A stretch of 64,000 bases of DNA from Rhodopseudomonas sp. P2A-2r (GTDB lineage: Bacteria; Pseudomonadota; Alphaproteobacteria; Rhizobiales; Xanthobacteraceae): assembly GCF_026015985.1 (NCBI RefSeq), contig NZ_CP110389.1:744001-808000 (forward strand), read 5' to 3'. Positions 1 to 64,000 of this stretch are shown here, piece after piece (the stretch's first letter is position 1; the number at the start of each line of letters is the position of its first letter). The notes under the pieces were generated by a model. It was not told where the DNA came from and made no database searches. It saw only the letters and a list, made by a program, of their open reading frames with translations. The position numbers and the translations under genes are program-made.

Positions 1-1
1 C

Positions 2-690
2 CGCGAATTCCCGAAAGTCTCCGGTGGACAGTTTCAAAATTCCCGTTTTGGAGAGATTGCGCTTGGAGACTCGGTTCGATCGCCACTGCGGCCCAAACTT
101 GGCACTCAGTTTGAGCAAATTCTCCGGGTCTCGGCCACTTCGTTCGCGTCACCGATGTCCTCGGCGAGAAGTCACCAGACGTCGGCTTCCGTGCAGTCCA
201 GCTCGAAGCGTCTCCGCTCTTTAATGATCCGGTGCAGGCCTCGGAAAAGCTCGTGACGGTCCGGGACTTTCGCACGAACCTGTGGGACCGGCCCAACTTC
301 AGGGTTCGGCGCGTCAATGCCGAAGATCTCTCTCCAAGTCCGACGGGCGTTCGCCGCAATATAGCTTATCGACCGAAGAACAATAAGCTGGGCCGCGTGG
401 CTGGCGAAATATTCGACGTGAAAATCAGGGACGGCAACGACCATCTTTCACTTCCGTATTGCGGACTTGTGACGTCCCGTGGTCGATCGTTCGCGGACAA
501 GCAAAGCGTCGGGGCCCCTGTCATTTCAAAATCCGGTGCTTTATCCGGCTTTATCATGGGGCGTAGCGCCCATGAAAGTCTAATTCTCCCCGTCGACGAG
601 CTGACGAAAGAGCGATCGCTCTCTTTCGGGACCTTCGGCGAAGATTGGCCCAAGGTCCGCATCGCGGACGAGAAGAATCGCGCCTCCTGA
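2..690 (+). CDS. Trypsin-like serine peptidase-type protein, 5' end outside window, one frameshift
   Basis: An open frame enters from the window edge (position 2) and runs to about 125. It must lose register by one base in the GGG run at 126-128 before continuing to the TGA at 688-690. With one G added the protein reads through smoothly (FEQILRGLGHFVRVTDV). The C-terminal part contains QSVGAPVISKSGALSGFI, which resembles the nucleophile region of trypsin-like peptidases (usually GDSGAPVI..G.L.G). Here the usual Asp-Ser pair appears as Ser-Val, so activity is doubtful. The N-terminus, with any His and Asp of a triad, lies outside the window. A GTG at 232 could start a shorter product, but the frame is open and protein-like well upstream of it. 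Family assignment rests on one motif and is tentative. Confidence 0.4.
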
Positions 691-982
691 GGGACGCAAC
701 CGCAACGCTTTCCGATCTGTTGGGTAGCAGAAAGCCAGTCGAAGTAGCATTTGTGACTTCGCCCGCCATCTAGGCGGATCCGATAATATCGCATTGTTCT
801 AGCCATCTGAATCCCAGCCGTTTTCGGATATGGTTTCGATGCATGTAGCAACCTGTGCGGGCAGATGTCATGCGCTCATGGCGGCAGACCGAGTAACCGC
901 TAGTGCGACGCAGCATTTTGCCGCTTGAGATATGGTCCTACCTTGTTGTCATCAGTCGGAGGTCCGCCAATCGGAACCGCGG

Positions 983-2587
983 TCACGCATCGGCGATCAG
1001 GCCGGTGCCGGCCGGGACGATGGGCGGGATCGCCGATGCGCCGTGCAGGCGCAGTGCATGGGCGACCAGCCCGCGCATCACATTCGCGCGTGCTGTTCGT
1101 GCCATGAGATGACGCGCCGAGGTGAAATAGACGTATTCGAGCGCATTGCGGACGCCGACAGGACCAGCCGCGGTCAGCGCCTTCGTCACGTCCTCGGACA
1201 ACGGCTGATCGGCGGCCGTCATGGTCATGCCCATCATCACGACGAGTGCGGGCGGGCTGTAGGGGATGTCGTAGGCGAAGGTGTTGGCGGCATCGAGCGC
1301 TGCGCGGTCGCCCGACGCCAGTAGCGTGATACATTTCAGCACGCGCATATGCAGCATGAAATCGGACGCCGGATCGGCCATCTCGATGCCGCGGTCGAAC
1401 AGGATGACGGCTTCCTTGAAGTTGCCCCGCGCCTGCCGCAACTGACCCATCACGGGCAGCGCGGCGGCGAAGTCGGCCGTGCGTGCGAAGGCGCGTTCGG
1501 CGATATCTTCGGCCAGGTCGAGATGACCGCGATGAATGAAATACAGCAGCTTGGCGGCCGCCAGCATCAGCAGCGGATTGTTCTCGATGGCCGGCAAGCA
1601 ATCCAGCACGGTGGCCTCGATCTCGCTCTCAAGCTCGTCGCGTTCCTCGCTGCTGACACCCGTGAAGGGACTGGCGAGAACCAGGCGCGCGAACAGATGC
1701 AGGCACCATTGCAGCGCGATGTCGGGATTGGCGGGATTTTGCGCACGCATGGCGCTCAGCTCCTGGCCCTTCTTGAGCCAGGCTGGATTGGACGACGACA
1801 GCAAAGTCGACGCCTTGCGCAGGCGGATGTCGAGCGGCTGGTCGGACGGTGTGCCGAGCCCCGCCGAGGCATGGGCCAGCGCGTTTCGCAGCTCCTTGAT
1901 CGTGCCCTGCGAAACCCGCGTCGCTTCCGACGCAAAGGATGCGCTGTCGGCGAGATCGAGGCGGAACGCCCTGACGATGCGTTTCGACGGCATCTCGCGC
2001 AGTGTCGCCGTGCAATCGGGGCGATCGTCGGTGGTCTGAAAGCTCACCTGCAAGACATAGCGCAGCCCGCTTGAGACACTGTGGCGCCAGTCGTCGACGA
2101 TGACGGTTTTCTGCGCGGGTGACATGCCGGCGGCGATTCCGTCGCGCAAGTGATCGAGCAGCGATAACGCCCGCGTGTCGATGCGGTCGCGTTGCTCGAC
2201 AAAGGCCGGAACTACTGCGAGATAGGCATCGATCGGTCCCGACAGCGGTGACGCCATGATCGGCACCGCCGATGGTTCGGCGATCCAGACATAACCCTCG
2301 CCATATTGCGTGGCGATGTAGCGGGGCGACTTGGCGCTGTCGCCGAGTTTGGCGCGCAGACGGTTGACCAGGAAATCGATGTTGCGGTCGGAAGACTCGT
2401 TTTCCGGCGACGCGATCTCCTCGATCAGCCGGCTGCGCGACATCAACTGATGCGGGTTGCGCGAAAAGGCAAGCAACAGTGCCCGCTCGTTGCGGGTGAA
2501 CTGGATAGTTTTGCTGCCTCGTCGCGCGAATAGGCAGGTCTCGTCCAGGATCAGCTCTCCGAACGAGAGGCCTTGCGCCTTGCTCAT
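983..2587 (-). CDS. Winged-helix (OmpR/CadC-type) transcriptional regulator with large C-terminal region
   Basis: 534 aa from the ATG at 2587, chosen because the DNA-binding domain begins about ten residues later; longer upstream starts add low-complexity sequence. Residues ~10-105 form a Trans_reg_C winged helix (RNERALLLAF, DRNIDFLVNRLRAKLGD, then the GEGYVW wing typical of OmpR-family members). There is no receiver domain and no membrane segment. The remaining ~400 residues are helical and alanine/leucine-rich with TPR-like pairs (for example around AERAFARTADFAAALPVMGQ), as in CadC/HilA-like regulators with a C-terminal TPR sensor. It is divergent from the autotransporter, with a 606-base spacer holding a palindrome, so that gene is a reasonable target. 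The ligand or signal is unknown. Confidence 0.8.
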   Translation of the reverse strand: MSKAQGLSFGELILDETCLFARRGSKTIQFTRNERALLLAFSRNPHQLMSRSRLIEEIASPENESSDRNIDFLVNRLRAKLGDSAKSPRYIATQYGEGYVWIAEPSAVPIMASPLSGPIDAYLAVVPAFVEQRDRIDTRALSLLDHLRDGIAAGMSPAQKTVIVDDWRHSVSSGLRYVLQVSFQTTDDRPDCTATLREMPSKRIVRAFRLDLADSASFASEATRVSQGTIKELRNALAHASAGLGTPSDQPLDIRLRKASTLLSSSNPAWLKKGQELSAMRAQNPANPDIALQWCLHLFARLVLASPFTGVSSEERDELESEIEATVLDCLPAIENNPLLMLAAAKLLYFIHRGHLDLAEDIAERAFARTADFAAALPVMGQLRQARGNFKEAVILFDRGIEMADPASDFMLHMRVLKCITLLASGDRAALDAANTFAYDIPYSPPALVVMMGMTMTAADQPLSEDVTKALTAAGPVGVRNALEYVYFTSARHLMARTARANVMRGLVAHALRLHGASAIPPIVPAGTGLIADA

Positions 2588-3193
2588 ACCAAACTCCAGT
2601 CGCGCTTTTGGACCGGCACCGAAACCGGGCCTCGGTTTCGAACCGGGCGATTCTGCGCTTGTCCGCTTATACCTTATCCTGCCACCGTCAGGATGCGGTC
2701 CGTTGTCTTGCGCACCTTGGTTCCAGGTCGACACGAAGGCCGCCCGATTTTGCCGGCCGGCCTTCACTGCTCGCAAGCAAGGGAGGGCACGGCCCCTGAG
2801 CACACCCAGCACGATGGTGCCGACTAAGGCCATGGGCCGCATAGGGCGGCGACGATGCTCTGACTGACGAATTCGGTCATGGGAGGCGCATCTCTGTCGC
2901 GTGTTTCAGCGCAGGGCAATGTCGACGACGTCGAATCGAGGCCAGCGTCTCGCACGACATGTGCGGAACCGCGTATCGGCATTCTCACGCTTTTTCTCTG
3001 CCACACGCATCGCGTGTGGAATGTTGCGGCAATGTTATGAATTGTTCAGCAATTGTTAGAAAGCGTGCTCTTTCAGTTACTTACGAATTGTCTTTTGCCG
3101 CGCAACACTGATTTTTGGTTGTGAAGGTGCCCCGGTCCGGTGTTGAACTCCCATCCTGAGATGCGCCACGGCGTGGAAGTGACGGGGACGAAC
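2588..3193. other. Intergenic region between regulator and autotransporter
   Basis: 606 bases without a convincing gene. The left part is the promoter side of the winged-helix regulator. The right part is AT-richer (about 3020-3115) and holds the likely promoter of the autotransporter. It includes the inverted repeat at 3001-3019, listed separately. Confidence 0.5.
3001..3019. promoter_or_regulatory. Inverted repeat CCACACGC-atc-GCGTGTGG
   Basis: Perfect 8-bp arms separated by three bases, lying between the divergent winged-helix regulator and the autotransporter. No T-run follows, so an operator is more likely than a terminator. Binding by the adjacent regulator is inference. Confidence 0.4.
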
Positions 3194-6100
3194 ATGCAGT
3201 TTGGTCGTGGACAAGAGTGGATGCGCAGCGCTGCAGGCGCGGCTTTGGCGTTCGGGGTGTCGGTCTCGATGGCAACACTGGCGCAGGCCGCATGTACGCC
3301 GGCAGCCACCGCACCGACGCCTGCGCCGGGCACCACGGTGACTTGCGATTTGACGACCATCGATCAGAATCCTTCTTCGGGCTATGGCACCGGCATTCAA
3401 ACGGGCATCACGATCGACGTCCTCAATGGCGCGACAGTGCAAGGAACGGGGGCGCCGGCCGCGGCATCTGGGTCGGAGATGCCACGATCCGCAACGGTGT
3501 TGGCGCTTCGATTCTAGGCGGGCTTAGCGGCATCAGTTCGTCCTCGAACGTGACGCTGACCAATCAAGCGGGCGCTAGCATTTCCGGTGGGACCAATGGC
3601 GTCGTTTCGACAGCCGGCGCCATCACGGTCGATAATGCAGGAAGCATCACCGCAACAAGTGGGGCCGCCATCGATGCCCTCATCGACATCACGGTGATCA
3701 ACCGCGCTGGCGGTGTCATTTCCGGTGGGCCAAGCGCCATATTCGCACGCGGTGGCAACGTCACCCTCGACAATGCCGGGAGCATCACGAGCGCAGGTAC
3801 GACCGTTTCCGCCTTCGATCGTGTGGCGCTGATCAACCGGGCCGGAGCAACCATCAGCGGCAGCATCATTGGAGCCAACGGTGTTGACGTGAATAATTCC
3901 GGACACATCGACATCCTCGGTGGCCCGAATCTGAAGGTGGTCAATACCGGGACGGGGTCGATTGGCAACATATTCGGCCTGGGGGCGCCGATATCGACAA
4001 TTCCGGAACGGTGGCCGACATCAACACCGTCGGGACGAGCAGTGTGGTCAATCGCGCCGGCGGAAGCATGGGCAACGTTGTCGGGTATGGCAGTCTTGTC
4101 AATCACGCTGGCGGACACATAGCAGGCGTCGGTGCCGGGGACATGTCCGTCGATAATTTCGGGACGATTGGGACCATAACGGTGAGCGGCAACTCGCAAA
4201 TCGTGAACAATGCGGGAGCAAGCATCGCCGGCTCGACGTTTGGTATTCAAGGGTTTTTCGGATTCCCTGCGTCGATCGTCAACGCTGGCACCATCAGCGG
4301 CACCACCGGTGCGATACGGGTGATGAACGGCGGCGACACAATCGCCAATCTCGCCGGCGGCAGCATCATTGGCGAGACCTTCGGCGTTCATGCCAATCTC
4401 GATGTGTCCATCATCAATTCCGGAAGGATTTCAGGTGCAGCAGCGGCGAGCTACGGCGTTTTCGCGGGCGGCGCGTTGCAACTGTTCAACAATGTTGGAG
4501 CCAGCATCAGCGGGTCAGTGTACGGAATTTTTGGAAGCGGTGGCGCATCGATCGTCAACTCCGGAAGCATTAGCGGCGGTACAGCCGCGATCTGGTTCGG
4601 CGCCGGCGGCAATACACTCACGCTGACGCCGGGCTCCGCCATCTCCGGCTATGTCGTCGGCTTCGGCGACACGTTGCAACTCGGCGGCATTGGCGCGGCG
4701 AATTTTGATATCTCGCAACTCGGCTTTGACCCCACACATAAATATTCTGGCTTCATCACTTTCAACAAGGTCGACAGCTCGCTGTGGACGCTGACCGGCG
4801 CCTCGACCTATGCCTACCCCGTCAATGTTAATGGCGGCACGCTCGCGGTGAACGGCAATCTCGCTTCCGCCAGCCTGCTCACCGTCAATCCCGGCGGCAT
4901 CCTCGGCGGCTCTGGCATTGTCGGCGTCACTGCCATCAATGGCGGCACGCTGGCGCCCGGCAATTCCATCGGCACGCTGACCATCGCCAGCCTGACCATG
5001 ACGGCGGCCTCGACCTATCTGGTGCAGGTCGAAGGTGCCGCATCGGACAGGACGATCATCACCGGGACTGCCGCGATCGCCGGCAAGGTCAGTGTCGATC
5101 CGCTGGCGCGCCTCACATCGACCACGACCTATACGATCATCAATGCGGGCACCCTGACCGGCACATTCGACACCGTCTCCCTCACGAACAATTTCGGCCG
5201 CAATGCGCGGCTGAGCTATGCCGGCAACAACGTGCTGCTGACCCTCGATCCCGGCCTGTTGTCGCCGATCCTGCCGGGCAATGCCTCGGTCAATCACAGG
5301 AACGTGGCTGCCGGCATCGACAATGCGCTGGAGGGCGGGGCGGCCATGCCGGCGTCGTTCAATGGGTTGTTCCTGCTGGGCGGCAACAATCTGCTCAATG
5401 CGCTGACGCAGATCTCGGGCGAGACCTCAACCGGTTCGCAGCAGACCACCTTCGATGCCATGACCCAGTTCATGGGCGTGCTGTCCGATCCCTTCACCGC
5501 CGGTCGCGGTGGTCCTGCGCCGACGCCTCTCGCATTCGCCGAAGACGACGCGCTCGCTTATGCGCCGAACGGCCGCAAGCGCACCCGCACCGAACGTGAC
5601 GTCTTTGCGATGTTCACCAAGGCGCCGCCGCGCGCCTATGAGGCGCGCTGGAACGTCTGGGCTGCCGGCTTCGGCGGGTCGCGCACCACCGATGGCAACA
5701 CCGCCCTCGGCTCCAACCGCACCACCGGCAACATCGCGGCGGCTGCCGTCGGCGCCGACTACTGGTTCTCACCGTCCACCGTGGCCGGCTTCGCGCTGGC
5801 CGGTGGCGGCACCGGCTTCTCGGTTGCGGGTGGCGGCAGCGGCCAGTCCGACCTGTTCCAGGCCGGCGCCTTCGTTCGTCACAGCGTCGCGTCGTCCTAT
5901 ATCACCGCGACCGCGGCTTACGGCTGGCAGGACATCAGCACCGATCGCCTGATCACCGCGGTCGGCACCGAGCGACTGCGCGCGAACTTCAATGCCAATG
6001 CGTTTTCCGGCCGCATCGAAGCCGGCAATCGCTGGCTACTGCCGGAGCTCGGTGGCGTCGGCCTGACGCCTTACGCGGCCGTTCAGGTCACGGCTTTCGA

Positions 6101-6491
6101 TCTGCCTGGCTATACGGAGACCTCGGCGAGCGGTGCCGGCGGGTTCGCTCTCACCTATGCCGGCAAGACCGTCACCGCGACCCGCACCGAACTAGGTCTG
6201 CGCGGCGACAAGTCGTGGGCCCTGGCGGAAGGGCTGCTCACGCTGCGCGGCCGCGCCGCCTGGGCGCACGACTACACAACCGACCGCAATGTCAGCGCCG
6301 TGTTCCAGTCGCTGCCCGGCTCGACCTTCATCGTCAACGGCGCCAGCGCCGCCCGCAACGCCGCGCTGACCTCGGCTTCGGCCGAAATGTCCCTCGCCGG
6401 CGGCTGGTCGGTGGCGGCCACCTTCGATGGCGAGTTCTCCGATGTCAGCCGCAGCTACGCCGGCAAGGGCGTCGTGCGGTATGCGTGGTAG
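3194..6491 (+). CDS. Autotransporter (type V secretion) with two -1 frameshifts in the passenger
   Basis: As read, the reading frame breaks twice. Adding one G at the GGGGG run 3448-3452 and one at 3981-3985 restores a single protein of about 1,099 aa. The ATG at 3194 (GGGGA upstream) opens a signal peptide ending near ATLAQA, after an extended N-terminus. The passenger is a run of short beta-helix-like repeats (NAGSIT, NSGSISGG, GASISG, NRAG). A 'PATR'-like linker follows, then a C-terminal ~280-residue autotransporter beta-barrel beginning around RWNVWAAGFGGSR and ending KGVVRYAW, with the terminal aromatic residue expected for outer-membrane insertion. The passenger would be exported to the surface; its function (adhesin-like) is inferred from the repeat type only. 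The last frame alone (from about 4011) lacks a signal peptide and could not be secreted. Confidence 0.8.
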
Positions 6492-6904
6492 CGCCGCGCG
6501 GCCCGCGTCGCGGCCACATTTCGATAAGTGTCAGCCTTCCCGATCTCATGCTCGCGAAACGCGGCATGATTTGGTGTTGAAAGCGCCGGAAAAGAGCCTT
6601 CTAGAGCGGAATGTCGGCCTCTTAGGAACACTTATTCTACGCTCAGCTAACGCGTCCTTTGCCGTCGATGAGCCATTCCATAACGTCTGATGAGCGAACG
6701 ACCGGAGTTGGCGCGGAGCGGGCATTTGGTGAAGGGCCAAGTGCCATCTTCGGACATTGCGGCTGATGCGGAGTACGGGAGTTAGGCGCCACCTCTGATG
6801 CGCCTTCCTTATTGGCGGCGAATTCCAGCGGCCATCAGTAATATGAGGCATCGGGACAAATAGCCGACGGTCGGGTCTCATCCCGTCACTCTCATTTCGA
6901 TCGG
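6492..6904. other. Intergenic region, no gene recognised
   Basis: 413 bases between the convergent autotransporter and LysR genes. Short open frames on both strands show no family resemblance. No strong hairpin with a T-run was seen. Confidence 0.4.
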
Positions 6905-7792
6905 TCAGGCCAAAATGGATTTCACCAACTCGCGTTCTGCAAGAATGAAATCGAAGAACGCCGCAATACGCGGGACCTGACGGAGGTCAGGATGCGCCAG
7001 CAGGCGCCAGCTTCGAGACAGCTCCGGAATTGGGCCGAGCACGCGTACGAGATCGGGTTCGGCGTCGCCCAGGGACGCGGGGAGGGGCCCAAGGCCCAAT
7101 CCCGACTTCACGGCATAGATAAGACCCAACACGCTGTTCGTGCGCGCCGACATCTTGACGTCCGGCGCCACGTTCCGCAGCCATACCGATGCGCGGTGCA
7201 TGCTGAGCGTTTCATCGAAGCCGACAAGCTGATGATTTGGTAGGTCATTCACCGTCGTAGGCTGGCCGTGCTGTTCGACGTAACCCCGGCTCGCATAGAC
7301 CGCCCAGATCGAATCCGCGACCTTGCGGCCGACAAGTTCGTCGTCGGTATCGCCGGACCGGAAGGCGACATCGGCCTCGCCCTTCGACAGATCGAGGTAT
7401 CGGTCGCTCGTTACAAATTCAATCCGAAGCTTGGGATGGCGGGTCTGGAAGCGCTCGATGAGGGCGGATTTAGTCATGCGGCCGATGATCGGTTCTGGGC
7501 AAGTCACCCGGATCACACCGGTCAGGTCGTTGGCCTCATCGTTGACCCGCCGTTCGAAGTCGGTCACCGCGGCTTCGATGCGCTCGGCGTGGGGTAACAA
7601 CTCCTCGCCGAATTTTGTCAGGCGATAGCCTGACGGGTGACGCTTCACCAGCGGCTGCCCGATCGCGCGCTCCAGTTCGACTAAGCGCCGCTGTACCGTC
7701 GATTGACTAAGCCCCAACGATTTCCCGGCGGCGATCGTGCTGTGGTGTCGGGCCACGGCGAGAAAATACTTCAAATCGTTCCAATCGAACAT
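6905..7792 (-). CDS. LysR-family transcriptional regulator
   Basis: 295 aa from the ATG at 7792 (MFDWNDLKYFLAVA). Residues 1-60 are the LysR winged HTH (STIAAGKSLGLSQSTVQRRL), followed by the linker helix and the effector-binding domain (~90-290). It is transcribed away from the TctC-type receptor gene with 130 bases between, the usual arrangement for a LysR protein controlling its divergent neighbour. The effector is unknown; a carboxylate handled by the neighbouring receptor is an inference. Confidence 0.9.
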   Translation of the reverse strand: MFDWNDLKYFLAVARHHSTIAAGKSLGLSQSTVQRRLVELERAIGQPLVKRHPSGYRLTKFGEELLPHAERIEAAVTDFERRVNDEANDLTGVIRVTCPEPIIGRMTKSALIERFQTRHPKLRIEFVTSDRYLDLSKGEADVAFRSGDTDDELVGRKVADSIWAVYASRGYVEQHGQPTTVNDLPNHQLVGFDETLSMHRASVWLRNVAPDVKMSARTNSVLGLIYAVKSGLGLGPLPASLGDAEPDLVRVLGPIPELSRSWRLLAHPDLRQVPRIAAFFDFILAERELVKSILA

Positions 7793-7922
7793 GGTGCGAT
7801 TATGCACTTCTGCGGCGGGGGACCGCAATCCTGCGGCTTACGACGGTGGCATTGGACGTCTAGGCTTTTTATGAGGACGCCAACAGGCGTTCCCTGGCGG
7901 CCTAGATATCCGGGAGATCGAG

Positions 7923-8900
7923 ATGAAGAGCCTTGTACACCCGCTGATATTGGGGGTGGTGACGACCGCCCTCGTATCGTCGGCCGTCGCGCAGCCAGCA
8001 AGGGCTGAATGCTCGCAGCCCGTCAAAATGATCGTGTCATACCCGCCGGGGTCGCCAGACGATGTGATCGCGCGAATCATGGCGCAAAAGCTCTCCGAGG
8101 CGGGCGGGCGGTTCTATGTCGAGAATCTCCCCGGCGCCGGCGGGATGATCGGCACCGCGACGGCCGCCAAGGCGTTGCCGGACGGCTGCACCATGGTCAT
8201 CGTCAATCAGAACTTCGTCGTTCAGCCCGCGATCGGCGAAAAGCTTGCCTACGAGGTTCCCGACAGTTTTACGCCGGTCACACTATTGGTCGCGGCGCCC
8301 GAAACGATTTCGGTCAACCCGTCCGTGCCCGCTACCACCATCAAGGAACTTGTTGCGCTGGTGCATGCGAGCCCCGCCAAGTACAATTACGCTTCGCCCG
8401 GTTATGGTTCTTCGCCGCATCTCGCAAGCGAGCGGCTATTCAAACACACGCTCGGGCTCGACGTCGTGCACGTCCCGTTCCAGGGCGGGCCTCCGGCCGT
8501 GACCTCAACGGTTGCCGGTCACACCCAGATTCTGCACCTCACCCTTCCGATCGTTGCCCCGCTGGTGCGCGACGGCAAACTTCGTTTGCTCGCAATTGCC
8601 GACAAGACGCGCGCTCCAGAATTTCCCAGCATTCCCACGCTGGAGGAGGCAGGCATACCGAACCACGAGGTCGGATTCTGGGACGGGATATTGCTGCCGA
8701 AGGGAACGCCTGACGACATCGTCGAACTCAGGCATCGGCAAATTGGTCAGATCATGGCGTTGCCGGACGTGCGGGATCGGTTGGCAGGGCTTGGATATAC
8801 GCCGATCAATGGCTCGCCGAACGCGTTCGCGGCGCATCTGCAGACCGAGCTAAGCAAATGGAAAGCTATCGTCCGCGACGGCAACATCAAACCTGAATAA
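7923..8900 (+). CDS. Tripartite tricarboxylate transporter (Bug/TctC) receptor
   Basis: 325 aa, start at the ATG 7923 with GGGAG ten bases upstream. A Sec signal peptide ends near residue 28 (AQPARA). Family marks are VKMIVSYPPGSPDDVIARI, GAGGMIGT and, later, HVPFQGGPPAVTSTVAGHTQ. Bug proteins are periplasmic receptors for carboxylic acids, but the matching TctA/TctB membrane genes are absent nearby, as is common for orphan Bug receptors. It forms a short unit with the methyltransferase that starts 32 bases after its stop. Confidence 0.88.
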   Translation: MKSLVHPLILGVVTTALVSSAVAQPARAECSQPVKMIVSYPPGSPDDVIARIMAQKLSEAGGRFYVENLPGAGGMIGTATAAKALPDGCTMVIVNQNFVVQPAIGEKLAYEVPDSFTPVTLLVAAPETISVNPSVPATTIKELVALVHASPAKYNYASPGYGSSPHLASERLFKHTLGLDVVHVPFQGGPPAVTSTVAGHTQILHLTLPIVAPLVRDGKLRLLAIADKTRAPEFPSIPTLEEAGIPNHEVGFWDGILLPKGTPDDIVELRHRQIGQIMALPDVRDRLAGLGYTPINGSPNAFAAHLQTELSKWKAIVRDGNIKPE

Positions 8901-8932
8901 TCCGATCTGAAACGAGTTCGAAAGCGCGTGCC

Positions 8933-9799
8933 ATGAACATAGAGTTTTCCGTCGACCCTGATGTTGCCACGGCGGCGATGCGCGCGCAGTGGGACCAGGC
9001 GGCCCGGGGCTGGCGCGACTCCGGCGCCGTCATTCGGCCGTGGCTGCAGCAGGCGACGCAGGCCATGCTTGGAATGGCCGGCGTTAAACCCGGCGCCCAT
9101 GTCCTCGATGTGGCCGCCGGCGCCGGAGACCAGACCCTTGATATCGCCGAGCGGGTTGGTCCAGACGGCTACGTGCTGGCCACGGATTTATCGCCCGAGA
9201 TTATTCAATTCGCAGCGCAGCAGGCTACTGCCGCGGGTCATCGCAACGTCGAGACGCGCGTTTCGGACGGACAGAACTTGCAGGTCGAGGACACCAGATT
9301 CGATGCGGTGGTGTGCAGGCTAGGCCTGATGTTTTTCGGCGACCCGTTACAGGGATTGCGTGAAATGGCGCGGGTGCTCAAACCCGGTGGCGGCGTCTGT
9401 ACCATGGTGTTCGGGTCGCCCCAGGCCAATCCCTGTGTGACGACGCTGATGTCGACGGCGCTCGGGCACGCCGGCCTGCCGCCGCGCGATCCGTTTCAGC
9501 CCGGCGGACTGCTCAGTCTCGGCAAGCTCGGCCTGATCGATGACCTGTTCAAGGGGGCGGGATTCCGCGAGGTCGCGACCACCAGCGTTGCAGCGCCGTT
9601 TCACCTCCCGACCGTCAAGGACTACATGAAATTCGTACGAACATCGGCGGGGCCGATCGTCGAGATATTGAAGAGCCTTGACGGCGTTAAGGCTGAAGCC
9701 GCATGGGCGGATATGGAGCAAGTTCTCAGTCGATATGAAACGGCCACCGGGTGGGAAGGTCCAAATCAAATGTTATTGACGGCCGCAAGAAAATTGTAG
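8933..9799 (+). CDS. Class I SAM-dependent methyltransferase
   Basis: 288 aa. The SAM-binding motif I is HVLDVAAGAGDQTLDIA (about residues 56-72). An acidic residue follows at the end of beta-2 (ATDLSPE), and the UbiE/Methyltransf_11-type motifs FDAVVCRLGLMFF and EMARVLKPGGGVC come later. The closest general type is the ubiquinone/menaquinone methyltransferase-like group acting on small molecules. The substrate is not evident. It follows the Bug receptor in the same direction and may be co-transcribed with it. Confidence 0.85.
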   Translation: MNIEFSVDPDVATAAMRAQWDQAARGWRDSGAVIRPWLQQATQAMLGMAGVKPGAHVLDVAAGAGDQTLDIAERVGPDGYVLATDLSPEIIQFAAQQATAAGHRNVETRVSDGQNLQVEDTRFDAVVCRLGLMFFGDPLQGLREMARVLKPGGGVCTMVFGSPQANPCVTTLMSTALGHAGLPPRDPFQPGGLLSLGKLGLIDDLFKGAGFREVATTSVAAPFHLPTVKDYMKFVRTSAGPIVEILKSLDGVKAEAAWADMEQVLSRYETATGWEGPNQMLLTAARKL

Positions 9800-9881
9800 A
9801 CCCCCTCCATGAGGGACAACGGTCGTTCGTTTCATACGGTCGCTTCTGACGCAAAGCTGCCATCCAGTTAGCGAGCTCTAA

Positions 9882-9992
9882 CAGTCTGCTGAAAAACTCC
9901 GGCGCCGGGCGTCAAAACCGTGAACAAAACGGAATCTAAAAGAGTCTGGAACGGAATCGAACTGCGGCGGAATTGAGTTTTTCAGCAGACTG
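9882..9992. mobile_element. MITE-like element, 18-bp terminal inverted repeats, CTAA target duplication
   Basis: CAGTCTGCTGAAAAACTC at 9882-9899 is repeated as its exact reverse complement at 9975-9992. The 111-bp unit is flanked on both sides by CTAA (9878-9881 and 9993-9996), as expected of a target-site duplication. The interior is too short for a transposase, so it would move in trans. The 4-bp YTAR-type duplication suggests an IS5-superfamily-like transposase; that attribution is inference. It sits between the methyltransferase and the M20 operon. Confidence 0.7.
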
Positions 9993-10355
9993 CTAATGTT
10001 ACAAGCGCAGGGGGCGTTCGGTGGACGCAGTGGTCTGTGAAGATGGCGAGCTGCATTCACAGAATTCACGACCGTCCACAGCATTGAATCTTCCATAACA
10101 GTTGATGGACGAATGCTGATGCTTTGCGTGGGCGGCTGCTCTATCGGCCTATCGCCGACCTTCACGCCGCAGCGCGACGGTATCAAAATCGTGGTTTTAT
10201 CAGTGCCTCCTTCGCTTGCAGGCCGCGACCGCGTCTCGGGATACGGCGGGTTGGCTGGATTGACGCGTCGCCCGCGTCAAAAGCCGGAGAGTTGCCGGTA
10301 GATCGCCCTACCAAGCGCAGCCGGTGGTGCTCGGTTGGCAAACGTGAGTTCAAGC

Positions 10356-10367
10356 GCAAAAATTTGC
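10356..10367. promoter_or_regulatory. Possible Crp/Fnr-type operator GCAAAAATTTGC
   Basis: 12-bp near-palindrome matching the recurring GCAATTAATTGC box of this island at 9 of 12 positions, including both GCAA/TTGC half-sites. It lies about 186 bases before the preferred start of the M20 peptidase. It is one of the weakest members of the set. Confidence 0.3.
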
Positions 10368-10541
10368 ATTCCTTGCAACGGGTTTAAGGCATTGGAATTC
10401 GGACACAATCCTGCACAAACCGCGCGGCGATGCTGGTGGCATGCGGAGTGCATTGAGACATGCGTGGTCTCCTGTGACGCCCTTCGGCGTCCTGCTGGTC
10501 GAATGGCTCATGAATATGACGGTCCCCCTATCCTCAGCTCT

Positions 10542-11807
10542 ATGGAAGCCGATGTTTTGTCGCGGATCACCGAAGAGCGGTGGCTCGAACTGACGACGGA
10601 GCTGATCCGTACCGGTCAGCCGCGCTCGGGCAACCCGCTCGATCCTGATCTGCCGCCGGCGGAGGAAGAAGCGATATCGATGCTAGTCGCCGGTAAGCTG
10701 GAAGCAATCGGGATGGAGGTCACTAAGCATTCGGCGCAGCCGCATCGGCCCAATGTGCTTGGCGTTCTGAAGGGACGGGACGGGGCGCCTTCGCTGATCA
10801 TCAACGACCATCTCGACACCTATCCGGTCGTGGAGCCGGAAAAGTGGCACATGACCGACTTTGATCCGTTTAAGGCCACACGACATGGCGACCTGCTTTA
10901 TGCGCGGGGAACGTCGGACACGCGCGGCAACCTGGCGGCATCGTTGCTCGCAGTCCAGGCTTTGGTCGAGGCCGGTGTCGTCCTCGATGGCACGCTGATG
11001 TGCTGCTACACCGTCGATGAGGAGCGCAACGGGACCGAAGGCTCCATCTACATGTTGCAGCAGGTCGGCCTCACCGCAGATTATGAAATCACTGCGGAGC
11101 CGACCGCGTGGGGCGATGTGGCGGACGACTGGGGCATGAATCTGTCGGTGGCTAATTCTGGTCACTGCTTGATCGAGGTCACGGTCAAAGGCATCAAATC
11201 GCACATCTGGCGTCCCGATATCAGCATCAATGCGATCACCGAGGCCAGCCGGCTGCTGCCGCAGTTGAAGGCGATGGCGTTTACCCACGTGCCGGCCGGC
11301 TTCATGGGGCACACCCCGCCTTGCTGTTCGGTTGTGCGAATTCGCGGCGGTCTGGCTGGCGAAATGCAATTCTCGCCGGATGCCTGCACCATCACGCTGG
11401 CCGTGGTCGGCATCGTGCCGGGCATGACGCTGGCCAGCGTGATTGCCGACATCGAGCAGGCCGCCCGCGACACGTTCGCGGGCCATAACGAGATCGGCGT
11501 CGATGTCCGGCAGGTGCCGGGCTCGCTGTTCGTCAATGCCACCGAACCGGTACCGATCGAGGAAGAACCCTGCAAGTCGCTGCGTGCGGTCTACCGCCAG
11601 CTGATGGGCCGCGAGCCCGGGGTCAACCGCAAGAACGCCTTCAACGACACGATCCGCTTTCGCGAGGCCGGCATCAATGCGGTGACCTTCGGTCCCGGCG
11701 AAGATGGCTGGGCGGTCGACAACGAGAACATCTCCATCACCAAGGCGGTGATGGCGACCAAGATCTACGCGCTGACCATCATGAAAGTGCTGGGGCTGCG
11801 GATGTAA
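10542..11807 (+). CDS. M20-family metallopeptidase / deacylase (ArgE/DapE-like)
   Basis: 421 aa from ATG 10542, where family similarity begins; ATG 10503 is an alternative and neither has a clear ribosome site. Metal ligands visible are His90 and Asp92 (NDHLDTYP), Asp126 (ARGTSDTRGN), the catalytic Glu160/161 (VDEERNGTEGS) and Glu186 (ITAEPT). The usual C-terminal His (aHt.nE) is replaced by WAVDNENI, so the metal site or numbering is atypical. M20 enzymes cleave N-acyl amino acids, carbamoyl groups or small peptides. Its stop overlaps the permease start (TAATG), so it is the first gene of an import operon. It probably deacylates the imported compound. Confidence 0.85.
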   Translation: MEADVLSRITEERWLELTTELIRTGQPRSGNPLDPDLPPAEEEAISMLVAGKLEAIGMEVTKHSAQPHRPNVLGVLKGRDGAPSLIINDHLDTYPVVEPEKWHMTDFDPFKATRHGDLLYARGTSDTRGNLAASLLAVQALVEAGVVLDGTLMCCYTVDEERNGTEGSIYMLQQVGLTADYEITAEPTAWGDVADDWGMNLSVANSGHCLIEVTVKGIKSHIWRPDISINAITEASRLLPQLKAMAFTHVPAGFMGHTPPCCSVVRIRGGLAGEMQFSPDACTITLAVVGIVPGMTLASVIADIEQAARDTFAGHNEIGVDVRQVPGSLFVNATEPVPIEEEPCKSLRAVYRQLMGREPGVNRKNAFNDTIRFREAGINAVTFGPGEDGWAVDNENISITKAVMATKIYALTIMKVLGLRM

Positions 11808-12646
11808 TGGCGGATCCTGGAGCGTCCTTGAGCGGGCCGCGCACCAACAGCCCTGGCCGGTTGCGAATGCCGCAGGTGTCGCGGTCCTTCCTGCTGTCGT
11901 CCCTGTCGGTTGCGGTCTTGCTCGGCACCTGGGTTCTGGTCACCGAGATGGGCTGGGCGAACGAATTGTTCCTACCGAAACCGCAGTCGGTCTGGGCGGC
12001 ATTCGTCAAAACGCTGACGCGCGGTTATCAAGGCTCGACGTTGATGGAGCACATTGGCGCCAGCCTGTACCGCATCCTGGTGGCGTTCGCGCTCGCCTGC
12101 CTGGTCGGGATCCCCTTGGGGGTGCTGATGGGCGTGTCGCGCGATGCGCGATCGTTGCTTAATCCGCTGATCGAATTCTACCGGCCGCTGCCGCCGCTCG
12201 GGCTCTACACGCTGCTGGTGATGTGGCTGGGTATCGGCGAGACATCCAAACTATCGCTGCTGTTCCTAGCGGGATTGCCCGGCATCGTGATCTCGACCAT
12301 TCAGGCCGTCTCGACGATTGATCCGATTTACGTACGGGCCGCCAAATCGCTCGGTGCCACGCGACGCGTCTTGGTGTTCGAGGTTTACCTGCCTGCCGCG
12401 GGCCCGATGATCCTTGCCGGCATGCGGATCTCACTGGGCTTCATCTACACCGTGCTGGTTGCAGCGGAAATTGTCGCCGCCTCCGCCGGCATCGGCTGGA
12501 TGATCTGGGATGCCGCCAAGTTCCTGATGTCCGACATCGTTATCATGGGCCTCATCGTGCTCGGGCTCACCGGCGTCGCGCTGGACTTCGCGATGCGCTG
12601 TGTCGGACGCGTGTTGATGCCCTGGACTTACCGCTCGCTTAGCTAA
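11807..12646 (+). CDS. ABC transporter permease (SsuC/TauC-like)
   Basis: 279 aa, starting inside the stop of the M20 gene. About six membrane helices and the BPD_transp_1 fold are present. The cytoplasmic EAA loop is visible as AAKSLGATRRVLVFEVYLPA with its conserved glycine. Similar to permeases of sulfonate/taurine/nitrate importers. The next gene encodes a matching receptor, but no ATPase follows before the transcription unit ends near 13765, so it must borrow an ATPase such as the one at 18807. Confidence 0.9.
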   Translation: MADPGASLSGPRTNSPGRLRMPQVSRSFLLSSLSVAVLLGTWVLVTEMGWANELFLPKPQSVWAAFVKTLTRGYQGSTLMEHIGASLYRILVAFALACLVGIPLGVLMGVSRDARSLLNPLIEFYRPLPPLGLYTLLVMWLGIGETSKLSLLFLAGLPGIVISTIQAVSTIDPIYVRAAKSLGATRRVLVFEVYLPAAGPMILAGMRISLGFIYTVLVAAEIVAASAGIGWMIWDAAKFLMSDIVIMGLIVLGLTGVALDFAMRCVGRVLMPWTYRSLS

Positions 12647-12710
12647 ATTCCGGGCCGCCGAAAGGGGAGGTGGCCCGGTGCAAAACGTCCCCGTATTTCA
12701 GGAGAGAACG

Positions 12711-13718
12711 ATGAAGAGACTGCTCGCTTCACTCGCCACTGCGACGGCCGTTCTGACCAGCGCGGCATTCGCGGCCGACAAGCCAACCAAAGTGACGGTC
12801 GGTTATCTCAACCTGGTCAACGCGCAGCTCGTCACCAAGAACCTTGGCTTGCTTGCCAAGGAGATGCCGGGCGTCGAGATCAAATATGTCAAGGTGGGCG
12901 GCGGCGGCGATATGCTGCGGGCCATCGCTGGCAGCGACGTCGATTTCGGTGGCCTCGGTAATCCGCCGACTGCAATCGGCGCCACGCGCGCGCTGCCGAT
13001 AAAGGGCATCCTGGTGCTCAACATGCTCGACTACGTCGAGTCGATGGTTGTCCGGACTTCGAAGAATATCAAGTCGCTCAAGGATCTGAAAGGCAAGACG
13101 GTCGCAGCGCCATTCGGCTCGACGACCCATTACCTTCTATTGCAGGCGCTCAAGAAGGAAGGCGTCGATCCATCGTCGATGAAGATCCTGGACCTGCCAC
13201 CGGCGGACATCGCCTCTGCCTGGCTCCGCGGCGACCTCGACGCCGCGTGGTTCTGGGAGCCCAATCTCGACAAGACTGTCAAGAACGACGGCAATATCCT
13301 GATCACCTCCGGCGACATGCTCCGGAAAGGCTACCCGACGTGGGACATCGGTGTGGTCATGAATGCATTTGCCGAGAAGTACCCAGATTATGTCGTTAAA
13401 TTTGTCAGGGCGGAATGCGCGGGGATCGATTTCTGGCTGAAAAATCCGGAGAAGACCGCCGAAATCATCGCTGACGAGCTTTCGTTGCCGATCGCGGATG
13501 CAACGCGAATGATGAAAGGGACGTCGATGGTTGCGTGCGACAAGCAACTGACTGCGCCCTATCTCGGGACGTCCGCGAAAAAGGGTGAGTTTGTCGATAC
13601 GTTGCTGGCGACCGCCGATTTTCTTGTAAAGCAGGAAAGGCTGCCCAAGCTGCTGCCGCGCAAGGACTTTGAGGCCTTTATTGTGCCCGGCTATGTCGAG
13701 AAAGTGCTGGGCAAGTAA
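12711..13718 (+). CDS. ABC transporter substrate-binding protein (TauA/SsuA-like)
   Basis: 335 aa from the ATG at 12711, preceded by AGGAGAG at good spacing. The signal peptide ends near residue 21 (SAAFA). Periplasmic-binding domain features are KVTVGYLNLVNAQLV, the GGGGDMLRAIAGSDVDF loop and LKGKTVAAPFGSTTHY, which together are typical of the taurine receptor group. It binds a small sulfonate, nitrate-like or thiamine-precursor-like ligand; which one cannot be read from sequence. It lies 64 bases after the permease and is followed by a hairpin at 13738-13765. Confidence 0.88.
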   Translation: MKRLLASLATATAVLTSAAFAADKPTKVTVGYLNLVNAQLVTKNLGLLAKEMPGVEIKYVKVGGGGDMLRAIAGSDVDFGGLGNPPTAIGATRALPIKGILVLNMLDYVESMVVRTSKNIKSLKDLKGKTVAAPFGSTTHYLLLQALKKEGVDPSSMKILDLPPADIASAWLRGDLDAAWFWEPNLDKTVKNDGNILITSGDMLRKGYPTWDIGVVMNAFAEKYPDYVVKFVRAECAGIDFWLKNPEKTAEIIADELSLPIADATRMMKGTSMVACDKQLTAPYLGTSAKKGEFVDTLLATADFLVKQERLPKLLPRKDFEAFIVPGYVEKVLGK

Positions 13719-13737
13719 TCGCCGGAAACATCGATCG

Positions 13738-13765
13738 GGCGGGGCACGCGACGACGTGCTCCGCC
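13738..13765 (+). terminator. Hairpin after the first receptor gene
   Basis: GGCGGGGCACG, loop CGACGA, then CGTGCTCCGCC: an 11-bp stem with one G-U pair, 19 bases after the receptor stop. Only a weak T stretch follows, so it is a probable terminator or 3'-end stabiliser. Confidence 0.55.
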
Positions 13766-13824
13766 TTGCCAAGTGGGGGGATAGTTCATAGCCTTTCGGA
13801 CGATCACGCTGATCTGGAGAACGT

Positions 13825-14550
13825 ATGGTTCGCAACGCAGGCAATCTGGCCCATGGAGCCGCTTGTCCTGGCGATGCGCGCGATGTGAGGGTTGATCGTT
13901 ACCTGCTCAAGGCGTTGGCCAGGCCCGATCTCGATCTGGTCATGTCGACGGGCGCCGTCTTCACCTACGAGAATCGCGACTATCTGCTGCGTGAGGGTGA
14001 AACCGGTGACGGCATCTATATCATCCTGAGCGGTGTGGTGGAGAGCACCTTTACCGGCCAACACGGCCGCGAATTGATGCTTGCAACCTGGCATGAGGGA
14101 GACTTTGTGGGCGCACCCTATGTGCTCGGCGATCACCGCCACAGTTGGTCGGCAAGGTCGCTGGGGCGGGTCGAGGCGCTGCACCTCGATCAGGGCGCCA
14201 TCCGCAGGCTGATCGGGCTGTCACCGGCGTTCGCCGTAGCGCTGATCGAAAGCCTTGGATTCAAGGGCGAAACCTATTCCGCGCTGGCCCAGATGCTGGG
14301 CGGCCAGAAAGTCGGCGAGCGGCTGGCCCTGTTGCTCCTCAATCTGTGCGAGAACGCCGCCACGTTGGGCGGCAACTCGGTCTCGTTGGGGCGTATTACA
14401 CAAGCGAACCTAGCAAGAATGATCGGAGCGACGCGGCAATCGATCAGCCTTGCCTTGAATCGTCTGGAGGACGAAGGCGTCATTACTGCGCACGCGACAA
14501 CGATGGTCGTTAACGACATCGCCGAGTTGAGGCGCGAGGCGGGCCATTGA
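13825..14550 (+). CDS. Crp/Fnr-family transcriptional regulator (first copy)
   Basis: 241 aa. The cyclic-nucleotide-binding fold spans ~30-145 (LREGETGDGIYIILSGVVES). A C-terminal winged HTH follows (ITQANLARMIGATRQSISLALNRLEDEGVI). The recognition helix TRQSISLAL lacks the E..SR and RE..R signatures of classic FNR and CRP. There is no N-terminal cysteine cluster, so oxygen sensing through Fe-S is unlikely. A paralogue lies at 24490 in the same island. Both are candidates to bind the GCAATTAATTGC palindromes found around it. Confidence 0.9.
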   Translation: MVRNAGNLAHGAACPGDARDVRVDRYLLKALARPDLDLVMSTGAVFTYENRDYLLREGETGDGIYIILSGVVESTFTGQHGRELMLATWHEGDFVGAPYVLGDHRHSWSARSLGRVEALHLDQGAIRRLIGLSPAFAVALIESLGFKGETYSALAQMLGGQKVGERLALLLLNLCENAATLGGNSVSLGRITQANLARMIGATRQSISLALNRLEDEGVITAHATTMVVNDIAELRREAGH

Positions 14551-14594
14551 TCCGAGTGCCTGACGCCGGCACGACGACTTTAGCGACCGGCCTG

Positions 14595-14606
14595 ACAATT
14601 AATTGC
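14595..14606. promoter_or_regulatory. Palindromic box ACAATTAATTGC upstream of TauE-like gene
   Basis: 11 of 12 positions match GCAATTAATTGC. It is centred about 95 bases before the ATG at 14695. Part of a family of boxes in this island; a Crp/Fnr operator is inferred from position and symmetry. Confidence 0.5.
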
Positions 14607-14694
14607 TCCTTTTTGCCATGGAAGTATCCCACCGTTCCGCCGGGAGGGACATGCGTTCTTCCGCCATGGGCAGATCGTTTTCGGCCACCAGTTG

Positions 14695-15450
14695 ATGATC
14701 GAAATATCGATTGAGCGGGATCTTTTGGTCATTTTCATCGCAGGAATCTTCGGAGGAATTGTTCGCGGCTACTCGGGATTCGGCTTCGCGCTGGCGGCGA
14801 TGCCGATCCTGACCATCGTGGTCTCTCCGGCTATCGCGGTGCCTGCGGTCTTCCCGCTGGAGTGCCTGATCGGGCTTTCGACCTTGCCGCGCGAGCAGGT
14901 TAACGTGGATCTGAGCGTGCTCAAATGGCTGGCTCTCGGGTCGTTGATCGGCACGCCGCTCGGCATCGGCGTTTTGTCTCTGATGCCGGCAAACCCGATG
15001 CGTCTTGCCGTCGCTCTGGCGGTCGGGGCGGCGACGTTCAGAGCCTGGCGGGGGATGCGGGAAACCATGGCCGAGAACCCCTCGAATCTGGCCTTAATCG
15101 GCTTCCTGTCGGGCTGCCTCAATGGCGGGACGGGTCTGAGCGGGCCGCCTGTGATTGTTTCCCTGCTCGGCAGCAACATGCCGGTGATCGCGGCGCGCGC
15201 CACATTAATTGCCTTCATCGCGATGAGCGCAGGGTTTGGCGTCGTTCTCTCCGCCGCGCACGGAGCTTATTCGCTGCATGTCGCGCGCATCAGCCTCATG
15301 ATGGCGCCGGCGGCGGCAGCGGGCTGTGCGCTTGGCCTGTTCGCCTTCTCCTATGGACCGCGCCATTGTTATCGTTCGATTTCGCTCTCGCTTCTCGCCG
15401 TCGCCATGACCATTGCCGTTGTTACGGCGACCCTCGCCATGATCAATTAA
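14695..15450 (+). CDS. TauE/SafE-family anion (sulfite) exporter
   Basis: 251 aa from ATG 14695; the TTG three bases earlier is possible. Seven to eight hydrophobic helices are seen, with the family's repeated glycine-rich motifs (FGGIVRGYSGFGFALAAMPI near the start and the second-half GFLSGCLNGGTGLSGPPVI). TauE/SafE members export sulfite or sulfoacetate, or other small organic anions, across the inner membrane. An island rich in sulfonate-type importers fits disposal of sulfite from desulfonation; this is an inference. A palindromic box precedes it and an amidase follows 39 bases after its stop. Confidence 0.85.
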   Translation: MIEISIERDLLVIFIAGIFGGIVRGYSGFGFALAAMPILTIVVSPAIAVPAVFPLECLIGLSTLPREQVNVDLSVLKWLALGSLIGTPLGIGVLSLMPANPMRLAVALAVGAATFRAWRGMRETMAENPSNLALIGFLSGCLNGGTGLSGPPVIVSLLGSNMPVIAARATLIAFIAMSAGFGVVLSAAHGAYSLHVARISLMMAPAAAAGCALGLFAFSYGPRHCYRSISLSLLAVAMTIAVVTATLAMIN

Positions 15451-15489
15451 ATCGCAATATGTGCGGCAGCCTGCCCAAGGAAATTCCAC

Positions 15490-16863
15490 ATGGACCTCGC
15501 GTTGATCGACTTCAGTTTTGCTTCAGTTCGTTCGGCACTGGCGCGCGGCGTATCGGCCGATAGGATCGTCGAGGAAGCCTGCCGCCGCGCGCAAGCCTGC
15601 GCGGAGGATGGCATATTCACCTCGCTCGTCCCGCCGGCGCAGGCCACCGAGCGGGCCCGGCAGTTGCAAGCCAGGGCCGATGCCGGTGAAAATCTGCCTC
15701 TGCTCGGCCTGCCGTTTTCGGTCAAGGATAGCATTCACGTTGCCGGGATGATCACCACCAGCAACTGTGCGGCGCTGCAATTGAAGCCGGAGGACTCCGC
15801 CTTTGCCGTCACGCGCCTGGAGGACGCCGGCGCGGTCCTGATCGGCAAGAACACGCTGGACCAGTTCGCCACCGGCCTGAACGGGACCCGAAGCCCCGAG
15901 CCGCTGTGCCGCAATGCGATCAACCCGGCCTACATTCCTGGCGGCTCCAGTTCCGGCTCTGCGGTCGCTGTGGCGCGTGGTATCGTCGCGTTTTCGCTCG
16001 GGACGGACACTGGTGGCTCGGGGCGGGTGCCCGCGGCTTGCAACGGCATCATTGGCCTGAAGCCGACCATCGGTCTCGTGAGCTCGCGTGGACTGCTATA
16101 CAATAACCGTTCGTTCGACTGCATTCCGGTGTTTACGACACTGTGCGACGAGGCTTACGAAATTCTCGAACACATCGCCGGATTCGATGTCGAGGACCCG
16201 CTCAGCCGCAGCGATGCGGATGCCATCGACCTGCAGGCCCGGCCGTCGGAGCCGCTGACGATCGCTGTTCCGCGTGCGGACCAGATGACGTTCTTCGGCG
16301 ATGAGGAAGCGCGCAGGACGTACGAGGTCAATCTCGCGCTGCTGCAGTCGATGGGGCACCAGTTGCGGCCCATCGACTTCACGCTGTTCGAGGCGGCGGG
16401 CCGTCTGGTCTTTCAGAGCGCCATGGTCGCGGAACGCCTGATCGACTACAAGGACGTCGTCGAAAACCATCGGGACGCCATTCATCCGGCGGTTTGGGCT
16501 GCGGTCGAGCCCGGCTTCAAATACACCGCGATGGACGCCTTCGAGACGCTGTATGCGATCAAGGCGCTGCAGCGCAAAGCACTCCTGCTGCTCGAGGGAT
16601 GCAGCGCCATGGTGGTGCCGACCGTGCCGACTGTGTTCACCATCGATCAGATGCTGGCGGACCCGATGGCGCTCAATACTGCGATGGGCACCTATACCTA
16701 TTTCGTCAATCCGCTGGACATGTGCGCAGTGGCCGTTCCCGGCAAGGCTCGCGCCGACGGCCTGCGCTCTTCACTTTGCTTCGTCGCACGCTCAGGGGCT
16801 GATGGCCTGGTGCGGACGCTCGGGCGCACGTTCGAACGACAGGTCGCAGCCACGGGACAATAG
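15490..16863 (+). CDS. Amidase-signature enzyme (AtzF/allophanate hydrolase-like)
   Basis: 457 aa. The Ser-cisSer-Lys triad is present: Lys79 in FSVKDSIHVAG, the cis-Ser in GGSSSGS (151-157), and the nucleophile Ser177 in TDTGGSGRVPAACN. Length and the GLKPTIGLVSSRGL segment resemble the amidase domain of allophanate hydrolases and related small-amide hydrolases. It lacks the C-terminal extension of full allophanate hydrolase. Following the TauE-like exporter in the same direction, it may hydrolyse an amide released from the imported compound. Confidence 0.88.
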   Translation: MDLALIDFSFASVRSALARGVSADRIVEEACRRAQACAEDGIFTSLVPPAQATERARQLQARADAGENLPLLGLPFSVKDSIHVAGMITTSNCAALQLKPEDSAFAVTRLEDAGAVLIGKNTLDQFATGLNGTRSPEPLCRNAINPAYIPGGSSSGSAVAVARGIVAFSLGTDTGGSGRVPAACNGIIGLKPTIGLVSSRGLLYNNRSFDCIPVFTTLCDEAYEILEHIAGFDVEDPLSRSDADAIDLQARPSEPLTIAVPRADQMTFFGDEEARRTYEVNLALLQSMGHQLRPIDFTLFEAAGRLVFQSAMVAERLIDYKDVVENHRDAIHPAVWAAVEPGFKYTAMDAFETLYAIKALQRKALLLLEGCSAMVVPTVPTVFTIDQMLADPMALNTAMGTYTYFVNPLDMCAVAVPGKARADGLRSSLCFVARSGADGLVRTLGRTFERQVAATGQ

Positions 16864-16967
16864 TTCCACGACATGCTGCGGCTCTGGAACGAACGTGTCG
16901 TGCCGCATCGCCAGGCGTGCCGGCGACTGCTTTTGCCAGTCGGCGTCACTGCTTCGACCGGCCGGTG

Positions 16968-16980
16968 TCGATTAATTGCT
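16968..16980. promoter_or_regulatory. Palindromic box TCGATTAATTGCT upstream of second receptor
   Basis: The core GATTAATTGC matches the recurring GCAATTAATTGC box well on its right half. It lies 64-76 bases before the ATG at 17044. Inferred operator for one of the island's Crp/Fnr proteins. Confidence 0.45.
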
Positions 16981-17043
16981 TTGGCATTTTTGGCGGTGAA
17001 CTAGCTTACCGCCTACCAAACCTCGAATGGTCCGGAGCTTCGT

Positions 17044-18039
17044 ATGTTGGACGTCAGAACGGCCGCCTTCACTGCTGCGATCTTGCTTGCGTCGGTCTTT
17101 CGACCGGATCCGGCGTCTGCCGAATTGCTGAAGGCAAGGCTCGCCCAGAATTTGGGTCCGATCTCCGGCGTCGTCATCGTCGCCAGGGAGCAAGGCTTTT
17201 TCGAAAGGCGCGGGCTCGATATCTCGGTCAGCAACTTCACCTCCGGGAAGCAATGCCTCGACACCGTGGTCGGTGGCGGTGCTGACATTGCCACAACGGC
17301 GGAGGCCCCGGTGACGGCGGCGGCGATGGCCGGTCAGTCGATCGCCTTCCTCGCCCGCATGGAATATTCCGACCTCAAGACGATCGTGGCCAGCAAGGCG
17401 GGCGTCAAGAGCAAGGCCGACCTCAAGGGCAAGAAGATTGCGTTCACCGCCGGGACCGGAAGCGAGGTCTATACGTTGGCGTTGCTGGCGAGTGCCGGGT
17501 TGAAGAAGGAGGATGTCACGCTGGTCAACCTGCGACCGCAGGAGATGCTGCCAGCGCTGGTGGCCGGCAGCATCGATGCTTTCGATACCTGGGAGCCGCA
17601 CATTGCCAATGCCAAGAAGACATTGGGACCGGACGTGGCGCAGATCGACACCAAGGGCATCTATTCGGAGACGTTCAATATCGTCGTGATGCGTGACTAT
17701 CTGGAAAAGAACGGCCCTCTGGTTGAGAAATTCCTGGCCGCCATGCTCGATGCGGAAGCCTGGATGAAGTCCAATCCGGAGGAGGCGATCACGGTCGTCT
17801 CAAAGGCCGTTGGGATCAAGCGCGAAGAACTGGCACCGATCTGGACGGACTATGTCTATCAGGTCACGCTGGACGACAAGCAGATCGACATTCTCAAGGC
17901 TCATGCGGCCTGGCGGCTCGCGAGCGGAAATCATCCGCCGGGCGCAACGATGCCGGACTTTCTCAAGGTGCTGGAGCCTGGTCCGCTGAAGAAGCTCGAT
18001 CCGACCCGCGTGACCTACTCCGGCCAGCGCGGCGGCTAG
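17044..18039 (+). CDS. ABC transporter substrate-binding protein (SsuA-like)
   Basis: 331 aa with a signal peptide ending near residue 26 (DPASA). SsuA/NMT1-type features: an EQGFFERRGLDISV segment, GGGADIATTAEAPV (ligand loop), LKGKKIAFTAGTGSEVY and FDTWEPHIANA. It heads a three-gene importer with the permease 9 bases downstream and the ATPase overlapping that. It could also serve the orphan permease at 11807. Ligand is likely a sulfonate or related small anion, by family only. Confidence 0.9.
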   Translation: MLDVRTAAFTAAILLASVFRPDPASAELLKARLAQNLGPISGVVIVAREQGFFERRGLDISVSNFTSGKQCLDTVVGGGADIATTAEAPVTAAAMAGQSIAFLARMEYSDLKTIVASKAGVKSKADLKGKKIAFTAGTGSEVYTLALLASAGLKKEDVTLVNLRPQEMLPALVAGSIDAFDTWEPHIANAKKTLGPDVAQIDTKGIYSETFNIVVMRDYLEKNGPLVEKFLAAMLDAEAWMKSNPEEAITVVSKAVGIKREELAPIWTDYVYQVTLDDKQIDILKAHAAWRLASGNHPPGATMPDFLKVLEPGPLKKLDPTRVTYSGQRGG

Positions 18040-18048
18040 AGATCGGCG

Positions 18049-18810
18049 ATGACCAGCGGGCAAGCGCAGCGCCTCAATACGGCGATCTCGATATTGTCGA
18101 TTCCGTTGTTTTTCGGCGTCTGGGAGCTGGTTTCGCGTTCCCACATCGTCAACATCGTGCTGTTCCCGCCGCCTTCGGTGGTCGCAGTGGCGATGGTCGA
18201 GTGGATCAAGAGCGGCCAGTTCGCCATTGACCTTGCGGTCAGTGTCTATCGGGTCGTGGCCGGCTTCCTTCTCGGGGCGTCTGTCGGCGTCGTCTTCGGG
18301 GTTTTGACCGGTCAGTTCCAGCTGTTTTCCAGCCTGTTTTCCCCGATCTTCCATATCCTGCGGCCGATCCCACCGATAGCCTTCGTACCGATCGTGATCC
18401 TGTGGTTCGGGTTGTCCGAGACCGGAAAGATCTTCCTGGTGTTCTGGGGCGTGTTCTTCACGGTTTGGCTAACCACCCACATCGGCGTGCAGAAGATCGA
18501 TCGCGGCCTCATTCGCGCGGCGCTGATGCTGGGTACGCCCCGGCGCCGCATGCTCGGTGAGATCGTCCTGTTCGGGGCCTTGCCCTATATCGCGGTTGGC
18601 CTGCGGAACGCCGTCAGCATTTCCTTCTACACACTGGTGGCCGCCGAACTCGCCGGGTCGCTGGCCGGGATCGTGTACCGCATCGAAATTGCCCAGCAGA
18701 ACCTGCAGACCGGGCAGGTGATGGGCGGCCTCGTCGCGCTGGGGGCCGTCTCCTTCCTGGCTGATCGCGGCTTCGCCGCCTTGACCCAGCGTCTGGTATG
18801 GTGGCGATGA
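18049..18810 (+). CDS. ABC transporter permease (SsuC-like)
   Basis: 253 aa, six predicted helices. The EAA loop is seen as RAALMLGTPRRRMLGEIVLFG. RPIPPIAFVPIVILWFGL is typical of the sulfonate/nitrate permease group. Its stop overlaps the ATPase start in an ATGA junction at 18807-18810. Confidence 0.92.
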   Translation: MTSGQAQRLNTAISILSIPLFFGVWELVSRSHIVNIVLFPPPSVVAVAMVEWIKSGQFAIDLAVSVYRVVAGFLLGASVGVVFGVLTGQFQLFSSLFSPIFHILRPIPPIAFVPIVILWFGLSETGKIFLVFWGVFFTVWLTTHIGVQKIDRGLIRAALMLGTPRRRMLGEIVLFGALPYIAVGLRNAVSISFYTLVAAELAGSLAGIVYRIEIAQQNLQTGQVMGGLVALGAVSFLADRGFAALTQRLVWWR

Positions 18811-19598
18811 CATTGCAACTGGTCACTAACTCCCTGAAGGTTCAAGACAGCACGGCGTCTGCGGTGCTGGAAATCGATGTCGACGACGTCAGCATTGTCT
18901 TCGACTCGGCGAAGGGTCAGCTCGTTGCGGCCGACCGTGTCTCGTTCCAGATCAGGCGTGGCGAATTCGTCTGCCTGCTCGGCCCGTCCGGCTGCGGTAA
19001 GTCCACCGTCCTCAATACGATCGCAGGGTTCGAGACGCCCTATTCCGGCCAGGTGAGAATTGGCGGTGTCCCGGTGACGGGACCGGGCCCGGACCGAGGC
19101 ATGGTGTTCCAGCAGCCCCATCTGTTTCCCTGGAAGTCGGTGCGCAGCAACATCGCCCACGGGCCCAGCATGCTGGGCAAGACGGCCAGGGAAGCGACCG
19201 CGATCGCCAACGACCTAATCGCCATGGTCGGCCTCAACCGGTTCGCCGATGCCTATCCACACACGCTGTCGGGTGGCATGCAGCAGCGCGTCGCAATTGC
19301 CCGCGCCCTGGCCAACCGGCCGGCTGTGCTGTTGATGGATGAGCCGTTTGGTGCGCTCGATGCGCAAACCCGGATTGTCATGCAGGAGAGTCTGCTGGCG
19401 CTCTGGGGGCAGGTCAGCACCACCATCGTCTTCGTCACCCACGACATCGACGAGGCCATCTTCCTGGCCGACCGGGTTTTGCTCATGAGTGCCGGTCCCG
19501 GCCGAATCCTGCGCGATCTGCGTATCGACCTGCCGCGGCCGCGATCCGGCGAAGTCGTGCTGGACAGCGCCTACATCGGCTTGAAAAAGAGTGCCTAG
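18807..19598 (+). CDS. ABC transporter ATP-binding protein (SsuB/TauB-like)
   Basis: 263 aa from ATG 18807, which overlaps the permease stop as ATGA; ATG 18798 is an in-frame alternative. Walker A is GPSGCGKST, the signature LSGGMQQR, Walker B VLLMDEPFGALD, and the H-loop VTHDIDEA. FQQPHLFPWKSV is characteristic of nitrate/sulfonate/taurine ATPases. It energises the permease at 18049 and is the nearest candidate for the ATPase-less unit at 11807-13718. Confidence 0.93.
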   Translation: MTLQLVTNSLKVQDSTASAVLEIDVDDVSIVFDSAKGQLVAADRVSFQIRRGEFVCLLGPSGCGKSTVLNTIAGFETPYSGQVRIGGVPVTGPGPDRGMVFQQPHLFPWKSVRSNIAHGPSMLGKTAREATAIANDLIAMVGLNRFADAYPHTLSGGMQQRVAIARALANRPAVLLMDEPFGALDAQTRIVMQESLLALWGQVSTTIVFVTHDIDEAIFLADRVLLMSAGPGRILRDLRIDLPRPRSGEVVLDSAYIGLKKSA

Positions 19599-19652
19599 AC
19601 CTCATTCGCACCGAAAGCCGGCGTTCCTTCGAACAGCAGGCGATCAGCTAGA

Positions 19653-19678
19653 GTTGCGCTGCGAGTTCGCAGCGTAAC
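19653..19678. terminator. Hairpin between convergent genes
   Basis: GTTGCGCTGCG, loop AGTT, CGCAGCGTAAC: an 11-bp stem with one G-U pair, between the ATPase and the HEAT-repeat gene on the other strand. It could end transcription from both sides. There is no strong T-run on either strand. Confidence 0.45.
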
Positions 19679-19691
19679 CAGGGGTGATCGG

Positions 19692-20669
19692 TCAGGATCC
19701 GGTCGCGCTCTGATTGGCGTGGATGCGCTGCATCGCCCAGCGCGCGTTCTTTCGGACCTCGGGGTCGGCGTCATTGGCGATTGGCTCGAGGAACTTGAGT
19801 CCAGCGGGATTGGCGATTTCACCGAGTGCCGCCGCGCCTTCCTTGCGCAGGTTGGCTTGGGCGTGACCGATGCACGCGCCGATCGCGGACACGGCGCGCG
19901 CGATCTTCATTTTGCCGAGGCTGCGTACCGCCTTCAGGCGCACTTGCCAGTAGTCGTCCGCAATGGCGAGAATGAGCGCATCCGCGGCCTGCATGCAGTT
20001 GATATTGGTGCCGAGGGTCTCGGCCGCGATTTCGCGGACCATCCAGTCGGGGTCGGACAGCGCGCGGGTGATCGATTCCGTCGCGGGTTTCATATGCGAG
20101 AATGCCAGCGCGCTGACGGCGGCGCGGCGGACATGTGGATCGGCATCCGACGTCGCCGAGGTCAAGGCAGGGATGGCCTCCTCCAGCTTGAGAAATCCGA
20201 TCACGCCGATCGCCTGCACCCTCACCGAGGCGTCGACATCGTGAAGTGCTTCGAGCGCTGGCTTGAGCGAATCCGGACGACGCAATTCTTTCAGCGACCG
20301 CAGCGCCGCCATGCGCACGAACGCATGCGGATGGGCGACGAGCGGCAGGATGGCGTCGCCGCTGGCGGAGTCCTTCAGCTCGGCCATCGCGTCTGCTGCG
20401 GCTGTTGCGACGGCTTGCTCGTGATCGACGACCACCCTGGCCAGAGCGGCGGCGGCGGCGGGACCGTCGAATTCGCCGAGCGCCAGCGCCACCTGCTGGC
20501 GAACCCCGGCGTCGGGATCGTCGATCATGCCCGCGAGGTGGGCGACGGCTGCCGGATCGCCGGAATGGCCGAGCGCGATGATCGCCACGCGCCGCTCACC
20601 GGCATCGGCGGCATGCAGGCGATCGTCGATGTCGTCGAGGTCGTCGTAGGATTCAAACGGATCGGCCAT
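19692..20669 (-). CDS. HEAT-repeat protein
   Basis: 325 aa made almost wholly of ~31-residue HEAT/PBS-lyase-type repeats. Typical units are GDPAAVAHLAGMIDDPDAGV, VRMAALRSLKELRRPDSL, VRRAAVSALAFSHM and VREIAAETLG. No signal peptide or catalytic motif is visible. GAGGTGA precedes the ATG. It begins three bases after the ferredoxin stop, so it belongs to the flavoprotein-ferredoxin-HEAT operon. HEAT proteins of this kind often act as assembly or docking factors; a role in maturing or holding the flavoprotein/ferredoxin pair is inference. Confidence 0.85.
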   Translation of the reverse strand: MADPFESYDDLDDIDDRLHAADAGERRVAIIALGHSGDPAAVAHLAGMIDDPDAGVRQQVALALGEFDGPAAAAALARVVVDHEQAVATAAADAMAELKDSASGDAILPLVAHPHAFVRMAALRSLKELRRPDSLKPALEALHDVDASVRVQAIGVIGFLKLEEAIPALTSATSDADPHVRRAAVSALAFSHMKPATESITRALSDPDWMVREIAAETLGTNINCMQAADALILAIADDYWQVRLKAVRSLGKMKIARAVSAIGACIGHAQANLRKEGAAALGEIANPAGLKFLEPIANDADPEVRKNARWAMQRIHANQSATGS

Positions 20670-20672
20670 GAT

Positions 20673-20906
20673 TCACCTCAGGAGATAGGGGATATTGACC
20701 TTGACGGCACCCGTCGGGCAGTCGGCTTCGCACGGCATGCAGTACCAGCATTCGTCATAGGCCATATAGGCCTTCCCGGTCATGTCGCTGATGCGCAGCA
20801 CGTCGAGCGGACAGACGTCAACGCAAACCGTGCAGCCCTTGTCAGCGATGCATTTGGCGTCGTCGACGACGACCGGAACGGAGGTTTCACAACTGGCGAG
20901 GGGCAT
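20673..20906 (-). CDS. 2[4Fe-4S] ferredoxin-type protein (AprB-like partner)
   Basis: 77 aa with eight-plus cysteines in two clusters: CIADKGCTVCVDVCP in the first half and CWYCMPCEADCP in the second. These fit two [4Fe-4S] centres, with the first cluster unusually spaced, as in AprB-like subunits. AAGGA stands eight bases before the ATG. It lies 29 bases downstream of the AprA-like flavoprotein stop and is probably its electron-transfer subunit. No signal peptide, so cytoplasmic. Confidence 0.88.
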   Translation of the reverse strand: MPLASCETSVPVVVDDAKCIADKGCTVCVDVCPLDVLRISDMTGKAYMAYDECWYCMPCEADCPTGAVKVNIPYLLR

Positions 20907-20935
20907 CGTTTGAATCCTTGAAATTGTTGCGGACG

Positions 20936-22678
20936 TCAGGCGCTGGCACGCACGCGCTGCTTATCATACAGGTCCTTCTCGTCGTCCGCGATCGGGACGA
21001 TGTAGGGCTCGACGGCACGCTTTTCGCTGCTCATCTTGCCGTCCTTTTTGCTCAACAGCGTGTGGCAGAACCAGTCGGCGTCGTTCTTCTCCGGGTAGTC
21101 GGTGCGCAGGTGGTAAAGGCCCCAGCGGCTTTCAGTGCGGTACAGTGAGGCATGCGCGGCCATGTCCGCGCAGTCGAGGATCGAATGGGTTTCCAGCGCG
21201 CGCAGGAGCTCGTGCGAGTTGCGCGCAATCATCTGCGTTTCCATGTCGTCGCGAACTTCGCCGAGTCGTTTCTGGCCAATCTCGAACTTCCTTGTTACTT
21301 TCGGTGGCTGCAGGTAGTCGTTAACGAGGCGTCGCGCCTTGTACTCGATCTGGTTGGGCGGGATGCCGTCCTCCCGCTTGGTCGGTGCCATCACGCGGTC
21401 GCGCTCGATCGCCACGTCGCTTGCGTCGAACGTCGCGAAATCGACGTTGTCGGCATACTCCATCGCATGTTCGCCGGCGACCGAACCGTTGGTGAAGGCG
21501 CCCAGCATGTAGTTGTGCGGTACGCTGGCCATGTCGCCGGCCGCGTAAAGGCCCGGCACCGTGGTGCGAGCAAATTCGTCCACGAATACACCCGACGCGC
21601 TGTGGCCGGAGCAGAAGCCGATTTCGGAGATATGCATTTCGATCGGCTCGTGACGATAATCCGTGGTGCGGCCTTCGTGGAAAATGCCGCGCGTGGGCCG
21701 CTCCACCTTGTGCAAGGTGGTTTCGATCTCGCTGATCGTGTCCTCGTGCAGATGGTTGAGCTTCAGGAACACCGGGCCCTTGCCCGACTGCAGCTCGTTA
21801 TAGAATTCCAGCATCATCTGGCCGGACCAGTAATCACATTCAATAAAGCGTGCGCCCTCGTTATTGGCGGTGAAGGCGCCATAGGGCCCCGCCACATAGG
21901 CGCAGGCCGGACCGTTATAGTCCTTGATCAGTGGATTGATCTGAAAGCACTCGAGGTTCGCGAGCGCGGCGCCGGCGTGATAAGCCATCGCGTAGCCGTC
22001 GCCCGAATTGGCGGCGTTCTCGTAGGTGCCGAACATGTAGCCGGATGTCGGCAGGCCGAGGCGGCCGGCCGCGCCCATGCACAGGATCACGGCCTTGGCC
22101 TTGATCACCAGGATTTCAGCGGTGCGGGTGTTGACACTGACGGCGCCGGCGATGCGGCCGTCGCCGCTTTTCAGGAGGCGCGTCGCCATGTAGCGGTTCG
22201 AGATCAGGATGCGGGCACGACGCAACTGGCGATAGAGCGCTTTCTTGACCGTCTCGCCATTGGGCATTGGCAGCACGTAGGTGCCGATATGGTGCACCTT
22301 CTTCACGGCGTAGTCGCCGTTCTCGTTCTTGAGGAAGCGAATGCCGAAGCTGTCGAGTTCCTCGATAATCGAGTAGCACTTTTCAGCGTATTTGTAGACG
22401 GCCTTCTGGTCGACGATGCCGTCATTCGCGATGGTGATTTCCTTTGTGTACTGCTCGGGCGTCGCGTAGCCGGGGATCACCGCATTGTTGAGGCCATCCA
22501 TGCCCATCGAAATGGCGCCGGACCGCTTCACGTTGGCTTTTTCCAGCAGCACCACATTGGCCTTTGGATTCTTCAGCTTGGCCTTCAGCGCGGCCATCGG
22601 GCCCGCGGTGCCGCCGCCGATCACCAGCACGTCGCAGGACACCTCCGAGAGGCCATCCAGAATTTCGTCCATTGCCAT
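20936..22678 (-). CDS. AprA-like FAD-dependent oxidoreductase (fumarate reductase/APS reductase family)
   Basis: 580 aa, start at 22678 (AAGGA seven bases upstream). The FAD dinucleotide-binding motif is VIGGGTAG (residues 19-26). EKANVKRSGAISMGMDGLNN is close to the equivalent stretch of AprA, the adenylylsulfate reductase alpha subunit. The family's second FAD motif is GLYAAGDMASVPHNYMLGAF. It is shorter than AprA (~620-660 aa) and the active-site residues cannot be confirmed here. It heads an operon with a ferredoxin and a HEAT protein. Fumarate reductase is the alternative family name, but there is no SdhB/C/D. A redox step on a sulfur compound is inferred from AprA likeness and from neighbouring sulfite/sulfate exporters. 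Confidence 0.8.
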   Translation of the reverse strand: MAMDEILDGLSEVSCDVLVIGGGTAGPMAALKAKLKNPKANVVLLEKANVKRSGAISMGMDGLNNAVIPGYATPEQYTKEITIANDGIVDQKAVYKYAEKCYSIIEELDSFGIRFLKNENGDYAVKKVHHIGTYVLPMPNGETVKKALYRQLRRARILISNRYMATRLLKSGDGRIAGAVSVNTRTAEILVIKAKAVILCMGAAGRLGLPTSGYMFGTYENAANSGDGYAMAYHAGAALANLECFQINPLIKDYNGPACAYVAGPYGAFTANNEGARFIECDYWSGQMMLEFYNELQSGKGPVFLKLNHLHEDTISEIETTLHKVERPTRGIFHEGRTTDYRHEPIEMHISEIGFCSGHSASGVFVDEFARTTVPGLYAAGDMASVPHNYMLGAFTNGSVAGEHAMEYADNVDFATFDASDVAIERDRVMAPTKREDGIPPNQIEYKARRLVNDYLQPPKVTRKFEIGQKRLGEVRDDMETQMIARNSHELLRALETHSILDCADMAAHASLYRTESRWGLYHLRTDYPEKNDADWFCHTLLSKKDGKMSSEKRAVEPYIVPIADDEKDLYDKQRVRASA

Positions 22679-22768
22679 CGTTCGATCCTTCGCCTGATGA
22701 GGAGCAGGTTCCGTCCATCCGTTCGAATGGCGCGATGGTCAGGATAGGCGGAGGTGTCGGGGGCGATA

Positions 22769-22780
22769 GCAATTAGTTGT
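22769..22780. promoter_or_regulatory. Palindromic box GCAATTAGTTGT upstream of flavoprotein
   Basis: 10 of 12 positions match GCAATTAATTGC. It lies 91 bases before the flavoprotein start, between that gene and the end of the YeiH-like gene. Inferred Crp/Fnr operator. Confidence 0.5.
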
Positions 22781-22821
22781 CAGCGCAGCGAAAGAATGCG
22801 CGGCGGCCGGGCGGCAGCGTG

Positions 22822-23844
22822 TCAGCGGTGCAGCATCAGGAAAATCGTGACGTTCGCCAGCAGCACCAGAGACAACAGCAGCAACAGCACGAGGGGCCGC
22901 CACCCGAACGACTGGATTGCCCGCCACGGCAGAGTAAGGCCGATCGCCGCAACGGCCATCACCAGCAGAAAGCGCGACAGCGGTGCGGCGACGGCGGTGG
23001 CTGCGGGCGGCACCGCCCCCGCAATCGTGAGCGCAGCGAACGCGACAAAGGCGATCAGGAACGCCGGTGGCAGAGGCACCGCCGCCTTGTCGACGGCGGA
23101 AGGCGCCGCGCCCCGCACCGGTAACATGGAGACCAGCAGCGCGGCAGGCGCCAGCATGGCCACGCGCAGCAGTTTGGCAACGGTCGCCACCTCGCCGGTC
23201 GCGGGATCGATACTGTAACCTGCTGCCACCGCGTGCGCGACCTCGTGGATCGTACCGCCGAGCAGAATTCCGCCGTTGCCGGCGTCGAGGCCAAGTACGG
23301 CCAGCAGCGGCGGATAGACCAGGAGGGCGATCGAAGACAGGATGCTCACGGCGCCGATCGTGCAGGCGACATCGCGCTTGTCGGCGTCGTCGCGCAGCAG
23401 AACAATCGCGAATGCGGCCGCCGCCGATGCGCCGCAGATGGCGACGGCGGCGGCCGAGACCAGCGACAGGTTGCGGTTCAGCCCCAGCAGCGCGCCCAGC
23501 GCCCAGCCGATCGACAGGATTATGACGACGTTTGCAGCGAGCATCACAATGGTCGTGATATCGAGGACCTGAAGCGTCGCCCCCGAGATCTGAAATCCGA
23601 GCAGGGCGACACCTGTGCGCATGAGATGTTTGCCGGCAAAACCGATTCCGGGCAAAAATGCGCGGGCTGGCGGCGCCAGTGACGCAGCGCCCAGCCCCAG
23701 CAACAGACCCCACGCGACCGCGCTGCCGGCGACGGTCGCCATGGCCGAAGCCACAGCCCCAAGTAAAGCACAGAGCAGAACTCCCAGCGCGGGGTGCTGG
23801 GTCCAGTAAGGGGCGGCGGAGTATTGCCGAAGGCGTGCGAGCAT
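22822..23844 (-). CDS. YeiH-family (UPF0324) putative sulfate exporter
   Basis: 340 aa from the ATG at 23844; longer in-frame starts add non-hydrophobic sequence. About ten to eleven membrane helices. Family motifs: KHLMRTGVALLGFQIS, CGASAAAAFAIV, and GGTIHEVAHAVAAGYS with its histidines. YeiH proteins are annotated as putative sulfate exporters; direct evidence of substrate is limited. It lies upstream of the AprA-like operon on the same strand and shares a divergent promoter region with the DUF971 gene that carries a perfect palindromic box. Confidence 0.85.
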   Translation of the reverse strand: MLARLRQYSAAPYWTQHPALGVLLCALLGAVASAMATVAGSAVAWGLLLGLGAASLAPPARAFLPGIGFAGKHLMRTGVALLGFQISGATLQVLDITTIVMLAANVVIILSIGWALGALLGLNRNLSLVSAAAVAICGASAAAAFAIVLLRDDADKRDVACTIGAVSILSSIALLVYPPLLAVLGLDAGNGGILLGGTIHEVAHAVAAGYSIDPATGEVATVAKLLRVAMLAPAALLVSMLPVRGAAPSAVDKAAVPLPPAFLIAFVAFAALTIAGAVPPAATAVAAPLSRFLLVMAVAAIGLTLPWRAIQSFGWRPLVLLLLLSLVLLANVTIFLMLHR

Positions 23845-23966
23845 GATGCCAAACTCTCGTTGGCACGGCGGGAAGCCTGCCAACGCCAGGCAAGATGGTT
23901 CTCCGTTCGCCAGCAGAACAAGCAAGGAATTGCCGGCATCTTCCCCCTGATGGGAGATTTTCGTCC

Positions 23967-23978
23967 GCAATTAATTGC
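23967..23978. promoter_or_regulatory. Perfect palindrome GCAATTAATTGC in divergent promoter region
   Basis: 12-bp perfect palindrome between the YeiH-like gene (start 23844, minus strand) and the DUF971 gene (start 24028, plus strand). It is the most symmetric of the boxes in this island and serves as the reference. Inferred operator for the Crp/Fnr proteins at 13825 and 24490. Confidence 0.6.
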
Positions 23979-24027
23979 TCTGCAGCGGATGGGCGGCGTG
24001 ATCGTATGCAGTTATTGGAGACTTCTG

Positions 24028-24378
24028 ATGACCCGGATCGATCTGCCGGCGACGCTTGTCGCCAAACCTGGCGCTGTGCCGACACAAATCGCGGTGAGCG
24101 ATGACCTGAGCTTTCTCGAGGTCACCACGGCAGCCGGCGATGTCGAACGGCTGGGCGCCGAGCGATTACGCCTCGCGTGCAAGTGCGCGCATTGCCTGCG
24201 CGCGCGGATCGATGGCGCGTTTCCGAACCGCTTTGAAGGTATTGCGATCACCGCCGTGGCCCCGGTCGGCGGCTATGCCATCAATCTTTCGTTCTCCGAC
24301 GGCCATGCGCGCGGGATTTACCCGTGGGCGTTTCTGCTTGGCCTGGTCGAAGGTGCGCCCGACGCACAACAGCATTGA
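24028..24378 (+). CDS. DUF971 (gamma-butyrobetaine hydroxylase N-terminal-like) protein
   Basis: 116 aa from ATG 24028, with GGAG seven bases upstream. The DUF971 fold is seen in LRLACKCAHCLRAR (C..C pair of the zinc-binding type), ITAVAPVGGYAINLSFSDGH and GIYPWAFLLGL. Free-standing DUF971 proteins occur near Fe-S biogenesis and carrier genes, and some are proposed helpers in Fe-S protein maturation. Next to an Fe-S ferredoxin/flavoprotein operon this would make sense; it remains inference. Confidence 0.82.
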   Translation: MTRIDLPATLVAKPGAVPTQIAVSDDLSFLEVTTAAGDVERLGAERLRLACKCAHCLRARIDGAFPNRFEGIAITAVAPVGGYAINLSFSDGHARGIYPWAFLLGLVEGAPDAQQH

Positions 24379-24489
24379 TGTGCTTCGATCTCGCTCCGAC
24401 GTAGTCGCGCCTGTCACGGAATCGGCTGGATTTGGATTGGCACAAGGCTTGCTGCGCATTTAGACTGGTTTCAAGGTCTGGAGCGCACG

Positions 24490-25281
24490 ATGCAACTTAA
24501 TGCAACTAATACTGCGGCGTCTGCTCATACTAAGAAAATGGCGGCGCATGCGGCGGCGGCAGGTGGTGGCGGTCAGTCGCTGCTGTTGACGGAAAGTGCG
24601 GGGGCGCTGGGCGGCCCGCCGTCGTTCTTTGAATCGTTGTCGCCGTCCGAACGCGAGACGGTCCTGAAGCAGGGGCGGCGCAAGGTGCTGTACCGCGGTC
24701 AGACGCTGTTCAACCAGGGCGCCCGGCACGACGGCATCTACCTGATCGAGACCGGCCGGATCCGGGTTTTCTACACCGCACCGTCGAGCCGCGAAATCAC
24801 TCTGGCCTATTGGCATCCCGGCAATTTCGTCGGTGGCCCCGAAGTATTCGGCGGCGGCGCGCATCAATGGTCGGGCGTTGCCACCAGCAACAGCAGCGTC
24901 GTCCAATTGCCGGGCAGGGAATTGCGCGCGCTGGTGGTGCAGGTCCCCAACCTCGCGATCGGGCTGATCGAGGGGCTGGCCTTCAAGGGCAAATGCTATT
25001 CGGCGCTGGCGCAGATGCTGGGCACACGGTCGATCACCGAACGACTTGCGCATCTGCTGCTGCACCTTGTCGAACTGTACGGCGTCGACAACCCAGACGG
25101 CATCCTGATCGCCTCGGCATTCACCCATGCGGATCTTGCGCACATGGTCGGCGCCACGCGCCAGTGGGTGACGATCAGCCTCAAGCGGATGCACGAAAAG
25201 GATATCGTCACCTCCCGCAAATCCCGAATTGTCGTGCGACGCCCCGATTTGTTGCAGGAGATGAAGGGTTTGGGCGACTGA
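24490..25281 (+). CDS. Crp/Fnr-family transcriptional regulator (second copy)
   Basis: 263 aa. A ~45-residue alanine/glycine-rich N-terminal extension precedes the nucleotide-binding fold (LFNQGARHDGIYLIETGRIRV, ~75-190). The C-terminal HTH reads FTHADLAHMVGATRQWVTISLKRMHEKDIV. It is the paralogue of the regulator at 13825: both share FKG..YSALAQMLG and the GATRQ.(V/I)(S/T) recognition helix. No cysteine cluster for Fe-S. It lies directly before the third importer and after DUF971. Confidence 0.9.
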   Translation: MQLNATNTAASAHTKKMAAHAAAAGGGGQSLLLTESAGALGGPPSFFESLSPSERETVLKQGRRKVLYRGQTLFNQGARHDGIYLIETGRIRVFYTAPSSREITLAYWHPGNFVGGPEVFGGGAHQWSGVATSNSSVVQLPGRELRALVVQVPNLAIGLIEGLAFKGKCYSALAQMLGTRSITERLAHLLLHLVELYGVDNPDGILIASAFTHADLAHMVGATRQWVTISLKRMHEKDIVTSRKSRIVVRRPDLLQEMKGLGD

Positions 25282-25348
25282 TCCATGCCTCTCGATACGG
25301 CTTGGCCGCGTCCGGATGCTCAAGGACTAAGCATTAGGTCCTTTTACG

Positions 25349-25360
25349 GCAACTAATCGA
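25349..25360. promoter_or_regulatory. Degenerate palindromic box GCAACTAATCGA upstream of third receptor
   Basis: 9 of 12 positions match GCAATTAATTGC. It lies ~98 bases before the ATG at 25458, comparable to the other boxes. Inferred operator, weaker than the others. Confidence 0.35.
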
Positions 25361-25457
25361 CCGCTTCCACACGAGGAGGTTTGCTCGGTGGCCGGGATCG
25401 ACAAAGGATGTCGAAGTCGGGGTTAGACACCCAAGCGCATCACCACCGGGGGCTCCA

Positions 25458-26885
25458 ATGGTTGGCAATCTGAAGTTTCGCGCACTATCCACAGTGGCGC
25501 TGACCGCGATCGGGTTGCTGCTCGCCGGAAGGGCAGATGCGCAGACCACGGTGACGATCGGTATCGGTACCCAGGACACCACCACCAACACCGCGACCAC
25601 CGGCGTGATCATTCGTCAGCTCAAGCTGATGGATAAGTACATGCCGAAGGATGGCAAATACGCCTCCATCAAATTCGAATACGAGTGGCAAAACTTCACG
25701 TCCGGGCCGCCAGTCACCAATGGCATGATGGCTAACAAGCTGCAGTTCGGCGCGATGGGCGATTATCCGCTGGTCGTCAACGGCTTCACCTTTGAGAGCA
25801 ATCCGGACAGCAAGAGCAGGTTGATCGCGGTGGCCGCGTACAGCCTGGACGGTTCCGGCAACGGCCTCGTCGTGCATAAGGACTCGCCCTACTATGAGCT
25901 GTCCGATCTCAAGGGCAAGCTGGTGAGCGTCCCCTTCGGCTCCGCCGCCCACGGCATGGTGCTGAAGGCGATGCAGGACAAAGGCTGGCCGGCCGATTAC
26001 TTCCAGCTGGTGAGCCAGAGTCCCGAGGTCGGCTCGACCAACCTGCAGGAAAAGAAGATCGACGGTCACGCCGACTTCGTGCCGTTTGCCGAATTGCTGC
26101 CGTTTCGCGGCTTTGCGCGAAAGATCTTCGATGGTGTCGAGACCAATTTGCCGACCTGGCACGGCGTGGTGGTGCGCACCGATTTTGCGGAAAAGTATCC
26201 GGAAGTGGTGGTGGCCTACTTGAAGGCGGTCATTGCCGCCAACGCCTGGCTGCGCGCCGATCCGAAGCTGGCCGCCGAGAAGATCCAGGAATGGACCGGC
26301 ATCAACAAGGAAGTCGTCTACATCTTTCTTGGTCCCGGCGGTAATATGACGACCGATCCCACGATCAAGCCGGCGCTGATCGATGCCGCGGCAGTCGATC
26401 TCAAGGTGCTGCAGTCGCAGGGCCGCGTGAAGGAGTTCGATCCGAAGAAGTGGGTCGACGACAGCTACCTGCGCAAGGCCTTTGCCGAGCTCAACATTGA
26501 TTATGAGGCGCAGCTCAAGAGCGCGCAGAATTACGAGATCAAGGGTGACGACGCGTTCTGCAAGAAGCCGATCAGCAATCCCCGCACGGCCGGGGAGGTC
26601 TGGGTGGATGGCGGGGCGATCGAGCCCTTCAGCAGTGCCGCCTGCACCCTTGGAGCCTATGCGGATCTCAAGGCCAAGGGCCGCAAAGTCAATGTTGCCT
26701 ACGTGTTCGATACAGCGCGGGGCATCAAGCTGTTCGCCGACCAGGCCTACTTTGCCGTCGGTACCGAGAAGGGCGAGATCGCCCCGTTCTTGCTGAAGAA
26801 GGATGCCGAGGCCTACGCCACCAAGATAAAGGGCAAGGTGCTCAACTTCGACGAGGCTCTCAAATCAGCCGTCAGTGGAGGTTAG
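25458..26885 (+). CDS. ABC substrate-binding protein (SsuA/NrtA-like) with C-terminal NosL-like domain
   Basis: 475 aa, much longer than ordinary SsuA-like receptors (~320-340). The signal peptide ends near residue 28 (AGRADA). Residues ~30-345 form the receptor domain (FTSGPPVTNGMMANKLQFGA, LKGKLVSVPFGSAAHG). After about residue 365 a second domain begins, with cysteines in DAFCKKP and SSAACTLG. It ends VNVAYVFDTARGIKLFADQA, then YFAVGT, FLLKKDAEAYATKIKGKVL and NFDEALK. This tail resembles NosL, the copper-binding accessory protein of nitrous oxide reductase. The next codon after its stop starts the permease, so it is the receptor of the third importer. The fusion may tie ligand uptake to a metal or redox partner; that is speculation. 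Confidence 0.8.
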   Translation: MVGNLKFRALSTVALTAIGLLLAGRADAQTTVTIGIGTQDTTTNTATTGVIIRQLKLMDKYMPKDGKYASIKFEYEWQNFTSGPPVTNGMMANKLQFGAMGDYPLVVNGFTFESNPDSKSRLIAVAAYSLDGSGNGLVVHKDSPYYELSDLKGKLVSVPFGSAAHGMVLKAMQDKGWPADYFQLVSQSPEVGSTNLQEKKIDGHADFVPFAELLPFRGFARKIFDGVETNLPTWHGVVVRTDFAEKYPEVVVAYLKAVIAANAWLRADPKLAAEKIQEWTGINKEVVYIFLGPGGNMTTDPTIKPALIDAAAVDLKVLQSQGRVKEFDPKKWVDDSYLRKAFAELNIDYEAQLKSAQNYEIKGDDAFCKKPISNPRTAGEVWVDGGAIEPFSSAACTLGAYADLKAKGRKVNVAYVFDTARGIKLFADQAYFAVGTEKGEIAPFLLKKDAEAYATKIKGKVLNFDEALKSAVSGG

Positions 26886-27800
26886 ATGGTGCGCACCGCC
26901 CTCCGACAGCGCGAGCAGGCAGCCATATATCCAGATCTCGCCACGGCGGCTGCGCGCCGGGAGGCAGCACACGTCCGTCCAGCTGAAGCTGCGCCGGCGC
27001 CTGTCCCCTATCTCACGCGTTGGTACCGGGTTAACCGCGGAGGACTGCGCGCCGTGTCAATCGGTGCGGTGTCGCTGCTGCTGTTCCTGCTGGCGTGGCA
27101 CCTGCTCACCACCCATCGGGTCGTATTCTTCGTGCGTTTTACCAACGTGCCATCCCCCGCAGCGGTGTATGAGAGCATGACCCGCGCAGCGCATGACAGC
27201 AAATTCCTGATGCACGTGCTGCTGAGCTGCCGTCGCATTCTGTTCGGCTTTGTTCTGGCCGCTCTCGTTGCCGTCCCGCTCGGACTGATCATGGGCCGGT
27301 TTAAGCTCGTTCATGAGGTGCTGTTTCCGATCACTGAAATCCTGCGCCCGATTCCGGCAATCGCCTGGGTGCCGATGGCGATCATGCTGTGGCCGAGCAA
27401 CGAGCAAAGCATCGTCTTCATCACATTTCTCGGCGCTTTCTTTCCGATTCTTGTCAACAGCCTGCACGGCATGACGCTGGTCGATCCAGTGCTGGTACGA
27501 GCATCACAATGCCTCGGTGCCCGCGAACTCGCGATCTTTCGTGAGGTCTACTTCCCCGCCTCATTGCCGCACATTTTCACCGGCCTGACCGTCGGAATGG
27601 GTGTTGCCTGGGTGTCACTGATCGCCGCAGAGATGATCTCCGGACAGTTCGGCATCGGTTACTTTACGTGGGAAGCATATTCACTGGTGCAGTACGCCGA
27701 CATTGCGTTGGGAATGATCTGTATCGGCATCCTCGGCCTCGGATCGAGTGCGTTGATCCGTGGCCTCGGCCGCCTCTTGATGCCATGGAGCCGAACATGA
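26886..27800 (+). CDS. ABC transporter permease (SsuC/NrtB-like)
   Basis: 304 aa, starting at the base after the receptor stop. A hydrophilic N-terminal ~55 residues precedes six helices. The EAA loop is ASQCLGARELAIFREVYFPA and the group motif ILRPIPAIAWVPMAIMLW. Its end overlaps the ATPase start (ATGA, 27797-27800). Confidence 0.92.
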   Translation: MVRTALRQREQAAIYPDLATAAARREAAHVRPAEAAPAPVPYLTRWYRVNRGGLRAVSIGAVSLLLFLLAWHLLTTHRVVFFVRFTNVPSPAAVYESMTRAAHDSKFLMHVLLSCRRILFGFVLAALVAVPLGLIMGRFKLVHEVLFPITEILRPIPAIAWVPMAIMLWPSNEQSIVFITFLGAFFPILVNSLHGMTLVDPVLVRASQCLGARELAIFREVYFPASLPHIFTGLTVGMGVAWVSLIAAEMISGQFGIGYFTWEAYSLVQYADIALGMICIGILGLGSSALIRGLGRLLMPWSRT

Positions 27801-28675
27801 GTAACGTGAGCGCTGCCCCCGTTCCAAGCAGAGGGTTCGTCGACGTCCGCAATTTCAGGCTCAGCTATCCCACGCTGGACGGGCCCGTCGAGGCGGTCTC
27901 CGGCGCGTCCATCCATGTCGATCCCGGTGAGTTCGTGTCGATCGTGGGACCGTCCGGCTGTGGCAAGTCCACATTGCTCAACGCGGTTGCCGGGTTCCTC
28001 AAGCCGACCGGCGGCGATGTGACCTTGGACGGCAAGGATATCGATGGCCCCGGCGCCGATCGGGGCATGGTGTTTCAGCAATACTCGCTGTTCCCCTGGA
28101 AGACCGTAAAAGGCAACGTCGAGTTCGGCTTGAAGATGAAGCACCTCGACAAGTCCAGCCGCGATCGCGCGGCGCGAACGCTGCTCGGCCTCGCCGGCCT
28201 GACGGCGTTCGAGAACAAGTATCCCGACAGCCTGTCCGGCGGCATGAAGCAGCGCGTCGGCATCGTCCGTGCGCTCGCCACGGGCCCCAAAGTGCTGCTG
28301 CTCGACGAGCCTTTCGGCGCTCTCGATGCGCAGACCAGGGTTATCATGCAGCAGATCCTCACCAATATGTGGCAGCGTCTCAAGATATCCGTTTTGTTTG
28401 TCACTCATGATATCGACGAGGCGATCTTCCTGTCGGATCGCGTTTATTGCATGACGGCGCGTCCGGGCACGATCAAGGCCGAGATCAAGATTCCGCTCGA
28501 GCGACCGCGGCAGCAGTCGATGATGATGTCGCCGGAATTCCTCGCTCTGCGCGGTGAACTGATGTCATTGATAAGCGAGGAAAGCATCAAGGCGATGGGC
28601 GGCGAACTCAATGATCTGGCGCTCGACGGATTGAGCGTCGACCTTCATGGTCAATCACTGGCTGACGTCGTTTGA
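27797..28675 (+). CDS. ABC transporter ATP-binding protein (SsuB/NrtD-like)
   Basis: 292 aa from ATG 27797, overlapping the permease stop; ATG 27785 would add four residues. Walker A GPSGCGKST, signature LSGGMKQR, Walker B VLLLDEPFGALD, H-loop VTHDIDEA, and the FQQYSLFPWKTV group motif. It has a ~45-residue C-terminal tail beyond the SsuB core, of unknown role. Last gene of the third importer and of the island. Confidence 0.93.
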   Translation: MSNVSAAPVPSRGFVDVRNFRLSYPTLDGPVEAVSGASIHVDPGEFVSIVGPSGCGKSTLLNAVAGFLKPTGGDVTLDGKDIDGPGADRGMVFQQYSLFPWKTVKGNVEFGLKMKHLDKSSRDRAARTLLGLAGLTAFENKYPDSLSGGMKQRVGIVRALATGPKVLLLDEPFGALDAQTRVIMQQILTNMWQRLKISVLFVTHDIDEAIFLSDRVYCMTARPGTIKAEIKIPLERPRQQSMMMSPEFLALRGELMSLISEESIKAMGGELNDLALDGLSVDLHGQSLADVV

Positions 28676-29447
28676 TAAAGGTTTTGTAGCCAGCCGGCAG
28701 GGCGGGGTCACCATCATCGTGATGCCGGAGGTCGACGAGCCGAGTGGCGAGCTACTTTGATCTTGGCTCGCGATGAGGCTTTGCTTCGATGGTTTGACGA
28801 GGGGCGATGCGACTTACTCAGGCACAAAATATTGTGACTGAGAGACGCCTGCGAGATCTTGCTGAAGCTTTCGTGGGTCTGCAGCGGATTAGATCTTGCG
28901 ATTCTCCGAGCTGTCCGGCAGGAGGCGTCAGCCTAGGGCCAGCTCTCGCTCGCATTTGGGTGCGAGGGGCTGTGGGACGAGGGGGCAGGAATCACTCCTA
29001 GGCAACCGGAGGGTTTGAGTAGCGATAGGTTGAGGGCCTTTCGCACACGGCCAATACCGGACCTTGTCGGATGGATCTGAACCGTACCTCCGTCGGGGAG
29101 GCCGGATCTTCTCGCTCAGTTCGCGAAGTGGCGGTGGACGCTGGTCGACCGCTGGCACCCCGATTTACGCGGAGAAGGTTCGACCCCAGCTCCTCTCCCT
29201 CCGCCAGCCGCAAAGTAGTGGATAAAATCCCATCGAAATCAGCGGCTTCTGCAAGCCCCTGTTTCCTGTGTGCGGCATTCTGATTTAGCAGAAAAGCGAA
29301 ATTTCGAGAGCAAGAAGCCCAATCCGTGGCGGACGGCGCCAGACTGACAGCGCTGAAGCGCGGGCTCTTCCCAGTTTCAGGGCGTTCTCACGAATCGTGA
29401 GCGGCCCGCGGCGCGTGAGGGATTATGTCATCCGCGCTATTTGCTTC
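28676..29447. other. Intergenic region, no gene recognised
   Basis: 772 bases between the third importer and the haloperoxidase-like gene. Short open frames of 60-76 codons occur on both strands without family motifs or good ribosome sites. No repeats or IS remnants were seen. Confidence 0.4.
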
Positions 29448-29478
29448 GAGCCGATCGGCGTGAGGTGCCGATCGGCTC
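29448..29478 (-). terminator. Hairpin downstream of the haloperoxidase-like gene
   Basis: GAGCCGATCGGC and its exact reverse complement GCCGATCGGCTC form a 12-bp stem around a 7-base loop, 14 bases past the stop of the gene on the minus strand. No U-run is obvious on the minus-strand side, so it may act as a 3'-end stabiliser as well. Confidence 0.6.
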
Positions 29479-29491
29479 GATCATTGGTCTT

Positions 29492-30471
29492 CTAGGCTTT
29501 AATGAAAGCCAGCAGGTCGGCATTGATCACGTCGGCATTGGTGGTCGGCATGCCATGGGGAAGCCCTGGTAGACTTTCAGCGTGCCGTGCTTGAGCAGCT
29601 TGACGGCGAGCGGCCCGGCGGCGGCGAACGGCACGATCTGGTCGTCTTCGCTGTGCATGACGAGAACCGGCACGTCGATCTTCTTCAGATCCTCGGTCTG
29701 GTCGGTTTCCGAGAACACCTTGATGCAATCGTAATGCGCCTTGGCGCCGCCCATCATGCCCTGACGCCACCAGTTGGTGATCGAGCCCTGCGATATCTTG
29801 GCACCTGGACGATTGAAGCCGTAGAACGGACCTGACGCGACGTCCAGGTAGAACTGAGCGCGGTTGGCAACAAGCGCCGAGCGAAAGCCATCGAAGACCT
29901 CGATCGGCAGGCCGTCGGGATTTTTATCGGACTTCAACATTACCGGCGTGATGGCGCTGATGAGCGCTGCCTTCGCCACGCGCCCCTTGCCATGTTGAGC
30001 CACATAGCGCGCGACCTCGCCGCCGCCTGTCGAATGCCCGACATGAATAGCATCGCGGAGTCCGAGCGCCGTGACCAGTTCGGCGACATCGGCCGCGTAA
30101 GTGTCCATGTCGTTGCCGGTGGACGTCTGGGTGGAACGGCCGTGTCCGCGACGGTCATGGGCTATGACGCGATATCCCTTGGCCAGGAAGAACATCATCT
30201 GGGCATCCCAGTCGTCGGCGCTCAGCGGCCAGCCGTGGTGGAAGACGATGGGCTGGCCCGTGCCCCAATCCTTGTAGAAAATTTCCGTGCCGTCCTTGGT
30301 GGTGATCGTGCTCATGGGGTGGATCGCTTTGCGGTTTCGAGGGAGGGATGAAGATGACAATCGATCGCCCGCCGCCGGGGCGGCGGCGGGCAGCGCGGTG
30401 GCGACGCCGAGGGCGGATGCCCCGATCAGCAGTGCGCGGCGAGATGTGTTCCAGGTGGGCGCTGAGGTCAT
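29492..30471 (-). CDS. Alpha/beta hydrolase, non-heme haloperoxidase type, Tat leader, one frameshift
   Basis: Adding one C to the run at 29557-29560 (GGGG on the plus strand) gives a 326-aa protein. It starts at 30471 with a twin-arginine-like leader ([15 protein letters not shown]). An internal ATG at 30315 gives the usual 274-aa cytoplasmic form ([18 protein letters not shown]). In the latter numbering the nucleophile is Ser95 (GHSTGGG), the acid is in HSEDDQIVP (~224), and the His is expected at 254 in GFPHGM. As printed, the frame slips just before that His and ends GFPMACRPP, removing the catalytic residue. Such enzymes are esterases/perhydrolases. It is divergent from an AraC regulator and followed by a hairpin. 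Confidence 0.8.
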
Positions 30472-30791
30472 GAGAGTGGGCGTCCTGGATGGTGATGCCG
30501 GTGCTCGCCGGGGCGGCGATGGCCACGCCGGCCTGTGCTCAGAGCTATGGCTGTCGCGGGCCGCGGTCTTGAATAAAAGTTCGGTGCAGCTGTCGCCGAC
30601 GCGAAGCCCGCTGTTGCCGTTGCCGGCCATGCGATCGTCGCCCGAAGCGACGAACTAGACCTAAGGCTAGGTGCGGTCCACCAATGGCCAGTTGTTCTCG
30701 CCTCCTGCGTTTCGCATCTTGGCGGCGTCAGGCAGCGCCTGTCCGCTCGCATTTTAATGATGCGCGGCGCCTACCAAAAGGGGCGCACAGT
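30472..30791. other. Divergent promoter region of hydrolase and AraC regulator
   Basis: 320 bases with no supported gene. It holds the 16-bp CTAG...CTAG palindrome at 30655-30670, listed separately. Open frames here are extensions of the flanking genes. Confidence 0.45.
30655..30670. promoter_or_regulatory. Palindrome CTAGACCTAAGGCTAG between hydrolase and AraC genes
   Basis: Nearly symmetric 16-mer. An almost identical sequence, CTAGACCTAGGACTAG, stands at 35533-35548 ahead of the isochorismatase operon. Its position, 122 bases before the AraC start, suggests an operator. The FixJ-like regulator encoded at 34895 is one candidate binder and the AraC protein another. Confidence 0.5.
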
Positions 30792-31709
30792 ATGCTTAGC
30801 GAGAGTGGTCACCTGGCGCGTGGTCCGGTCAAACCGGAGATCGACATCTTCGGCTGTCCGATGAAGAAGCTGGGCAAGAGCCAGGAACTTTCCGGCACCG
30901 GCATCAAGTTTTTCCGCAAGAGCAGCGATGATCGCAATCTCGGGCAGATCGCGACCGACGGCGACAATCGCGGTTTCCTCGTCGGCGTGTCGCAGACGCG
31001 CGGCCATCGGCGGCGCCTGTTCCACGCCAATCGGACCACGTCCCACGACTTTGCAGAACATTCGGTCTACGTCCGCAATCTGGCGGACCCATACCGCGCC
31101 GATCTGCAGGGCGCGTTTGACTTCCTGCTGATGGAATTGTCGCGCAGTTTCTTGCTGGAATTGTCGGACGAACATGGCTGGCACAATCGGGGCGAACTGT
31201 GCCCGGTGTTCGAGCGCAACGATCCGATCCTGACAAACCTGTTACGCGCCGCGCAGCCGGCCATGGAGAAGAGCGGCAACCCCAACCCGCTGTTCGTCGA
31301 CCAGCTTGGGATCGCGGTCGGCGTCTATCTGTTCGAGTGCTACGGCGGCGTCGCGCATCCCGCGGACGGTCGCCGCACGCTGTTGTCCAAAAAGCAGATG
31401 GCGCTTGCCGGCGAACTTCTACGCGCCCATCCCGGCGGCAACATGTCCATCGCCGAGCTTGCCGAAGCGTGCGGGCTTTCGCGTGGCTATTTCATCCATG
31501 CGTTCAAGAGCACGACGGGCGTCACGCCGCATCAGTGGGCGCTGTCGCGGCGGATCGAGCAGGCGCGGGAATTGCTCTGCAGCTCCGAAAGGTCCTTGGC
31601 CGAGATCGCCCTGATCTGCGGATTTGCCGATCAAAGCCATTTCACACGGGTGTTCTCGCGAATGGTCGGCGCCTCGCCAGGTCAGTGGCGGAGAACAACG
31701 CGCAACTAA
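30792..31709 (+). CDS. AraC-family transcriptional regulator
   Basis: 305 aa from ATG 30792 (AAGGGG upstream). The C-terminal ~100 residues hold two HTH motifs: MSIAELAEACGLSRGYFIHAFK and LAEIALICGFADQSHFTRVFSR, ending GASPGQWRR. The N-terminal 190 residues are an effector domain without a clear cupin signature. It is divergent from the haloperoxidase-like hydrolase, its likely target. Confidence 0.9.
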   Translation: MLSESGHLARGPVKPEIDIFGCPMKKLGKSQELSGTGIKFFRKSSDDRNLGQIATDGDNRGFLVGVSQTRGHRRRLFHANRTTSHDFAEHSVYVRNLADPYRADLQGAFDFLLMELSRSFLLELSDEHGWHNRGELCPVFERNDPILTNLLRAAQPAMEKSGNPNPLFVDQLGIAVGVYLFECYGGVAHPADGRRTLLSKKQMALAGELLRAHPGGNMSIAELAEACGLSRGYFIHAFKSTTGVTPHQWALSRRIEQARELLCSSERSLAEIALICGFADQSHFTRVFSRMVGASPGQWRRTTRN

Positions 31710-31726
31710 GCGGGGTCAGTCGCCGC

Positions 31727-32113
31727 TCAGCGTGAAGCGAATCGCGTTTCGGTGGCTGAATCGATGACCAAATTGCCGTGCAGTTGATCAGCGAGATCTT
31801 CCACAAGCTGAAGACCGGGCGATTCGGTCGAGACCCCGCCGTTGGAGCCGACTGCGCCGGCGAGGCCGGGCCGCCAGCGCGCCACGGCCGCTTCGCCCTG
31901 GTCCAGGATATCCGACAAGAAGCGGCCGAGCGCTGCGGCGAGCGTGGCATTGGGAATGTCCGATGACGACTGGTCGCACTTGCCGGCGGCAAAAAGCCCG
32001 CCCGACACCGTCACCTGCCTGAGCAGTTCGCCGACGACGGCGGACTTCTGTACAAGACAGTGCAAATGGCAGAAGCCATGCGCGTTAACGCTGCTGCTTG
32101 CCGCCGGACCCAA
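31727..32113 (-). pseudogene. Remnant of an AAA-ATPase/HWE-kinase multidomain sensor protein
   Basis: A 128-codon minus-strand frame joins two distant pieces of a large signalling protein. First comes an ATPase piece (KSAVVGELL, then GLFAAGKCDQSSSDIPNATL), which resembles GKSALV..L...RG.F..GKFDQ...DIPYATL in PknK-like multidomain kinases. Then follows GLQLVEDLADQLHGNL, the end of a HWE/HisKA_2 kinase. The Walker A glycines are lost and everything between is missing. Unlike the frameshifts elsewhere this needs a large internal deletion, so true decay is likely. Confidence 0.55.
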
Positions 32114-32209
32114 GTCCGGCGACGTTGTAATGAACTGTTCTCATTGAGCTTTTCATAGAATAGATTGTGCAGGCAGCTCCAATGCCGATCCATGACCTGA
32201 CAGCGCGAC

Positions 32210-33388
32210 ATGAAGCCTACCCAAGTGCCTGACATGTGGAACGATGGCGATCGCGTCGCGGCGCTGCTTCGGTATGAGATTCTCGACTCTGCATCCGACG
32301 CAGACTTCTCCGACTTCATTCAGATCGCCTCCGACATCTGCAACACGCCTATTGCCGCCATCAACCTGATCGACGGTCACCGGCATTGGACGCTCGCCGG
32401 TGTCGGCCATGGTGATCAGGAGCTTCCGCTTCAGCACTCGATCTGTGCGCACGCGATCCTTCAGTCCGATATGTTCGAAGTTCCCGATCTTTCGGCAGAT
32501 CGCCGATTTCAAGACAATCCGCTGGTACAGCGCAGTCCCAAGCTGCGCTTTTACGCGAGCGCTCCGCTGGAAACGCCGGATGGCCTTCGTATCGGCACGG
32601 TATGCGTACTGGATCACACGCCACGGCCTGACGGCCTTTCGCCTCGCCAGCGCTTCACCTTGCAGGCGCTCGCCCGGCAGATCATGACGCAACTCGAACT
32701 GCGGCGCGCCGTACTCGACATTACGCAGGGGAACGCCGCGCGCGACCGGCTTCAGGCGTCACTGGACGAAAAGGAAGTGCTGCTCAAGGAGGTGCACCAC
32801 CGCGTCAAGAACAATCTGCAGCTCATCAGTAGTCTCTTGAGCCTGCAGGCATCGCGCATTGCAGATCCCGCCACGGCGTCGCTGTTTGCCGACAGCCGCA
32901 ACCGCGTTCGGTCAATGGCGATGGTGCATGAGAATCTTTACCGCGCCGGCAATTTCGCCGAGATTGCGATGCAGGGGCACATCGAGAGTCTGTGTGCGCA
33001 GCTTGACCGCGCTTACGGTCTCTCCCGGATCGGCATCGTGGCGGACAGCGACGACGCTGCGCTTGACCTCGATCGTGCGATACCATGCGGGCTCATCGTC
33101 AACGAACTTGTTTCCAATGCGCTGAAGCACGCTTTTCCTGCCGGACGCAGCGGCCAGATTACCATCAGCTTCCGACGTCAGCGTGACGGCACATGCAACC
33201 TCGCCGTGGCCGACAATGGCATCGGGCTGCCAGGCCATGTCGATGTCGGAGACACGACGTCGCTGGGATTGCAGCTGGTACGCGATCTTGTCGAACAGCT
33301 GGACGGCGTGCTGTTCGTCGAACGCAGCGAAGGGACTAGGTTCGTGCTGACCTTCAAAGACCACCGATATATCGGGGTGCCGGCATGA
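32210..33388 (+). CDS. GAF-domain histidine kinase (HWE/HisKA_2 type)
   Basis: 392 aa. An N-terminal GAF domain spans ~20-165 (TPIAAINLIDGHRHWTLAGV, SICAHAILQ, GTVCVLDHTPR). Then comes a HisKA_2 dimerisation domain with the phosphorylated His in LLKEVHHRVKNNLQLISSLL, and an ATPase domain (LIVNELVSNALKHAF, VADNGIGLP, SLGLQLVRDL). No membrane segment, so it is a soluble sensor. Its end overlaps the next gene (ATGA, 33385-33388), placing it at the head of a three-gene signalling operon. Confidence 0.92.
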   Translation: MKPTQVPDMWNDGDRVAALLRYEILDSASDADFSDFIQIASDICNTPIAAINLIDGHRHWTLAGVGHGDQELPLQHSICAHAILQSDMFEVPDLSADRRFQDNPLVQRSPKLRFYASAPLETPDGLRIGTVCVLDHTPRPDGLSPRQRFTLQALARQIMTQLELRRAVLDITQGNAARDRLQASLDEKEVLLKEVHHRVKNNLQLISSLLSLQASRIADPATASLFADSRNRVRSMAMVHENLYRAGNFAEIAMQGHIESLCAQLDRAYGLSRIGIVADSDDAALDLDRAIPCGLIVNELVSNALKHAFPAGRSGQITISFRRQRDGTCNLAVADNGIGLPGHVDVGDTTSLGLQLVRDLVEQLDGVLFVERSEGTRFVLTFKDHRYIGVPA

Positions 33389-34886
33389 TGACCCCCGCGC
33401 GGATCATGATCGTCGAGGATGACCGCATCGTCGCGCGCGATATCCGCGAGCAGTTGGCGCGGACCGGGCATTCGGTCTCCGGCATCACGTCGCGCGGCGA
33501 AGCGGCGGTGGAACTGGCGATCAGCACGCAGCCGGATCTGGTGCTGATGGATATCCGCCTCGAGGGCGAGGTCGATGGCATCGACGCCGCCAAGCAGATC
33601 CGCATCAGATGCCGCATCCCGGTGGTTTTTCTCACCGCCTATGCCGACGATGAAACGGTTCGGCGCGCCAGCCAGGCGGAGCCGTTTGGCTATCTTTTGA
33701 AGCCGTTCGAAGACCTGCAACTGCGCACAGTGATCGAAATGGCGCTGTACAAGCACAGTGCCGAACGCAAGCTGCGCGAAAGCGAGCGTCGCTATGAGGC
33801 GACATTGTCGAGCATCGGTGACGGCGTTATCGCAACCGATGATCGCGGTCGCGTCACCTTCATCAACCCCGCTGCCGAGGCGATGACCGGTTGGGCCAGT
33901 GACGATGCCATCGGTATGTCGCTGGCATCGATCTATCGGGTCATGGACGCCAACAGGCGTCCGATGCAGCAGACGTCGATGGCGCGCGCATTGGTCTCGT
34001 CCGTGTCCTGCAAGTCTGCCGACCAGGTGATCCTGATCTCCCGCAACGGGCAGGAATTTCCGATCGACGAGAAGTGCGCACCGATCATCGGCGACGCCGG
34101 TGTTGTCAGCGGCGCGGTGCTCGTGTTTTCCGACACGTCGGATCGCCGCAAGGCGGCGAACACCCTGCAGGCCGTTCAGGCCAATCTGGCGCGCATGTCG
34201 CGAGTCACGACCATGGGACAGCTGACGGCGTCCATCGCCCACGAGGTCAACCAGCCTTTGATGGCGGTGGTCATGAATGCCGAAGCCTGCCTGAAATGGA
34301 TGGACGGCGCCCATAAGGATCTCGACGAAGCCAGAGCGGCGGCGTTGCGCGCGATATCCGAAGGCCACCGTGCCGCCAAGATCATCGAGCGAATTCGCGC
34401 CATTGCGCGCAACACCCCGGTGGCGTTCGAGACCCTGGATCTCAACGAATTGATTGAGGGCATCCTCGCGGTGGTGCGGCTGGAGTTTCGCCACCAGGAT
34501 ATTGCCGTCGAGATCGACCTGCAGCCGACGCCATTGCCGGTAGTCGGCGATCGCATCCAGTTGCAGCAGGTGATGCTGAACCTGCTGTCCAATGCCGCCG
34601 ATGCGATCAACGCTTCCGACGGCCGGGATCGGCGCGCCATCGTGAAATCCGGGCGCGAACCGTCGGGCGAGGTCCGGGTCACCGTCGAGGACTCCGGCAT
34701 CGGCATAGCGCCGGAAGTCGCCAGCCAGATCTTCGACCCGTTCTTCACCACCAAGCAGTCGGGCATTGGCATGGGGTTGTCGATCTGTCGTGCCATTATC
34801 GAAGGCCATGGTGGAGAACTGCGGGTGACCCCCGGGTGCCGCAGGGCACACGGTGCCTGTTTTCGTTGCCGGCGTTGCAGGCGTAG
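33385..34886 (+). CDS. Receiver-PAS-histidine kinase, C-terminal frameshift
   Basis: Residues 5-120 are a receiver (IMIVEDDRIVARDI; phospho-Asp in LVLMDIRLEGE; Lys in LLKPFE). A PAS domain follows (~135-260, ATLSSIGDGVIATDDRGRV), then HisKA with AHEVNQPLMAVV, then HATPase (LLSNAADAI, VEDSGIGI, GIGMGLSICRAIIEGHGG). As printed the frame slips in the CCCCCGGG stretch at 34829-34836 and runs on to 34971 with arginine-rich sequence. Adding one base gives VPQGTRCLFSLPALQA and a stop at 34884-34886, a normal kinase end and about 500 aa. The receiver probably takes phosphate from the upstream GAF kinase, and the kinase would act on the FixJ-like regulator downstream. Confidence 0.88.
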
Positions 34887-34894
34887 GGGGGCGC

Positions 34895-35536
34895 GTGACC
34901 GAGAATTCCAGACCATCCGCCGCTATCGTTGCGGTCATCGACGACGACCAGGGCGTCCGCGACGCGCTTGATGGGATGCTACGCTCGGTGGGGTTGCAGG
35001 TGGTGTCGTTCGCATCGACGCAGGACTATCTCGACGAGGAGACGCTCGACGGCTATGGCTGCATTATTCTTGACGTGCGGCTGCCGGGGCGCAGCGGGCT
35101 CGATTTCCAGGATGACCTCGCCAAGCTGAACGTCGCTACGCCGGTTATCATCATCAGCGGCCATGCCGATGTGCCTATGTCGGTGCGCGCCATGAAGGCT
35201 GGCGCGGTCGAGTTCCTGACCAAGCCCGTGCGCGCCCAGGACCTGCTCGACGCTGTCGACGCCGCGCTGGCGCAGGATCGTGCCGCGCGCCTGCAGGCCC
35301 GGCGCGCCGCCAGTCTCAATCGTGATTTCGAGACGCTCACGAGCAGGGAGCGCGAGGTGTTCAAGCACGTCGCATGCGGCCTGATGAACAAGCAGATCGC
35401 CGCCGTGCTCGGCTTGAGCGAAGCGACAGTGAAGCTGCATCGCGGCTCGGTGATGCGCAAGATGCGCGCCGGCTCCATCGCCGACCTGGTGCGCATGGCC
35501 GACCGGCTCGGCTTCGACAAGGTGATGGACGACTAG
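34895..35536 (+). CDS. FixJ-family response regulator (receiver + LuxR HTH)
   Basis: 213 aa from GTG 34895, preceded by AGGGGGG; this lies eight bases after the repaired kinase stop. The receiver has acidic IDDDQG, phospho-Asp in IILDVRLPGRSG, Thr/Ser in IIISGHAD and Lys in FLTKPV. The LuxR/GerE HTH reads LTSREREVFKHVACGLMNKQ then LGLSEATVKLHRG. It is the output of the two kinases before it. A 16-bp palindrome overlaps its stop codon, just ahead of the next operon. Confidence 0.92.
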   Translation: MTENSRPSAAIVAVIDDDQGVRDALDGMLRSVGLQVVSFASTQDYLDEETLDGYGCIILDVRLPGRSGLDFQDDLAKLNVATPVIIISGHADVPMSVRAMKAGAVEFLTKPVRAQDLLDAVDAALAQDRAARLQARRAASLNRDFETLTSREREVFKHVACGLMNKQIAAVLGLSEATVKLHRGSVMRKMRAGSIADLVRMADRLGFDKVMDD

Positions 35537-35548
35537 ACCTAGGACTAG
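35533..35548. promoter_or_regulatory. Palindrome CTAGACCTAGGACTAG ahead of the isochorismatase operon
   Basis: 14 of 16 positions are symmetric. It overlaps the TAG stop of the FixJ-like regulator and lies 220 bases before ATG 35768. It nearly repeats the palindrome at 30655-30670. Proposed operator of the FixJ-like regulator. Confidence 0.5.
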
Positions 35549-35767
35549 CCGCGCTCAACCCATCGCCAGCACGTTCGCGTGGCGGAACCTGACTTACAGA
35601 CAAGACCACTAGCCCGACATCGGTTCAGTTCCGCGCAGGCATCGTGCCTCAGGTCAGACGCACCTGGTCGCCTGCGCCACTCCGACTCGCAACCATCGAT
35701 CAGTTGCTTGCGGTCATCGATTGACTTCCTGCGCGTGCCGTCGCGCCGCCTTCATGGAGACTTGCCA

Positions 35768-36415
35768 ATGTCCTTTCAAGAAATGCTGACCCCGCAAAAC
35801 AGCGCCATCGCGTTGATCGATTATCAGCCCGCGATGTTTCAGGGCGTGCAGTCACACGATCGTCTTGTGACCGTCAACAACGTGCAGATTCTGGCCAAGG
35901 CTGCCAAGCTCTTCAAGATTCCGACCGTGCTGACCACCGTTGCGCGCGATTCGTTTTCCGGTCCGTTCATGCCGGAAGTGACGTCGCTGTTTCCGGACCA
36001 TGATGTCATCGACCGCACCTCGATGAATTCCTGGCTCGATCCCAACTTCCGCAAGGCCGTCGCCGCCACCGGCCGCAAGAAATTCGTGATTGCCGGTCTG
36101 TGGACCGAAGCCTGCGTGATCTTCCCGACGCTCGACATGTTGCGCGAAGGCTATGAGATCTACATCGCAGCCGATGCCTGCGGCGATCTTTCGCCGGAAG
36201 CCCATGAACGGGCGATGCAGCGCGCCATCCAGGCCGGCGCTGTGCCGATCACCTCATCACAATATGCCTATGAGCTGCAGCAGGACTGGGCGCGCAGCGA
36301 AACCTATGAAGGCATGATGGACATCCAGCGCGCGCATTCGCCCTACGGCATCCAGATTCGCTTCTCGAAGTGGGCGCTCGGCGAGCACGCCTCCGAAGGC
36401 GGTCCGGCCAAATAA
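35768..36415 (+). CDS. Isochorismatase-like cysteine hydrolase (YcaC type)
   Basis: 215 aa from ATG 35768 (GGAG upstream); a longer in-frame extension is not supported. Catalytic elements: Asp18 in ALIDYQP, and the Cys in AGLWTEACVIFP (~118) preceded by the usual cis-peptide region. Length and sequence resemble YcaC-like hydrolases of unknown substrate. First gene of an operon with XapX, amidohydrolase, DoxX and MFS genes. Confidence 0.88.
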   Translation: MSFQEMLTPQNSAIALIDYQPAMFQGVQSHDRLVTVNNVQILAKAAKLFKIPTVLTTVARDSFSGPFMPEVTSLFPDHDVIDRTSMNSWLDPNFRKAVAATGRKKFVIAGLWTEACVIFPTLDMLREGYEIYIAADACGDLSPEAHERAMQRAIQAGAVPITSSQYAYELQQDWARSETYEGMMDIQRAHSPYGIQIRFSKWALGEHASEGGPAK

Positions 36416-36437
36416 CCATCGCAAGTGAGGACATGAC

Positions 36438-36719
36438 ATGAGAGCGCACCTGATCTCCGTCGGTGCCGGCCTGCTGGTCGGCGTCATTTACAGCCTGATC
36501 AACGTGCGCTCTCCGGCGCCGCCGGTGGTGGCGCTGGTCGGTCTGCTCGGCATTCTCGTTGGCGAGCAGATCCCACCACTGGTGCGTACGCTGTGGCAGA
36601 AGGAGCCGGCGGTGCAGTCGTGGCTCCATCAGGTCAAGCCGCACATGTTCGGGCATCTGCCGAAGGGCCGCGGCTCCGACACTGCGGCCGGCCCCGCGCG
36701 GCCGCCGGTCGAGGGCTGA
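36438..36719 (+). CDS. XapX-domain small membrane protein (DUF1427)
   Basis: 93 aa with two hydrophobic helices, SVGAGLLVGVIYSLINVRSP and VVALVGLLGILVGEQIPPLV, which is the XapX signature. A polar C-terminal ~45 residues follows. GAGG stands upstream of the ATG. Function is unknown in the family; it commonly accompanies isochorismatase-like and amidohydrolase genes, as here. Confidence 0.85.
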   Translation: MRAHLISVGAGLLVGVIYSLINVRSPAPPVVALVGLLGILVGEQIPPLVRTLWQKEPAVQSWLHQVKPHMFGHLPKGRGSDTAAGPARPPVEG

Positions 36720-36766
36720 CGCCACCCATCTCATACCGACGGTTCGAGCATCGTTCAGGAGCAGAT

Positions 36767-38653
36767 ATGACTGATTTACAGCATCCCGACCTCATCCTTC
36801 ACCGCGGCCTGTTCACAACGCTGGACCGCTCCAATCCCGTGGCCAGCGCAGTGGCCATCAAGGATGGGCGCTTCACAGTGGTCGGCCACGATAACGAGAT
36901 CGTGCCGCTCGCCGGACCGGATACGACGATGATCGATCTCAAGGGCCGGCGCGTGCTGCCGGGGCTGATCGATAATCACCTGCACATCATTCGCGGCGGG
37001 CTCAATTTCAACATGGAGTTGCGCTGGGACGGCGTGCGCAGCCTGTCGGATGCTATGAGCATGCTGAAGCGGCAGGTCGCGGTGACGCCGCCGCCGCAGT
37101 GGGTCCGCGTCGTCGGCGGCTTCACCGAGCACCAGTTCGTCGAGAAGCGGCTGCCGACCATCGAGGAGTTGAATGCGGCGGCGCCGGATACGCCGGTGTT
37201 TCTGCTGCATCTCTATGACCGCGCTTTGCTGAACGGGGCTGCGCTGCGGGCGGTCGGCTACACGCGCGACACGCCGGCGCCTCCCGGCGGCGAGATCGTG
37301 CGCGACGCCAACGGCAATCCATCGGGCCTGTTGCTGGCCAAGCCGAATGCCGCGATCCTCTATGCGACGCTGGCCAAGGGCCCAAAACTGCCGTTCGACT
37401 ATCAGGTCAATTCGACGCGGCATTTCATGCGTGAACTCAATCGCCTCGGTGTCACCGGCGCGATCGATGCCGGTGGCGGCTTCCAGACCTATCCGGAAGA
37501 TTACGCGGTGATCCAGAAGCTGCACGACGAGAACCAACTCACCATTCGCCTCGCCTACAACCTGTTCACCCAGAAGCCGAAGGGCGAGAAGGATGACTTC
37601 CTGAACTGGACCAAGACGTCCAAGTACAAGCAGGGCGATGATTATTTCCGTCACAACGGCGCCGGCGAGATGCTGGTGTTCTCCGCCGCCGATTTCGAGG
37701 ATTTTCGCCAGCCGCGCCCGGATATGGAGCCGGAGATGGAAGGCGAGCTGGAAGGCGTGGTGCGCATTCTCGCGGAGAATCGCTGGCCGTGGCGGCTGCA
37801 CGCCACCTATGACGAAACCATCAGCCGCGCATTGGACGTGTTTGAGCGCGTCAACCAGGACATTCCGCTGCAAGGGTTGAACTGGTTCTTCGATCACGCC
37901 GAGACGATCTCGGACCAGTCCATCGACCGCATCGCGGCGCTCGGCGGCGGCATCGCCGTGCAGCACCGGATGGCCTATCAGGGCGAATACTTCGTCGAGC
38001 GCTATGGTCACGGCGCTGCCGAGGCGACTCCGCCGGTCAGGAAGATGCTGGACAAGGGCGTCAAGGTCTCCGCCGGCACCGATGCGACCCGCGTGGCGTC
38101 GTACAATCCCTGGGTCTCGCTGTCCTGGCTGGTCACCGGCCGCACCGTCGGCGGGATGCAGCTCTATCCGCAGCGCAATTGTCTGGACCGCGAGACGGCA
38201 CTCCGGATGTGGACCGAGAACGTCACGTGGTTTTCCAACGAGGAAGGCAAGAAAGGCCGCATCCAGGCCGGGCAGCTTGCGGATGTCGTGGTGCCGGATC
38301 GCGATTTCTTCGCCTGTCCGGAGAACGAAATCGCCGACATCAGTTCGGTGCTGACCATCGTCGGCGGTCGCGTGGTGTATGGCGTCGGTGATTTTAAACG
38401 CTTCGACGACCATGCGCCGCCGCCGGCCATGCCGGATTGGTCGCCGGTGCGCACCTTCGGCGGCTACGGCGCCTGGGCGGAGCCCGCGGCCAATAGCCAG
38501 ACGGTCGCGCGCAAGATGGCGATGAGCTGCGGCTGCGCCAATTCCTGCACCGTGCATGGCCACGACCATGCCACGGCATGGTCGAGCAAGCTGCCCATCA
38601 GCGATCTCAAGGGCTTCTGGGGCGCGCTCGGCTGCGCTTGTTGGGCGGTATGA
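36767..38653 (+). CDS. YtcJ-like metal-dependent amidohydrolase
   Basis: 628 aa from ATG 36767 (AGGAG upstream). The amidohydrolase fold starts with a beta-sandwich segment (RGLFTTLDRSNPVASAVAIK) and the metal-binding HxH in GLIDNHLHIIRGG. Later come RLHATYDETI, the FDHAE motif and the Asp in KVSAGTDATRV, then GQLADVVVPDRDFF. The C-terminus carries a cysteine/histidine-rich tail (MSCGCANSC and GHDHA) not usual for the family, which could bind a metal. Substrate unknown. ATGA overlap with the DoxX gene. Confidence 0.88.
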   Translation: MTDLQHPDLILHRGLFTTLDRSNPVASAVAIKDGRFTVVGHDNEIVPLAGPDTTMIDLKGRRVLPGLIDNHLHIIRGGLNFNMELRWDGVRSLSDAMSMLKRQVAVTPPPQWVRVVGGFTEHQFVEKRLPTIEELNAAAPDTPVFLLHLYDRALLNGAALRAVGYTRDTPAPPGGEIVRDANGNPSGLLLAKPNAAILYATLAKGPKLPFDYQVNSTRHFMRELNRLGVTGAIDAGGGFQTYPEDYAVIQKLHDENQLTIRLAYNLFTQKPKGEKDDFLNWTKTSKYKQGDDYFRHNGAGEMLVFSAADFEDFRQPRPDMEPEMEGELEGVVRILAENRWPWRLHATYDETISRALDVFERVNQDIPLQGLNWFFDHAETISDQSIDRIAALGGGIAVQHRMAYQGEYFVERYGHGAAEATPPVRKMLDKGVKVSAGTDATRVASYNPWVSLSWLVTGRTVGGMQLYPQRNCLDRETALRMWTENVTWFSNEEGKKGRIQAGQLADVVVPDRDFFACPENEIADISSVLTIVGGRVVYGVGDFKRFDDHAPPPAMPDWSPVRTFGGYGAWAEPAANSQTVARKMAMSCGCANSCTVHGHDHATAWSSKLPISDLKGFWGALGCACWAV

Positions 38654-39081
38654 GCATCGCCGCACTTCTTCGCCCTGTGGTAGGCGCACCGCTGGTGCGC
38701 TGGCTGGCTTTGCTCGCTCTGTGTGCCGCCTATCTGCAGGGCGGCCTGGTGAAGGCGTTCGACTTTCCCGGCGCGATCGTCGAGATGAACCATTTCGGAC
38801 TATCGCCGGCTGCGCCTCTGGCGATCATCGTCATCGCTTTCGAGATCGGTGCCTCGCTCATGATCCTCAGCGGCTTCTACCGATGGCTGGGGGCGCTTTC
38901 GCTAGCGGGCTTCACGCTGCTAGCGACCTTGCTGGCCAACCGCTTCTGGGAGATGGCTCCGCCGGAGCGCTTCATGGCGATGAACGGCTTCTTTGAACAT
39001 ATCGGCCTGTGCGGCGGATTTCTGCTGATCGCATGGCACGACCTGAACCAGATCACTTTGCACGCGGGGCGCCCATCATGA
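38650..39081 (+). CDS. DoxX-family membrane protein
   Basis: 143 aa, four hydrophobic helices typical of DoxX/DoxD-like proteins (AAYLQGGLVKAFDFPGAIVE, AFEIGASLMILSGFYRWLGA). It overlaps both neighbours by ATGA junctions (38650-38653 and 39078-39081), so it is translated with the amidohydrolase and MFS genes. Role unclear; DoxX proteins are often linked to redox stress. Confidence 0.82.
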   Translation: MSIAALLRPVVGAPLVRWLALLALCAAYLQGGLVKAFDFPGAIVEMNHFGLSPAAPLAIIVIAFEIGASLMILSGFYRWLGALSLAGFTLLATLLANRFWEMAPPERFMAMNGFFEHIGLCGGFLLIAWHDLNQITLHAGRPS

Positions 39082-40724
39082 GTGAGCCCGTGAAGAACAC
39101 CGACGGCGCGACGGTGGCCACCAGCGCCTTCGCGCCGTTTCGCCAGTCGGTGTTTGCGGTGATCTGGGCCGCGACCGTGATGGGCAACACCGGCAGCTTC
39201 ATGCGCGATGTCGCCAGTTCATGGCTGGTCACGGATCTCTCGGCCGCGCCGGCCGCGGTGTCGCTGATCCAGGCCGCGGGCACGCTGCCGATCTTCCTGT
39301 TCGCGATTCCCGCTGGCGTGCTCGCCGATATCCTCGACCGCCGCAAATTCCTGATCGCCGTGCAAGTGCTGCTCGCCTCCGTTAGCGCGACCCTGATGGT
39401 TCTGTCCTGGAACGGCCTGCTGACGGTCAGTCTGCTCGTCGGCCTCACGTTCATCGGCGGCATCGGCGCGGCCCTGGTCGGCCCGACCTGGCAGGCGATC
39501 GTGCCCGAGCTGGTGCCGAAAAAGGATCTCAAGAGCGCGGTAGCGCTGAACTCGTTGGGCATCAACGTCGCCCGCTCGATCGGTCCGGCCGCAGGCGGCA
39601 TGCTGCTCGCCGCGTTCGGTGCCGCGGTCACCTATAGCGCCGACGTCATCAGCTACGTCTTCGTCATTGCTGCGTTACTGTGGTGGCCGCGTCCGCCAGC
39701 CACTAATGACGTGCTGTCCGAAAAATTCTTCGGCGCTCTCCGTGCCGGCCTTCGCTATACGCGCTCGAGCCGTGAGCTGCACGTGGTGCTGTTCCGCGCC
39801 GCGATCTTCTTCGCGTTTTCCGGCGCCATCTGGGCGCTGCTGCCGCTTGTCGCCAGAAACCTGCTCGGGGGCGATGCCGGGTTCTACGGCGTGTTGCTGG
39901 GGGCTGTCGGCGCCGGCGCCATCGGGGGCGCGCTGATATTGCCGCGGCTGCGGGCGCGGCTCGACTCCGACCATCTCTTGCTGCTGGCGGCGATCGTCAC
40001 CGCGCTGGTGATGGCGACGCTATCGCTCGCGCCACCAAAGTGGCTCGCAATTCCCGCGCTGCTGTTGCTTGGCGCCGCCTGGATCACCGCGCTGACGACG
40101 TTCAGTGGCGTCGCGCAGGCGGTGCTGCCCAACTGGGTGCGCGGCCGCGGGCTGGCGGTCTATCTAATGGTGTTCAACGGCGCGATGGCGGCGGGAAGCC
40201 TCGGCTGGGGCGCAGTGGCCGAAGCGCTCGGCGTACCCGGCGCACTGCTGGTCAGCGCCGCCGGACTGGTGGTGGTTGCGCTGCTTCTGAATCGCGTCAA
40301 GCTGCCGACTGGCGAGGCCGATCTGGCGCCATCCAACTACTGGCCGGAGCCGTTGACCTCGGAGGCGGTCGAGCATGACCGCGGTCCGGTGCTGATCCTG
40401 GTCGAATATCGGATCCCCCGCGGGAGCCGGCCTCCATTTTTCGAATGTCTGAAGCGGCTCTCCGAAGCGCGTCGCCGCGACGGCGCCTATGGCTGGGGCA
40501 TCACCGAGGATGCCGCCGATCCCGAACGCATCGTCGAGTGGTTCATGGTGGAGTCCTGGGCGGAACATTTGCGCCAGCACCATCGGGTTTCCAATGCCGA
40601 TGCCGACGTGCAGCGCGAGACCGCGCAGTTTCACACCGGTCAGCAAGGCCCCGTGGTCCGGCATTTTCTGACTCTGGACGTGCACAATCCCGGCCAAACG
40701 GCTGAACCGCTCCCCAACCATTGA
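39078..40724 (+). CDS. MFS transporter (EntS/MFS_3 type) with C-terminal ABM-like domain
   Basis: 548 aa; about 410 residues form a 10-12-helix MFS_3 transporter (GDVASSWL-type start SSWLVTDLSAAPAAVSLIQA, AGVLADILDRRKFL loop between helices 2 and 3). Residues ~430-540 are soluble and read like a dimeric alpha/beta-barrel 'antibiotic biosynthesis monooxygenase' fold (ILVEYRIPRGSRPPFFECLK, WFMVESWAEHLRQHHR). This MFS+ABM architecture occurs in related proteobacteria. Substrate unknown; likely exporter. Confidence 0.85.
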   Translation: MSEPVKNTDGATVATSAFAPFRQSVFAVIWAATVMGNTGSFMRDVASSWLVTDLSAAPAAVSLIQAAGTLPIFLFAIPAGVLADILDRRKFLIAVQVLLASVSATLMVLSWNGLLTVSLLVGLTFIGGIGAALVGPTWQAIVPELVPKKDLKSAVALNSLGINVARSIGPAAGGMLLAAFGAAVTYSADVISYVFVIAALLWWPRPPATNDVLSEKFFGALRAGLRYTRSSRELHVVLFRAAIFFAFSGAIWALLPLVARNLLGGDAGFYGVLLGAVGAGAIGGALILPRLRARLDSDHLLLLAAIVTALVMATLSLAPPKWLAIPALLLLGAAWITALTTFSGVAQAVLPNWVRGRGLAVYLMVFNGAMAAGSLGWGAVAEALGVPGALLVSAAGLVVVALLLNRVKLPTGEADLAPSNYWPEPLTSEAVEHDRGPVLILVEYRIPRGSRPPFFECLKRLSEARRRDGAYGWGITEDAADPERIVEWFMVESWAEHLRQHHRVSNADADVQRETAQFHTGQQGPVVRHFLTLDVHNPGQTAEPLPNH

Positions 40725-40739
40725 TCGACAGGATATTCC

Positions 40740-40985
40740 ATGCGCCTGCTTCACCTCACCGCCGCTCTTTCCATCCTAGTGCTGACGGCGTAGCCGACGT
40801 TGTTGCGCGATGCGCCCTCGAAAGAGGATGCAGTCCGCGAGCAGTACGATACGGCCCATGTCTATGTCGCGCCGGACGACGTCGACAAATTCGTCGACAG
40901 CTTCCTTGCAACCTCGGATCATGCAGTGAGTATTTTCGCGGTGATAAGCTATCCACCAAGTAGGGATCGTGTCCATAGAACATGA
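40740..40985 (+). pseudogene. Truncated VOC/glyoxalase-like secreted protein with stop in signal peptide
   Basis: ATG 40740 opens a signal peptide (MRLLHLTAALSILVLTA) that meets an in-frame TAG at 40791-40793. The same frame then continues as LLRDAPSKEDAVREQYDTAH, VYVAPDDVDKFVDSFLAT, which resembles small secreted VOC-type proteins, before similarity stops after about 65 residues. Both a nonsense change and a lost 3' part are needed, so this appears to be a real remnant at the end of the MFS operon. Confidence 0.5.
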
Positions 40986-41377
40986 TCTTGTAGGCCGCCC
41001 GTCTGCACGGGCGTGCCTCCTCCCGGTGCGCAGTTTATATGCGCGGTGACGGCATTGATAATGAGGTTTGCGAGCGCGAACGAGCAATGATGCGGTGCAA
41101 GATGCGGCGCTCAACTATCACCTCCGCGTAAAACAAGTCTCGCGATTCACCGACTGCATGGATTTTATGCATGAAGGCCGTAAGAAGGGCAGCGGCCGCC
41201 ACATCAATGCGCTTGACTGGCGATAAAATCTCGGTGACCGTATCGTCATGTATTGGGCAAATGCGCCCAGAGACAAGCGACATGCAACGATTTCCAACAC
41301 CGCGCTTCTGAGCGTGTCTGGTTGGTGGCGATAACGCCCACGGCTTCACGGCCGCTGGGCGTTTTTTGGATTGAACG
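40986..41377. other. Leader region of the amide operon
   Basis: 392 bases without a supported gene. The downstream half would form the 5' leader of the AmiC gene. It holds a short hairpin (TGGGC, loop AAATGC, GCCCA at 41254-41269), a second weak stem at 41301-41316 and the terminator at 41333-41367. This layout suits transcript antitermination by the AmiR-like protein of the operon. Confidence 0.5.
41333..41367 (+). terminator. Intrinsic terminator immediately before amiC-like ATG (attenuator)
   Basis: AACGCCCACGGC, loop TTCACG, GCCGCTGGGCGTT: 12 paired bases with one bulged C, running straight into TTTTTT at 41362-41367. It ends ten bases before ATG 41378, so it cannot be the end of an upstream gene. 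It would stop transcription of the amide operon unless relieved, the arrangement used by AmiR-type ANTAR antiterminators. Confidence 0.75.
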
Positions 41378-42535
41378 ATGGCGCGGAAGACATATCGGAT
41401 CGGCGTACTGCTCTCGACCACGGGCTCCTATAGCGCCGTGGCGCGCTCGATGCTCAATGGCGCTACGCTTGCGTTCGAGGAGATCGCTGCCGCCGGCGGG
41501 CCACTGCTGGAGCCGGTGATCGTCAATCCGGACGGCGATCTCGCGCGCTACCGCGCGCTCAGCCAGGAGTTGCTGTCGTCGGGCGTGCGCCATGTGGTCG
41601 GTTGCTACACCTCGTCGAGCCGCAAGGAAGTCATTCCGTGCTTCGAAAAATTCGACAGCCTGCTTTGGTATCCGTCGCACTATGAGGGCTTCGAGAGTTC
41701 GGATAACGTCATCTATACCGGCGCGGCGCCGAACCAGCATGTGCTGCCGCTGGTGGACTATCTCGTCGCACGCGTCGGCAAGACCGCGTTCTGCATCGGG
41801 TCGAATTATATCTGGGCCTGGGAAAACACCCGGATCTTCCGCGAGGCGCTGATCGCGCGGGGCGGCGCCGTGACCGCGGAGCGCTATCTGCCGATCGGCG
41901 ATACCGATGTCGATCGCTTGGTCGAGGTGATCATCGAGCAACGGCCGGATTTCGTCTTCAACAATCTGATCGGCACCAGCGCCTATGCCTTCTTCCGCAC
42001 GCTGCGCCGCGCCTGTCGTGCCCGCGGAATCGATCAGGCTGCCACGATCCCGGTGGCCTCCTGTACTTTGTCGGAACCTGAGCTTGCCGAGATCGGCGAG
42101 GACGCGGTCGATGGCCACCTGTCTTCCAGCGTGTACTTCTCCTCGCTGGGCGGCGCAGCGAATTCCGCATTCCGCCGCGACTATGCCGCAGCGTTCCCGC
42201 AAGGTCCGGCCTCGTCGGCGGATGCCGAGGCCTCCTACAACGCGGTCAAGCTGCTGGCAGCGGCGCTGCAGCAGTCGGGTACCGATGAGGCTCGCGCAGT
42301 CCGCGCCGCGGTGGCCAATCAACGGCTGGCTGCGCCGCAGGGAGAGGTCCGGATCGATCCGCAGACCTATCATGCATGGCTGACGCCGCGGATCGGTCGC
42401 TCGACCGCCGACGGACAGTTCGACGTGCTGCTCGAGGCGCAGCACCCGGTCGCTCCCGATCCCTATCTCGTCCAGACGTCGCCGCGGTTCGCAACGGCAA
42501 TGAGATCTCCGCTATTGAGGGTGGTGAAGTCATGA
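41378..42535 (+). CDS. amiC: AmiC-like amide sensor (negative regulator of amide operon)
   Basis: 385 aa with a periplasmic-binding-protein fold (YRIGVLLSTTGSYSAVARSM, VVGCYTSSSRKEVIP, NYIWAWENTRIFRE) but no signal peptide, the hallmark of AmiC rather than a transport receptor. In Pseudomonas, AmiC binds short amides and holds AmiR inactive. The next gene is an AmiR-like ANTAR protein joined by an ATGA overlap (42532-42535). The terminator hairpin just upstream fits the same circuit. Confidence 0.87.
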   Translation: MARKTYRIGVLLSTTGSYSAVARSMLNGATLAFEEIAAAGGPLLEPVIVNPDGDLARYRALSQELLSSGVRHVVGCYTSSSRKEVIPCFEKFDSLLWYPSHYEGFESSDNVIYTGAAPNQHVLPLVDYLVARVGKTAFCIGSNYIWAWENTRIFREALIARGGAVTAERYLPIGDTDVDRLVEVIIEQRPDFVFNNLIGTSAYAFFRTLRRACRARGIDQAATIPVASCTLSEPELAEIGEDAVDGHLSSSVYFSSLGGAANSAFRRDYAAAFPQGPASSADAEASYNAVKLLAAALQQSGTDEARAVRAAVANQRLAAPQGEVRIDPQTYHAWLTPRIGRSTADGQFDVLLEAQHPVAPDPYLVQTSPRFATAMRSPLLRVVKS

Positions 42536-43197
42536 ACTCGCAGCTTCTGCAGAATTTCAAGGGCGGCCGCGCGCTGGTGATCATGGAGCGCTCGGGCAGG
42601 GAATGCGCATTGGAAACCACGCTCGCCAAGCTCGGGGTGTCCTGTGACTATCCCGCGATGGTCCATGGCCGCGCGCAGATCGACTTTGCCGGCTTGAAGG
42701 CCGATCGCGACATCCTGTTTATCGATGGCGATCTCGGCGATGCCGTTGCGATCGAGATCAATCCGGAGTCGCGGCTGCCGCCGGTGCCGGTGATCGGTCT
42801 GGTCGGGGTCGAGGCGCCGAGCCGCCTGAAGGCGCTGGTCAATCTCGGCGCCACCTCGTTTCTTCGCAAGCCGGTGCATGGAGGTGCGGTCTACACCTCG
42901 CTGTTCATGGGCATCAACCAATTTCTCCTGCGCAGCGAGATGCACGAGCGCGTGCAGAGTCTCGAGGAACGCCGGCGTGGACGCCGCGCGGTGCTGCACG
43001 CTGTGGTTCAGCGAATGCGCGACACCGGCCTCGATGAGGACGGCGCCTATGCGCAGCTGCGGCGGGAGAGCATGGGTGCAAGGCAGAATGTGGAACTCTA
43101 TTGCGAGAATCTGCTGAGCAGACGGGCCAAACCGCCCGACGACACCGACCGCATCGGCCCTTTGCCGCTGCAACGTGGAAATCAACGAGCCCTCTAG
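42532..43197 (+). CDS. amiR: AmiR-like ANTAR antiterminator
   Basis: 221 aa from ATG 42532, which overlaps the AmiC stop. An N-terminal pseudo-receiver lacking the full acidic pocket (~12-130) is followed by a coiled-coil linker (SEMHERVQSLEERRRGRRAV). The ANTAR domain follows (MRDTGLDEDGAYAQLRRESM). ANTAR proteins bind leader RNA and prevent terminator formation; the hairpin at 41333-41367 is the obvious target. It ends nine bases before the importer receptor. Confidence 0.87.
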   Translation: MNSQLLQNFKGGRALVIMERSGRECALETTLAKLGVSCDYPAMVHGRAQIDFAGLKADRDILFIDGDLGDAVAIEINPESRLPPVPVIGLVGVEAPSRLKALVNLGATSFLRKPVHGGAVYTSLFMGINQFLLRSEMHERVQSLEERRRGRRAVLHAVVQRMRDTGLDEDGAYAQLRRESMGARQNVELYCENLLSRRAKPPDDTDRIGPLPLQRGNQRAL

Positions 43198-43206
43198 GAG
43201 ATACAC

Positions 43207-44445
43207 ATGACCCGAACTGTATTCCGGGGACTGCATGCCGCAGTCCTCACGGGGACGCTTGTCCTCGCCTCATGCATGGCATTCGCGCAGACGCCGATCA
43301 AGCTCGGCGTGCTGGAAGACCAATCCGGCGATTTCGCGGTGGCAACGATCGGCAAGGTGCACGCGATCCAGCTCGCAGCCGAGGAGATCAACAAGGCCGG
43401 CGGCGTCATGGGCCGTCCGCTCGAACTGGTGATCTACGACACCCAGTCGGACAATACGCGCTACCAGGAATTCATGCGGCGCGTCCTGCAGCGCGACAAG
43501 GCCGACGTGGTATTTGCCGGCTTCTCCTCGGCTTCGCGCGAAGCCTATCGCCCGATCGTCGATCAGCTCAACGGCTTTGCCTTCTACAACAACCAGTATG
43601 AAGGCGGCGTCTGCGACGGACACATGATCGTCACCGGCGCGGTCCCGGAGCAGCAGTTCTCGACGCTGATCCCCTATATGATGAAGACCTATGGCAAGAA
43701 GGTCTACACGCTCGCAGCGGACTACAATTTCGGTCAGATTTCGGCCGAGTGGGTTCGCAAGATCGTCAAGGAAAACGGCGGCGAAATGGCCGGCGAAGAA
43801 TTCATCCCGCTCGGCGTCTCGCAATTCTCGCAGAGCATCCAGAACATCCAGAAAGCCAAGCCTGACTTCGTGGTGACGCTGCTGGTCGGTACCGCCCAGG
43901 CCTCTTACTACGAGCAGGCAGCCTCCGCCAACGTCAACCTGCCGATGGCGTCGTCGGTCAATGTCGGCCAGGGCTACGAGCACAAGCGCTTCAAGGCGCC
44001 GAGCCTGAAGGACATGTACGTCACCACCAACTACATCGAGGAAATCGACTCGCCCAGCGCCAAGGCCTTCCTGGCGAAGTTCAAGGCCAAGTTCCCGAAC
44101 GAGCCCTACGTGAACCAGGAAGCCGAGAACTCCTATCTCGCGGTCTATCTCTACAAGCAGATGGTGGAGCGGGCGAAGTCGACCAAGCGTGAAGAGATCC
44201 GCAAGGTGATCGCGCAGGGCGATGTCTGTATGGATGCGCCCGAAGGCAAGGTCTGCATCGACCCGAAGAGCCAGCACATGTCGCACACGATCTATCTGGC
44301 CAAGGTCGGCGCCGATCACTCGATCACGTTCCCGACTGTCTGGGAGGGCATCAAGCCCTATTGGCTGGGTGATGCCGGTTGCGACCTGACCAAGAAGGAT
44401 CCGATGGCGCAGTACACGCCGTCGAATCCGCCGCCGAAGCCGTAA
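43207..44445 (+). CDS. Urea/short-amide ABC transporter receptor (UrtA/FmdD-like)
   Basis: 412 aa; TAGGAGATACAC precedes the ATG. The signal peptide ends near ASCMAFA. It is a type I periplasmic-binding protein (KLGVLEDQSGDFAVATIGKV, AAEEINKAGGVMGRPLELVI) related to UrtA and to FmdD, the receptor for short-chain amides and urea in Methylophilus. Being next to an AmiC/AmiR pair and a formamidase favours short amides over urea. A strong hairpin follows its stop. Confidence 0.88.
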   Translation: MTRTVFRGLHAAVLTGTLVLASCMAFAQTPIKLGVLEDQSGDFAVATIGKVHAIQLAAEEINKAGGVMGRPLELVIYDTQSDNTRYQEFMRRVLQRDKADVVFAGFSSASREAYRPIVDQLNGFAFYNNQYEGGVCDGHMIVTGAVPEQQFSTLIPYMMKTYGKKVYTLAADYNFGQISAEWVRKIVKENGGEMAGEEFIPLGVSQFSQSIQNIQKAKPDFVVTLLVGTAQASYYEQAASANVNLPMASSVNVGQGYEHKRFKAPSLKDMYVTTNYIEEIDSPSAKAFLAKFKAKFPNEPYVNQEAENSYLAVYLYKQMVERAKSTKREEIRKVIAQGDVCMDAPEGKVCIDPKSQHMSHTIYLAKVGADHSITFPTVWEGIKPYWLGDAGCDLTKKDPMAQYTPSNPPPKP

Positions 44446-44455
44446 CTGGGCGGGG

Positions 44456-44486
44456 CGCTCCGGAGGTCCCCCCCCCCTCCGGAGCG
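44456..44486 (+). terminator. Strong hairpin between receptor and permease genes, with C10 loop tract
   Basis: CGCTCCGGAGG and its exact reverse complement CCTCCGGAGCG form an 11-bp stem. The loop and arm contain ten consecutive C residues (44468-44477). It has no U-run. Such hairpins commonly stabilise receptor mRNA and reduce read-through into permease genes. Confidence 0.65.
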
Positions 44487-44548
44487 GCCCTCGACGACCA
44501 CCGCAGCGCCGCTGCGGTCTTCTCCAACGACACGATGCTGGACCTGAC

Positions 44549-45421
44549 ATGGACATCACGACGCTGGCCTTTTCTGTACTGTTTCAATTTGGAGACGCCT
44601 TCGCGTTTCTGGTGCTGTCGGCCTGCGGGCTTGCGGTCATCTTCGGCATGATGGGCGTGATCAATCTCGCGCACGGCGAGTTCATCATGTGCGGTGCCTA
44701 TGTCACGGCCTCCACGGTACATGCGGGGCTGCCGTTGCCGCTGGGGATCGTCGCCGGCGCGCTGGTTTCGGCGCTGGTCGGCATGCTGGTCGAATTCGTC
44801 GTGGTGCGCCATCTCTACGATCGTCCGCTCGACACCATCGTGGCGACCTGGGGCCTCAGTCTGATCGCGACGCAGGGCACGCTGATTGCGATCGGATCGA
44901 CCATGGGCGGGGTGGGCACGCCGTTCGGCTCGTTTCAGGTTGGGGCCTACTCCTATTCGATCTACCGCATCGTGCTGTTCGCATCGGCGCTGGGCGTGCT
45001 GGGCGGGTTGTACGCTTTGTTCAATTGGACCTCGTTCGGCGTCAAGGCGCGTGCCACCATCCAGGTGCCGCACATGGCCAACGCGCTAGGCGTCGATACA
45101 CGCTGGATTTACAGCCTGACCTTTGCCTGCGGCGCCGGCCTCGCGGGCCTCGCCGGCGGCCTCTACGCGCCGACCATGACGCTGGTGCCGACCATGGGGG
45201 CGACCTTCATCATGGAAGCCTTCGTCACCGTGGTCATCGGTGGCGCGGATGTATTCCTCGGCACGGCACCCGCGGCTGCAGTCCTCGCCGTAGTCAAGTC
45301 GGTGATGACTTCCTGGCAAGGGCAGTTGTTCGGCCAGATCGGCCTGCTGATTGCCGTCATCGTCGTCGTCCGCGTGCTGCCGAAGGGCATCTCCGGATTT
45401 CTGTTGCGCGAACGGACGTGA
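44549..45421 (+). CDS. Branched-chain/urea-type ABC permease (UrtB/FmdE-like)
   Basis: 290 aa, about eight helices of the LivH/UrtB fold. LivH-type motifs are GLAVIFGMMGVINLAHGEFI near the start, the EAA-like segment ATIQVPHMANALGVDT, and GGADVFLGTAPAAAVLAVV near the end. It pairs with the LivM-like permease that follows 11 bases later. Confidence 0.92.
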   Translation: MDITTLAFSVLFQFGDAFAFLVLSACGLAVIFGMMGVINLAHGEFIMCGAYVTASTVHAGLPLPLGIVAGALVSALVGMLVEFVVVRHLYDRPLDTIVATWGLSLIATQGTLIAIGSTMGGVGTPFGSFQVGAYSYSIYRIVLFASALGVLGGLYALFNWTSFGVKARATIQVPHMANALGVDTRWIYSLTFACGAGLAGLAGGLYAPTMTLVPTMGATFIMEAFVTVVIGGADVFLGTAPAAAVLAVVKSVMTSWQGQLFGQIGLLIAVIVVVRVLPKGISGFLLRERT

Positions 45422-45432
45422 GGAAGACGACA

Positions 45433-46497
45433 GTGAGTGTTTTGATGTCTCTGTTCCGACGCCTCGAGGGGCCGCAGACGGTGGGGCGCGGTCCGGCCTT
45501 CTGGTCGCTGTTCGGCGTGGTGGCGCTGGCAGCGCTGGCCTACCCGCTGATCAGCGACGGCTACACGGTGGGCAACACGGTGTACTTCTTCGTCTGGGTG
45601 TTCATCGCGCTCAGCCTCTGCCTGATCTGGGGTTATGGCGGAGCGCTGTCGTTCGGCCAGACCGCGTTCTTCGGCATCGCCGGCTACTTCTATGGCATCC
45701 TGACGATCAATTTCGGCTCGGCCTATGGCCTGACGCTGGTGGCGATGCTGCTGGCGATCGGCGTGGCCGCGCTGGTGGCGGTGCTGCTCGGCTACTTCAT
45801 GTTCTTCGGCCGCATCGAGGGCGTGTTCCTCGGCATCGTCACCCTCGCGGTCACCCTGATGCTGGAGCGCTTCATGGCGCAGACTGCCGGGCCGGAATGG
45901 CGGATCGGTAGCGCGCGGCTGAACGGCTTCAACGGCATGAGCGGGATGCCGCCGCTCACCATTCCGTGGTTCGACGGGCCGATCGTGCTGTTCGCCGACG
46001 TGGGCCTCTACTACTTCGTACTGGCGCTCGTCATCGTGGTCTATCTCGGCCTGCGCATTCTGGTGAACTCGTCATTCGGCAACGTCATCGTCGCGATCCG
46101 CGAGAATCCGCAACGCGCCGAGATGCTGGGCTACGACATCCGGAAATACCAGCTCATCAACTTCGTGATCGGCGCGGCGCTGGCGGGCATGTCCGGCGTG
46201 CTCTACACCGCTTGGGGGCAGTACATCACGCCGTCCAGCATGGGCATGACCTCAGCGGCGCTGCCGTTGATCTGGGTCGCGGTCGGCGGTCGCAGCGACC
46301 TGACATCGACCCTGATCGGCACGCTGGTGGTGCTGGCCGGCTTTCAGGCACTCACAATCTACGGCAGCCAGTACGCGCTGGTGGTGATGGGCGTGCTGTT
46401 GCTGCTGACGGTGCTGATCGCGCCGAACGGCCTAGTGCTCGGTGCGATGAACTGGGTGGCGGGACTGATCTCGCGCAGCAAGCGGGAGCAGAACTGA
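45433..46497 (+). CDS. Branched-chain/urea-type ABC permease (UrtC/FmdF-like)
   Basis: 354 aa from GTG 45433 (GAGGAAG upstream); ATG 45445 would remove four residues. LivM-type fold of ~10 helices, with SLCLIWGYGGALSFGQTAFF and the coupling segment NVIVAIRENPQRAEMLGYDI. Its TGA overlaps the ATPase start (TGATG at 46495-46499). Confidence 0.92.
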   Translation: MSVLMSLFRRLEGPQTVGRGPAFWSLFGVVALAALAYPLISDGYTVGNTVYFFVWVFIALSLCLIWGYGGALSFGQTAFFGIAGYFYGILTINFGSAYGLTLVAMLLAIGVAALVAVLLGYFMFFGRIEGVFLGIVTLAVTLMLERFMAQTAGPEWRIGSARLNGFNGMSGMPPLTIPWFDGPIVLFADVGLYYFVLALVIVVYLGLRILVNSSFGNVIVAIRENPQRAEMLGYDIRKYQLINFVIGAALAGMSGVLYTAWGQYITPSSMGMTSAALPLIWVAVGGRSDLTSTLIGTLVVLAGFQALTIYGSQYALVVMGVLLLLTVLIAPNGLVLGAMNWVAGLISRSKREQN

Positions 46498-47216
46498 TGG
46501 CGCTTCTCGAATTGCACGACCTCAACAAGCACTTCGGCGGTCTGCACGTCACCAATGCGGTCAATCTCGCCTTCGAGCCCGGTGAGATCCATTGCCTGAT
46601 CGGCCCAAATGGTGCCGGCAAGAGCACGCTGTTCCGGCTGATCCTCGGCGAATACCGGCCGGGCTCCGGCGCAATCCGTTTCGCCGGCGAAGACATCACC
46701 GCGCTGAAACCGTTTGCCCGGATAGGGCGCGGCATGTCGGTGAAGTTTCAGGTGCCCGGCATCTTCAAGGGCCTCGCGGTCCGGCAGAATCTGGAGATCG
46801 CCCTGCAACGCACCCATCGCGGTGCCGAGCTCGATCAGGAGATCGACCGGCTGCTGGCGTTCCTCGGACTCGAGGCCGAGCAGAAGCAGACCGCGGGCAA
46901 TCTCAGCCACGGCCAGAAGCAGTGGCTGGAGATCGGCATGGCGATCAGCCTGAAGCCGCGGATGCTGCTGCTCGACGAACCGACCGCCGGCATGTCGCCG
47001 GAGGAGACCTTTCAAACCGGCCAGATGGTGCAGCGGCTCAATGCCGAAGGCATGACGGTGCTCGCGGTCGAGCACGACATGGCGTTCGTGCGGCAGGTCG
47101 CGCAGCGCGTCACCGTGCTGCATCTCGGCCAAGTGTTCGCGCAGGGCACGATCGAACAGATCATTGCCGACGAGCGCGTCGCCGCGATCTATCTGGGGCA
47201 GGCTCATCATGCGTAA
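46497..47216 (+). CDS. ABC ATPase, UrtD/LivG-like
   Basis: 239 aa. Walker A GPNGAGKST, signature LSHGQKQW, Walker B MLLLDEPTAGM and the H-loop VEHDM. LSHGQKQWLEIG and the short length are characteristic of UrtD-type rather than amino-acid LivG proteins. It overlaps the second ATPase by eight bases. Confidence 0.92.
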   Translation: MALLELHDLNKHFGGLHVTNAVNLAFEPGEIHCLIGPNGAGKSTLFRLILGEYRPGSGAIRFAGEDITALKPFARIGRGMSVKFQVPGIFKGLAVRQNLEIALQRTHRGAELDQEIDRLLAFLGLEAEQKQTAGNLSHGQKQWLEIGMAISLKPRMLLLDEPTAGMSPEETFQTGQMVQRLNAEGMTVLAVEHDMAFVRQVAQRVTVLHLGQVFAQGTIEQIIADERVAAIYLGQAHHA

Positions 47217-47922
47217 GGAAGTCATCCTCAATACGGTCGGCCTGCGCGCCGGCTATGGCGGCAAGCCGGTGCTGCAGGGCCTCGAGATCGAGGTGCGCGA
47301 AAGCGAGATCGTCGCGGTGATCGGCCGGAACGGTGTCGGCAAATCCACGCTGATGAAAAGCCTGATCGGGCTGGTGCCGCCGATGGACGGCTCGATCGTG
47401 TTTCGCGGCGAGGCGATCGAGACGTTGCCCGCGTTCCGCCGGGCGCGGCTCGGTATCGGCTATGTGCCGCAGGGGCGCGACGTGTTTCCGCGGCTCACCG
47501 TCGGCGAGAACATCGCGGTCGGCGCGGCGATCAAGGGCCGCCTCACGGACCAAGCCAGGAAAAACATCATCGAGACCTTTCCGATCCTCGGCGAACGCTG
47601 GAGCCAGGCGGCCGGCACGATGTCCGGTGGCCAGCAGCAGCAGCTGGCGATCGGCCGGGTGCTGGTCGCCGATCCCCAACTCATTCTGCTCGACGAACCC
47701 TCGGAGGGCATCCAGCCCAACATCGTGCAAGATATCGCGCGCGACATGGTGGCGCTGAATCGCAAGACCGGCGTCACAATCATTTTGGTCGAGCAGAACC
47801 TCGACATGATCCGGGCCATGGCACAGCGCTGCTACGTCATGGAAAAAGGCCGCATCGTCGCCGATCTCGATCGCAGCGCGCTCGACGACGAAGCGGAAAT
47901 GCGCCGCCACCTCGCGGTTTGA
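47209..47922 (+). CDS. ABC ATPase, UrtE/LivF-like
   Basis: 237 aa from ATG 47209. Walker A GRNGVGKST, signature MSGGQQQQLAIGR, Walker B LILLDEPSEGIQPNIV, H-loop VEQNLD. The Q-rich signature and EGIQP are typical of UrtE. It completes the five-part importer. Confidence 0.92.
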   Translation: MRKEVILNTVGLRAGYGGKPVLQGLEIEVRESEIVAVIGRNGVGKSTLMKSLIGLVPPMDGSIVFRGEAIETLPAFRRARLGIGYVPQGRDVFPRLTVGENIAVGAAIKGRLTDQARKNIIETFPILGERWSQAAGTMSGGQQQQLAIGRVLVADPQLILLDEPSEGIQPNIVQDIARDMVALNRKTGVTIILVEQNLDMIRAMAQRCYVMEKGRIVADLDRSALDDEAEMRRHLAV

Positions 47923-47947
47923 AATCAACAACGAAAAGGAGCTCATC

Positions 47948-48937
47948 ATGGACTGGCAAGCGGATTCGATCATGACGCGGAAGGGCGTCGCCAAGGGCGT
48001 GGCCGGCGCGAGCTACACAATCACCGAGGCCGAGCAGGGCAAGTATCACTATGTCTACGGGCCCTATGTCGACCCGATCCTGACTGTTGATCCCGGCGCG
48101 GTGGTGTCGGCCGAGACCCATGACGCCTTCGAGGGCGCCATCAAGTCAGAGACCGACATTCCGTCGAAGATCCTGAACTTTCCCTTCCTCAACCCGCAGA
48201 ACGGTCCGATCTATGTCAACGGCGCCGAGAAGGGCGACGTGCTGGCGGTCTCGATCAAGAGCATCGTGCCGCGTGGGCCGCAGCCGCGCGGCACCACGGT
48301 GGTGATGCCGGAGTTCGGCGGCCTGGTCGGCACCGGGCAGACCGCGCTGCTCAATCCTGCGCTGCCGGAGCGGGTCAAGAAGCTCCACATCGATCTGGAG
48401 ACCGGCACCAAATGGAACGACAAGATCACGCTTCCCTATGAACCCTTCATCGGCACCATCGGCACCTCGCCGGAAATCGAGGCGATTTCCTCGCTGGTGC
48501 CGGATTACTACGGCGGCAACATGGACCTGCCGGATGTCGGCGTCGGCGCCATCATCTATCTGCCGGTCAACATCAAGGGCGGGCTGCTGTATCTCGGCGA
48601 TTGCCACGCCGCCCAGGGCGATGGCGAATTGTGCGGCGTCGCGATCGAGCATCCCACCGTCACCACCCTGCAGATCGACCTGATCAAGGGCTGGAACATT
48701 CACTGGCCGCGGCTGGAGACCAAGGACTTCATCATGTGCATCGGCTCGGCGCGGCCGATGGAGGATGCCGCGCGCATCGCCTATCGCGAGCTGTGCCGCT
48801 GGATGGCCGCCGATTACGGCTTCGAGGAGATCGATGCCTACATGCTGCTGACCCAGACCGGCCGGGTCCGGCTCGGCAACATGGTCGATCCGAAATACAC
48901 GCTGGGCGCTTCGATCAAGAAGTCGTTTCTGATCTGA
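47948..48937 (+). CDS. fmdA: Acetamidase/formamidase
   Basis: 329 aa; AAGGAG stands before the ATG. FmdA/AmdA fold: YGPYVDPILTVDPGAVVSAE, GPIYVNGAEKGDVLAV, the acidic GLLYLGDCHAAQGDGELCGV stretch with the family's metal/active-site Asp, His and Glu, and YMLLTQTG near the end. It hydrolyses formamide or acetamide to ammonia and the acid. It is shorter than Methylophilus FmdA (~400 aa), matching the smaller acetamidase/formamidase group. Confidence 0.9.
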   Translation: MDWQADSIMTRKGVAKGVAGASYTITEAEQGKYHYVYGPYVDPILTVDPGAVVSAETHDAFEGAIKSETDIPSKILNFPFLNPQNGPIYVNGAEKGDVLAVSIKSIVPRGPQPRGTTVVMPEFGGLVGTGQTALLNPALPERVKKLHIDLETGTKWNDKITLPYEPFIGTIGTSPEIEAISSLVPDYYGGNMDLPDVGVGAIIYLPVNIKGGLLYLGDCHAAQGDGELCGVAIEHPTVTTLQIDLIKGWNIHWPRLETKDFIMCIGSARPMEDAARIAYRELCRWMAADYGFEEIDAYMLLTQTGRVRLGNMVDPKYTLGASIKKSFLI

Positions 48938-48950
48938 GAGGAGAACGGCG

Positions 48951-50690
48951 ATGTCGCGCAAGATTCAGGTTGCCACCGTCCAGTTCGAGCCCACCATGTT
49001 CGAAAAGGAGCGCAACATCGCCGACCTTCTGGCTCTCTGCGAGCAGGCAGCACAGGCCGGCGCCCGGCTGATCGTGACGCCGGAAATGGGCACCACCGGC
49101 TATTGCTGGTTCGACCGCGCCGAGGTCGCGCCCTATGTCGAGCCCATTCCCGGGCCGAGCACCGATCGCTTCGCCGCGCTTGCGAAGAAGTACGATTGCT
49201 ACATCGTCGTCGGCCTGCCGGAGGTCGACGACGACGGCATCTATTTCAACTCCGCTGTGCTGATCGGTCCGGATGGCTTGATCGGCCGGCACCGCAAGAC
49301 CCATTCCTATATCGCCGAGCCGAAATGGGCGGCGGCCGGCGACCTGCACAACCAGGTGTTCGAGACGCCGATCGGGCGCATTGCGATCCTGATCTGCATG
49401 GATATCCATTTCATCGAGACAGCGCGTTTGATGGCGCTCGGCGGCGCCGACATCATCTGCCACGTCTCCAACTGGCTGGCCGAGCGGACGCCGGCGCCGT
49501 ACTGGATCAGCCGGGCGTTCGAGAACGGCTGCTACGTAATCGAAAGCAACCGTTGGGGGCTGGAGCGCACGGTGCAGTTTTCCGGCGGCAGCTGCGTGAT
49601 CGCGCCGAACGGCGAGATCGTCGCGGTGATCGACGGCGGCGACGGCGTGGCGCTGGCGGAGATCGATCTCGATGCGGCGCGGGCGCGAAGGGTCGCCGGC
49701 GAGCCCGTGTTTCGGCGGCGCCGTCCGGAGCTCTATCCGGAATTGCTGACCGACACCTTCAGCTGGAATCCGCGCGACTTCTTCACGCTGTATGGCCATG
49801 CGCCGTGGCCGGAGGGCAAGGCCTCGCGGGTCAGCGTCGCGCAATTCGCGCCGAGCGCCGATGTCGACGCCAATCTCGATCGCATCGTTGCGCTGGCCCG
49901 CAAGGCCAAGGCGGACGGCGCCGAGCTGGTGGTGTTTCCCGAATTGGCGGTCGGCGGCCTGGTCGACCCGGCGTCGGCCGCGCAGCTTGTTCCTGGCGTC
50001 GCCACCGATCGGCTCAGTGCGCTGGCCCACGAGCTGTCGCTCTATCTGGTCTGCGGCATCGCCGAACGAGCCGGCGACCTCTGCTACAACAGTGCGGTGC
50101 TGATCGCGCCGGACGGCGCCTTGACGGCCTATCGCAAAACTCATCTTACCGAAGACGAGCGCAGCTGGGCGACCGCAGGCGACGACTGGACCGTGGCCGA
50201 TACCCCGCTCGGGCGGATCGGGATGCTGATCGGCCATGACGCGATGTTTCCGGAAGCAGGGCGCGTGCTGGCGCTACGTGGTTGCGACCTCATCGTCTGC
50301 CCCGCGGCAATCACGACCCGTTTCAGTTCGCCCCATGCCGGCACGACCATCGCGCAGTCGGCGCCGATCCCGACCGGCGCCGACCGATATCACTGGCATC
50401 ACTTCCGCGTCCGCGCCGGCGAGAACAATGTGTTCCTCGCCTTCGCCAATGTCATCGATCCCGTGCACGGCTATGCGGGATTGAGCGGCGTGTTCGGCCC
50501 CGACACCTTTGCCTTTCCGCGCCGCGAAGCGATCGTCGAAGACGGTGAGGGCGTCGCCACGGTCACGATCGACACCAGCAATCTCGACTGCGTCTATCCG
50601 ACCAATGTGGTGCGGCGGAAGGACCTGGTATCGATGCGGATGCCGCACAGCTATCGGCCGCTGGTCCAGGCGGTGGCGGGAAATTCCTGA
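48951..50690 (+). CDS. Tandem nitrilase-fold amidohydrolase with degenerate second domain
   Basis: 579 aa, two complete CN-hydrolase domains in one chain. Domain 1 (1-270) has Glu45 (VTPEMG), Lys116 (HRKTHS) and Cys149 (AILICMDIHF): a full Glu-Lys-Cys triad. Domain 2 (~290-570) keeps Glu331 (FPELAV) and Lys396 (YRKTHL). At the nucleophile position it reads MLIGHDAMFPE, with Gly428 in place of Cys, so it should be inactive and structural or regulatory. GAGGAG precedes the ATG. Likely amidase or carbamoylase acting with formamidase; the substrate is not defined by sequence. Confidence 0.9.
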   Translation: MSRKIQVATVQFEPTMFEKERNIADLLALCEQAAQAGARLIVTPEMGTTGYCWFDRAEVAPYVEPIPGPSTDRFAALAKKYDCYIVVGLPEVDDDGIYFNSAVLIGPDGLIGRHRKTHSYIAEPKWAAAGDLHNQVFETPIGRIAILICMDIHFIETARLMALGGADIICHVSNWLAERTPAPYWISRAFENGCYVIESNRWGLERTVQFSGGSCVIAPNGEIVAVIDGGDGVALAEIDLDAARARRVAGEPVFRRRRPELYPELLTDTFSWNPRDFFTLYGHAPWPEGKASRVSVAQFAPSADVDANLDRIVALARKAKADGAELVVFPELAVGGLVDPASAAQLVPGVATDRLSALAHELSLYLVCGIAERAGDLCYNSAVLIAPDGALTAYRKTHLTEDERSWATAGDDWTVADTPLGRIGMLIGHDAMFPEAGRVLALRGCDLIVCPAAITTRFSSPHAGTTIAQSAPIPTGADRYHWHHFRVRAGENNVFLAFANVIDPVHGYAGLSGVFGPDTFAFPRREAIVEDGEGVATVTIDTSNLDCVYPTNVVRRKDLVSMRMPHSYRPLVQAVAGNS

Positions 50691-50711
50691 CACGCGACAA
50701 AGGAGCACAAC

Positions 50712-51473
50712 ATGGATCTGGGATTGAAGGGTGCAAAGGTGCTCGTGACCGGCGGCACCAAGGGGATCGGCCGGGCGACTGTCGAGACCTTCGCTGCCGA
50801 GGGCGCGCATGTCGGCGTCTGCGCCCGCAACGCGGCGGAAGTCGAGGCGACCGTTGCCGCGCTGAAGGCCAGGGGCGTTGCAGCCTATGGCGGCGTGGCT
50901 GATGTGGCGGACGCGACGGCGCTGAAAGCCTGGGTGGAGACGATGGCGAACCAACTCGGCGGCATCGATGTCGTGGTCGCCAATGTCAGCGCGCTGGCGA
51001 TCGGACAGGATGACGAAAGCTGGGAAAAGGAATTCGCTACCGACATGATGGGCACGGTACGGCTGGTCAACGTCGCGATGCCCTATCTCGAACGCAGCGA
51101 CGCCGCGGCGATCGTTACGGTGGCAAGCGTATCGGGCCGCGAGATCGATTTTGCCTGTGGTCCCTACGGGACTTTCAAGGCGGCGATCATCCATTACACG
51201 CAAGGCTTGGCCTATCAGCTTGCCGGCAAGAACATTCGCGCCAATTCGGTGTCGCCCGGCAACACCTATTTCGAAGGCGGCGTCTGGGACCAGATCAAGC
51301 ACGGCAATCCGGAGCTCTACAACACCGCGCTGGCGCTCAATCCGACCGGCCGGATGGGCACGCCACAGGAAATGGCCAATGCCGTAGTGTTCCTCGCCAG
51401 TCGGGCGGCGAGCTTCATCACCGGCACCAATCTTGTGGTCGACGGCGCGCTGACTCGGGGTGTGCAGTTCTGA
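50712..51473 (+). CDS. Short-chain dehydrogenase/reductase
   Basis: 253 aa, AAGGAG upstream. The NAD(P)-binding TGGTKGIGRA is followed by NVSALA in place of NNAG. The catalytic Ser lies in VASVSG and YGTFK gives the Tyr/Lys pair; the C-terminus is TNLVVDGALTRG. Classical SDR. Last gene of the amide operon; its role there is unclear. Confidence 0.9.
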   Translation: MDLGLKGAKVLVTGGTKGIGRATVETFAAEGAHVGVCARNAAEVEATVAALKARGVAAYGGVADVADATALKAWVETMANQLGGIDVVVANVSALAIGQDDESWEKEFATDMMGTVRLVNVAMPYLERSDAAAIVTVASVSGREIDFACGPYGTFKAAIIHYTQGLAYQLAGKNIRANSVSPGNTYFEGGVWDQIKHGNPELYNTALALNPTGRMGTPQEMANAVVFLASRAASFITGTNLVVDGALTRGVQF

Positions 51474-51828
51474 CGCCATAAGCTTGCTGAAAGCGATCGC
51501 ATGGCAGCGGTGTCGAGCATCGCCGCCCGCTGGAACGATATCAGCGGTATCGACAAGCACGATTTGACATGGGGCGGCCATACGCCGACGTAACCGGTGC
51601 TGGCCGGTGCCGCCTGTGGCGCGAGGGCTGCGGATCGTCGCTGCGACAGTCGCCACGAGATCTCTTCGTGGTCACGACCTCATGATGTCGATCAATGACA
51701 TGCATTATAATTCTTGCAACGCGGCCGATTCATGAAATATGGTGCCTGAATGTGACGGATCAGGTCCGCACGTCGCCGATAGGTGGGGTTCAACCGACCA
51801 CGGTTCATATTTTGAGGGGAGACTGCTC
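51474..51828. other. Promoter region of the benzoate-linked ABC importer
   Basis: 355 bases without a supported gene. It contains a TGCA-type candidate BoxR site at 51701-51718, and the ribosome site GAGGGGAG lies just before ATG 51829. Confidence 0.45.
51701..51718. promoter_or_regulatory. Candidate BoxR operator TGCA-N10-TGCA
   Basis: TGCATTATAATTCTTGCA. Two TGCA elements, and the core ATTATAATTC is shared base for base with the palindrome next to boxR at 57968-57985. It lies 111 bases before the receptor ATG. The spacing (10) differs from the N6 reported for BzdR sites. Confidence 0.5.
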
Positions 51829-53037
51829 ATGGCCATCGATGATTTCATGCGGCCGCTGTCGCGACGCGGCCTGTTGTCGGGCGCGGCGGGTGCCGCAACT
51901 CTGGCCGCCGCAGGACCGTTTAGGTCGGCGGCCTTCGCGCAAAACGCGCCCCTGAAGGTCGGCATGATGCTGCCCTACACCGGCACGTTCGCCAAGCTCG
52001 GCCAGTTCATCGACGATGGTTTCCGGCTCTATGTCGAGCAGAAGGGCGGCAAGCTTGGTGGGCGTGAGATCGCCTTCGTGCAGGTCGATGACGAGTCGAA
52101 GCCCGAAGCCGCCACCGACAACATGAACCGTCTGGTCGGCCGCGAGAAGGCCGACGTCGTCGTCGGCACCGTGCATTCCGGCGTTGCAATGGCCATGGTC
52201 AAGGTCGCGCGCGATACCAAGACGCTGCTGATCATTCCCAACGCCGGCGCCAACGATGCGACCGGCCCGGCCTGCGCGCCGAACATCTTCCGCACTTCGT
52301 TCTCGAACTGGCAGAGCACCTACCCGATGGGCAAGGTGATGGCCGACGCCGGCATCAAGAACGTCGTCACCATCTCCTGGCGCTATACCGCAGGCGCGGA
52401 GATGGTTGGCGCGTTCGCCGAGAATTTCACCAAGAATGGCGGCAAGGTCCTTGCCGACCTCACGGTGCCGTTTCCGGAAGTCGAGTTCCAGGCGCTGATT
52501 ACCCAGATCGCCACCTTGAAGCCGGACGCGGTGTTCAGCTTCTTTGCCGGCGGCGGTGCCGTCAAGTTCGTGAAAGACTATGCGGCCGCAGGCCTCAACA
52601 AGACCATTCCGCTCTATGGGGCCGGCTTCCTGACGGACGGTACCATCGAGGCGCAAGGGGCTGCTGCGGATGGTATCAAGACGACGCTGCATTACGCCGA
52701 CAACCTCGACAATCCGGCCAATCTCGCCTTCCTCAAGGCGTTCAAGGCCAAGACCGGCAAGGACGGCGATATCTATGCGGTGCAAGGCTATGACGCTGCG
52801 GCCTTGCTCGATATCGGCCTGACCGCCGTCGGCGGCGATTTCACGGCGCGCGACAAGATGCTCGCGGCCATGGGCGCCGCCAAGATCGACAGTCCGCGTG
52901 GGCCGTTGTCCTTCAACAAGGCGCACAATCCGATCCAGAACATCTATCTGCGCGAAGTCCGGAACGGCCGCAATGAGCTGGTCTCGATTGCCCAGGCCAA
53001 CGTCGACGATCCCGCGCGCGGCTGCAAGATATCGTGA
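51829..53037 (+). CDS. ABC receptor, branched-chain-type, benzoate-linked, Tat leader
   Basis: 402 aa from ATG 51829 (GGGGAGA upstream). A twin-arginine leader (PLSRRGLLSGAAGAATLA) replaces the usual Sec signal. Type I receptor fold: KVGMMLPYTGTFAKLGQFID, then VVVGTVHSGVAMAMVKVARD and PLYGAGFLTDG. Receptors of this type bind aromatic acids next to box, bad and hbd clusters. Benzoate or a hydroxybenzoate is the likely ligand, inferred from context. Confidence 0.88.
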   Translation: MAIDDFMRPLSRRGLLSGAAGAATLAAAGPFRSAAFAQNAPLKVGMMLPYTGTFAKLGQFIDDGFRLYVEQKGGKLGGREIAFVQVDDESKPEAATDNMNRLVGREKADVVVGTVHSGVAMAMVKVARDTKTLLIIPNAGANDATGPACAPNIFRTSFSNWQSTYPMGKVMADAGIKNVVTISWRYTAGAEMVGAFAENFTKNGGKVLADLTVPFPEVEFQALITQIATLKPDAVFSFFAGGGAVKFVKDYAAAGLNKTIPLYGAGFLTDGTIEAQGAAADGIKTTLHYADNLDNPANLAFLKAFKAKTGKDGDIYAVQGYDAAALLDIGLTAVGGDFTARDKMLAAMGAAKIDSPRGPLSFNKAHNPIQNIYLREVRNGRNELVSIAQANVDDPARGCKIS

Positions 53038-53155
53038 GGCCACGGCCGTGACGGGCCCCGTATTGCGCTCGTCGCGGCCGGTCGTTCGAAGCACGCAAGC
53101 CGTCTGCCGGCAGTGGCCTTGACGTCAGGCATCATCATACGAACTGGACTCAAGG

Positions 53156-54028
53156 ATGGACCTTATCACGTTCGGCGTTCAGCTTCTGAACGCAGTCCAG
53201 TACGGCACGGTGCTGTTTCTGGTTGCGAGCGGCCTGACGCTGGTGTTCGGCATTCTCGGAGTCATCAATCTCGCTCATGGCGCGTTCTATATGCTGGGCG
53301 CCTATCTCGCTTACTGGCTGACGCTGGTCACCGGCAGCTTTGCGCTGGCCATGCTGGGCGGCGTCACGATCGCTTTCATCGCAGGTATGCTGCTTGAGAC
53401 GATGTTCGTGCGGCTGTTGTACGGTCGCGATCATCTGGCGCAGGTACTGCTCAGCTTCGGCCTGATCCTGGTCATCGACGAGGTCCGGCAACTTCTGTTC
53501 GGCAAGGATGTCCACGCGGTGGCACCGCCGGCATGGTTGTCGGGATCGATCCAACTGACGGACAATCTTTCGTATTCCGTGTACCGACTGGCGATCTGCA
53601 TCTTCTGTCTTTGCGTGGCCGTCGCCATCTTCCTGGTCATCAGCCGCACCAAGATCGGCATGATCGTGCGGGCCGGCGCCGAGAATCGCGAGATGGCGCG
53701 CGTGCTCGGTATCAAGTTCGATCGCGTCAATCGCTACGTGTTTGCCGTCGGAATTGCGCTGGCAGCGCTGGGCGGCATCGTCATCGCGCCGATCTCGACG
53801 GTGTTTCCCGGGATGGGCGATGGCATGCTGATCCTGTCCTTCGTGGTGATCGTGCTCGGCGGCATCGGATCCGTGGCGGGCGCCGCGGTCGGAGCGCTGC
53901 TGATCGGGCTGACCGATACGTTTGGAAAAGTATTCTTTCCGAGTGCATCCAGCATTCTGATCTACGTGCTGATGGCGGCCGTGCTGATTTGGCGTCCCAG
54001 CGGAATTCTCGGACGGCCCAATGCCTGA
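53156..54028 (+). CDS. ABC permease, LivH-like
   Basis: 290 aa. LivH motifs: GLTLVFGILGVINLAHGAFY near the start, the coupling segment GMIVRAGAENREMARVLGI and VVIVLGGIGSVAGAAVGALL. It overlaps the LivM-like gene by eight bases. Confidence 0.92.
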   Translation: MDLITFGVQLLNAVQYGTVLFLVASGLTLVFGILGVINLAHGAFYMLGAYLAYWLTLVTGSFALAMLGGVTIAFIAGMLLETMFVRLLYGRDHLAQVLLSFGLILVIDEVRQLLFGKDVHAVAPPAWLSGSIQLTDNLSYSVYRLAICIFCLCVAVAIFLVISRTKIGMIVRAGAENREMARVLGIKFDRVNRYVFAVGIALAALGGIVIAPISTVFPGMGDGMLILSFVVIVLGGIGSVAGAAVGALLIGLTDTFGKVFFPSASSILIYVLMAAVLIWRPSGILGRPNA

Positions 54029-55049
54029 GTCGAAAGCATCCGGCCTGCCGAGGCTGCTGGCCATGGCAGCGTGCCTTGCCATCGCGGTCGTCCTGCCATT
54101 CGTCGCGCCGGTTTACTACGTCCAGTTCTGCGCCAAGGTGCTGATCATGGGGATACTGGCGATGGCGCTCAACCTCGCCGTCGGGCATGGCGGGCTGGTC
54201 AGCCTGTGCCATGCCGCCTTCTTCGGACTCGCCGGCTACGTCCTTGCGTTGATGTCGCCGGGCTACGACGCGGCATCGTTTCTGCTGTCGTTTCCTCTGG
54301 CCGTCGCCGCGTCGACTGCGATGGCGCTGGTGATCGGTGCCCTGGCGCTGCGGACCCGCGGCATCTATTTCATCATGGTGACGCTGGCATTCGGCGAGAT
54401 GCTGTTCTTCTTCTTTCACGACACCCGGGTCGCGGGAGGATCGGACGGCATATCGATCAATGTCCGCCCGGAAGTCGCGATCGGCGGCTATCAGTTGCTC
54501 GATCTCGACAAGCCGATCGTGTTCTATTTCGTGGTGCTGGTCTGCCTTATCGGCGTGATGGCTCTGCTCACGATGATCGTCAACTCGCCATTCGGCCATG
54601 CCCTGGCGGCAGCCCGAGACAATGAACGGCGCGCGCGTTCGCTGGGCTTTCCGATCTTCCGTCTGCGGCTCACGGCCTTTGCGGTGTCCGGTGCCCTGGC
54701 GGGCGTTGCCGGCTATCTGGCGGCCTCGCAGTTCGGATTCGTCGCACCGCAGATGCTTGGATGGCACCAGTCGGCGACGGTGCTTGTCATGGTTCTGATC
54801 GGCGGACTGCGGTCGGTCACCGGGCCTCTAGTCGGGGCTATCGTTCTTATTGGCCTCGAGGAAGTGCTGAAGGCAAACATCGAGCACTGGAAACTCGTCG
54901 AGGGGCTCGTCATCATCGCGATCGTCGTCCTGCTGCCCAATGGGGTCCGGCAAATCTGGTCGATGATCGCCGGCCCGGCCTCCGATGCCGCTTCGGACCG
55001 GCCACGCCCCGATGCCAAGCCCGCGACGGCGGAGGTCGGTCATGGCTGA
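54021..55049 (+). CDS. ABC permease, LivM-like
   Basis: 342 aa, ~10 helices: MGILAMALNLAVGHGGLVSL, RGIYFIMVTLAFGEMLFFFF and the coupling helix ALAAARDNERRARSLGFPIF. It overlaps the ATPase gene by eight bases. Confidence 0.92.
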   Translation: MPESKASGLPRLLAMAACLAIAVVLPFVAPVYYVQFCAKVLIMGILAMALNLAVGHGGLVSLCHAAFFGLAGYVLALMSPGYDAASFLLSFPLAVAASTAMALVIGALALRTRGIYFIMVTLAFGEMLFFFFHDTRVAGGSDGISINVRPEVAIGGYQLLDLDKPIVFYFVVLVCLIGVMALLTMIVNSPFGHALAAARDNERRARSLGFPIFRLRLTAFAVSGALAGVAGYLAASQFGFVAPQMLGWHQSATVLVMVLIGGLRSVTGPLVGAIVLIGLEEVLKANIEHWKLVEGLVIIAIVVLLPNGVRQIWSMIAGPASDAASDRPRPDAKPATAEVGHG

Positions 55050-55800
55050 GGTCGTGCTTCGTGCCGAGCATCTGCAAAAGCGCTTCGGTGGGCTTGTCGC
55101 CGTATCCGGCGTGTCGATCGAGGCTCACCTCGGCGAGATTCACGCCGTCATCGGTCCGAACGGTGCCGGCAAGTCGACACTGATCAATCTGCTATCCGGC
55201 GAACTCTTCGTCAGTTCCGGCCGCATATCGATCGGCAAGACCGATGTAACGTCGCTTGCACCGGACCGGCGCGCCCGCGCAGGCCTCGGTCGCGCTTACC
55301 AGAAGACAACCCTGTTCACGAAGTTCAGCGTTCAGGAGAACGTCAGGCTGGCTGCACAAGCGCGCTCCGGCGCGCCGCTGCGCATGTTTGGCGGCATTCA
55401 TGCCGACGTCGAATGCGAAAGACGGACGGCAGAAGCCATCGACAGGGTCGGATTGCATGGCCGCTCGCTGGTGATTGCGGATCGTCTGAGCCACGGCGAA
55501 CAGCGGCAACTCGAAATTGCCATGGTGCTTGCCACCGATCCCCGCATCGTCCTGCTCGACGAACCGCTCGCCGGCATGGGGCAGTCGGAAGCGCGCGCCA
55601 TCATTGCCCTAATCGCATCGCTGAAGGTGGATCGCGCAGTGCTGCTGGTCGAGCACGACATGGATGCCGTCTTCGAACTCGCGGATCGTCTCACCGTGAT
55701 GCAGGATGGCTCGGTCATCGCCACAGGTTTGCCGCAAGAGGTGCGGGCGCATCCATTGGTGCGGTCGGCCTATCTCGGTGCGCACGGAGATAGTCCATGA
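55042..55800 (+). CDS. ABC ATPase, LivG-like
   Basis: 252 aa from ATG 55042 (GGAGG upstream). Walker A GPNGAGKST, signature LSHGEQRQ, Walker B IVLLDEPLAGM, H-loop VEHDMD. ATGA overlap with the next ATPase at 55797. Confidence 0.92.
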   Translation: MAEVVLRAEHLQKRFGGLVAVSGVSIEAHLGEIHAVIGPNGAGKSTLINLLSGELFVSSGRISIGKTDVTSLAPDRRARAGLGRAYQKTTLFTKFSVQENVRLAAQARSGAPLRMFGGIHADVECERRTAEAIDRVGLHGRSLVIADRLSHGEQRQLEIAMVLATDPRIVLLDEPLAGMGQSEARAIIALIASLKVDRAVLLVEHDMDAVFELADRLTVMQDGSVIATGLPQEVRAHPLVRSAYLGAHGDSP

Positions 55801-56507
55801 CGTCATTGCTCGAGACGGAACGGCTCGATGCTTTCTACGGCGTCAGCCAGATCCTGCACGGCATCGATCTGAAATTTGCGCGCGGCGAGCAGGTGGCGCT
55901 AATCGGTCGCAACGGCATGGGCAAGACCACTCTGTTGCGCTCGTTGATGGGGCTGCTGCCTGGCTGCCGCGGGACACTCCGGCTGCACGGCAAGGATATC
56001 CGGCGCGCGCCGCCCGAGACGATCTCCCGCCTTGGCCTTGCCATGGTGCCGGAGGGCAGGGGCGTGTTCGGTTCGTTGTCCGTCACGGAAAACCTCGTCA
56101 TGGCGGCCCGTGCCGGCAATGAAGGGCGTCACGACTGGACCCTGGCCAAGGTCTTCGATCTGTTTCCCCGTCTTCATCAGCGCCGCAACAATGGTGGCCA
56201 TCAGCTCTCAGGCGGCGAGCAGCAGATGCTGACCATCGGTCGAGCGCTGATGACCAACCCCGACATGATCATGATAGACGAGGCGACCGAAGGCCTCGCG
56301 CCGCTGGTCGCACAAGCCATCTGGCAGACGATTGGCGTTATCCGGGGCGAAGGGATCGCGACGCTCGTAGTCGACAAGGATTTTCGCAGCCTTTCCAGGG
56401 TAGCCGATCGTATGCTCATGCTATCGAAAGGCTGCATCGTCTTCGATGGTACGCCCGCTGCGCTCGCAAGCCGGCAGGACCTGCTTGAGCGCCATCTCGG
56501 CATCTAG
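55797..56507 (+). CDS. ABC ATPase, LivF-like
   Basis: 236 aa. Walker A GRNGMGKTT, signature LSGGEQQMLTIGR, Walker B MIMIDEATEGLAP (Ala in place of the usual Pro after Glu), and VVDKDFR where the H-loop is expected. The switch His is absent (DKDF rather than E.H/Q.), a small deviation. Last gene of the importer, convergent with the minus-strand gene whose stop is three bases away. Confidence 0.9.
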   Translation: MTSLLETERLDAFYGVSQILHGIDLKFARGEQVALIGRNGMGKTTLLRSLMGLLPGCRGTLRLHGKDIRRAPPETISRLGLAMVPEGRGVFGSLSVTENLVMAARAGNEGRHDWTLAKVFDLFPRLHQRRNNGGHQLSGGEQQMLTIGRALMTNPDMIMIDEATEGLAPLVAQAIWQTIGVIRGEGIATLVVDKDFRSLSRVADRMLMLSKGCIVFDGTPAALASRQDLLERHLGI

Positions 56508-56510
56508 CAC

Positions 56511-56984
56511 TTATGACGCGACGACGGTCAGGCCGCGATGACTGGCCGCCACGATATTGTCCGTGAGCGGCTCGGGCCACTGCACGACGAGTTGACCGAA
56601 CAGGTCGTCGAGGCCGCTTTGCTCGATCGCATCGTAGAAGTACGGCGTCGCGGCGCGGGCGATGAAGCTGTGAAGCAGATGCGCCGCATCGTAGTCGTAG
56701 ACGATGTCGCCGGGGACGATGCCTTGTCGACGCAGCAGGAAGGTCCGCAGGCCGGTGAGGTGGGCCCGTCCGCCTTCAGTCGCTGCGAAGGACATGACCA
56801 GAGCCTCGTGGGCAATCTGCGGGCCGTCCTGCATCCGGTCATACATCGGCAGCGCATTGGCGCCGATCACGTCGGCCATGCTGCGGAAATCAGCCGACAT
56901 GTCTTCGGGGTGCAAGGTGTTGCGGATCGCGATCATGCCATCGGGATCGAAGCCGCGCGCCTGCAGTATTTCGCCTAGGGTCAC
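56511..56984 (-). CDS. Small BoxR-linked protein resembling the N-terminal domain of a GIY-YIG protein
   Basis: 157 aa from GTG 56984, which overlaps the boxR stop as GTGA (56981-56984), so the two are translationally coupled. The sequence (TLGEILQARGFDPDGMIAIR near the start, LFGQLVVQWPEPLTDNIVA near the end) resembles the domain that precedes the GIY-YIG nuclease in some bacterial proteins. The nuclease domain itself is absent. No catalytic motif is visible. Function unknown; it may modulate BoxR. Confidence 0.7.
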   Translation of the reverse strand: MTLGEILQARGFDPDGMIAIRNTLHPEDMSADFRSMADVIGANALPMYDRMQDGPQIAHEALVMSFAATEGGRAHLTGLRTFLLRRQGIVPGDIVYDYDAAHLLHSFIARAATPYFYDAIEQSGLDDLFGQLVVQWPEPLTDNIVAASHRGLTVVAS

Positions 56985-57892
56985 GACGCGGCGCTGCGCA
57001 GGCCGAACGCTTCGGCGTTGGCGTTGAGCATGCGGGACGCGGCGTTGATCAACTGCGAGGCCGCCTTGTCCTCGCTGAGACCCGCAGTATCGACGGTCAT
57101 CGACGCGCGGGCATAGAGCGGCTCGCGGCTGAGCAGGATGGTCCGCAGTTCCTGCATCGCCGATCGATCGTCTGCCATCGGGCGCAGGTCTCCCTGGCGC
57201 CGGACCCGGGCCATATGCTCTTCCGGCTTTGCCTTTAGCCAGATCGTATAGAAGGACGACAAGATGCGGTCGAAGGTCAGCGGCTCCGAGACGATTCCGC
57301 CGCCGGTAGCGAGAACGATCGGCTCCTTGCTTGTCAGCAGGTTGTTCAGCGCCGCCTGTTCCATGCGCCGAAAACCCTCCTGGCCATACAAAGCGATGAT
57401 CTCGGCGACCGAAAGCCCGTTCCGCTGTTCGATCTCTTTGTTGAGTTCGACGAAGGTCCAGCCGATCTTGTGCGCCAGCAGCTTTCCGAGCGTCGATTTC
57501 CCGGCGCCGCGAAGCCCGATCAGCGCGATTCCGTTGAACGGCGTGTGGAGATGCGGCTTGCTGTGGCCGCGACCGGCCAGAATATCCTTGGCCTGGGCAA
57601 TCTGGGCCGGCGTCGCGCCGCGGACGAGGTCGCGGATCACCGGCCACTCTTCCAACGTTTCCCCGACCGGAATGAGGTCTTCGAGAGGTGTGCCCATGGC
57701 CAGCGCAACGCGCCGCAGCAGCACGATGGAAACGTTTCCCTTGCCACCCTCGAGTTGCGCGATGTAGCGCTCCGAAATGCCCGACACCTTGGCAAGCACC
57801 TTGCGCGACATACCGCGGAGTCCGCGCATCGTGCGCACGCGCTGACCCAGCTCAACAAGGAATTCGGTCTCTGGATCGGGCTGTTCAGTCAT
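56981..57892 (-). CDS. boxR: BoxR/BzdR-type regulator of benzoate degradation (HTH + shikimate kinase-like)
   Basis: 303 aa from ATG 57892. Residues ~12-75 are an XRE-type HTH (VRTMRGLRGMSRKVLAKVSG, YIAQLEGGKGN). A linker follows, then a shikimate-kinase-like domain with P-loop GLRGAGKST (126-134), LNKEIEQRNG and LATGGGIV. This fusion is diagnostic of BzdR/BoxR, repressors that bind benzoyl-CoA through the kinase-like domain and release TGCA-type operators. It is divergent from the benzoate-CoA ligase; a perfect palindrome lies between. Confidence 0.93.
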   Translation of the reverse strand: MTEQPDPETEFLVELGQRVRTMRGLRGMSRKVLAKVSGISERYIAQLEGGKGNVSIVLLRRVALAMGTPLEDLIPVGETLEEWPVIRDLVRGATPAQIAQAKDILAGRGHSKPHLHTPFNGIALIGLRGAGKSTLGKLLAHKIGWTFVELNKEIEQRNGLSVAEIIALYGQEGFRRMEQAALNNLLTSKEPIVLATGGGIVSEPLTFDRILSSFYTIWLKAKPEEHMARVRRQGDLRPMADDRSAMQELRTILLSREPLYARASMTVDTAGLSEDKAASQLINAASRMLNANAEAFGLRSAAS

Positions 57893-57967
57893 CGGGTTCG
57901 GTTCTGGTCGAGTGCAATGAAACATAATGCCGAAAAGAATTGACAGCAACCAACTCAACTGACTTTA

Positions 57968-57985
57968 TATGAATTATAATTCATA
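57968..57985. promoter_or_regulatory. Perfect 18-bp palindrome in the boxR-ligase promoter region
   Basis: TATGAATTATAATTCATA. It contains TGAA-N6-TTCA, a variant of the BzdR/BoxR TGCA-N6-TGCA element, and shares ATTATAATTC with the importer site at 51701. It lies 58 bases before the ligase ATG and 76 from the boxR ATG, suited to control both. Confidence 0.6.
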
Positions 57986-58043
57986 AAAGTCAGGGGTTGA
58001 CCGTGAAAAACGGCGATGAACGCACCAAGGGTGCAGCGGCATC

Positions 58044-59593
58044 ATGAGTGGGCTGTCCGATTCTTACAATGCGGTGACCTGGCTGCTGGATCGCAACATC
58101 GCAGAAGGGCGTGGCGACAAGCTCGCTTTCACGGACACCGTATCCGATCTCACTTACGGCGGCTTGCAGGCCAGGAGCTGTCAGCTTGCCAACCTGCTGA
58201 AGCGCCTCGGCGTCCGGCGCGAAGAGCGCGTCGCGATGATCATGCTGGACACGGTCGATTTCCCCGTGGTGTTTCTCGGCGCTATGCGGGCCGGCATCAT
58301 CCCGGTGCCCTTGAATACGCTGCTGACGAGCGAGCAATACGCCTACGTCCTCGCCGACTGCCGTGCGCGGGTGCTTTTCATTTCGAGTGCGTTGCTGCCG
58401 GTGGTGCGGGATATGCTCGGGCGGCTGCCGGATCTCGAGCACGTCGTGGTCGCCGGCACCAAGGTCGATGGCCACAAGTCGCTCGTCGACGAAATGGCCG
58501 GCGAGAGCGAAACTTTCGCAACCGTCGCCACCCACGCGGACGAACCGGCATTTTGGCTGTACTCGTCGGGATCGACGGGAATGCCGAAGGAGTCCGTCAC
58601 CTGCACGCCAGCCTGGAGGCGACGGCCACGACCTATGCTCGCCAGGTGTTGGGCATTCGCGAAGACGACGTCGGGCTGTCTGCGGCGAAGCTGTTCTTCG
58701 CCTATGGTCTCGGCAATGCGCTCACTTTCCCGATGTCGGTGGGTGCCACCACGGTGCTGAATTCCGAACGGCCGACCCCGGCGACGATGTTCGGCTTGAT
58801 GCGCCGCTATAATCCCAGCATCTTCTTCGGCGTTCCGACCCTGTTTGCGGCGATGCTGAATGACGAAGCCTCCAAGGATCAAGGCGGATTCACGCGTCTG
58901 CGCGTCTGCACCTCCGCCGGCGAGGCGCTGCCCGAGTCGGTCGGCAACAACTGGAAGAGCCGTTTCGGAGTCGACATTCTCGACGGAGTAGGCTCGACCG
59001 AACTCCTGCACATTTTTCTGTCGAACAGGCCGGGGGACGTTCGATACGGTACCTCGGGCCGGCCAGTGCCGGGCTACAGCGTTCGTCTGATCGACGAAGC
59101 GGGGCTGGATATTGCTGATGGCGAGATCGGCGAACTGCTCGTCGATGCGCCGTCGGCCGGAGAGGGCTACTGGAACCAGCGCAGCAAAAGCCGGCGCACC
59201 TTCGAGGGACACTGGACGCGCACGGGCGACAAATACGTCCGCGATTCCGAAGGGCGCTATACTTTCTGCGGTCGCGCCGATGACATGTTCAAGGTTTCAG
59301 GCATCTGGGTTTCGCCTTTCGAGGTTGAAAGCGCGTTGATCACGCATCCCGCGGTGCTTGAAGCCGCCGTGATCCCGGAAGCAGACGCCGAAGGTCTGCT
59401 GAAGCCAAAGGCGTTCATCGTGCTGAGGCCGATGGCGCTGTCGGATGGCCTGCACGAATCGCTGAAGGACCACGTGAAGCAGAAGATCGGTCCGTGGAAA
59501 TATCCACGGTGGATAGAGGTGGTTGAGGCTCTGCCGAAAACGGCCACCGGCAAGATCCAGCGTTTCAAGCTGCGCGACGGCGCCGCTGTCTGA
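58044..59593 (+). CDS. bclA: Benzoate-CoA ligase, one frameshift
   Basis: 516 aa after adding one G at 58589-58590. Without it the first frame ends at 58760. The AMP-binding motif YSSGSTGMPKG spans the break: as printed PKG becomes PKE and the frame is lost. Other ligase features: FFAYGLGNALTFPMSVGA, GSTELLHIFLSNRPGDV and the C-terminal Lys in LPKTATGKIQRFKL. Length and sequence match benzoate-CoA ligases. It activates benzoate to benzoyl-CoA, the substrate of BoxA/BoxB and the inducer of BoxR. Confidence 0.88.
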
Positions 59594-59613
59594 AGAAGAG
59601 AATGGAGTATCCC

Positions 59614-60431
59614 ATGAGCGCTTTGAAGCCTGTCGGCATGCTGACGATTGGATCGTCCAATCTTGAATACCGCATGATAGGCCCGGCGCCAGGCGACGCG
59701 CCGACGATCGTGTTGCTGCATGAGGGGCTTGGCTCCGCCGCTCTGTGGGGCGATTTTCCGGATAGGCTGCAGCAGGCGACGGGCGCGGGCGTATTCGTCT
59801 ATTCGCGCGCAGGCTACGGCGCTTCAAGTCCGGTCACACTGCCGCGCCCCTGGACTACATGCATGTCGAAGCGCTCGAGGTGCTGCCCCGCCTGCTCGAT
59901 GCGATCGGCTTTCGGCGTGGACTGCTGGTCGGACATTCCGATGGCGCCTCGATCGCGACGACTTATGCCGGCGGCATCCAGGATCATCGTATTCGCGGCG
60001 TCGCGCTGATCGCTCCGCATTTTGTTGTCGAGGACATCACGGTGCAGTCGATCGCCGAGATCAGGAAGTCTTACCAGCAGGGCGATCTGAAACCCAGGCT
60101 GGCGCGTTGGCACAGCGATGTCGACAATGCCTTCTATGGCTGGAATGGTGCGTGGCTCGATCCCGCATTCCGCAACTGGGATATTTCGGACTTTCTCGCT
60201 TATGTCCGCGTCCCCATACAGATCGTGCAGGGCGCTGACGATCACTACGGCACGATGAAGCAGATCGAGATTGCCGAGGCGGAGTGCTATTGCCCCGTCG
60301 ATGTCGAGATCATTGCGGGCGCGGCACATTCACCGCATCGCGAGGCTGCGGATGCGACCTTGCTGGCGGTCACGGAATTCGCAAACAGGCTGCTTCAGTT
60401 TCATGGCGAGGGCGCGCTGCGCGCCGCGTGA
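59614..60431 (+). CDS. Alpha/beta hydrolase of the box cluster, one frameshift
   Basis: 272 aa after adding one C to the run 59847-59850; start at ATG 59614 (GGAG seven bases before). The oxyanion region is LLHEGLGSAALWGDF, with the nucleophile in LLVGHSDGASIA, the acid in VQGADDHYG and the His in IIAGAAHSPHRE. Related hydrolases accompany box genes in other bacteria; a CoA-thioester or ring-opened lactone role is possible but unproven. Confidence 0.82.
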
Positions 60432-60437
60432 CAGCGC

Positions 60438-60959
60438 ATGGTTACCGCCTGCATGCCGCTCCCGCGCTGGGCCTGGGCAACCGGCGAGGGCCGGCAGTCT
60501 GCCGATCATGAAACGCTGGACCGCGCCAAGGCCATGGTGCCGGCGCGATATGATGACGGCTTCGTTCCCGCGAATGACGCCGCGCTTCGCTATGGCCTTG
60601 CGCTCAACGACGCGGGCTTCTTCTGGGAGGCTCATGAAGTCCTCGAAGCGGTCTGGAAGGCCGCCCCGCAGGGCGGCCGCGATCGGATCCTGCTCCGCGC
60701 CTGCATTCAGGTCGCCAATGCCAACCTGAAGCGGAAGCTGAACAAGGCCAACGCCATGCGCAAGTTGTTGAATGAGGTTCTAGCCGATCTGATCGAACTT
60801 GAGGCGCGGCTCCCGACCGGGCCTGCCACCAGCTTTGCCGCGCAATTTGATCGAAGACCGCTCCGCGCCGCGATCGCAGAGCAGTGTGAGAGACCCGGGG
60901 AAACGCTCGACGGTGGCGCGCTTCAACATGAAATAAAATACAAGTTACTGGCGCCATGA
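60438..60959 (+). CDS. DUF309 protein
   Basis: 173 aa. The DUF309 signature is GLALNDAGFFWEAHEVLEAV followed by IQVANANLKRKLNK. A small helical protein, no signal peptide. Start ATG 60438 (60453 also possible). Function unknown; it sits between the hydrolase and boxC on the same strand. Confidence 0.78.
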   Translation: MVTACMPLPRWAWATGEGRQSADHETLDRAKAMVPARYDDGFVPANDAALRYGLALNDAGFFWEAHEVLEAVWKAAPQGGRDRILLRACIQVANANLKRKLNKANAMRKLLNEVLADLIELEARLPTGPATSFAAQFDRRPLRAAIAEQCERPGETLDGGALQHEIKYKLLAP

Positions 60960-60980
60960 AAGCTTGACCGCGCGACATCA

Positions 60981-60994
60981 TGCATTATTGTGCA
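60981..60994. promoter_or_regulatory. Candidate BoxR operator TGCA-N6-TGCA upstream of boxC
   Basis: TGCATTATTGTGCA, exactly the TGCA-N6-TGCA pattern reported for BzdR/BoxR operators. It is 43-56 bases before ATG 61037. It implies that boxC has its own benzoyl-CoA-controlled promoter apart from the ligase. Confidence 0.65.
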
Positions 60995-61036
60995 TATCAC
61001 CAGCGGCGGGGACGCCGATAAATTCAGGGTGGATCC

Positions 61037-62725
61037 ATGGCTGCTGAGCAACGCGTTCTCGCGAACGGTGCGACATTCATCGACTTTCAAACGGATCCGT
61101 CGCGCTACCGGCATTGGAAGCTGGAGGTGGACGGCGACGTCGCAACGCTCACAATGGATGTGGATGAGAATGGCGGCCTATTCGAAGGTTACCTGCTCAA
61201 GCTGAATTCCTACGATCTCGGCGTGGATATCGAGCTGGCAGATGCCGTGCAGCGGCTTCGCTTCGAGCATCCCGGCGTCAAGGTGGTGGTGCTGCGCTCC
61301 GGCAAGAATCGCGTGTTCTGCGCCGGTGCCAATATTCGCATGCTCGCCGGCGCCACCCACGCGCACAAGGTCAACTTCTGCAAGTTCACCAACGAGACCC
61401 GCAATGGTTTCGAGGATTCCAGCGAATACTCGGGCCAGCGTTTCATCACTGTCGTCAACGGTACGGCGGCGGGCGGCGGTTACGAACTGGCACTGGCCAC
61501 CGATCACATCATCATGGCCGACGACGGCTCCGCGGCCGTGTCGCTGCCGGAAGTGTCGCTGCTCGCGGTGTTGCCGGGCACTGGAGGCCTGACCCGCGTC
61601 GTGGACAAGCGCAAGGTTCGCCGCGACCATGCTGACTATTTCTGCACGATCGAGGAAGGCATCAAAGGCAAGCGCGCCGTCGCCTGGCGGCTGGTGGACG
61701 AGATCGTTCCGAACAGCAAGCTCGAAGCCAAGATCACGGAGCGCACGAAAGAGTTTGCGGCCGCTTCGAAGCGCAACGGCAACGGGCAGGGCATCACGCT
61801 GTCACCGATCAGCCGAAGCGTGGACGAGGCGGGACTCCGCTATGGCCTGGTGAGCGTGGATATCAACCGCACAGATCGCGTGGCGACAATCTCCATCGCA
61901 GCGCCGGACCAGTCGGCTCCGGCCGATGTCGATGCCATGATTGCGCAGGGCGCCAGCTTCTGGCCATTGCAGGTCGCACGCGAGCTGGACGACGCCATCC
62001 TGCATTTGCGCATCAACGAACTCGAAACGGCAATGCTCGTGTTCAAGTCCCATGGCGACAGCAGCAATGTGCTGGCCCATGATGCTTTCCTCGAAGCCGA
62101 CAAGGCGCACTGGCTGGTCAACGAGATCAGGCTGTACTGGAAACGTGTGCTGAAGCGGATCGACGTCACATCGCGCACGCTGGTCACGCTGGTCGAGCCC
62201 GGCTCCTGTTTCGTCGGTACGCTGGCCGAGCTCGTATTCGCCGCCGATCGCTCCTACATGCTGATCGGGCAGAAGCAGGGCGACAATCGCGCGCCGCCCG
62301 CCATCGTGCTAAGTGCGATGAACTTCGGCCCCTATCCCATGAGCCACGGCCTGACACGGCTGCAGTCGCGCTTTCAGGCTGATCCCGAAGATGTTGCCCG
62401 CGCCGAAGCCCGGATCGGTGAGCCGCTCGATGCCGAAGCTGCAGAGGAAATGGGACTCGTGACGTTTGCCCTCGACGATATCGATTGGGATGACGAGGTC
62501 CGCGTGTTCTTCGAAGAACGCGGCAGCTTTTCGCCGGACAGCCTCACCGGCATGGAAGCCAACCTGCGCTTTGTCGGCCCCGAGACGATGGAATCGAAAA
62601 TCTTTTCACGGCTGACCGCCTGGCAGAACTGGATTTTCCAGCGTCCCAATGCCGTCGGCGAAAACGGCGCGCTCGGCCGCTATGGCACCGGGCAGAAGGC
62701 ACAATTCGACATGACGCGCGTCTAG
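61037..62725 (+). CDS. boxC: Benzoyl-CoA-dihydrodiol lyase (2,3-epoxybenzoyl-CoA dihydrolase), BoxC
   Basis: 562 aa, the usual BoxC length (~555), with AGGGTGG before the ATG. Crotonase fold: VVVLRSGKNRVFCAGANIRM and the oxyanion segment NGTAAGGGYELALA. A second crotonase-like half follows (~280-550). BoxC opens the epoxide product of BoxAB to 3,4-dehydroadipyl-CoA semialdehyde and formate. Preceded by a TGCA-N6-TGCA site and followed by boxB. Confidence 0.95.
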   Translation: MAAEQRVLANGATFIDFQTDPSRYRHWKLEVDGDVATLTMDVDENGGLFEGYLLKLNSYDLGVDIELADAVQRLRFEHPGVKVVVLRSGKNRVFCAGANIRMLAGATHAHKVNFCKFTNETRNGFEDSSEYSGQRFITVVNGTAAGGGYELALATDHIIMADDGSAAVSLPEVSLLAVLPGTGGLTRVVDKRKVRRDHADYFCTIEEGIKGKRAVAWRLVDEIVPNSKLEAKITERTKEFAAASKRNGNGQGITLSPISRSVDEAGLRYGLVSVDINRTDRVATISIAAPDQSAPADVDAMIAQGASFWPLQVARELDDAILHLRINELETAMLVFKSHGDSSNVLAHDAFLEADKAHWLVNEIRLYWKRVLKRIDVTSRTLVTLVEPGSCFVGTLAELVFAADRSYMLIGQKQGDNRAPPAIVLSAMNFGPYPMSHGLTRLQSRFQADPEDVARAEARIGEPLDAEAAEEMGLVTFALDDIDWDDEVRVFFEERGSFSPDSLTGMEANLRFVGPETMESKIFSRLTAWQNWIFQRPNAVGENGALGRYGTGQKAQFDMTRV

Positions 62726-62811
62726 CGGCGGGCTGCAAGAGCTGCGTCGTCTACAGCCCTTAGTCATCCGTACATCGAGCAATCAACGACACCCCCACGG
62801 GAGATCACGCC

Positions 62812-64000
62812 ATGAACATCATGAACGTCGACTACAGCACCAAGATTCCCAACAATGTGAATCTCACCGAGGATCGGCAGGTACTCAAGGCGCTCGAGGG
62901 CTGGCACCCGGGCTATCTCGACTGGTGGAACGACATGGGGCCGGAGGGTTTCCAGGAGTCGCTGGTCTATCTGCGGACGGCTGTATCGGTCGATCCGAAA
63001 GGCTGGGCCAAGTTCGACTACGTCAGGATGCCGGAATATCGCTGGGGCGTGCTGTTGGCGCCGCAGGACACCGAGCGCAAGGTGAACTTCGGCGAACATA
63101 TGGGCGAACCTGCCTGGCAGGAAGTCCCCGGCGAATACCGCGCGATGCTGCGCCGGCTGGTGGTGATCCAGGGCGACACCGAGCCCGCATCGGTCGAGCA
63201 ACAGCGCCATCTGGGGAAAACGGCGCCGTCGCTTTACGACATGCGCAACCTGTTCCAGGTCAATGTCGAGGAAGGCCGTCATTTGTGGGCGATGGTCTAT
63301 CTGTTGCAGAAATATTTTGGCCGCGACGGCCGCGAGGAAGCCGACGACCTGCTGCGTCGCCGTTCGGGCGATGCCGACGCGCCGCGTATGCTCGGGGCCT
63401 TCAACGAGGCGACGCCGGATTGGCTGTCATTCTTCATGTTCACCTTCTTCACCGACCGCGACGGCAAGATGCAGCTCGAAAGCCTGGCCCAGTCCGGCTT
63501 CGATCCGCTATCGCGCACCTGCCGTTTCATGCTGACGGAGGAGGCGCACCACATGTTCGTCGGCGAGACCGGCGTCGGCCGCGTGTTGCAGCGAACCTGC
63601 GAGGCGATGAAGGCGGCAGGAATCGAAGATCCCAACGCTATCGAAAAGGTGCGTGCGCTCGGTGTCATCGATCTGCCCACCATCCAGAAGAAGATCAATC
63701 TGCATTACTCCCTGTCGCTCGACCTGTTCGGTTCCGAAGTGTCAACCAATGCTGCGAATTTCTACAATTCCGGATTGAAGGGGCGGTTTCAGGAAACCAA
63801 GATCGAGGACGATCACCGGCTCACCAACGACATCTATCAGGTCCTCAAGTTTGTCGACGGCGAGATCAAGCTGGTCGATGAGCCGGCTCTCACCGCGCTG
63901 AACATGCGGCTGCGCGATGACTACACGGCCGATTGTGCCAAGGGCGTCGAACGCTGGAACAAGATCATCGAGAAGGCAGGCGTCAATTTCCGTTTCGAAC
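62812..64000 (+). CDS. boxB: Benzoyl-CoA 2,3-epoxidase subunit BoxB, 3' end outside window
   Basis: The first 396 residues are present from ATG 62812 (GGGAG upstream), without interruption; full BoxB is ~475 aa. Di-iron ligands are recognisable as Glu124 (QGDTEP), Glu154 and His157 (NVEEGRHLW), Asp215 (TDRDGK), Glu244 and His247 (LTEEAHHM). Each is offset by four from those known for Aromatoleum evansii BoxB. With BoxA, its reductase (presumably downstream), it epoxidises benzoyl-CoA using oxygen. Confidence 0.95.
   Translation, partial: MNIMNVDYSTKIPNNVNLTEDRQVLKALEGWHPGYLDWWNDMGPEGFQESLVYLRTAVSVDPKGWAKFDYVRMPEYRWGVLLAPQDTERKVNFGEHMGEPAWQEVPGEYRAMLRRLVVIQGDTEPASVEQQRHLGKTAPSLYDMRNLFQVNVEEGRHLWAMVYLLQKYFGRDGREEADDLLRRRSGDADAPRMLGAFNEATPDWLSFFMFTFFTDRDGKMQLESLAQSGFDPLSRTCRFMLTEEAHHMFVGETGVGRVLQRTCEAMKAAGIEDPNAIEKVRALGVIDLPTIQKKINLHYSLSLDLFGSEVSTNAANFYNSGLKGRFQETKIEDDHRLTNDIYQVLKFVDGEIKLVDEPALTALNMRLRDDYTADCAKGVERWNKIIEKAGVNFRFE

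What the first reader, a model, noticed from the sequence alone, without database searches (positions are those of the whole stretch)
10503..28675. Candidate undescribed system: import, deacylation, AprA-like redox and sulfite/sulfate export island
An 18-kb block combines three SsuA/TauA-like receptors with permeases, an M20 deacylase, an amidase, TauE- and YeiH-type exporters, an AprA-like flavoprotein with 2[4Fe-4S] ferredoxin, a HEAT protein, a DUF971 protein and two paralogous Crp/Fnr regulators. No known desulfonation enzyme (SsuD, TauD, Xsc) is present. A flavoprotein-ferredoxin pair related to APS reductase beside sulfite and sulfate exporters suggests a new route that releases or oxidises sulfur from an acylated or amidated organosulfur compound.
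Basis: inference. Interest (0 to 1): 0.8.

Follow-up and report, generated by a model that had tools for sequence, protein, structure and literature searches.

The report
APS-reductase-like organosulfur uptake gene module
A bacterial gene set that recurs in several phyla pairs a sulfonate-type importer with an iron-sulfur flavoprotein resembling a sulfur-handling enzyme; it is usually labelled fumarate reductase and probably frees sulfur from an organic compound, but its substrate has not been identified.

Summary
The 18-kb block, however, is a conserved core plus a variable half. The core (19692-28675) is flavoprotein FP, 2[4Fe-4S] ferredoxin, HEAT protein, DUF971, a long SsuA/TauA-type receptor with permease and ATPase, and a Crp regulator. 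Of 80 related loci, Fd is in 77, HEAT 79, DUF971 73, SBP3 70; variants occur in other Proteobacteria, Cyanobacteria and an actinobacterium (FP-HEAT fused). M20, amidase and the other importers are rarely linked. FP, annotated 'fumarate reductase', falls with APS/PAPS reductase by tree, sequence and predicted fold. It keeps Asn64 and the SE-x5-GxH motif, but APS-binding residues are replaced and the fumarate-reductase motif is absent. A ferredoxin-NADP reductase gene lies beside FP in 63 of 80 loci (not here), so electrons probably flow towards FP. YeiH exporters recur nearby in Alphaproteobacteria. Best reading: a sulfur-scavenging module in which NADPH-FNR-ferredoxin-FP releases sulfite from an imported sulfonate-like compound. 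Asf (arylsulfonate) has the same plan, but its flavoprotein is not orthologous; a 2025 paper predicted organosulfonate uptake for an At. caldus plasmid copy. Substrate and direction are untested. New variant of a known kind.

The parts
20936..22678 (-). FP: APS/PAPS-reductase-like flavoprotein (NF006131; annotated fumarate reductase/succinate dehydrogenase flavoprotein)
20673..20906 (-). Fd: 77-aa 2[4Fe-4S] ferredoxin, 29 bp downstream of FP
   Evidence: present in 77 of 80 loci
19692..20669 (-). HEAT-repeat protein, 3 bp downstream of Fd; fused to FP in Tsukamurella (893 aa)
   Evidence: present in 79 of 80 loci
22822..23970 (-). YeiH-type putative sulfate/sulfite exporter (PF03601)
   Evidence: within 10 kb of FP in 7 of 21 FP genomes
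24028..24378 (+). DUF971 (GBBH-like N-terminal, PF06155) protein
   Evidence: 73 of 80 loci; an Mrp/NBP35 gene follows HEAT in the three cyanobacterial loci
24490..25281 (+). Crp2: Crp/Fnr-family regulator
   Evidence: 68 of 80 loci
25458..26885 (+). SBP3: long (475 aa) SsuA/TauA-like receptor with extra C-terminal part (borderline NosL-like)
   Evidence: 70 of 80 loci
26886..27800 (+). permC: ABC permease of the SBP3 importer
   Evidence: 70 of 80 loci
27785..28675 (+). ATP_C: ABC ATPase of the SBP3 importer
   Evidence: 72 of 80 loci
10503..11807 (+). M20 family hydrolase (ArgE/DapE-like, below cut-off); variable neighbour
   Evidence: 1 of 80 loci (L080, 63% identity), 51% relative in L087
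11807..12646 (+). permA: TauC-like permease (below cut-off), no own ATPase; variable neighbour
12678..13718 (+). SBP1: TauA-like receptor (152.9 bits to taurine-binding 6ssy); variable neighbour
   Evidence: 1 of 80 loci
13825..14550 (+). Crp1: Crp/Fnr-family regulator, paralogue of Crp2
14692..15450 (+). TauE/SafE family exporter; variable neighbour
   Evidence: 1 of 80 loci; also near FP in L128, L129, L132 by annotation
15490..16863 (+). Amidase, closest to the amidase part of allophanate hydrolase (485 bits, cut-off 487); variable neighbour
17044..19598 (+). SBP2-permB-ATP_B: second complete SsuABC-like importer; variable neighbour
   Evidence: SBP2 in 3 of 80 loci

Best explanation
The core 19692-28675 is a sulfur-scavenging module. 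SBP3-permC-ATP_C imports an organosulfur compound of the sulfonate type. In the cytoplasm FP, an iron-sulfur flavoprotein of the APS/PAPS-reductase branch, acts on it with electrons that reach its FAD through the 2[4Fe-4S] ferredoxin. In most relatives the electrons would come from NADPH via an adjacent ferredoxin-NADP reductase; here the only close one is elsewhere in the genome. Reduced FAD attacks the sulfur and sulfite leaves, as proposed for APS and PAPS reductases; it is assimilated or, in excess, exported by YeiH or TauE. HEAT and DUF971 (Mrp in Cyanobacteria) help assemble or hold the Fe-S/flavin complex; Crp/Fnr, GntR or LysR proteins switch the module. Shown: gene content, conservation, kinship, residue pattern, FNR linkage. 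Inferred: substrate class, direction, chemistry, exporter use, roles of HEAT and DUF971. The M20, amidase, TauA- and SsuABC-like genes at 10503-19598 look like locally added uptake and hydrolysis functions.
Confidence: 0.5

Rival explanations
1. FP-Fd is an electron-supply pair, like the role proposed for AsfAB: it does not touch sulfur itself but feeds a flavin monooxygenase (SsuD or LLM type, encoded elsewhere) that desulfonates with O2.
For: [quoted passage not shown] SsuD is over its cut-off in 18 of 21 FP genomes and beside FP in three Hyphomicrobium loci; LLM/NtaA-type genes are near FP in L059, L084, L085.
Against: No monooxygenase domain among the 18 genes of the block; of 80 loci, relatives of the SsuD query are in 3 and of the NtaA query in 1. 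The SsuD link is weak once relatedness is controlled. FP is not orthologous to the C. metallidurans Asf-like protein (24% over 425 aa). FP keeps residues shared with PAPS reductases. The window genome's own SsuD match has a TAG in frame.
Confidence: 0.2
2. The module handles a non-sulfur compound, for example an amide or other N-compound, and the exporters are incidental.
For: NMT1 receptors serve varied ligands (recalled; one nitrate transport protein among SBP3's four PDB hits); the amidase is allophanate-hydrolase-like; P-II and ammonium transporter genes lie near one copy.
Against: SBP3's three best solved relatives are taurine/sulfonate binders; recurrent YeiH, and ssu or TauE neighbours in some genomes; FP kinship with APS/PAPS reductases.
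Confidence: 0.2
3. FP-Fd is an assimilatory APS or PAPS reductase, as in Methanothermococcus, for sulfate assimilation.
For: Closest solved structure is MtPAPSR, an assimilatory PAPS reductase of this fold (PMC10322725, passages read). Two of 21 FP genomes (G054, G387) have only a weak CysH-type match, about 60 bits.
Against: 19 of 21 FP genomes have a full-length match to the CysH-type model TIGR02055, 10 of them over its cut-off of 235; the window genome's is 157.5 bits, below it. PF01507, which also covers CysD (recalled), is in 21 of 21. AprA W234, R265, Y95, Q145 and G274 positions are replaced throughout the FP clade. A dedicated SsuA-type importer would be superfluous.
Confidence: 0.05
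4. FP-Fd oxidises sulfite (to APS or sulfate) and the exporters remove the product, the oxidative half of the first reader's idea.
For: AprA can run towards sulfite oxidation (PMC10504309, passages); exporters are nearby.
Against: APS-pocket residues absent; FNR beside FP in 63 of 80 loci suggests reductive flow; none of the 18 genes of the block scanned is a sulfate adenylyltransferase.
Confidence: 0.05

Closest known systems
PAPS reductase of Methanothermococcus thermolithotrophicus (8a8o; PMC10322725)
   Same: Flavoprotein plus 2[4Fe-4S] ferredoxin subunit; nearest solved sequence and fold; shared invariant N64, E352, G358, H359
   Different: About 28% identity (P0241); many fixed differences, several at pocket positions; no importer or HEAT partner in the passages read
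Dissimilatory APS reductase AprAB
   Same: Fold, same side of the deep branch, SE-x5-GxH motif and Asn74 equivalent
   Different: APS-binding W234, R265, Y95, Q145, G274 replaced in FP; Fd is 77 aa, solved AprB chains are 150-166 aa; no Sat or Qmo gene among the 18 scanned
Asf arylsulfonate cluster asfRABC (P. putida S-313; C. metallidurans AsfA/AsfB)
   Same: Reductase/ferredoxin pair with substrate-binding protein and ABC transporter for organosulfur (PMC4267179, PMC2864759 passages)
   Different: Flavoprotein only 24% identical over 425 aa to the C. metallidurans Asf-like protein; no HEAT or DUF971 in the described cluster; LysR AsfR instead of Crp/GntR
At. caldus plasmid pTcM1/pAca1.1 cargo (PMC12375680)
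   Same: Homologous FP, ferredoxin, HEAT, permease and ATPase genes (L086); authors predicted organosulfonate uptake and assimilation
   Different: GntR regulator; a prediction, no experiment in the section read; the wider family is not described in it
SsuABCDE / TauABCD sulfonate systems
   Same: Receptor, permease and ATPase families
   Different: No SsuD or TauD in the block; a redox Fe-S flavoprotein instead

Membership tests
NF006131 / PRK08275 flavoprotein family | score over curated cut-off 587 | tested here: met
   1072 bits; 21 of 398 phylum genomes have a member over the cut-off
Fumarate reductase / succinate dehydrogenase (FrdA/SdhA) | HGANRLGxNSL-type dicarboxylate-binding motif (motif and role recalled) | tested here: not met
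   Seen in Ec FrdA, SdhA and the FRD row, absent in the window and the three other FP rows printed
Fumarate reductase / succinate dehydrogenase (FrdA/SdhA) | groups with SdhA/FrdA in a tree | tested here: not met
   only three such outgroup rows plus the Asf-like row were used
APS reductase AprA | AMP/APS-binding W234, R265, Y95, E141, Q145, G274 (A. fulgidus numbering and roles recalled) | tested here: not met
   Y219, L250, E80, K/R126, H/R130, C259 in 23 of 23 FP rows
APS reductase AprA | Asn74 and His398 equivalents, SE-x5-GxH motif (roles recalled) | tested here: met
   N64 invariant in the AprA, MtPAPSR and FP rows; N64, E352, G358, H359 invariant in all 99 FP and PAPSR-like rows; the His398 column was read from the printed rows, since that part of 1jnr was not printed
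APS reductase AprA | reduces APS to sulfite | not testable with these tools
   needs enzyme assay
Asf arylsulfonate system | AsfA orthologue | tested here: not met
   FP against C. metallidurans megaplasmid: best E 2.7e-15; Asf-like pair L121 24% identity over 425 aa. That L121 is Rmet_4334/5 is inferred from the adjacent ferredoxin; the record held has no annotation. The P. putida S-313 protein itself was not available
Asf arylsulfonate system | reductase + ferredoxin + receptor/ABC transporter | tested here: met
Asf arylsulfonate system | needed for growth on arylsulfonates | not testable with these tools
   genetics needed
TauA/SsuA receptors | score over curated cut-offs | tested here: not met
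   SBP1 193.6 of 304 (TauA); SBP2 142.6 and SBP3 107.2 of 163.5 (SsuA_fam): related, below cut-off

The most novel reading that the evidence does not exclude
FP-Fd is a new kind of desulfonating enzyme: a ferredoxin-driven reductive desulfonase that needs no O2 and cleaves a C-S (or N-S) bond through a flavin N5-sulfite adduct, present in Proteobacteria, Cyanobacteria and Actinobacteria under the wrong name 'fumarate reductase', with its own importer and HEAT/DUF971 maturation proteins.
Probability: 0.25. Interest if true: 0.85.

Novelty: new variant of a known kind. Interest (0 to 1): 0.5.

Why it matters
About 95% of soil sulfur is organic, sulfonates among it, and in soil bacteria its release from sulfonates is described as monooxygenase-based (PMC4267179, passages). 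Other desulfonation routes are known, among them glycyl-radical lyases in anaerobes (recalled; a Bilophila paper is in the listing). FP relatives occur in 54 of 56 matching plasmid records, 48 near full length, and in 21 of 398 proteobacterial genomes, among them rhizobia and cyanobacteria. If FP-Fd frees sulfite itself, it is a flavin/ferredoxin route unlike these, and a large family is misnamed. The question which sulfur source needs FP is directly testable.

Tried and rejected
Asf orthology: rejected for the C. metallidurans protein. FP as true AprA, as assimilatory (P)APS reductase, or as fumarate reductase: rejected or unlikely. SsuD co-occurrence as proof of a sulfonate role: strong across the phylum (p 2e-12), pooled p 0.02 and stratified p 0.12 within families. 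Amidase and TauE linkage: not clearly above chance in 21 genomes (positions read by eye from listings that were cut). Ten paper searches: for the module; for asf 22, 33, 36; for PAPS reductase 58; for Bradyrhizobium sulfonate genes 73. Among what they listed, the only description of these genes that I recognised was the At. caldus plasmid paper; listings were capped and the library holds open-licence papers only. Expression of FP was looked for in PMC7661421, PMC8305402, PMC3732241, PMC8557817 and PMC11852219 (passages only): I recognised none. The sulfonate genes in PMC7784912 and PMC11941057 (passages) are SsuD-type or not told apart there. asfA diversity was seen in PMC9694294 (passages). 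PMC3506598 was opened for asfA primers: passages only, no primers found. First structure job (28 close rows) gave pLDDT 51.7 and was discarded. The second used a hand-picked 99 rows: window, 21 loci, and 5, 28 and 44 of the 120 proteins listed by each of three searches. SBP3's ligand could not be tested.
Full report
OBSERVATION. The window is part of a 6.74-Mb single-contig genome whose nearest named relatives in the FP search are Rhodopseudomonas and Bradyrhizobium. There are three receptor genes, three permeases but only two ATPases. FP, Fd and HEAT are tightly packed on the minus strand (29 and 3 bp between them); SBP3, permC and ATP_C are packed or overlapping on the plus strand.

WHAT IS CONSERVED. 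Eighty loci encoding FP relatives (76-95% identity) were fetched; the scan had confirmed 582 and kept the best 80. Counting relatives of the window genes in all 80 at bit thresholds that I set, contig-edge loci included (14 are under 19 kb): Fd 77, HEAT 79, DUF971 73, ATP_C 72, SBP3 70, permC 70, Crp2 68, YeiH 36, amidase 9, SBP2 3, TauE 1, M20 1, SBP1 1. Fd is missing only in three Hyphomicrobium loci, where FP and HEAT lie with ssu-type transporter genes and an SsuD relative instead. Most of the 80 are Bradyrhizobium, so the counts are not independent; by my genus labels read from record titles, Fd is in 26 of 27, HEAT in 26 and SBP3 in 22. In the plasmid collection 56 records match FP at 1e-20, 54 of them at 55% identity or more, 48 of these near full length. 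I fetched 15 of the 56 with their gene tables, chosen by hand for spread: Fd 15 of 15; separate HEAT 14, the other (Tsukamurella) having FP and HEAT fused in 893 aa; SBP3-type receptor 12; DUF971 7; Mrp/NBP35 in the three cyanobacterial ones. In a sample of 398 genomes of the phylum 21 have FP over its cut-off.

ELECTRON SUPPLY. A ferredoxin-NADP reductase homologous to the one in the Methylobacterium radiotolerans cluster lies within 1.5 kb of FP in 63 of 80 loci, 19 of 27 genus labels, 47 on the same strand and 16 divergent; an fdxA ferredoxin is in 22 of the 80. Seventeen loci, and the window, lack the FNR gene; the window genome has one close FNR (66%) far away, at 6.38 Mb. This points to NADPH feeding electrons to FP; it is inference from gene order.

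SULFUR CONTEXT. YeiH lies within 10 kb of FP in 7 of 21 FP genomes against about 0.09 expected from its copy number; six of the seven are one family, so the naive p is too small, and none of the nine genomes outside the window's class shows it. It is also near FP in Labrenzia, Mesorhizobium, Thalassococcus and Actibacterium, and with TauE in Leptolyngbya and Pseudanabaena. TauE alone is no better than chance in the 21 genomes (1 seen, 0.63 expected). SsuD is over its cut-off in 18 of 21 FP genomes against 50 of 377 others; within the six families that hold FP it is 18 of 21 against 18 of 33, pooled p 0.02, and with five strata (one family had no FP-negative member) p 0.12. SBP3 matches four solved proteins: taurine-binding, two sulfonate-binding, and weakly a nitrate transport protein. 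In Leptolyngbya the LysR gene near FP encodes an extra domain 31% identical to SBP3 over 331 aa, suggesting that the imported compound is also the inducer. A full-length CysH-type match (TIGR02055) is in 19 of 21 FP genomes, 10 over the cut-off and the window's own below it, so most do not depend on FP for sulfate reduction.

COMPARISON WITH WHAT IS KNOWN. The nearest described plan is Asf: reductase/ferredoxin plus receptor and ABC transporter, required for aromatic sulfonates in P. putida S-313 (PMC4267179, passages; named in C. metallidurans in PMC2864759, passages). In C. metallidurans the flavoprotein next to a ferredoxin at 929 kb of the megaplasmid is 24% identical to FP over 425 aa; the record held carries no annotation there, so its identity as AsfA/AsfB is inferred. 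The At. caldus plasmid copy (L086) belongs to cargo that PMC12375680 lists as ferredoxin/APS reductase/GntR and sulfonate transporter modules; the text predicts organosulfonate uptake and assimilation for two operons (section 22 read). MtPAPSR and its proposed FAD N5 attack on sulfur come from PMC10322725 (passages).

MECHANISM AND VERDICT. Most likely the module imports a sulfonate-like compound and uses NADPH-derived electrons, through ferredoxin and FP, to release sulfite; HEAT and DUF971/Mrp would serve Fe-S assembly or complex formation. Gene content and kinship are shown; substrate, direction and chemistry are inferred. The half at 10503-19598 is a variable neighbour: of the 80 loci its M20-permA-SBP1 part recurs near FP only in L080 (63-72% identity), and a 51% M20 relative lies by the M. 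radiotolerans cluster. I rate this a new variant of a known kind, interesting because a large family is probably misnamed and, as far as I found, untested, not because a new chemistry is shown.

Noticed in passing
G000:C1:560713-561750 (outside the window): The genome's best SsuD match (630 bits) has one TAG inside the matched frame, so its main alkanesulfonate monooxygenase may be broken or the assembly wrong.
   Followed up: no
L128:7388-9424 (-): LysR regulator carrying an SBP3-like domain (31% over 331 aa), near FP in Leptolyngbya; a 49% relative sits near FP in Pseudanabaena L129.
   Followed up: partly
L056, L057, L058 (Hyphomicrobium): FP and HEAT without the ferredoxin, placed with ssu-type transporter genes and an SsuD relative.
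   Followed up: partly
window 41378-56507: Genes for parts of two branched-chain/urea-type ABC transporters around an acetamidase/formamidase (47948-48937), a nitrilase-type hydrolase (48951-50690) and an SDR: looks like an amide-utilisation cluster.
   Followed up: no
window 35579-38653: Isochorismatase-family hydrolase followed by an Amidohydro_3 protein.
   Followed up: no
L134 (Sinorhizobium americanum plasmid): SBP3 and permC relatives are short and not in the gene table there, so the importer may be decaying while FP-Fd-HEAT is kept.
   Followed up: no
L068 (Rhodospirillaceae MAG): The FP match contains one stop codon in frame; left as it is.
   Followed up: no
L086 (At. caldus pTcM1): The FP cluster on a 65-kb mobilizable plasmid, with fdxA and a 1153-aa FAD oxidoreductase where other clusters have FNR.
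   Followed up: no
window 4011-6491 (+): Autotransporter beta-domain protein of 826 aa.
   Followed up: no
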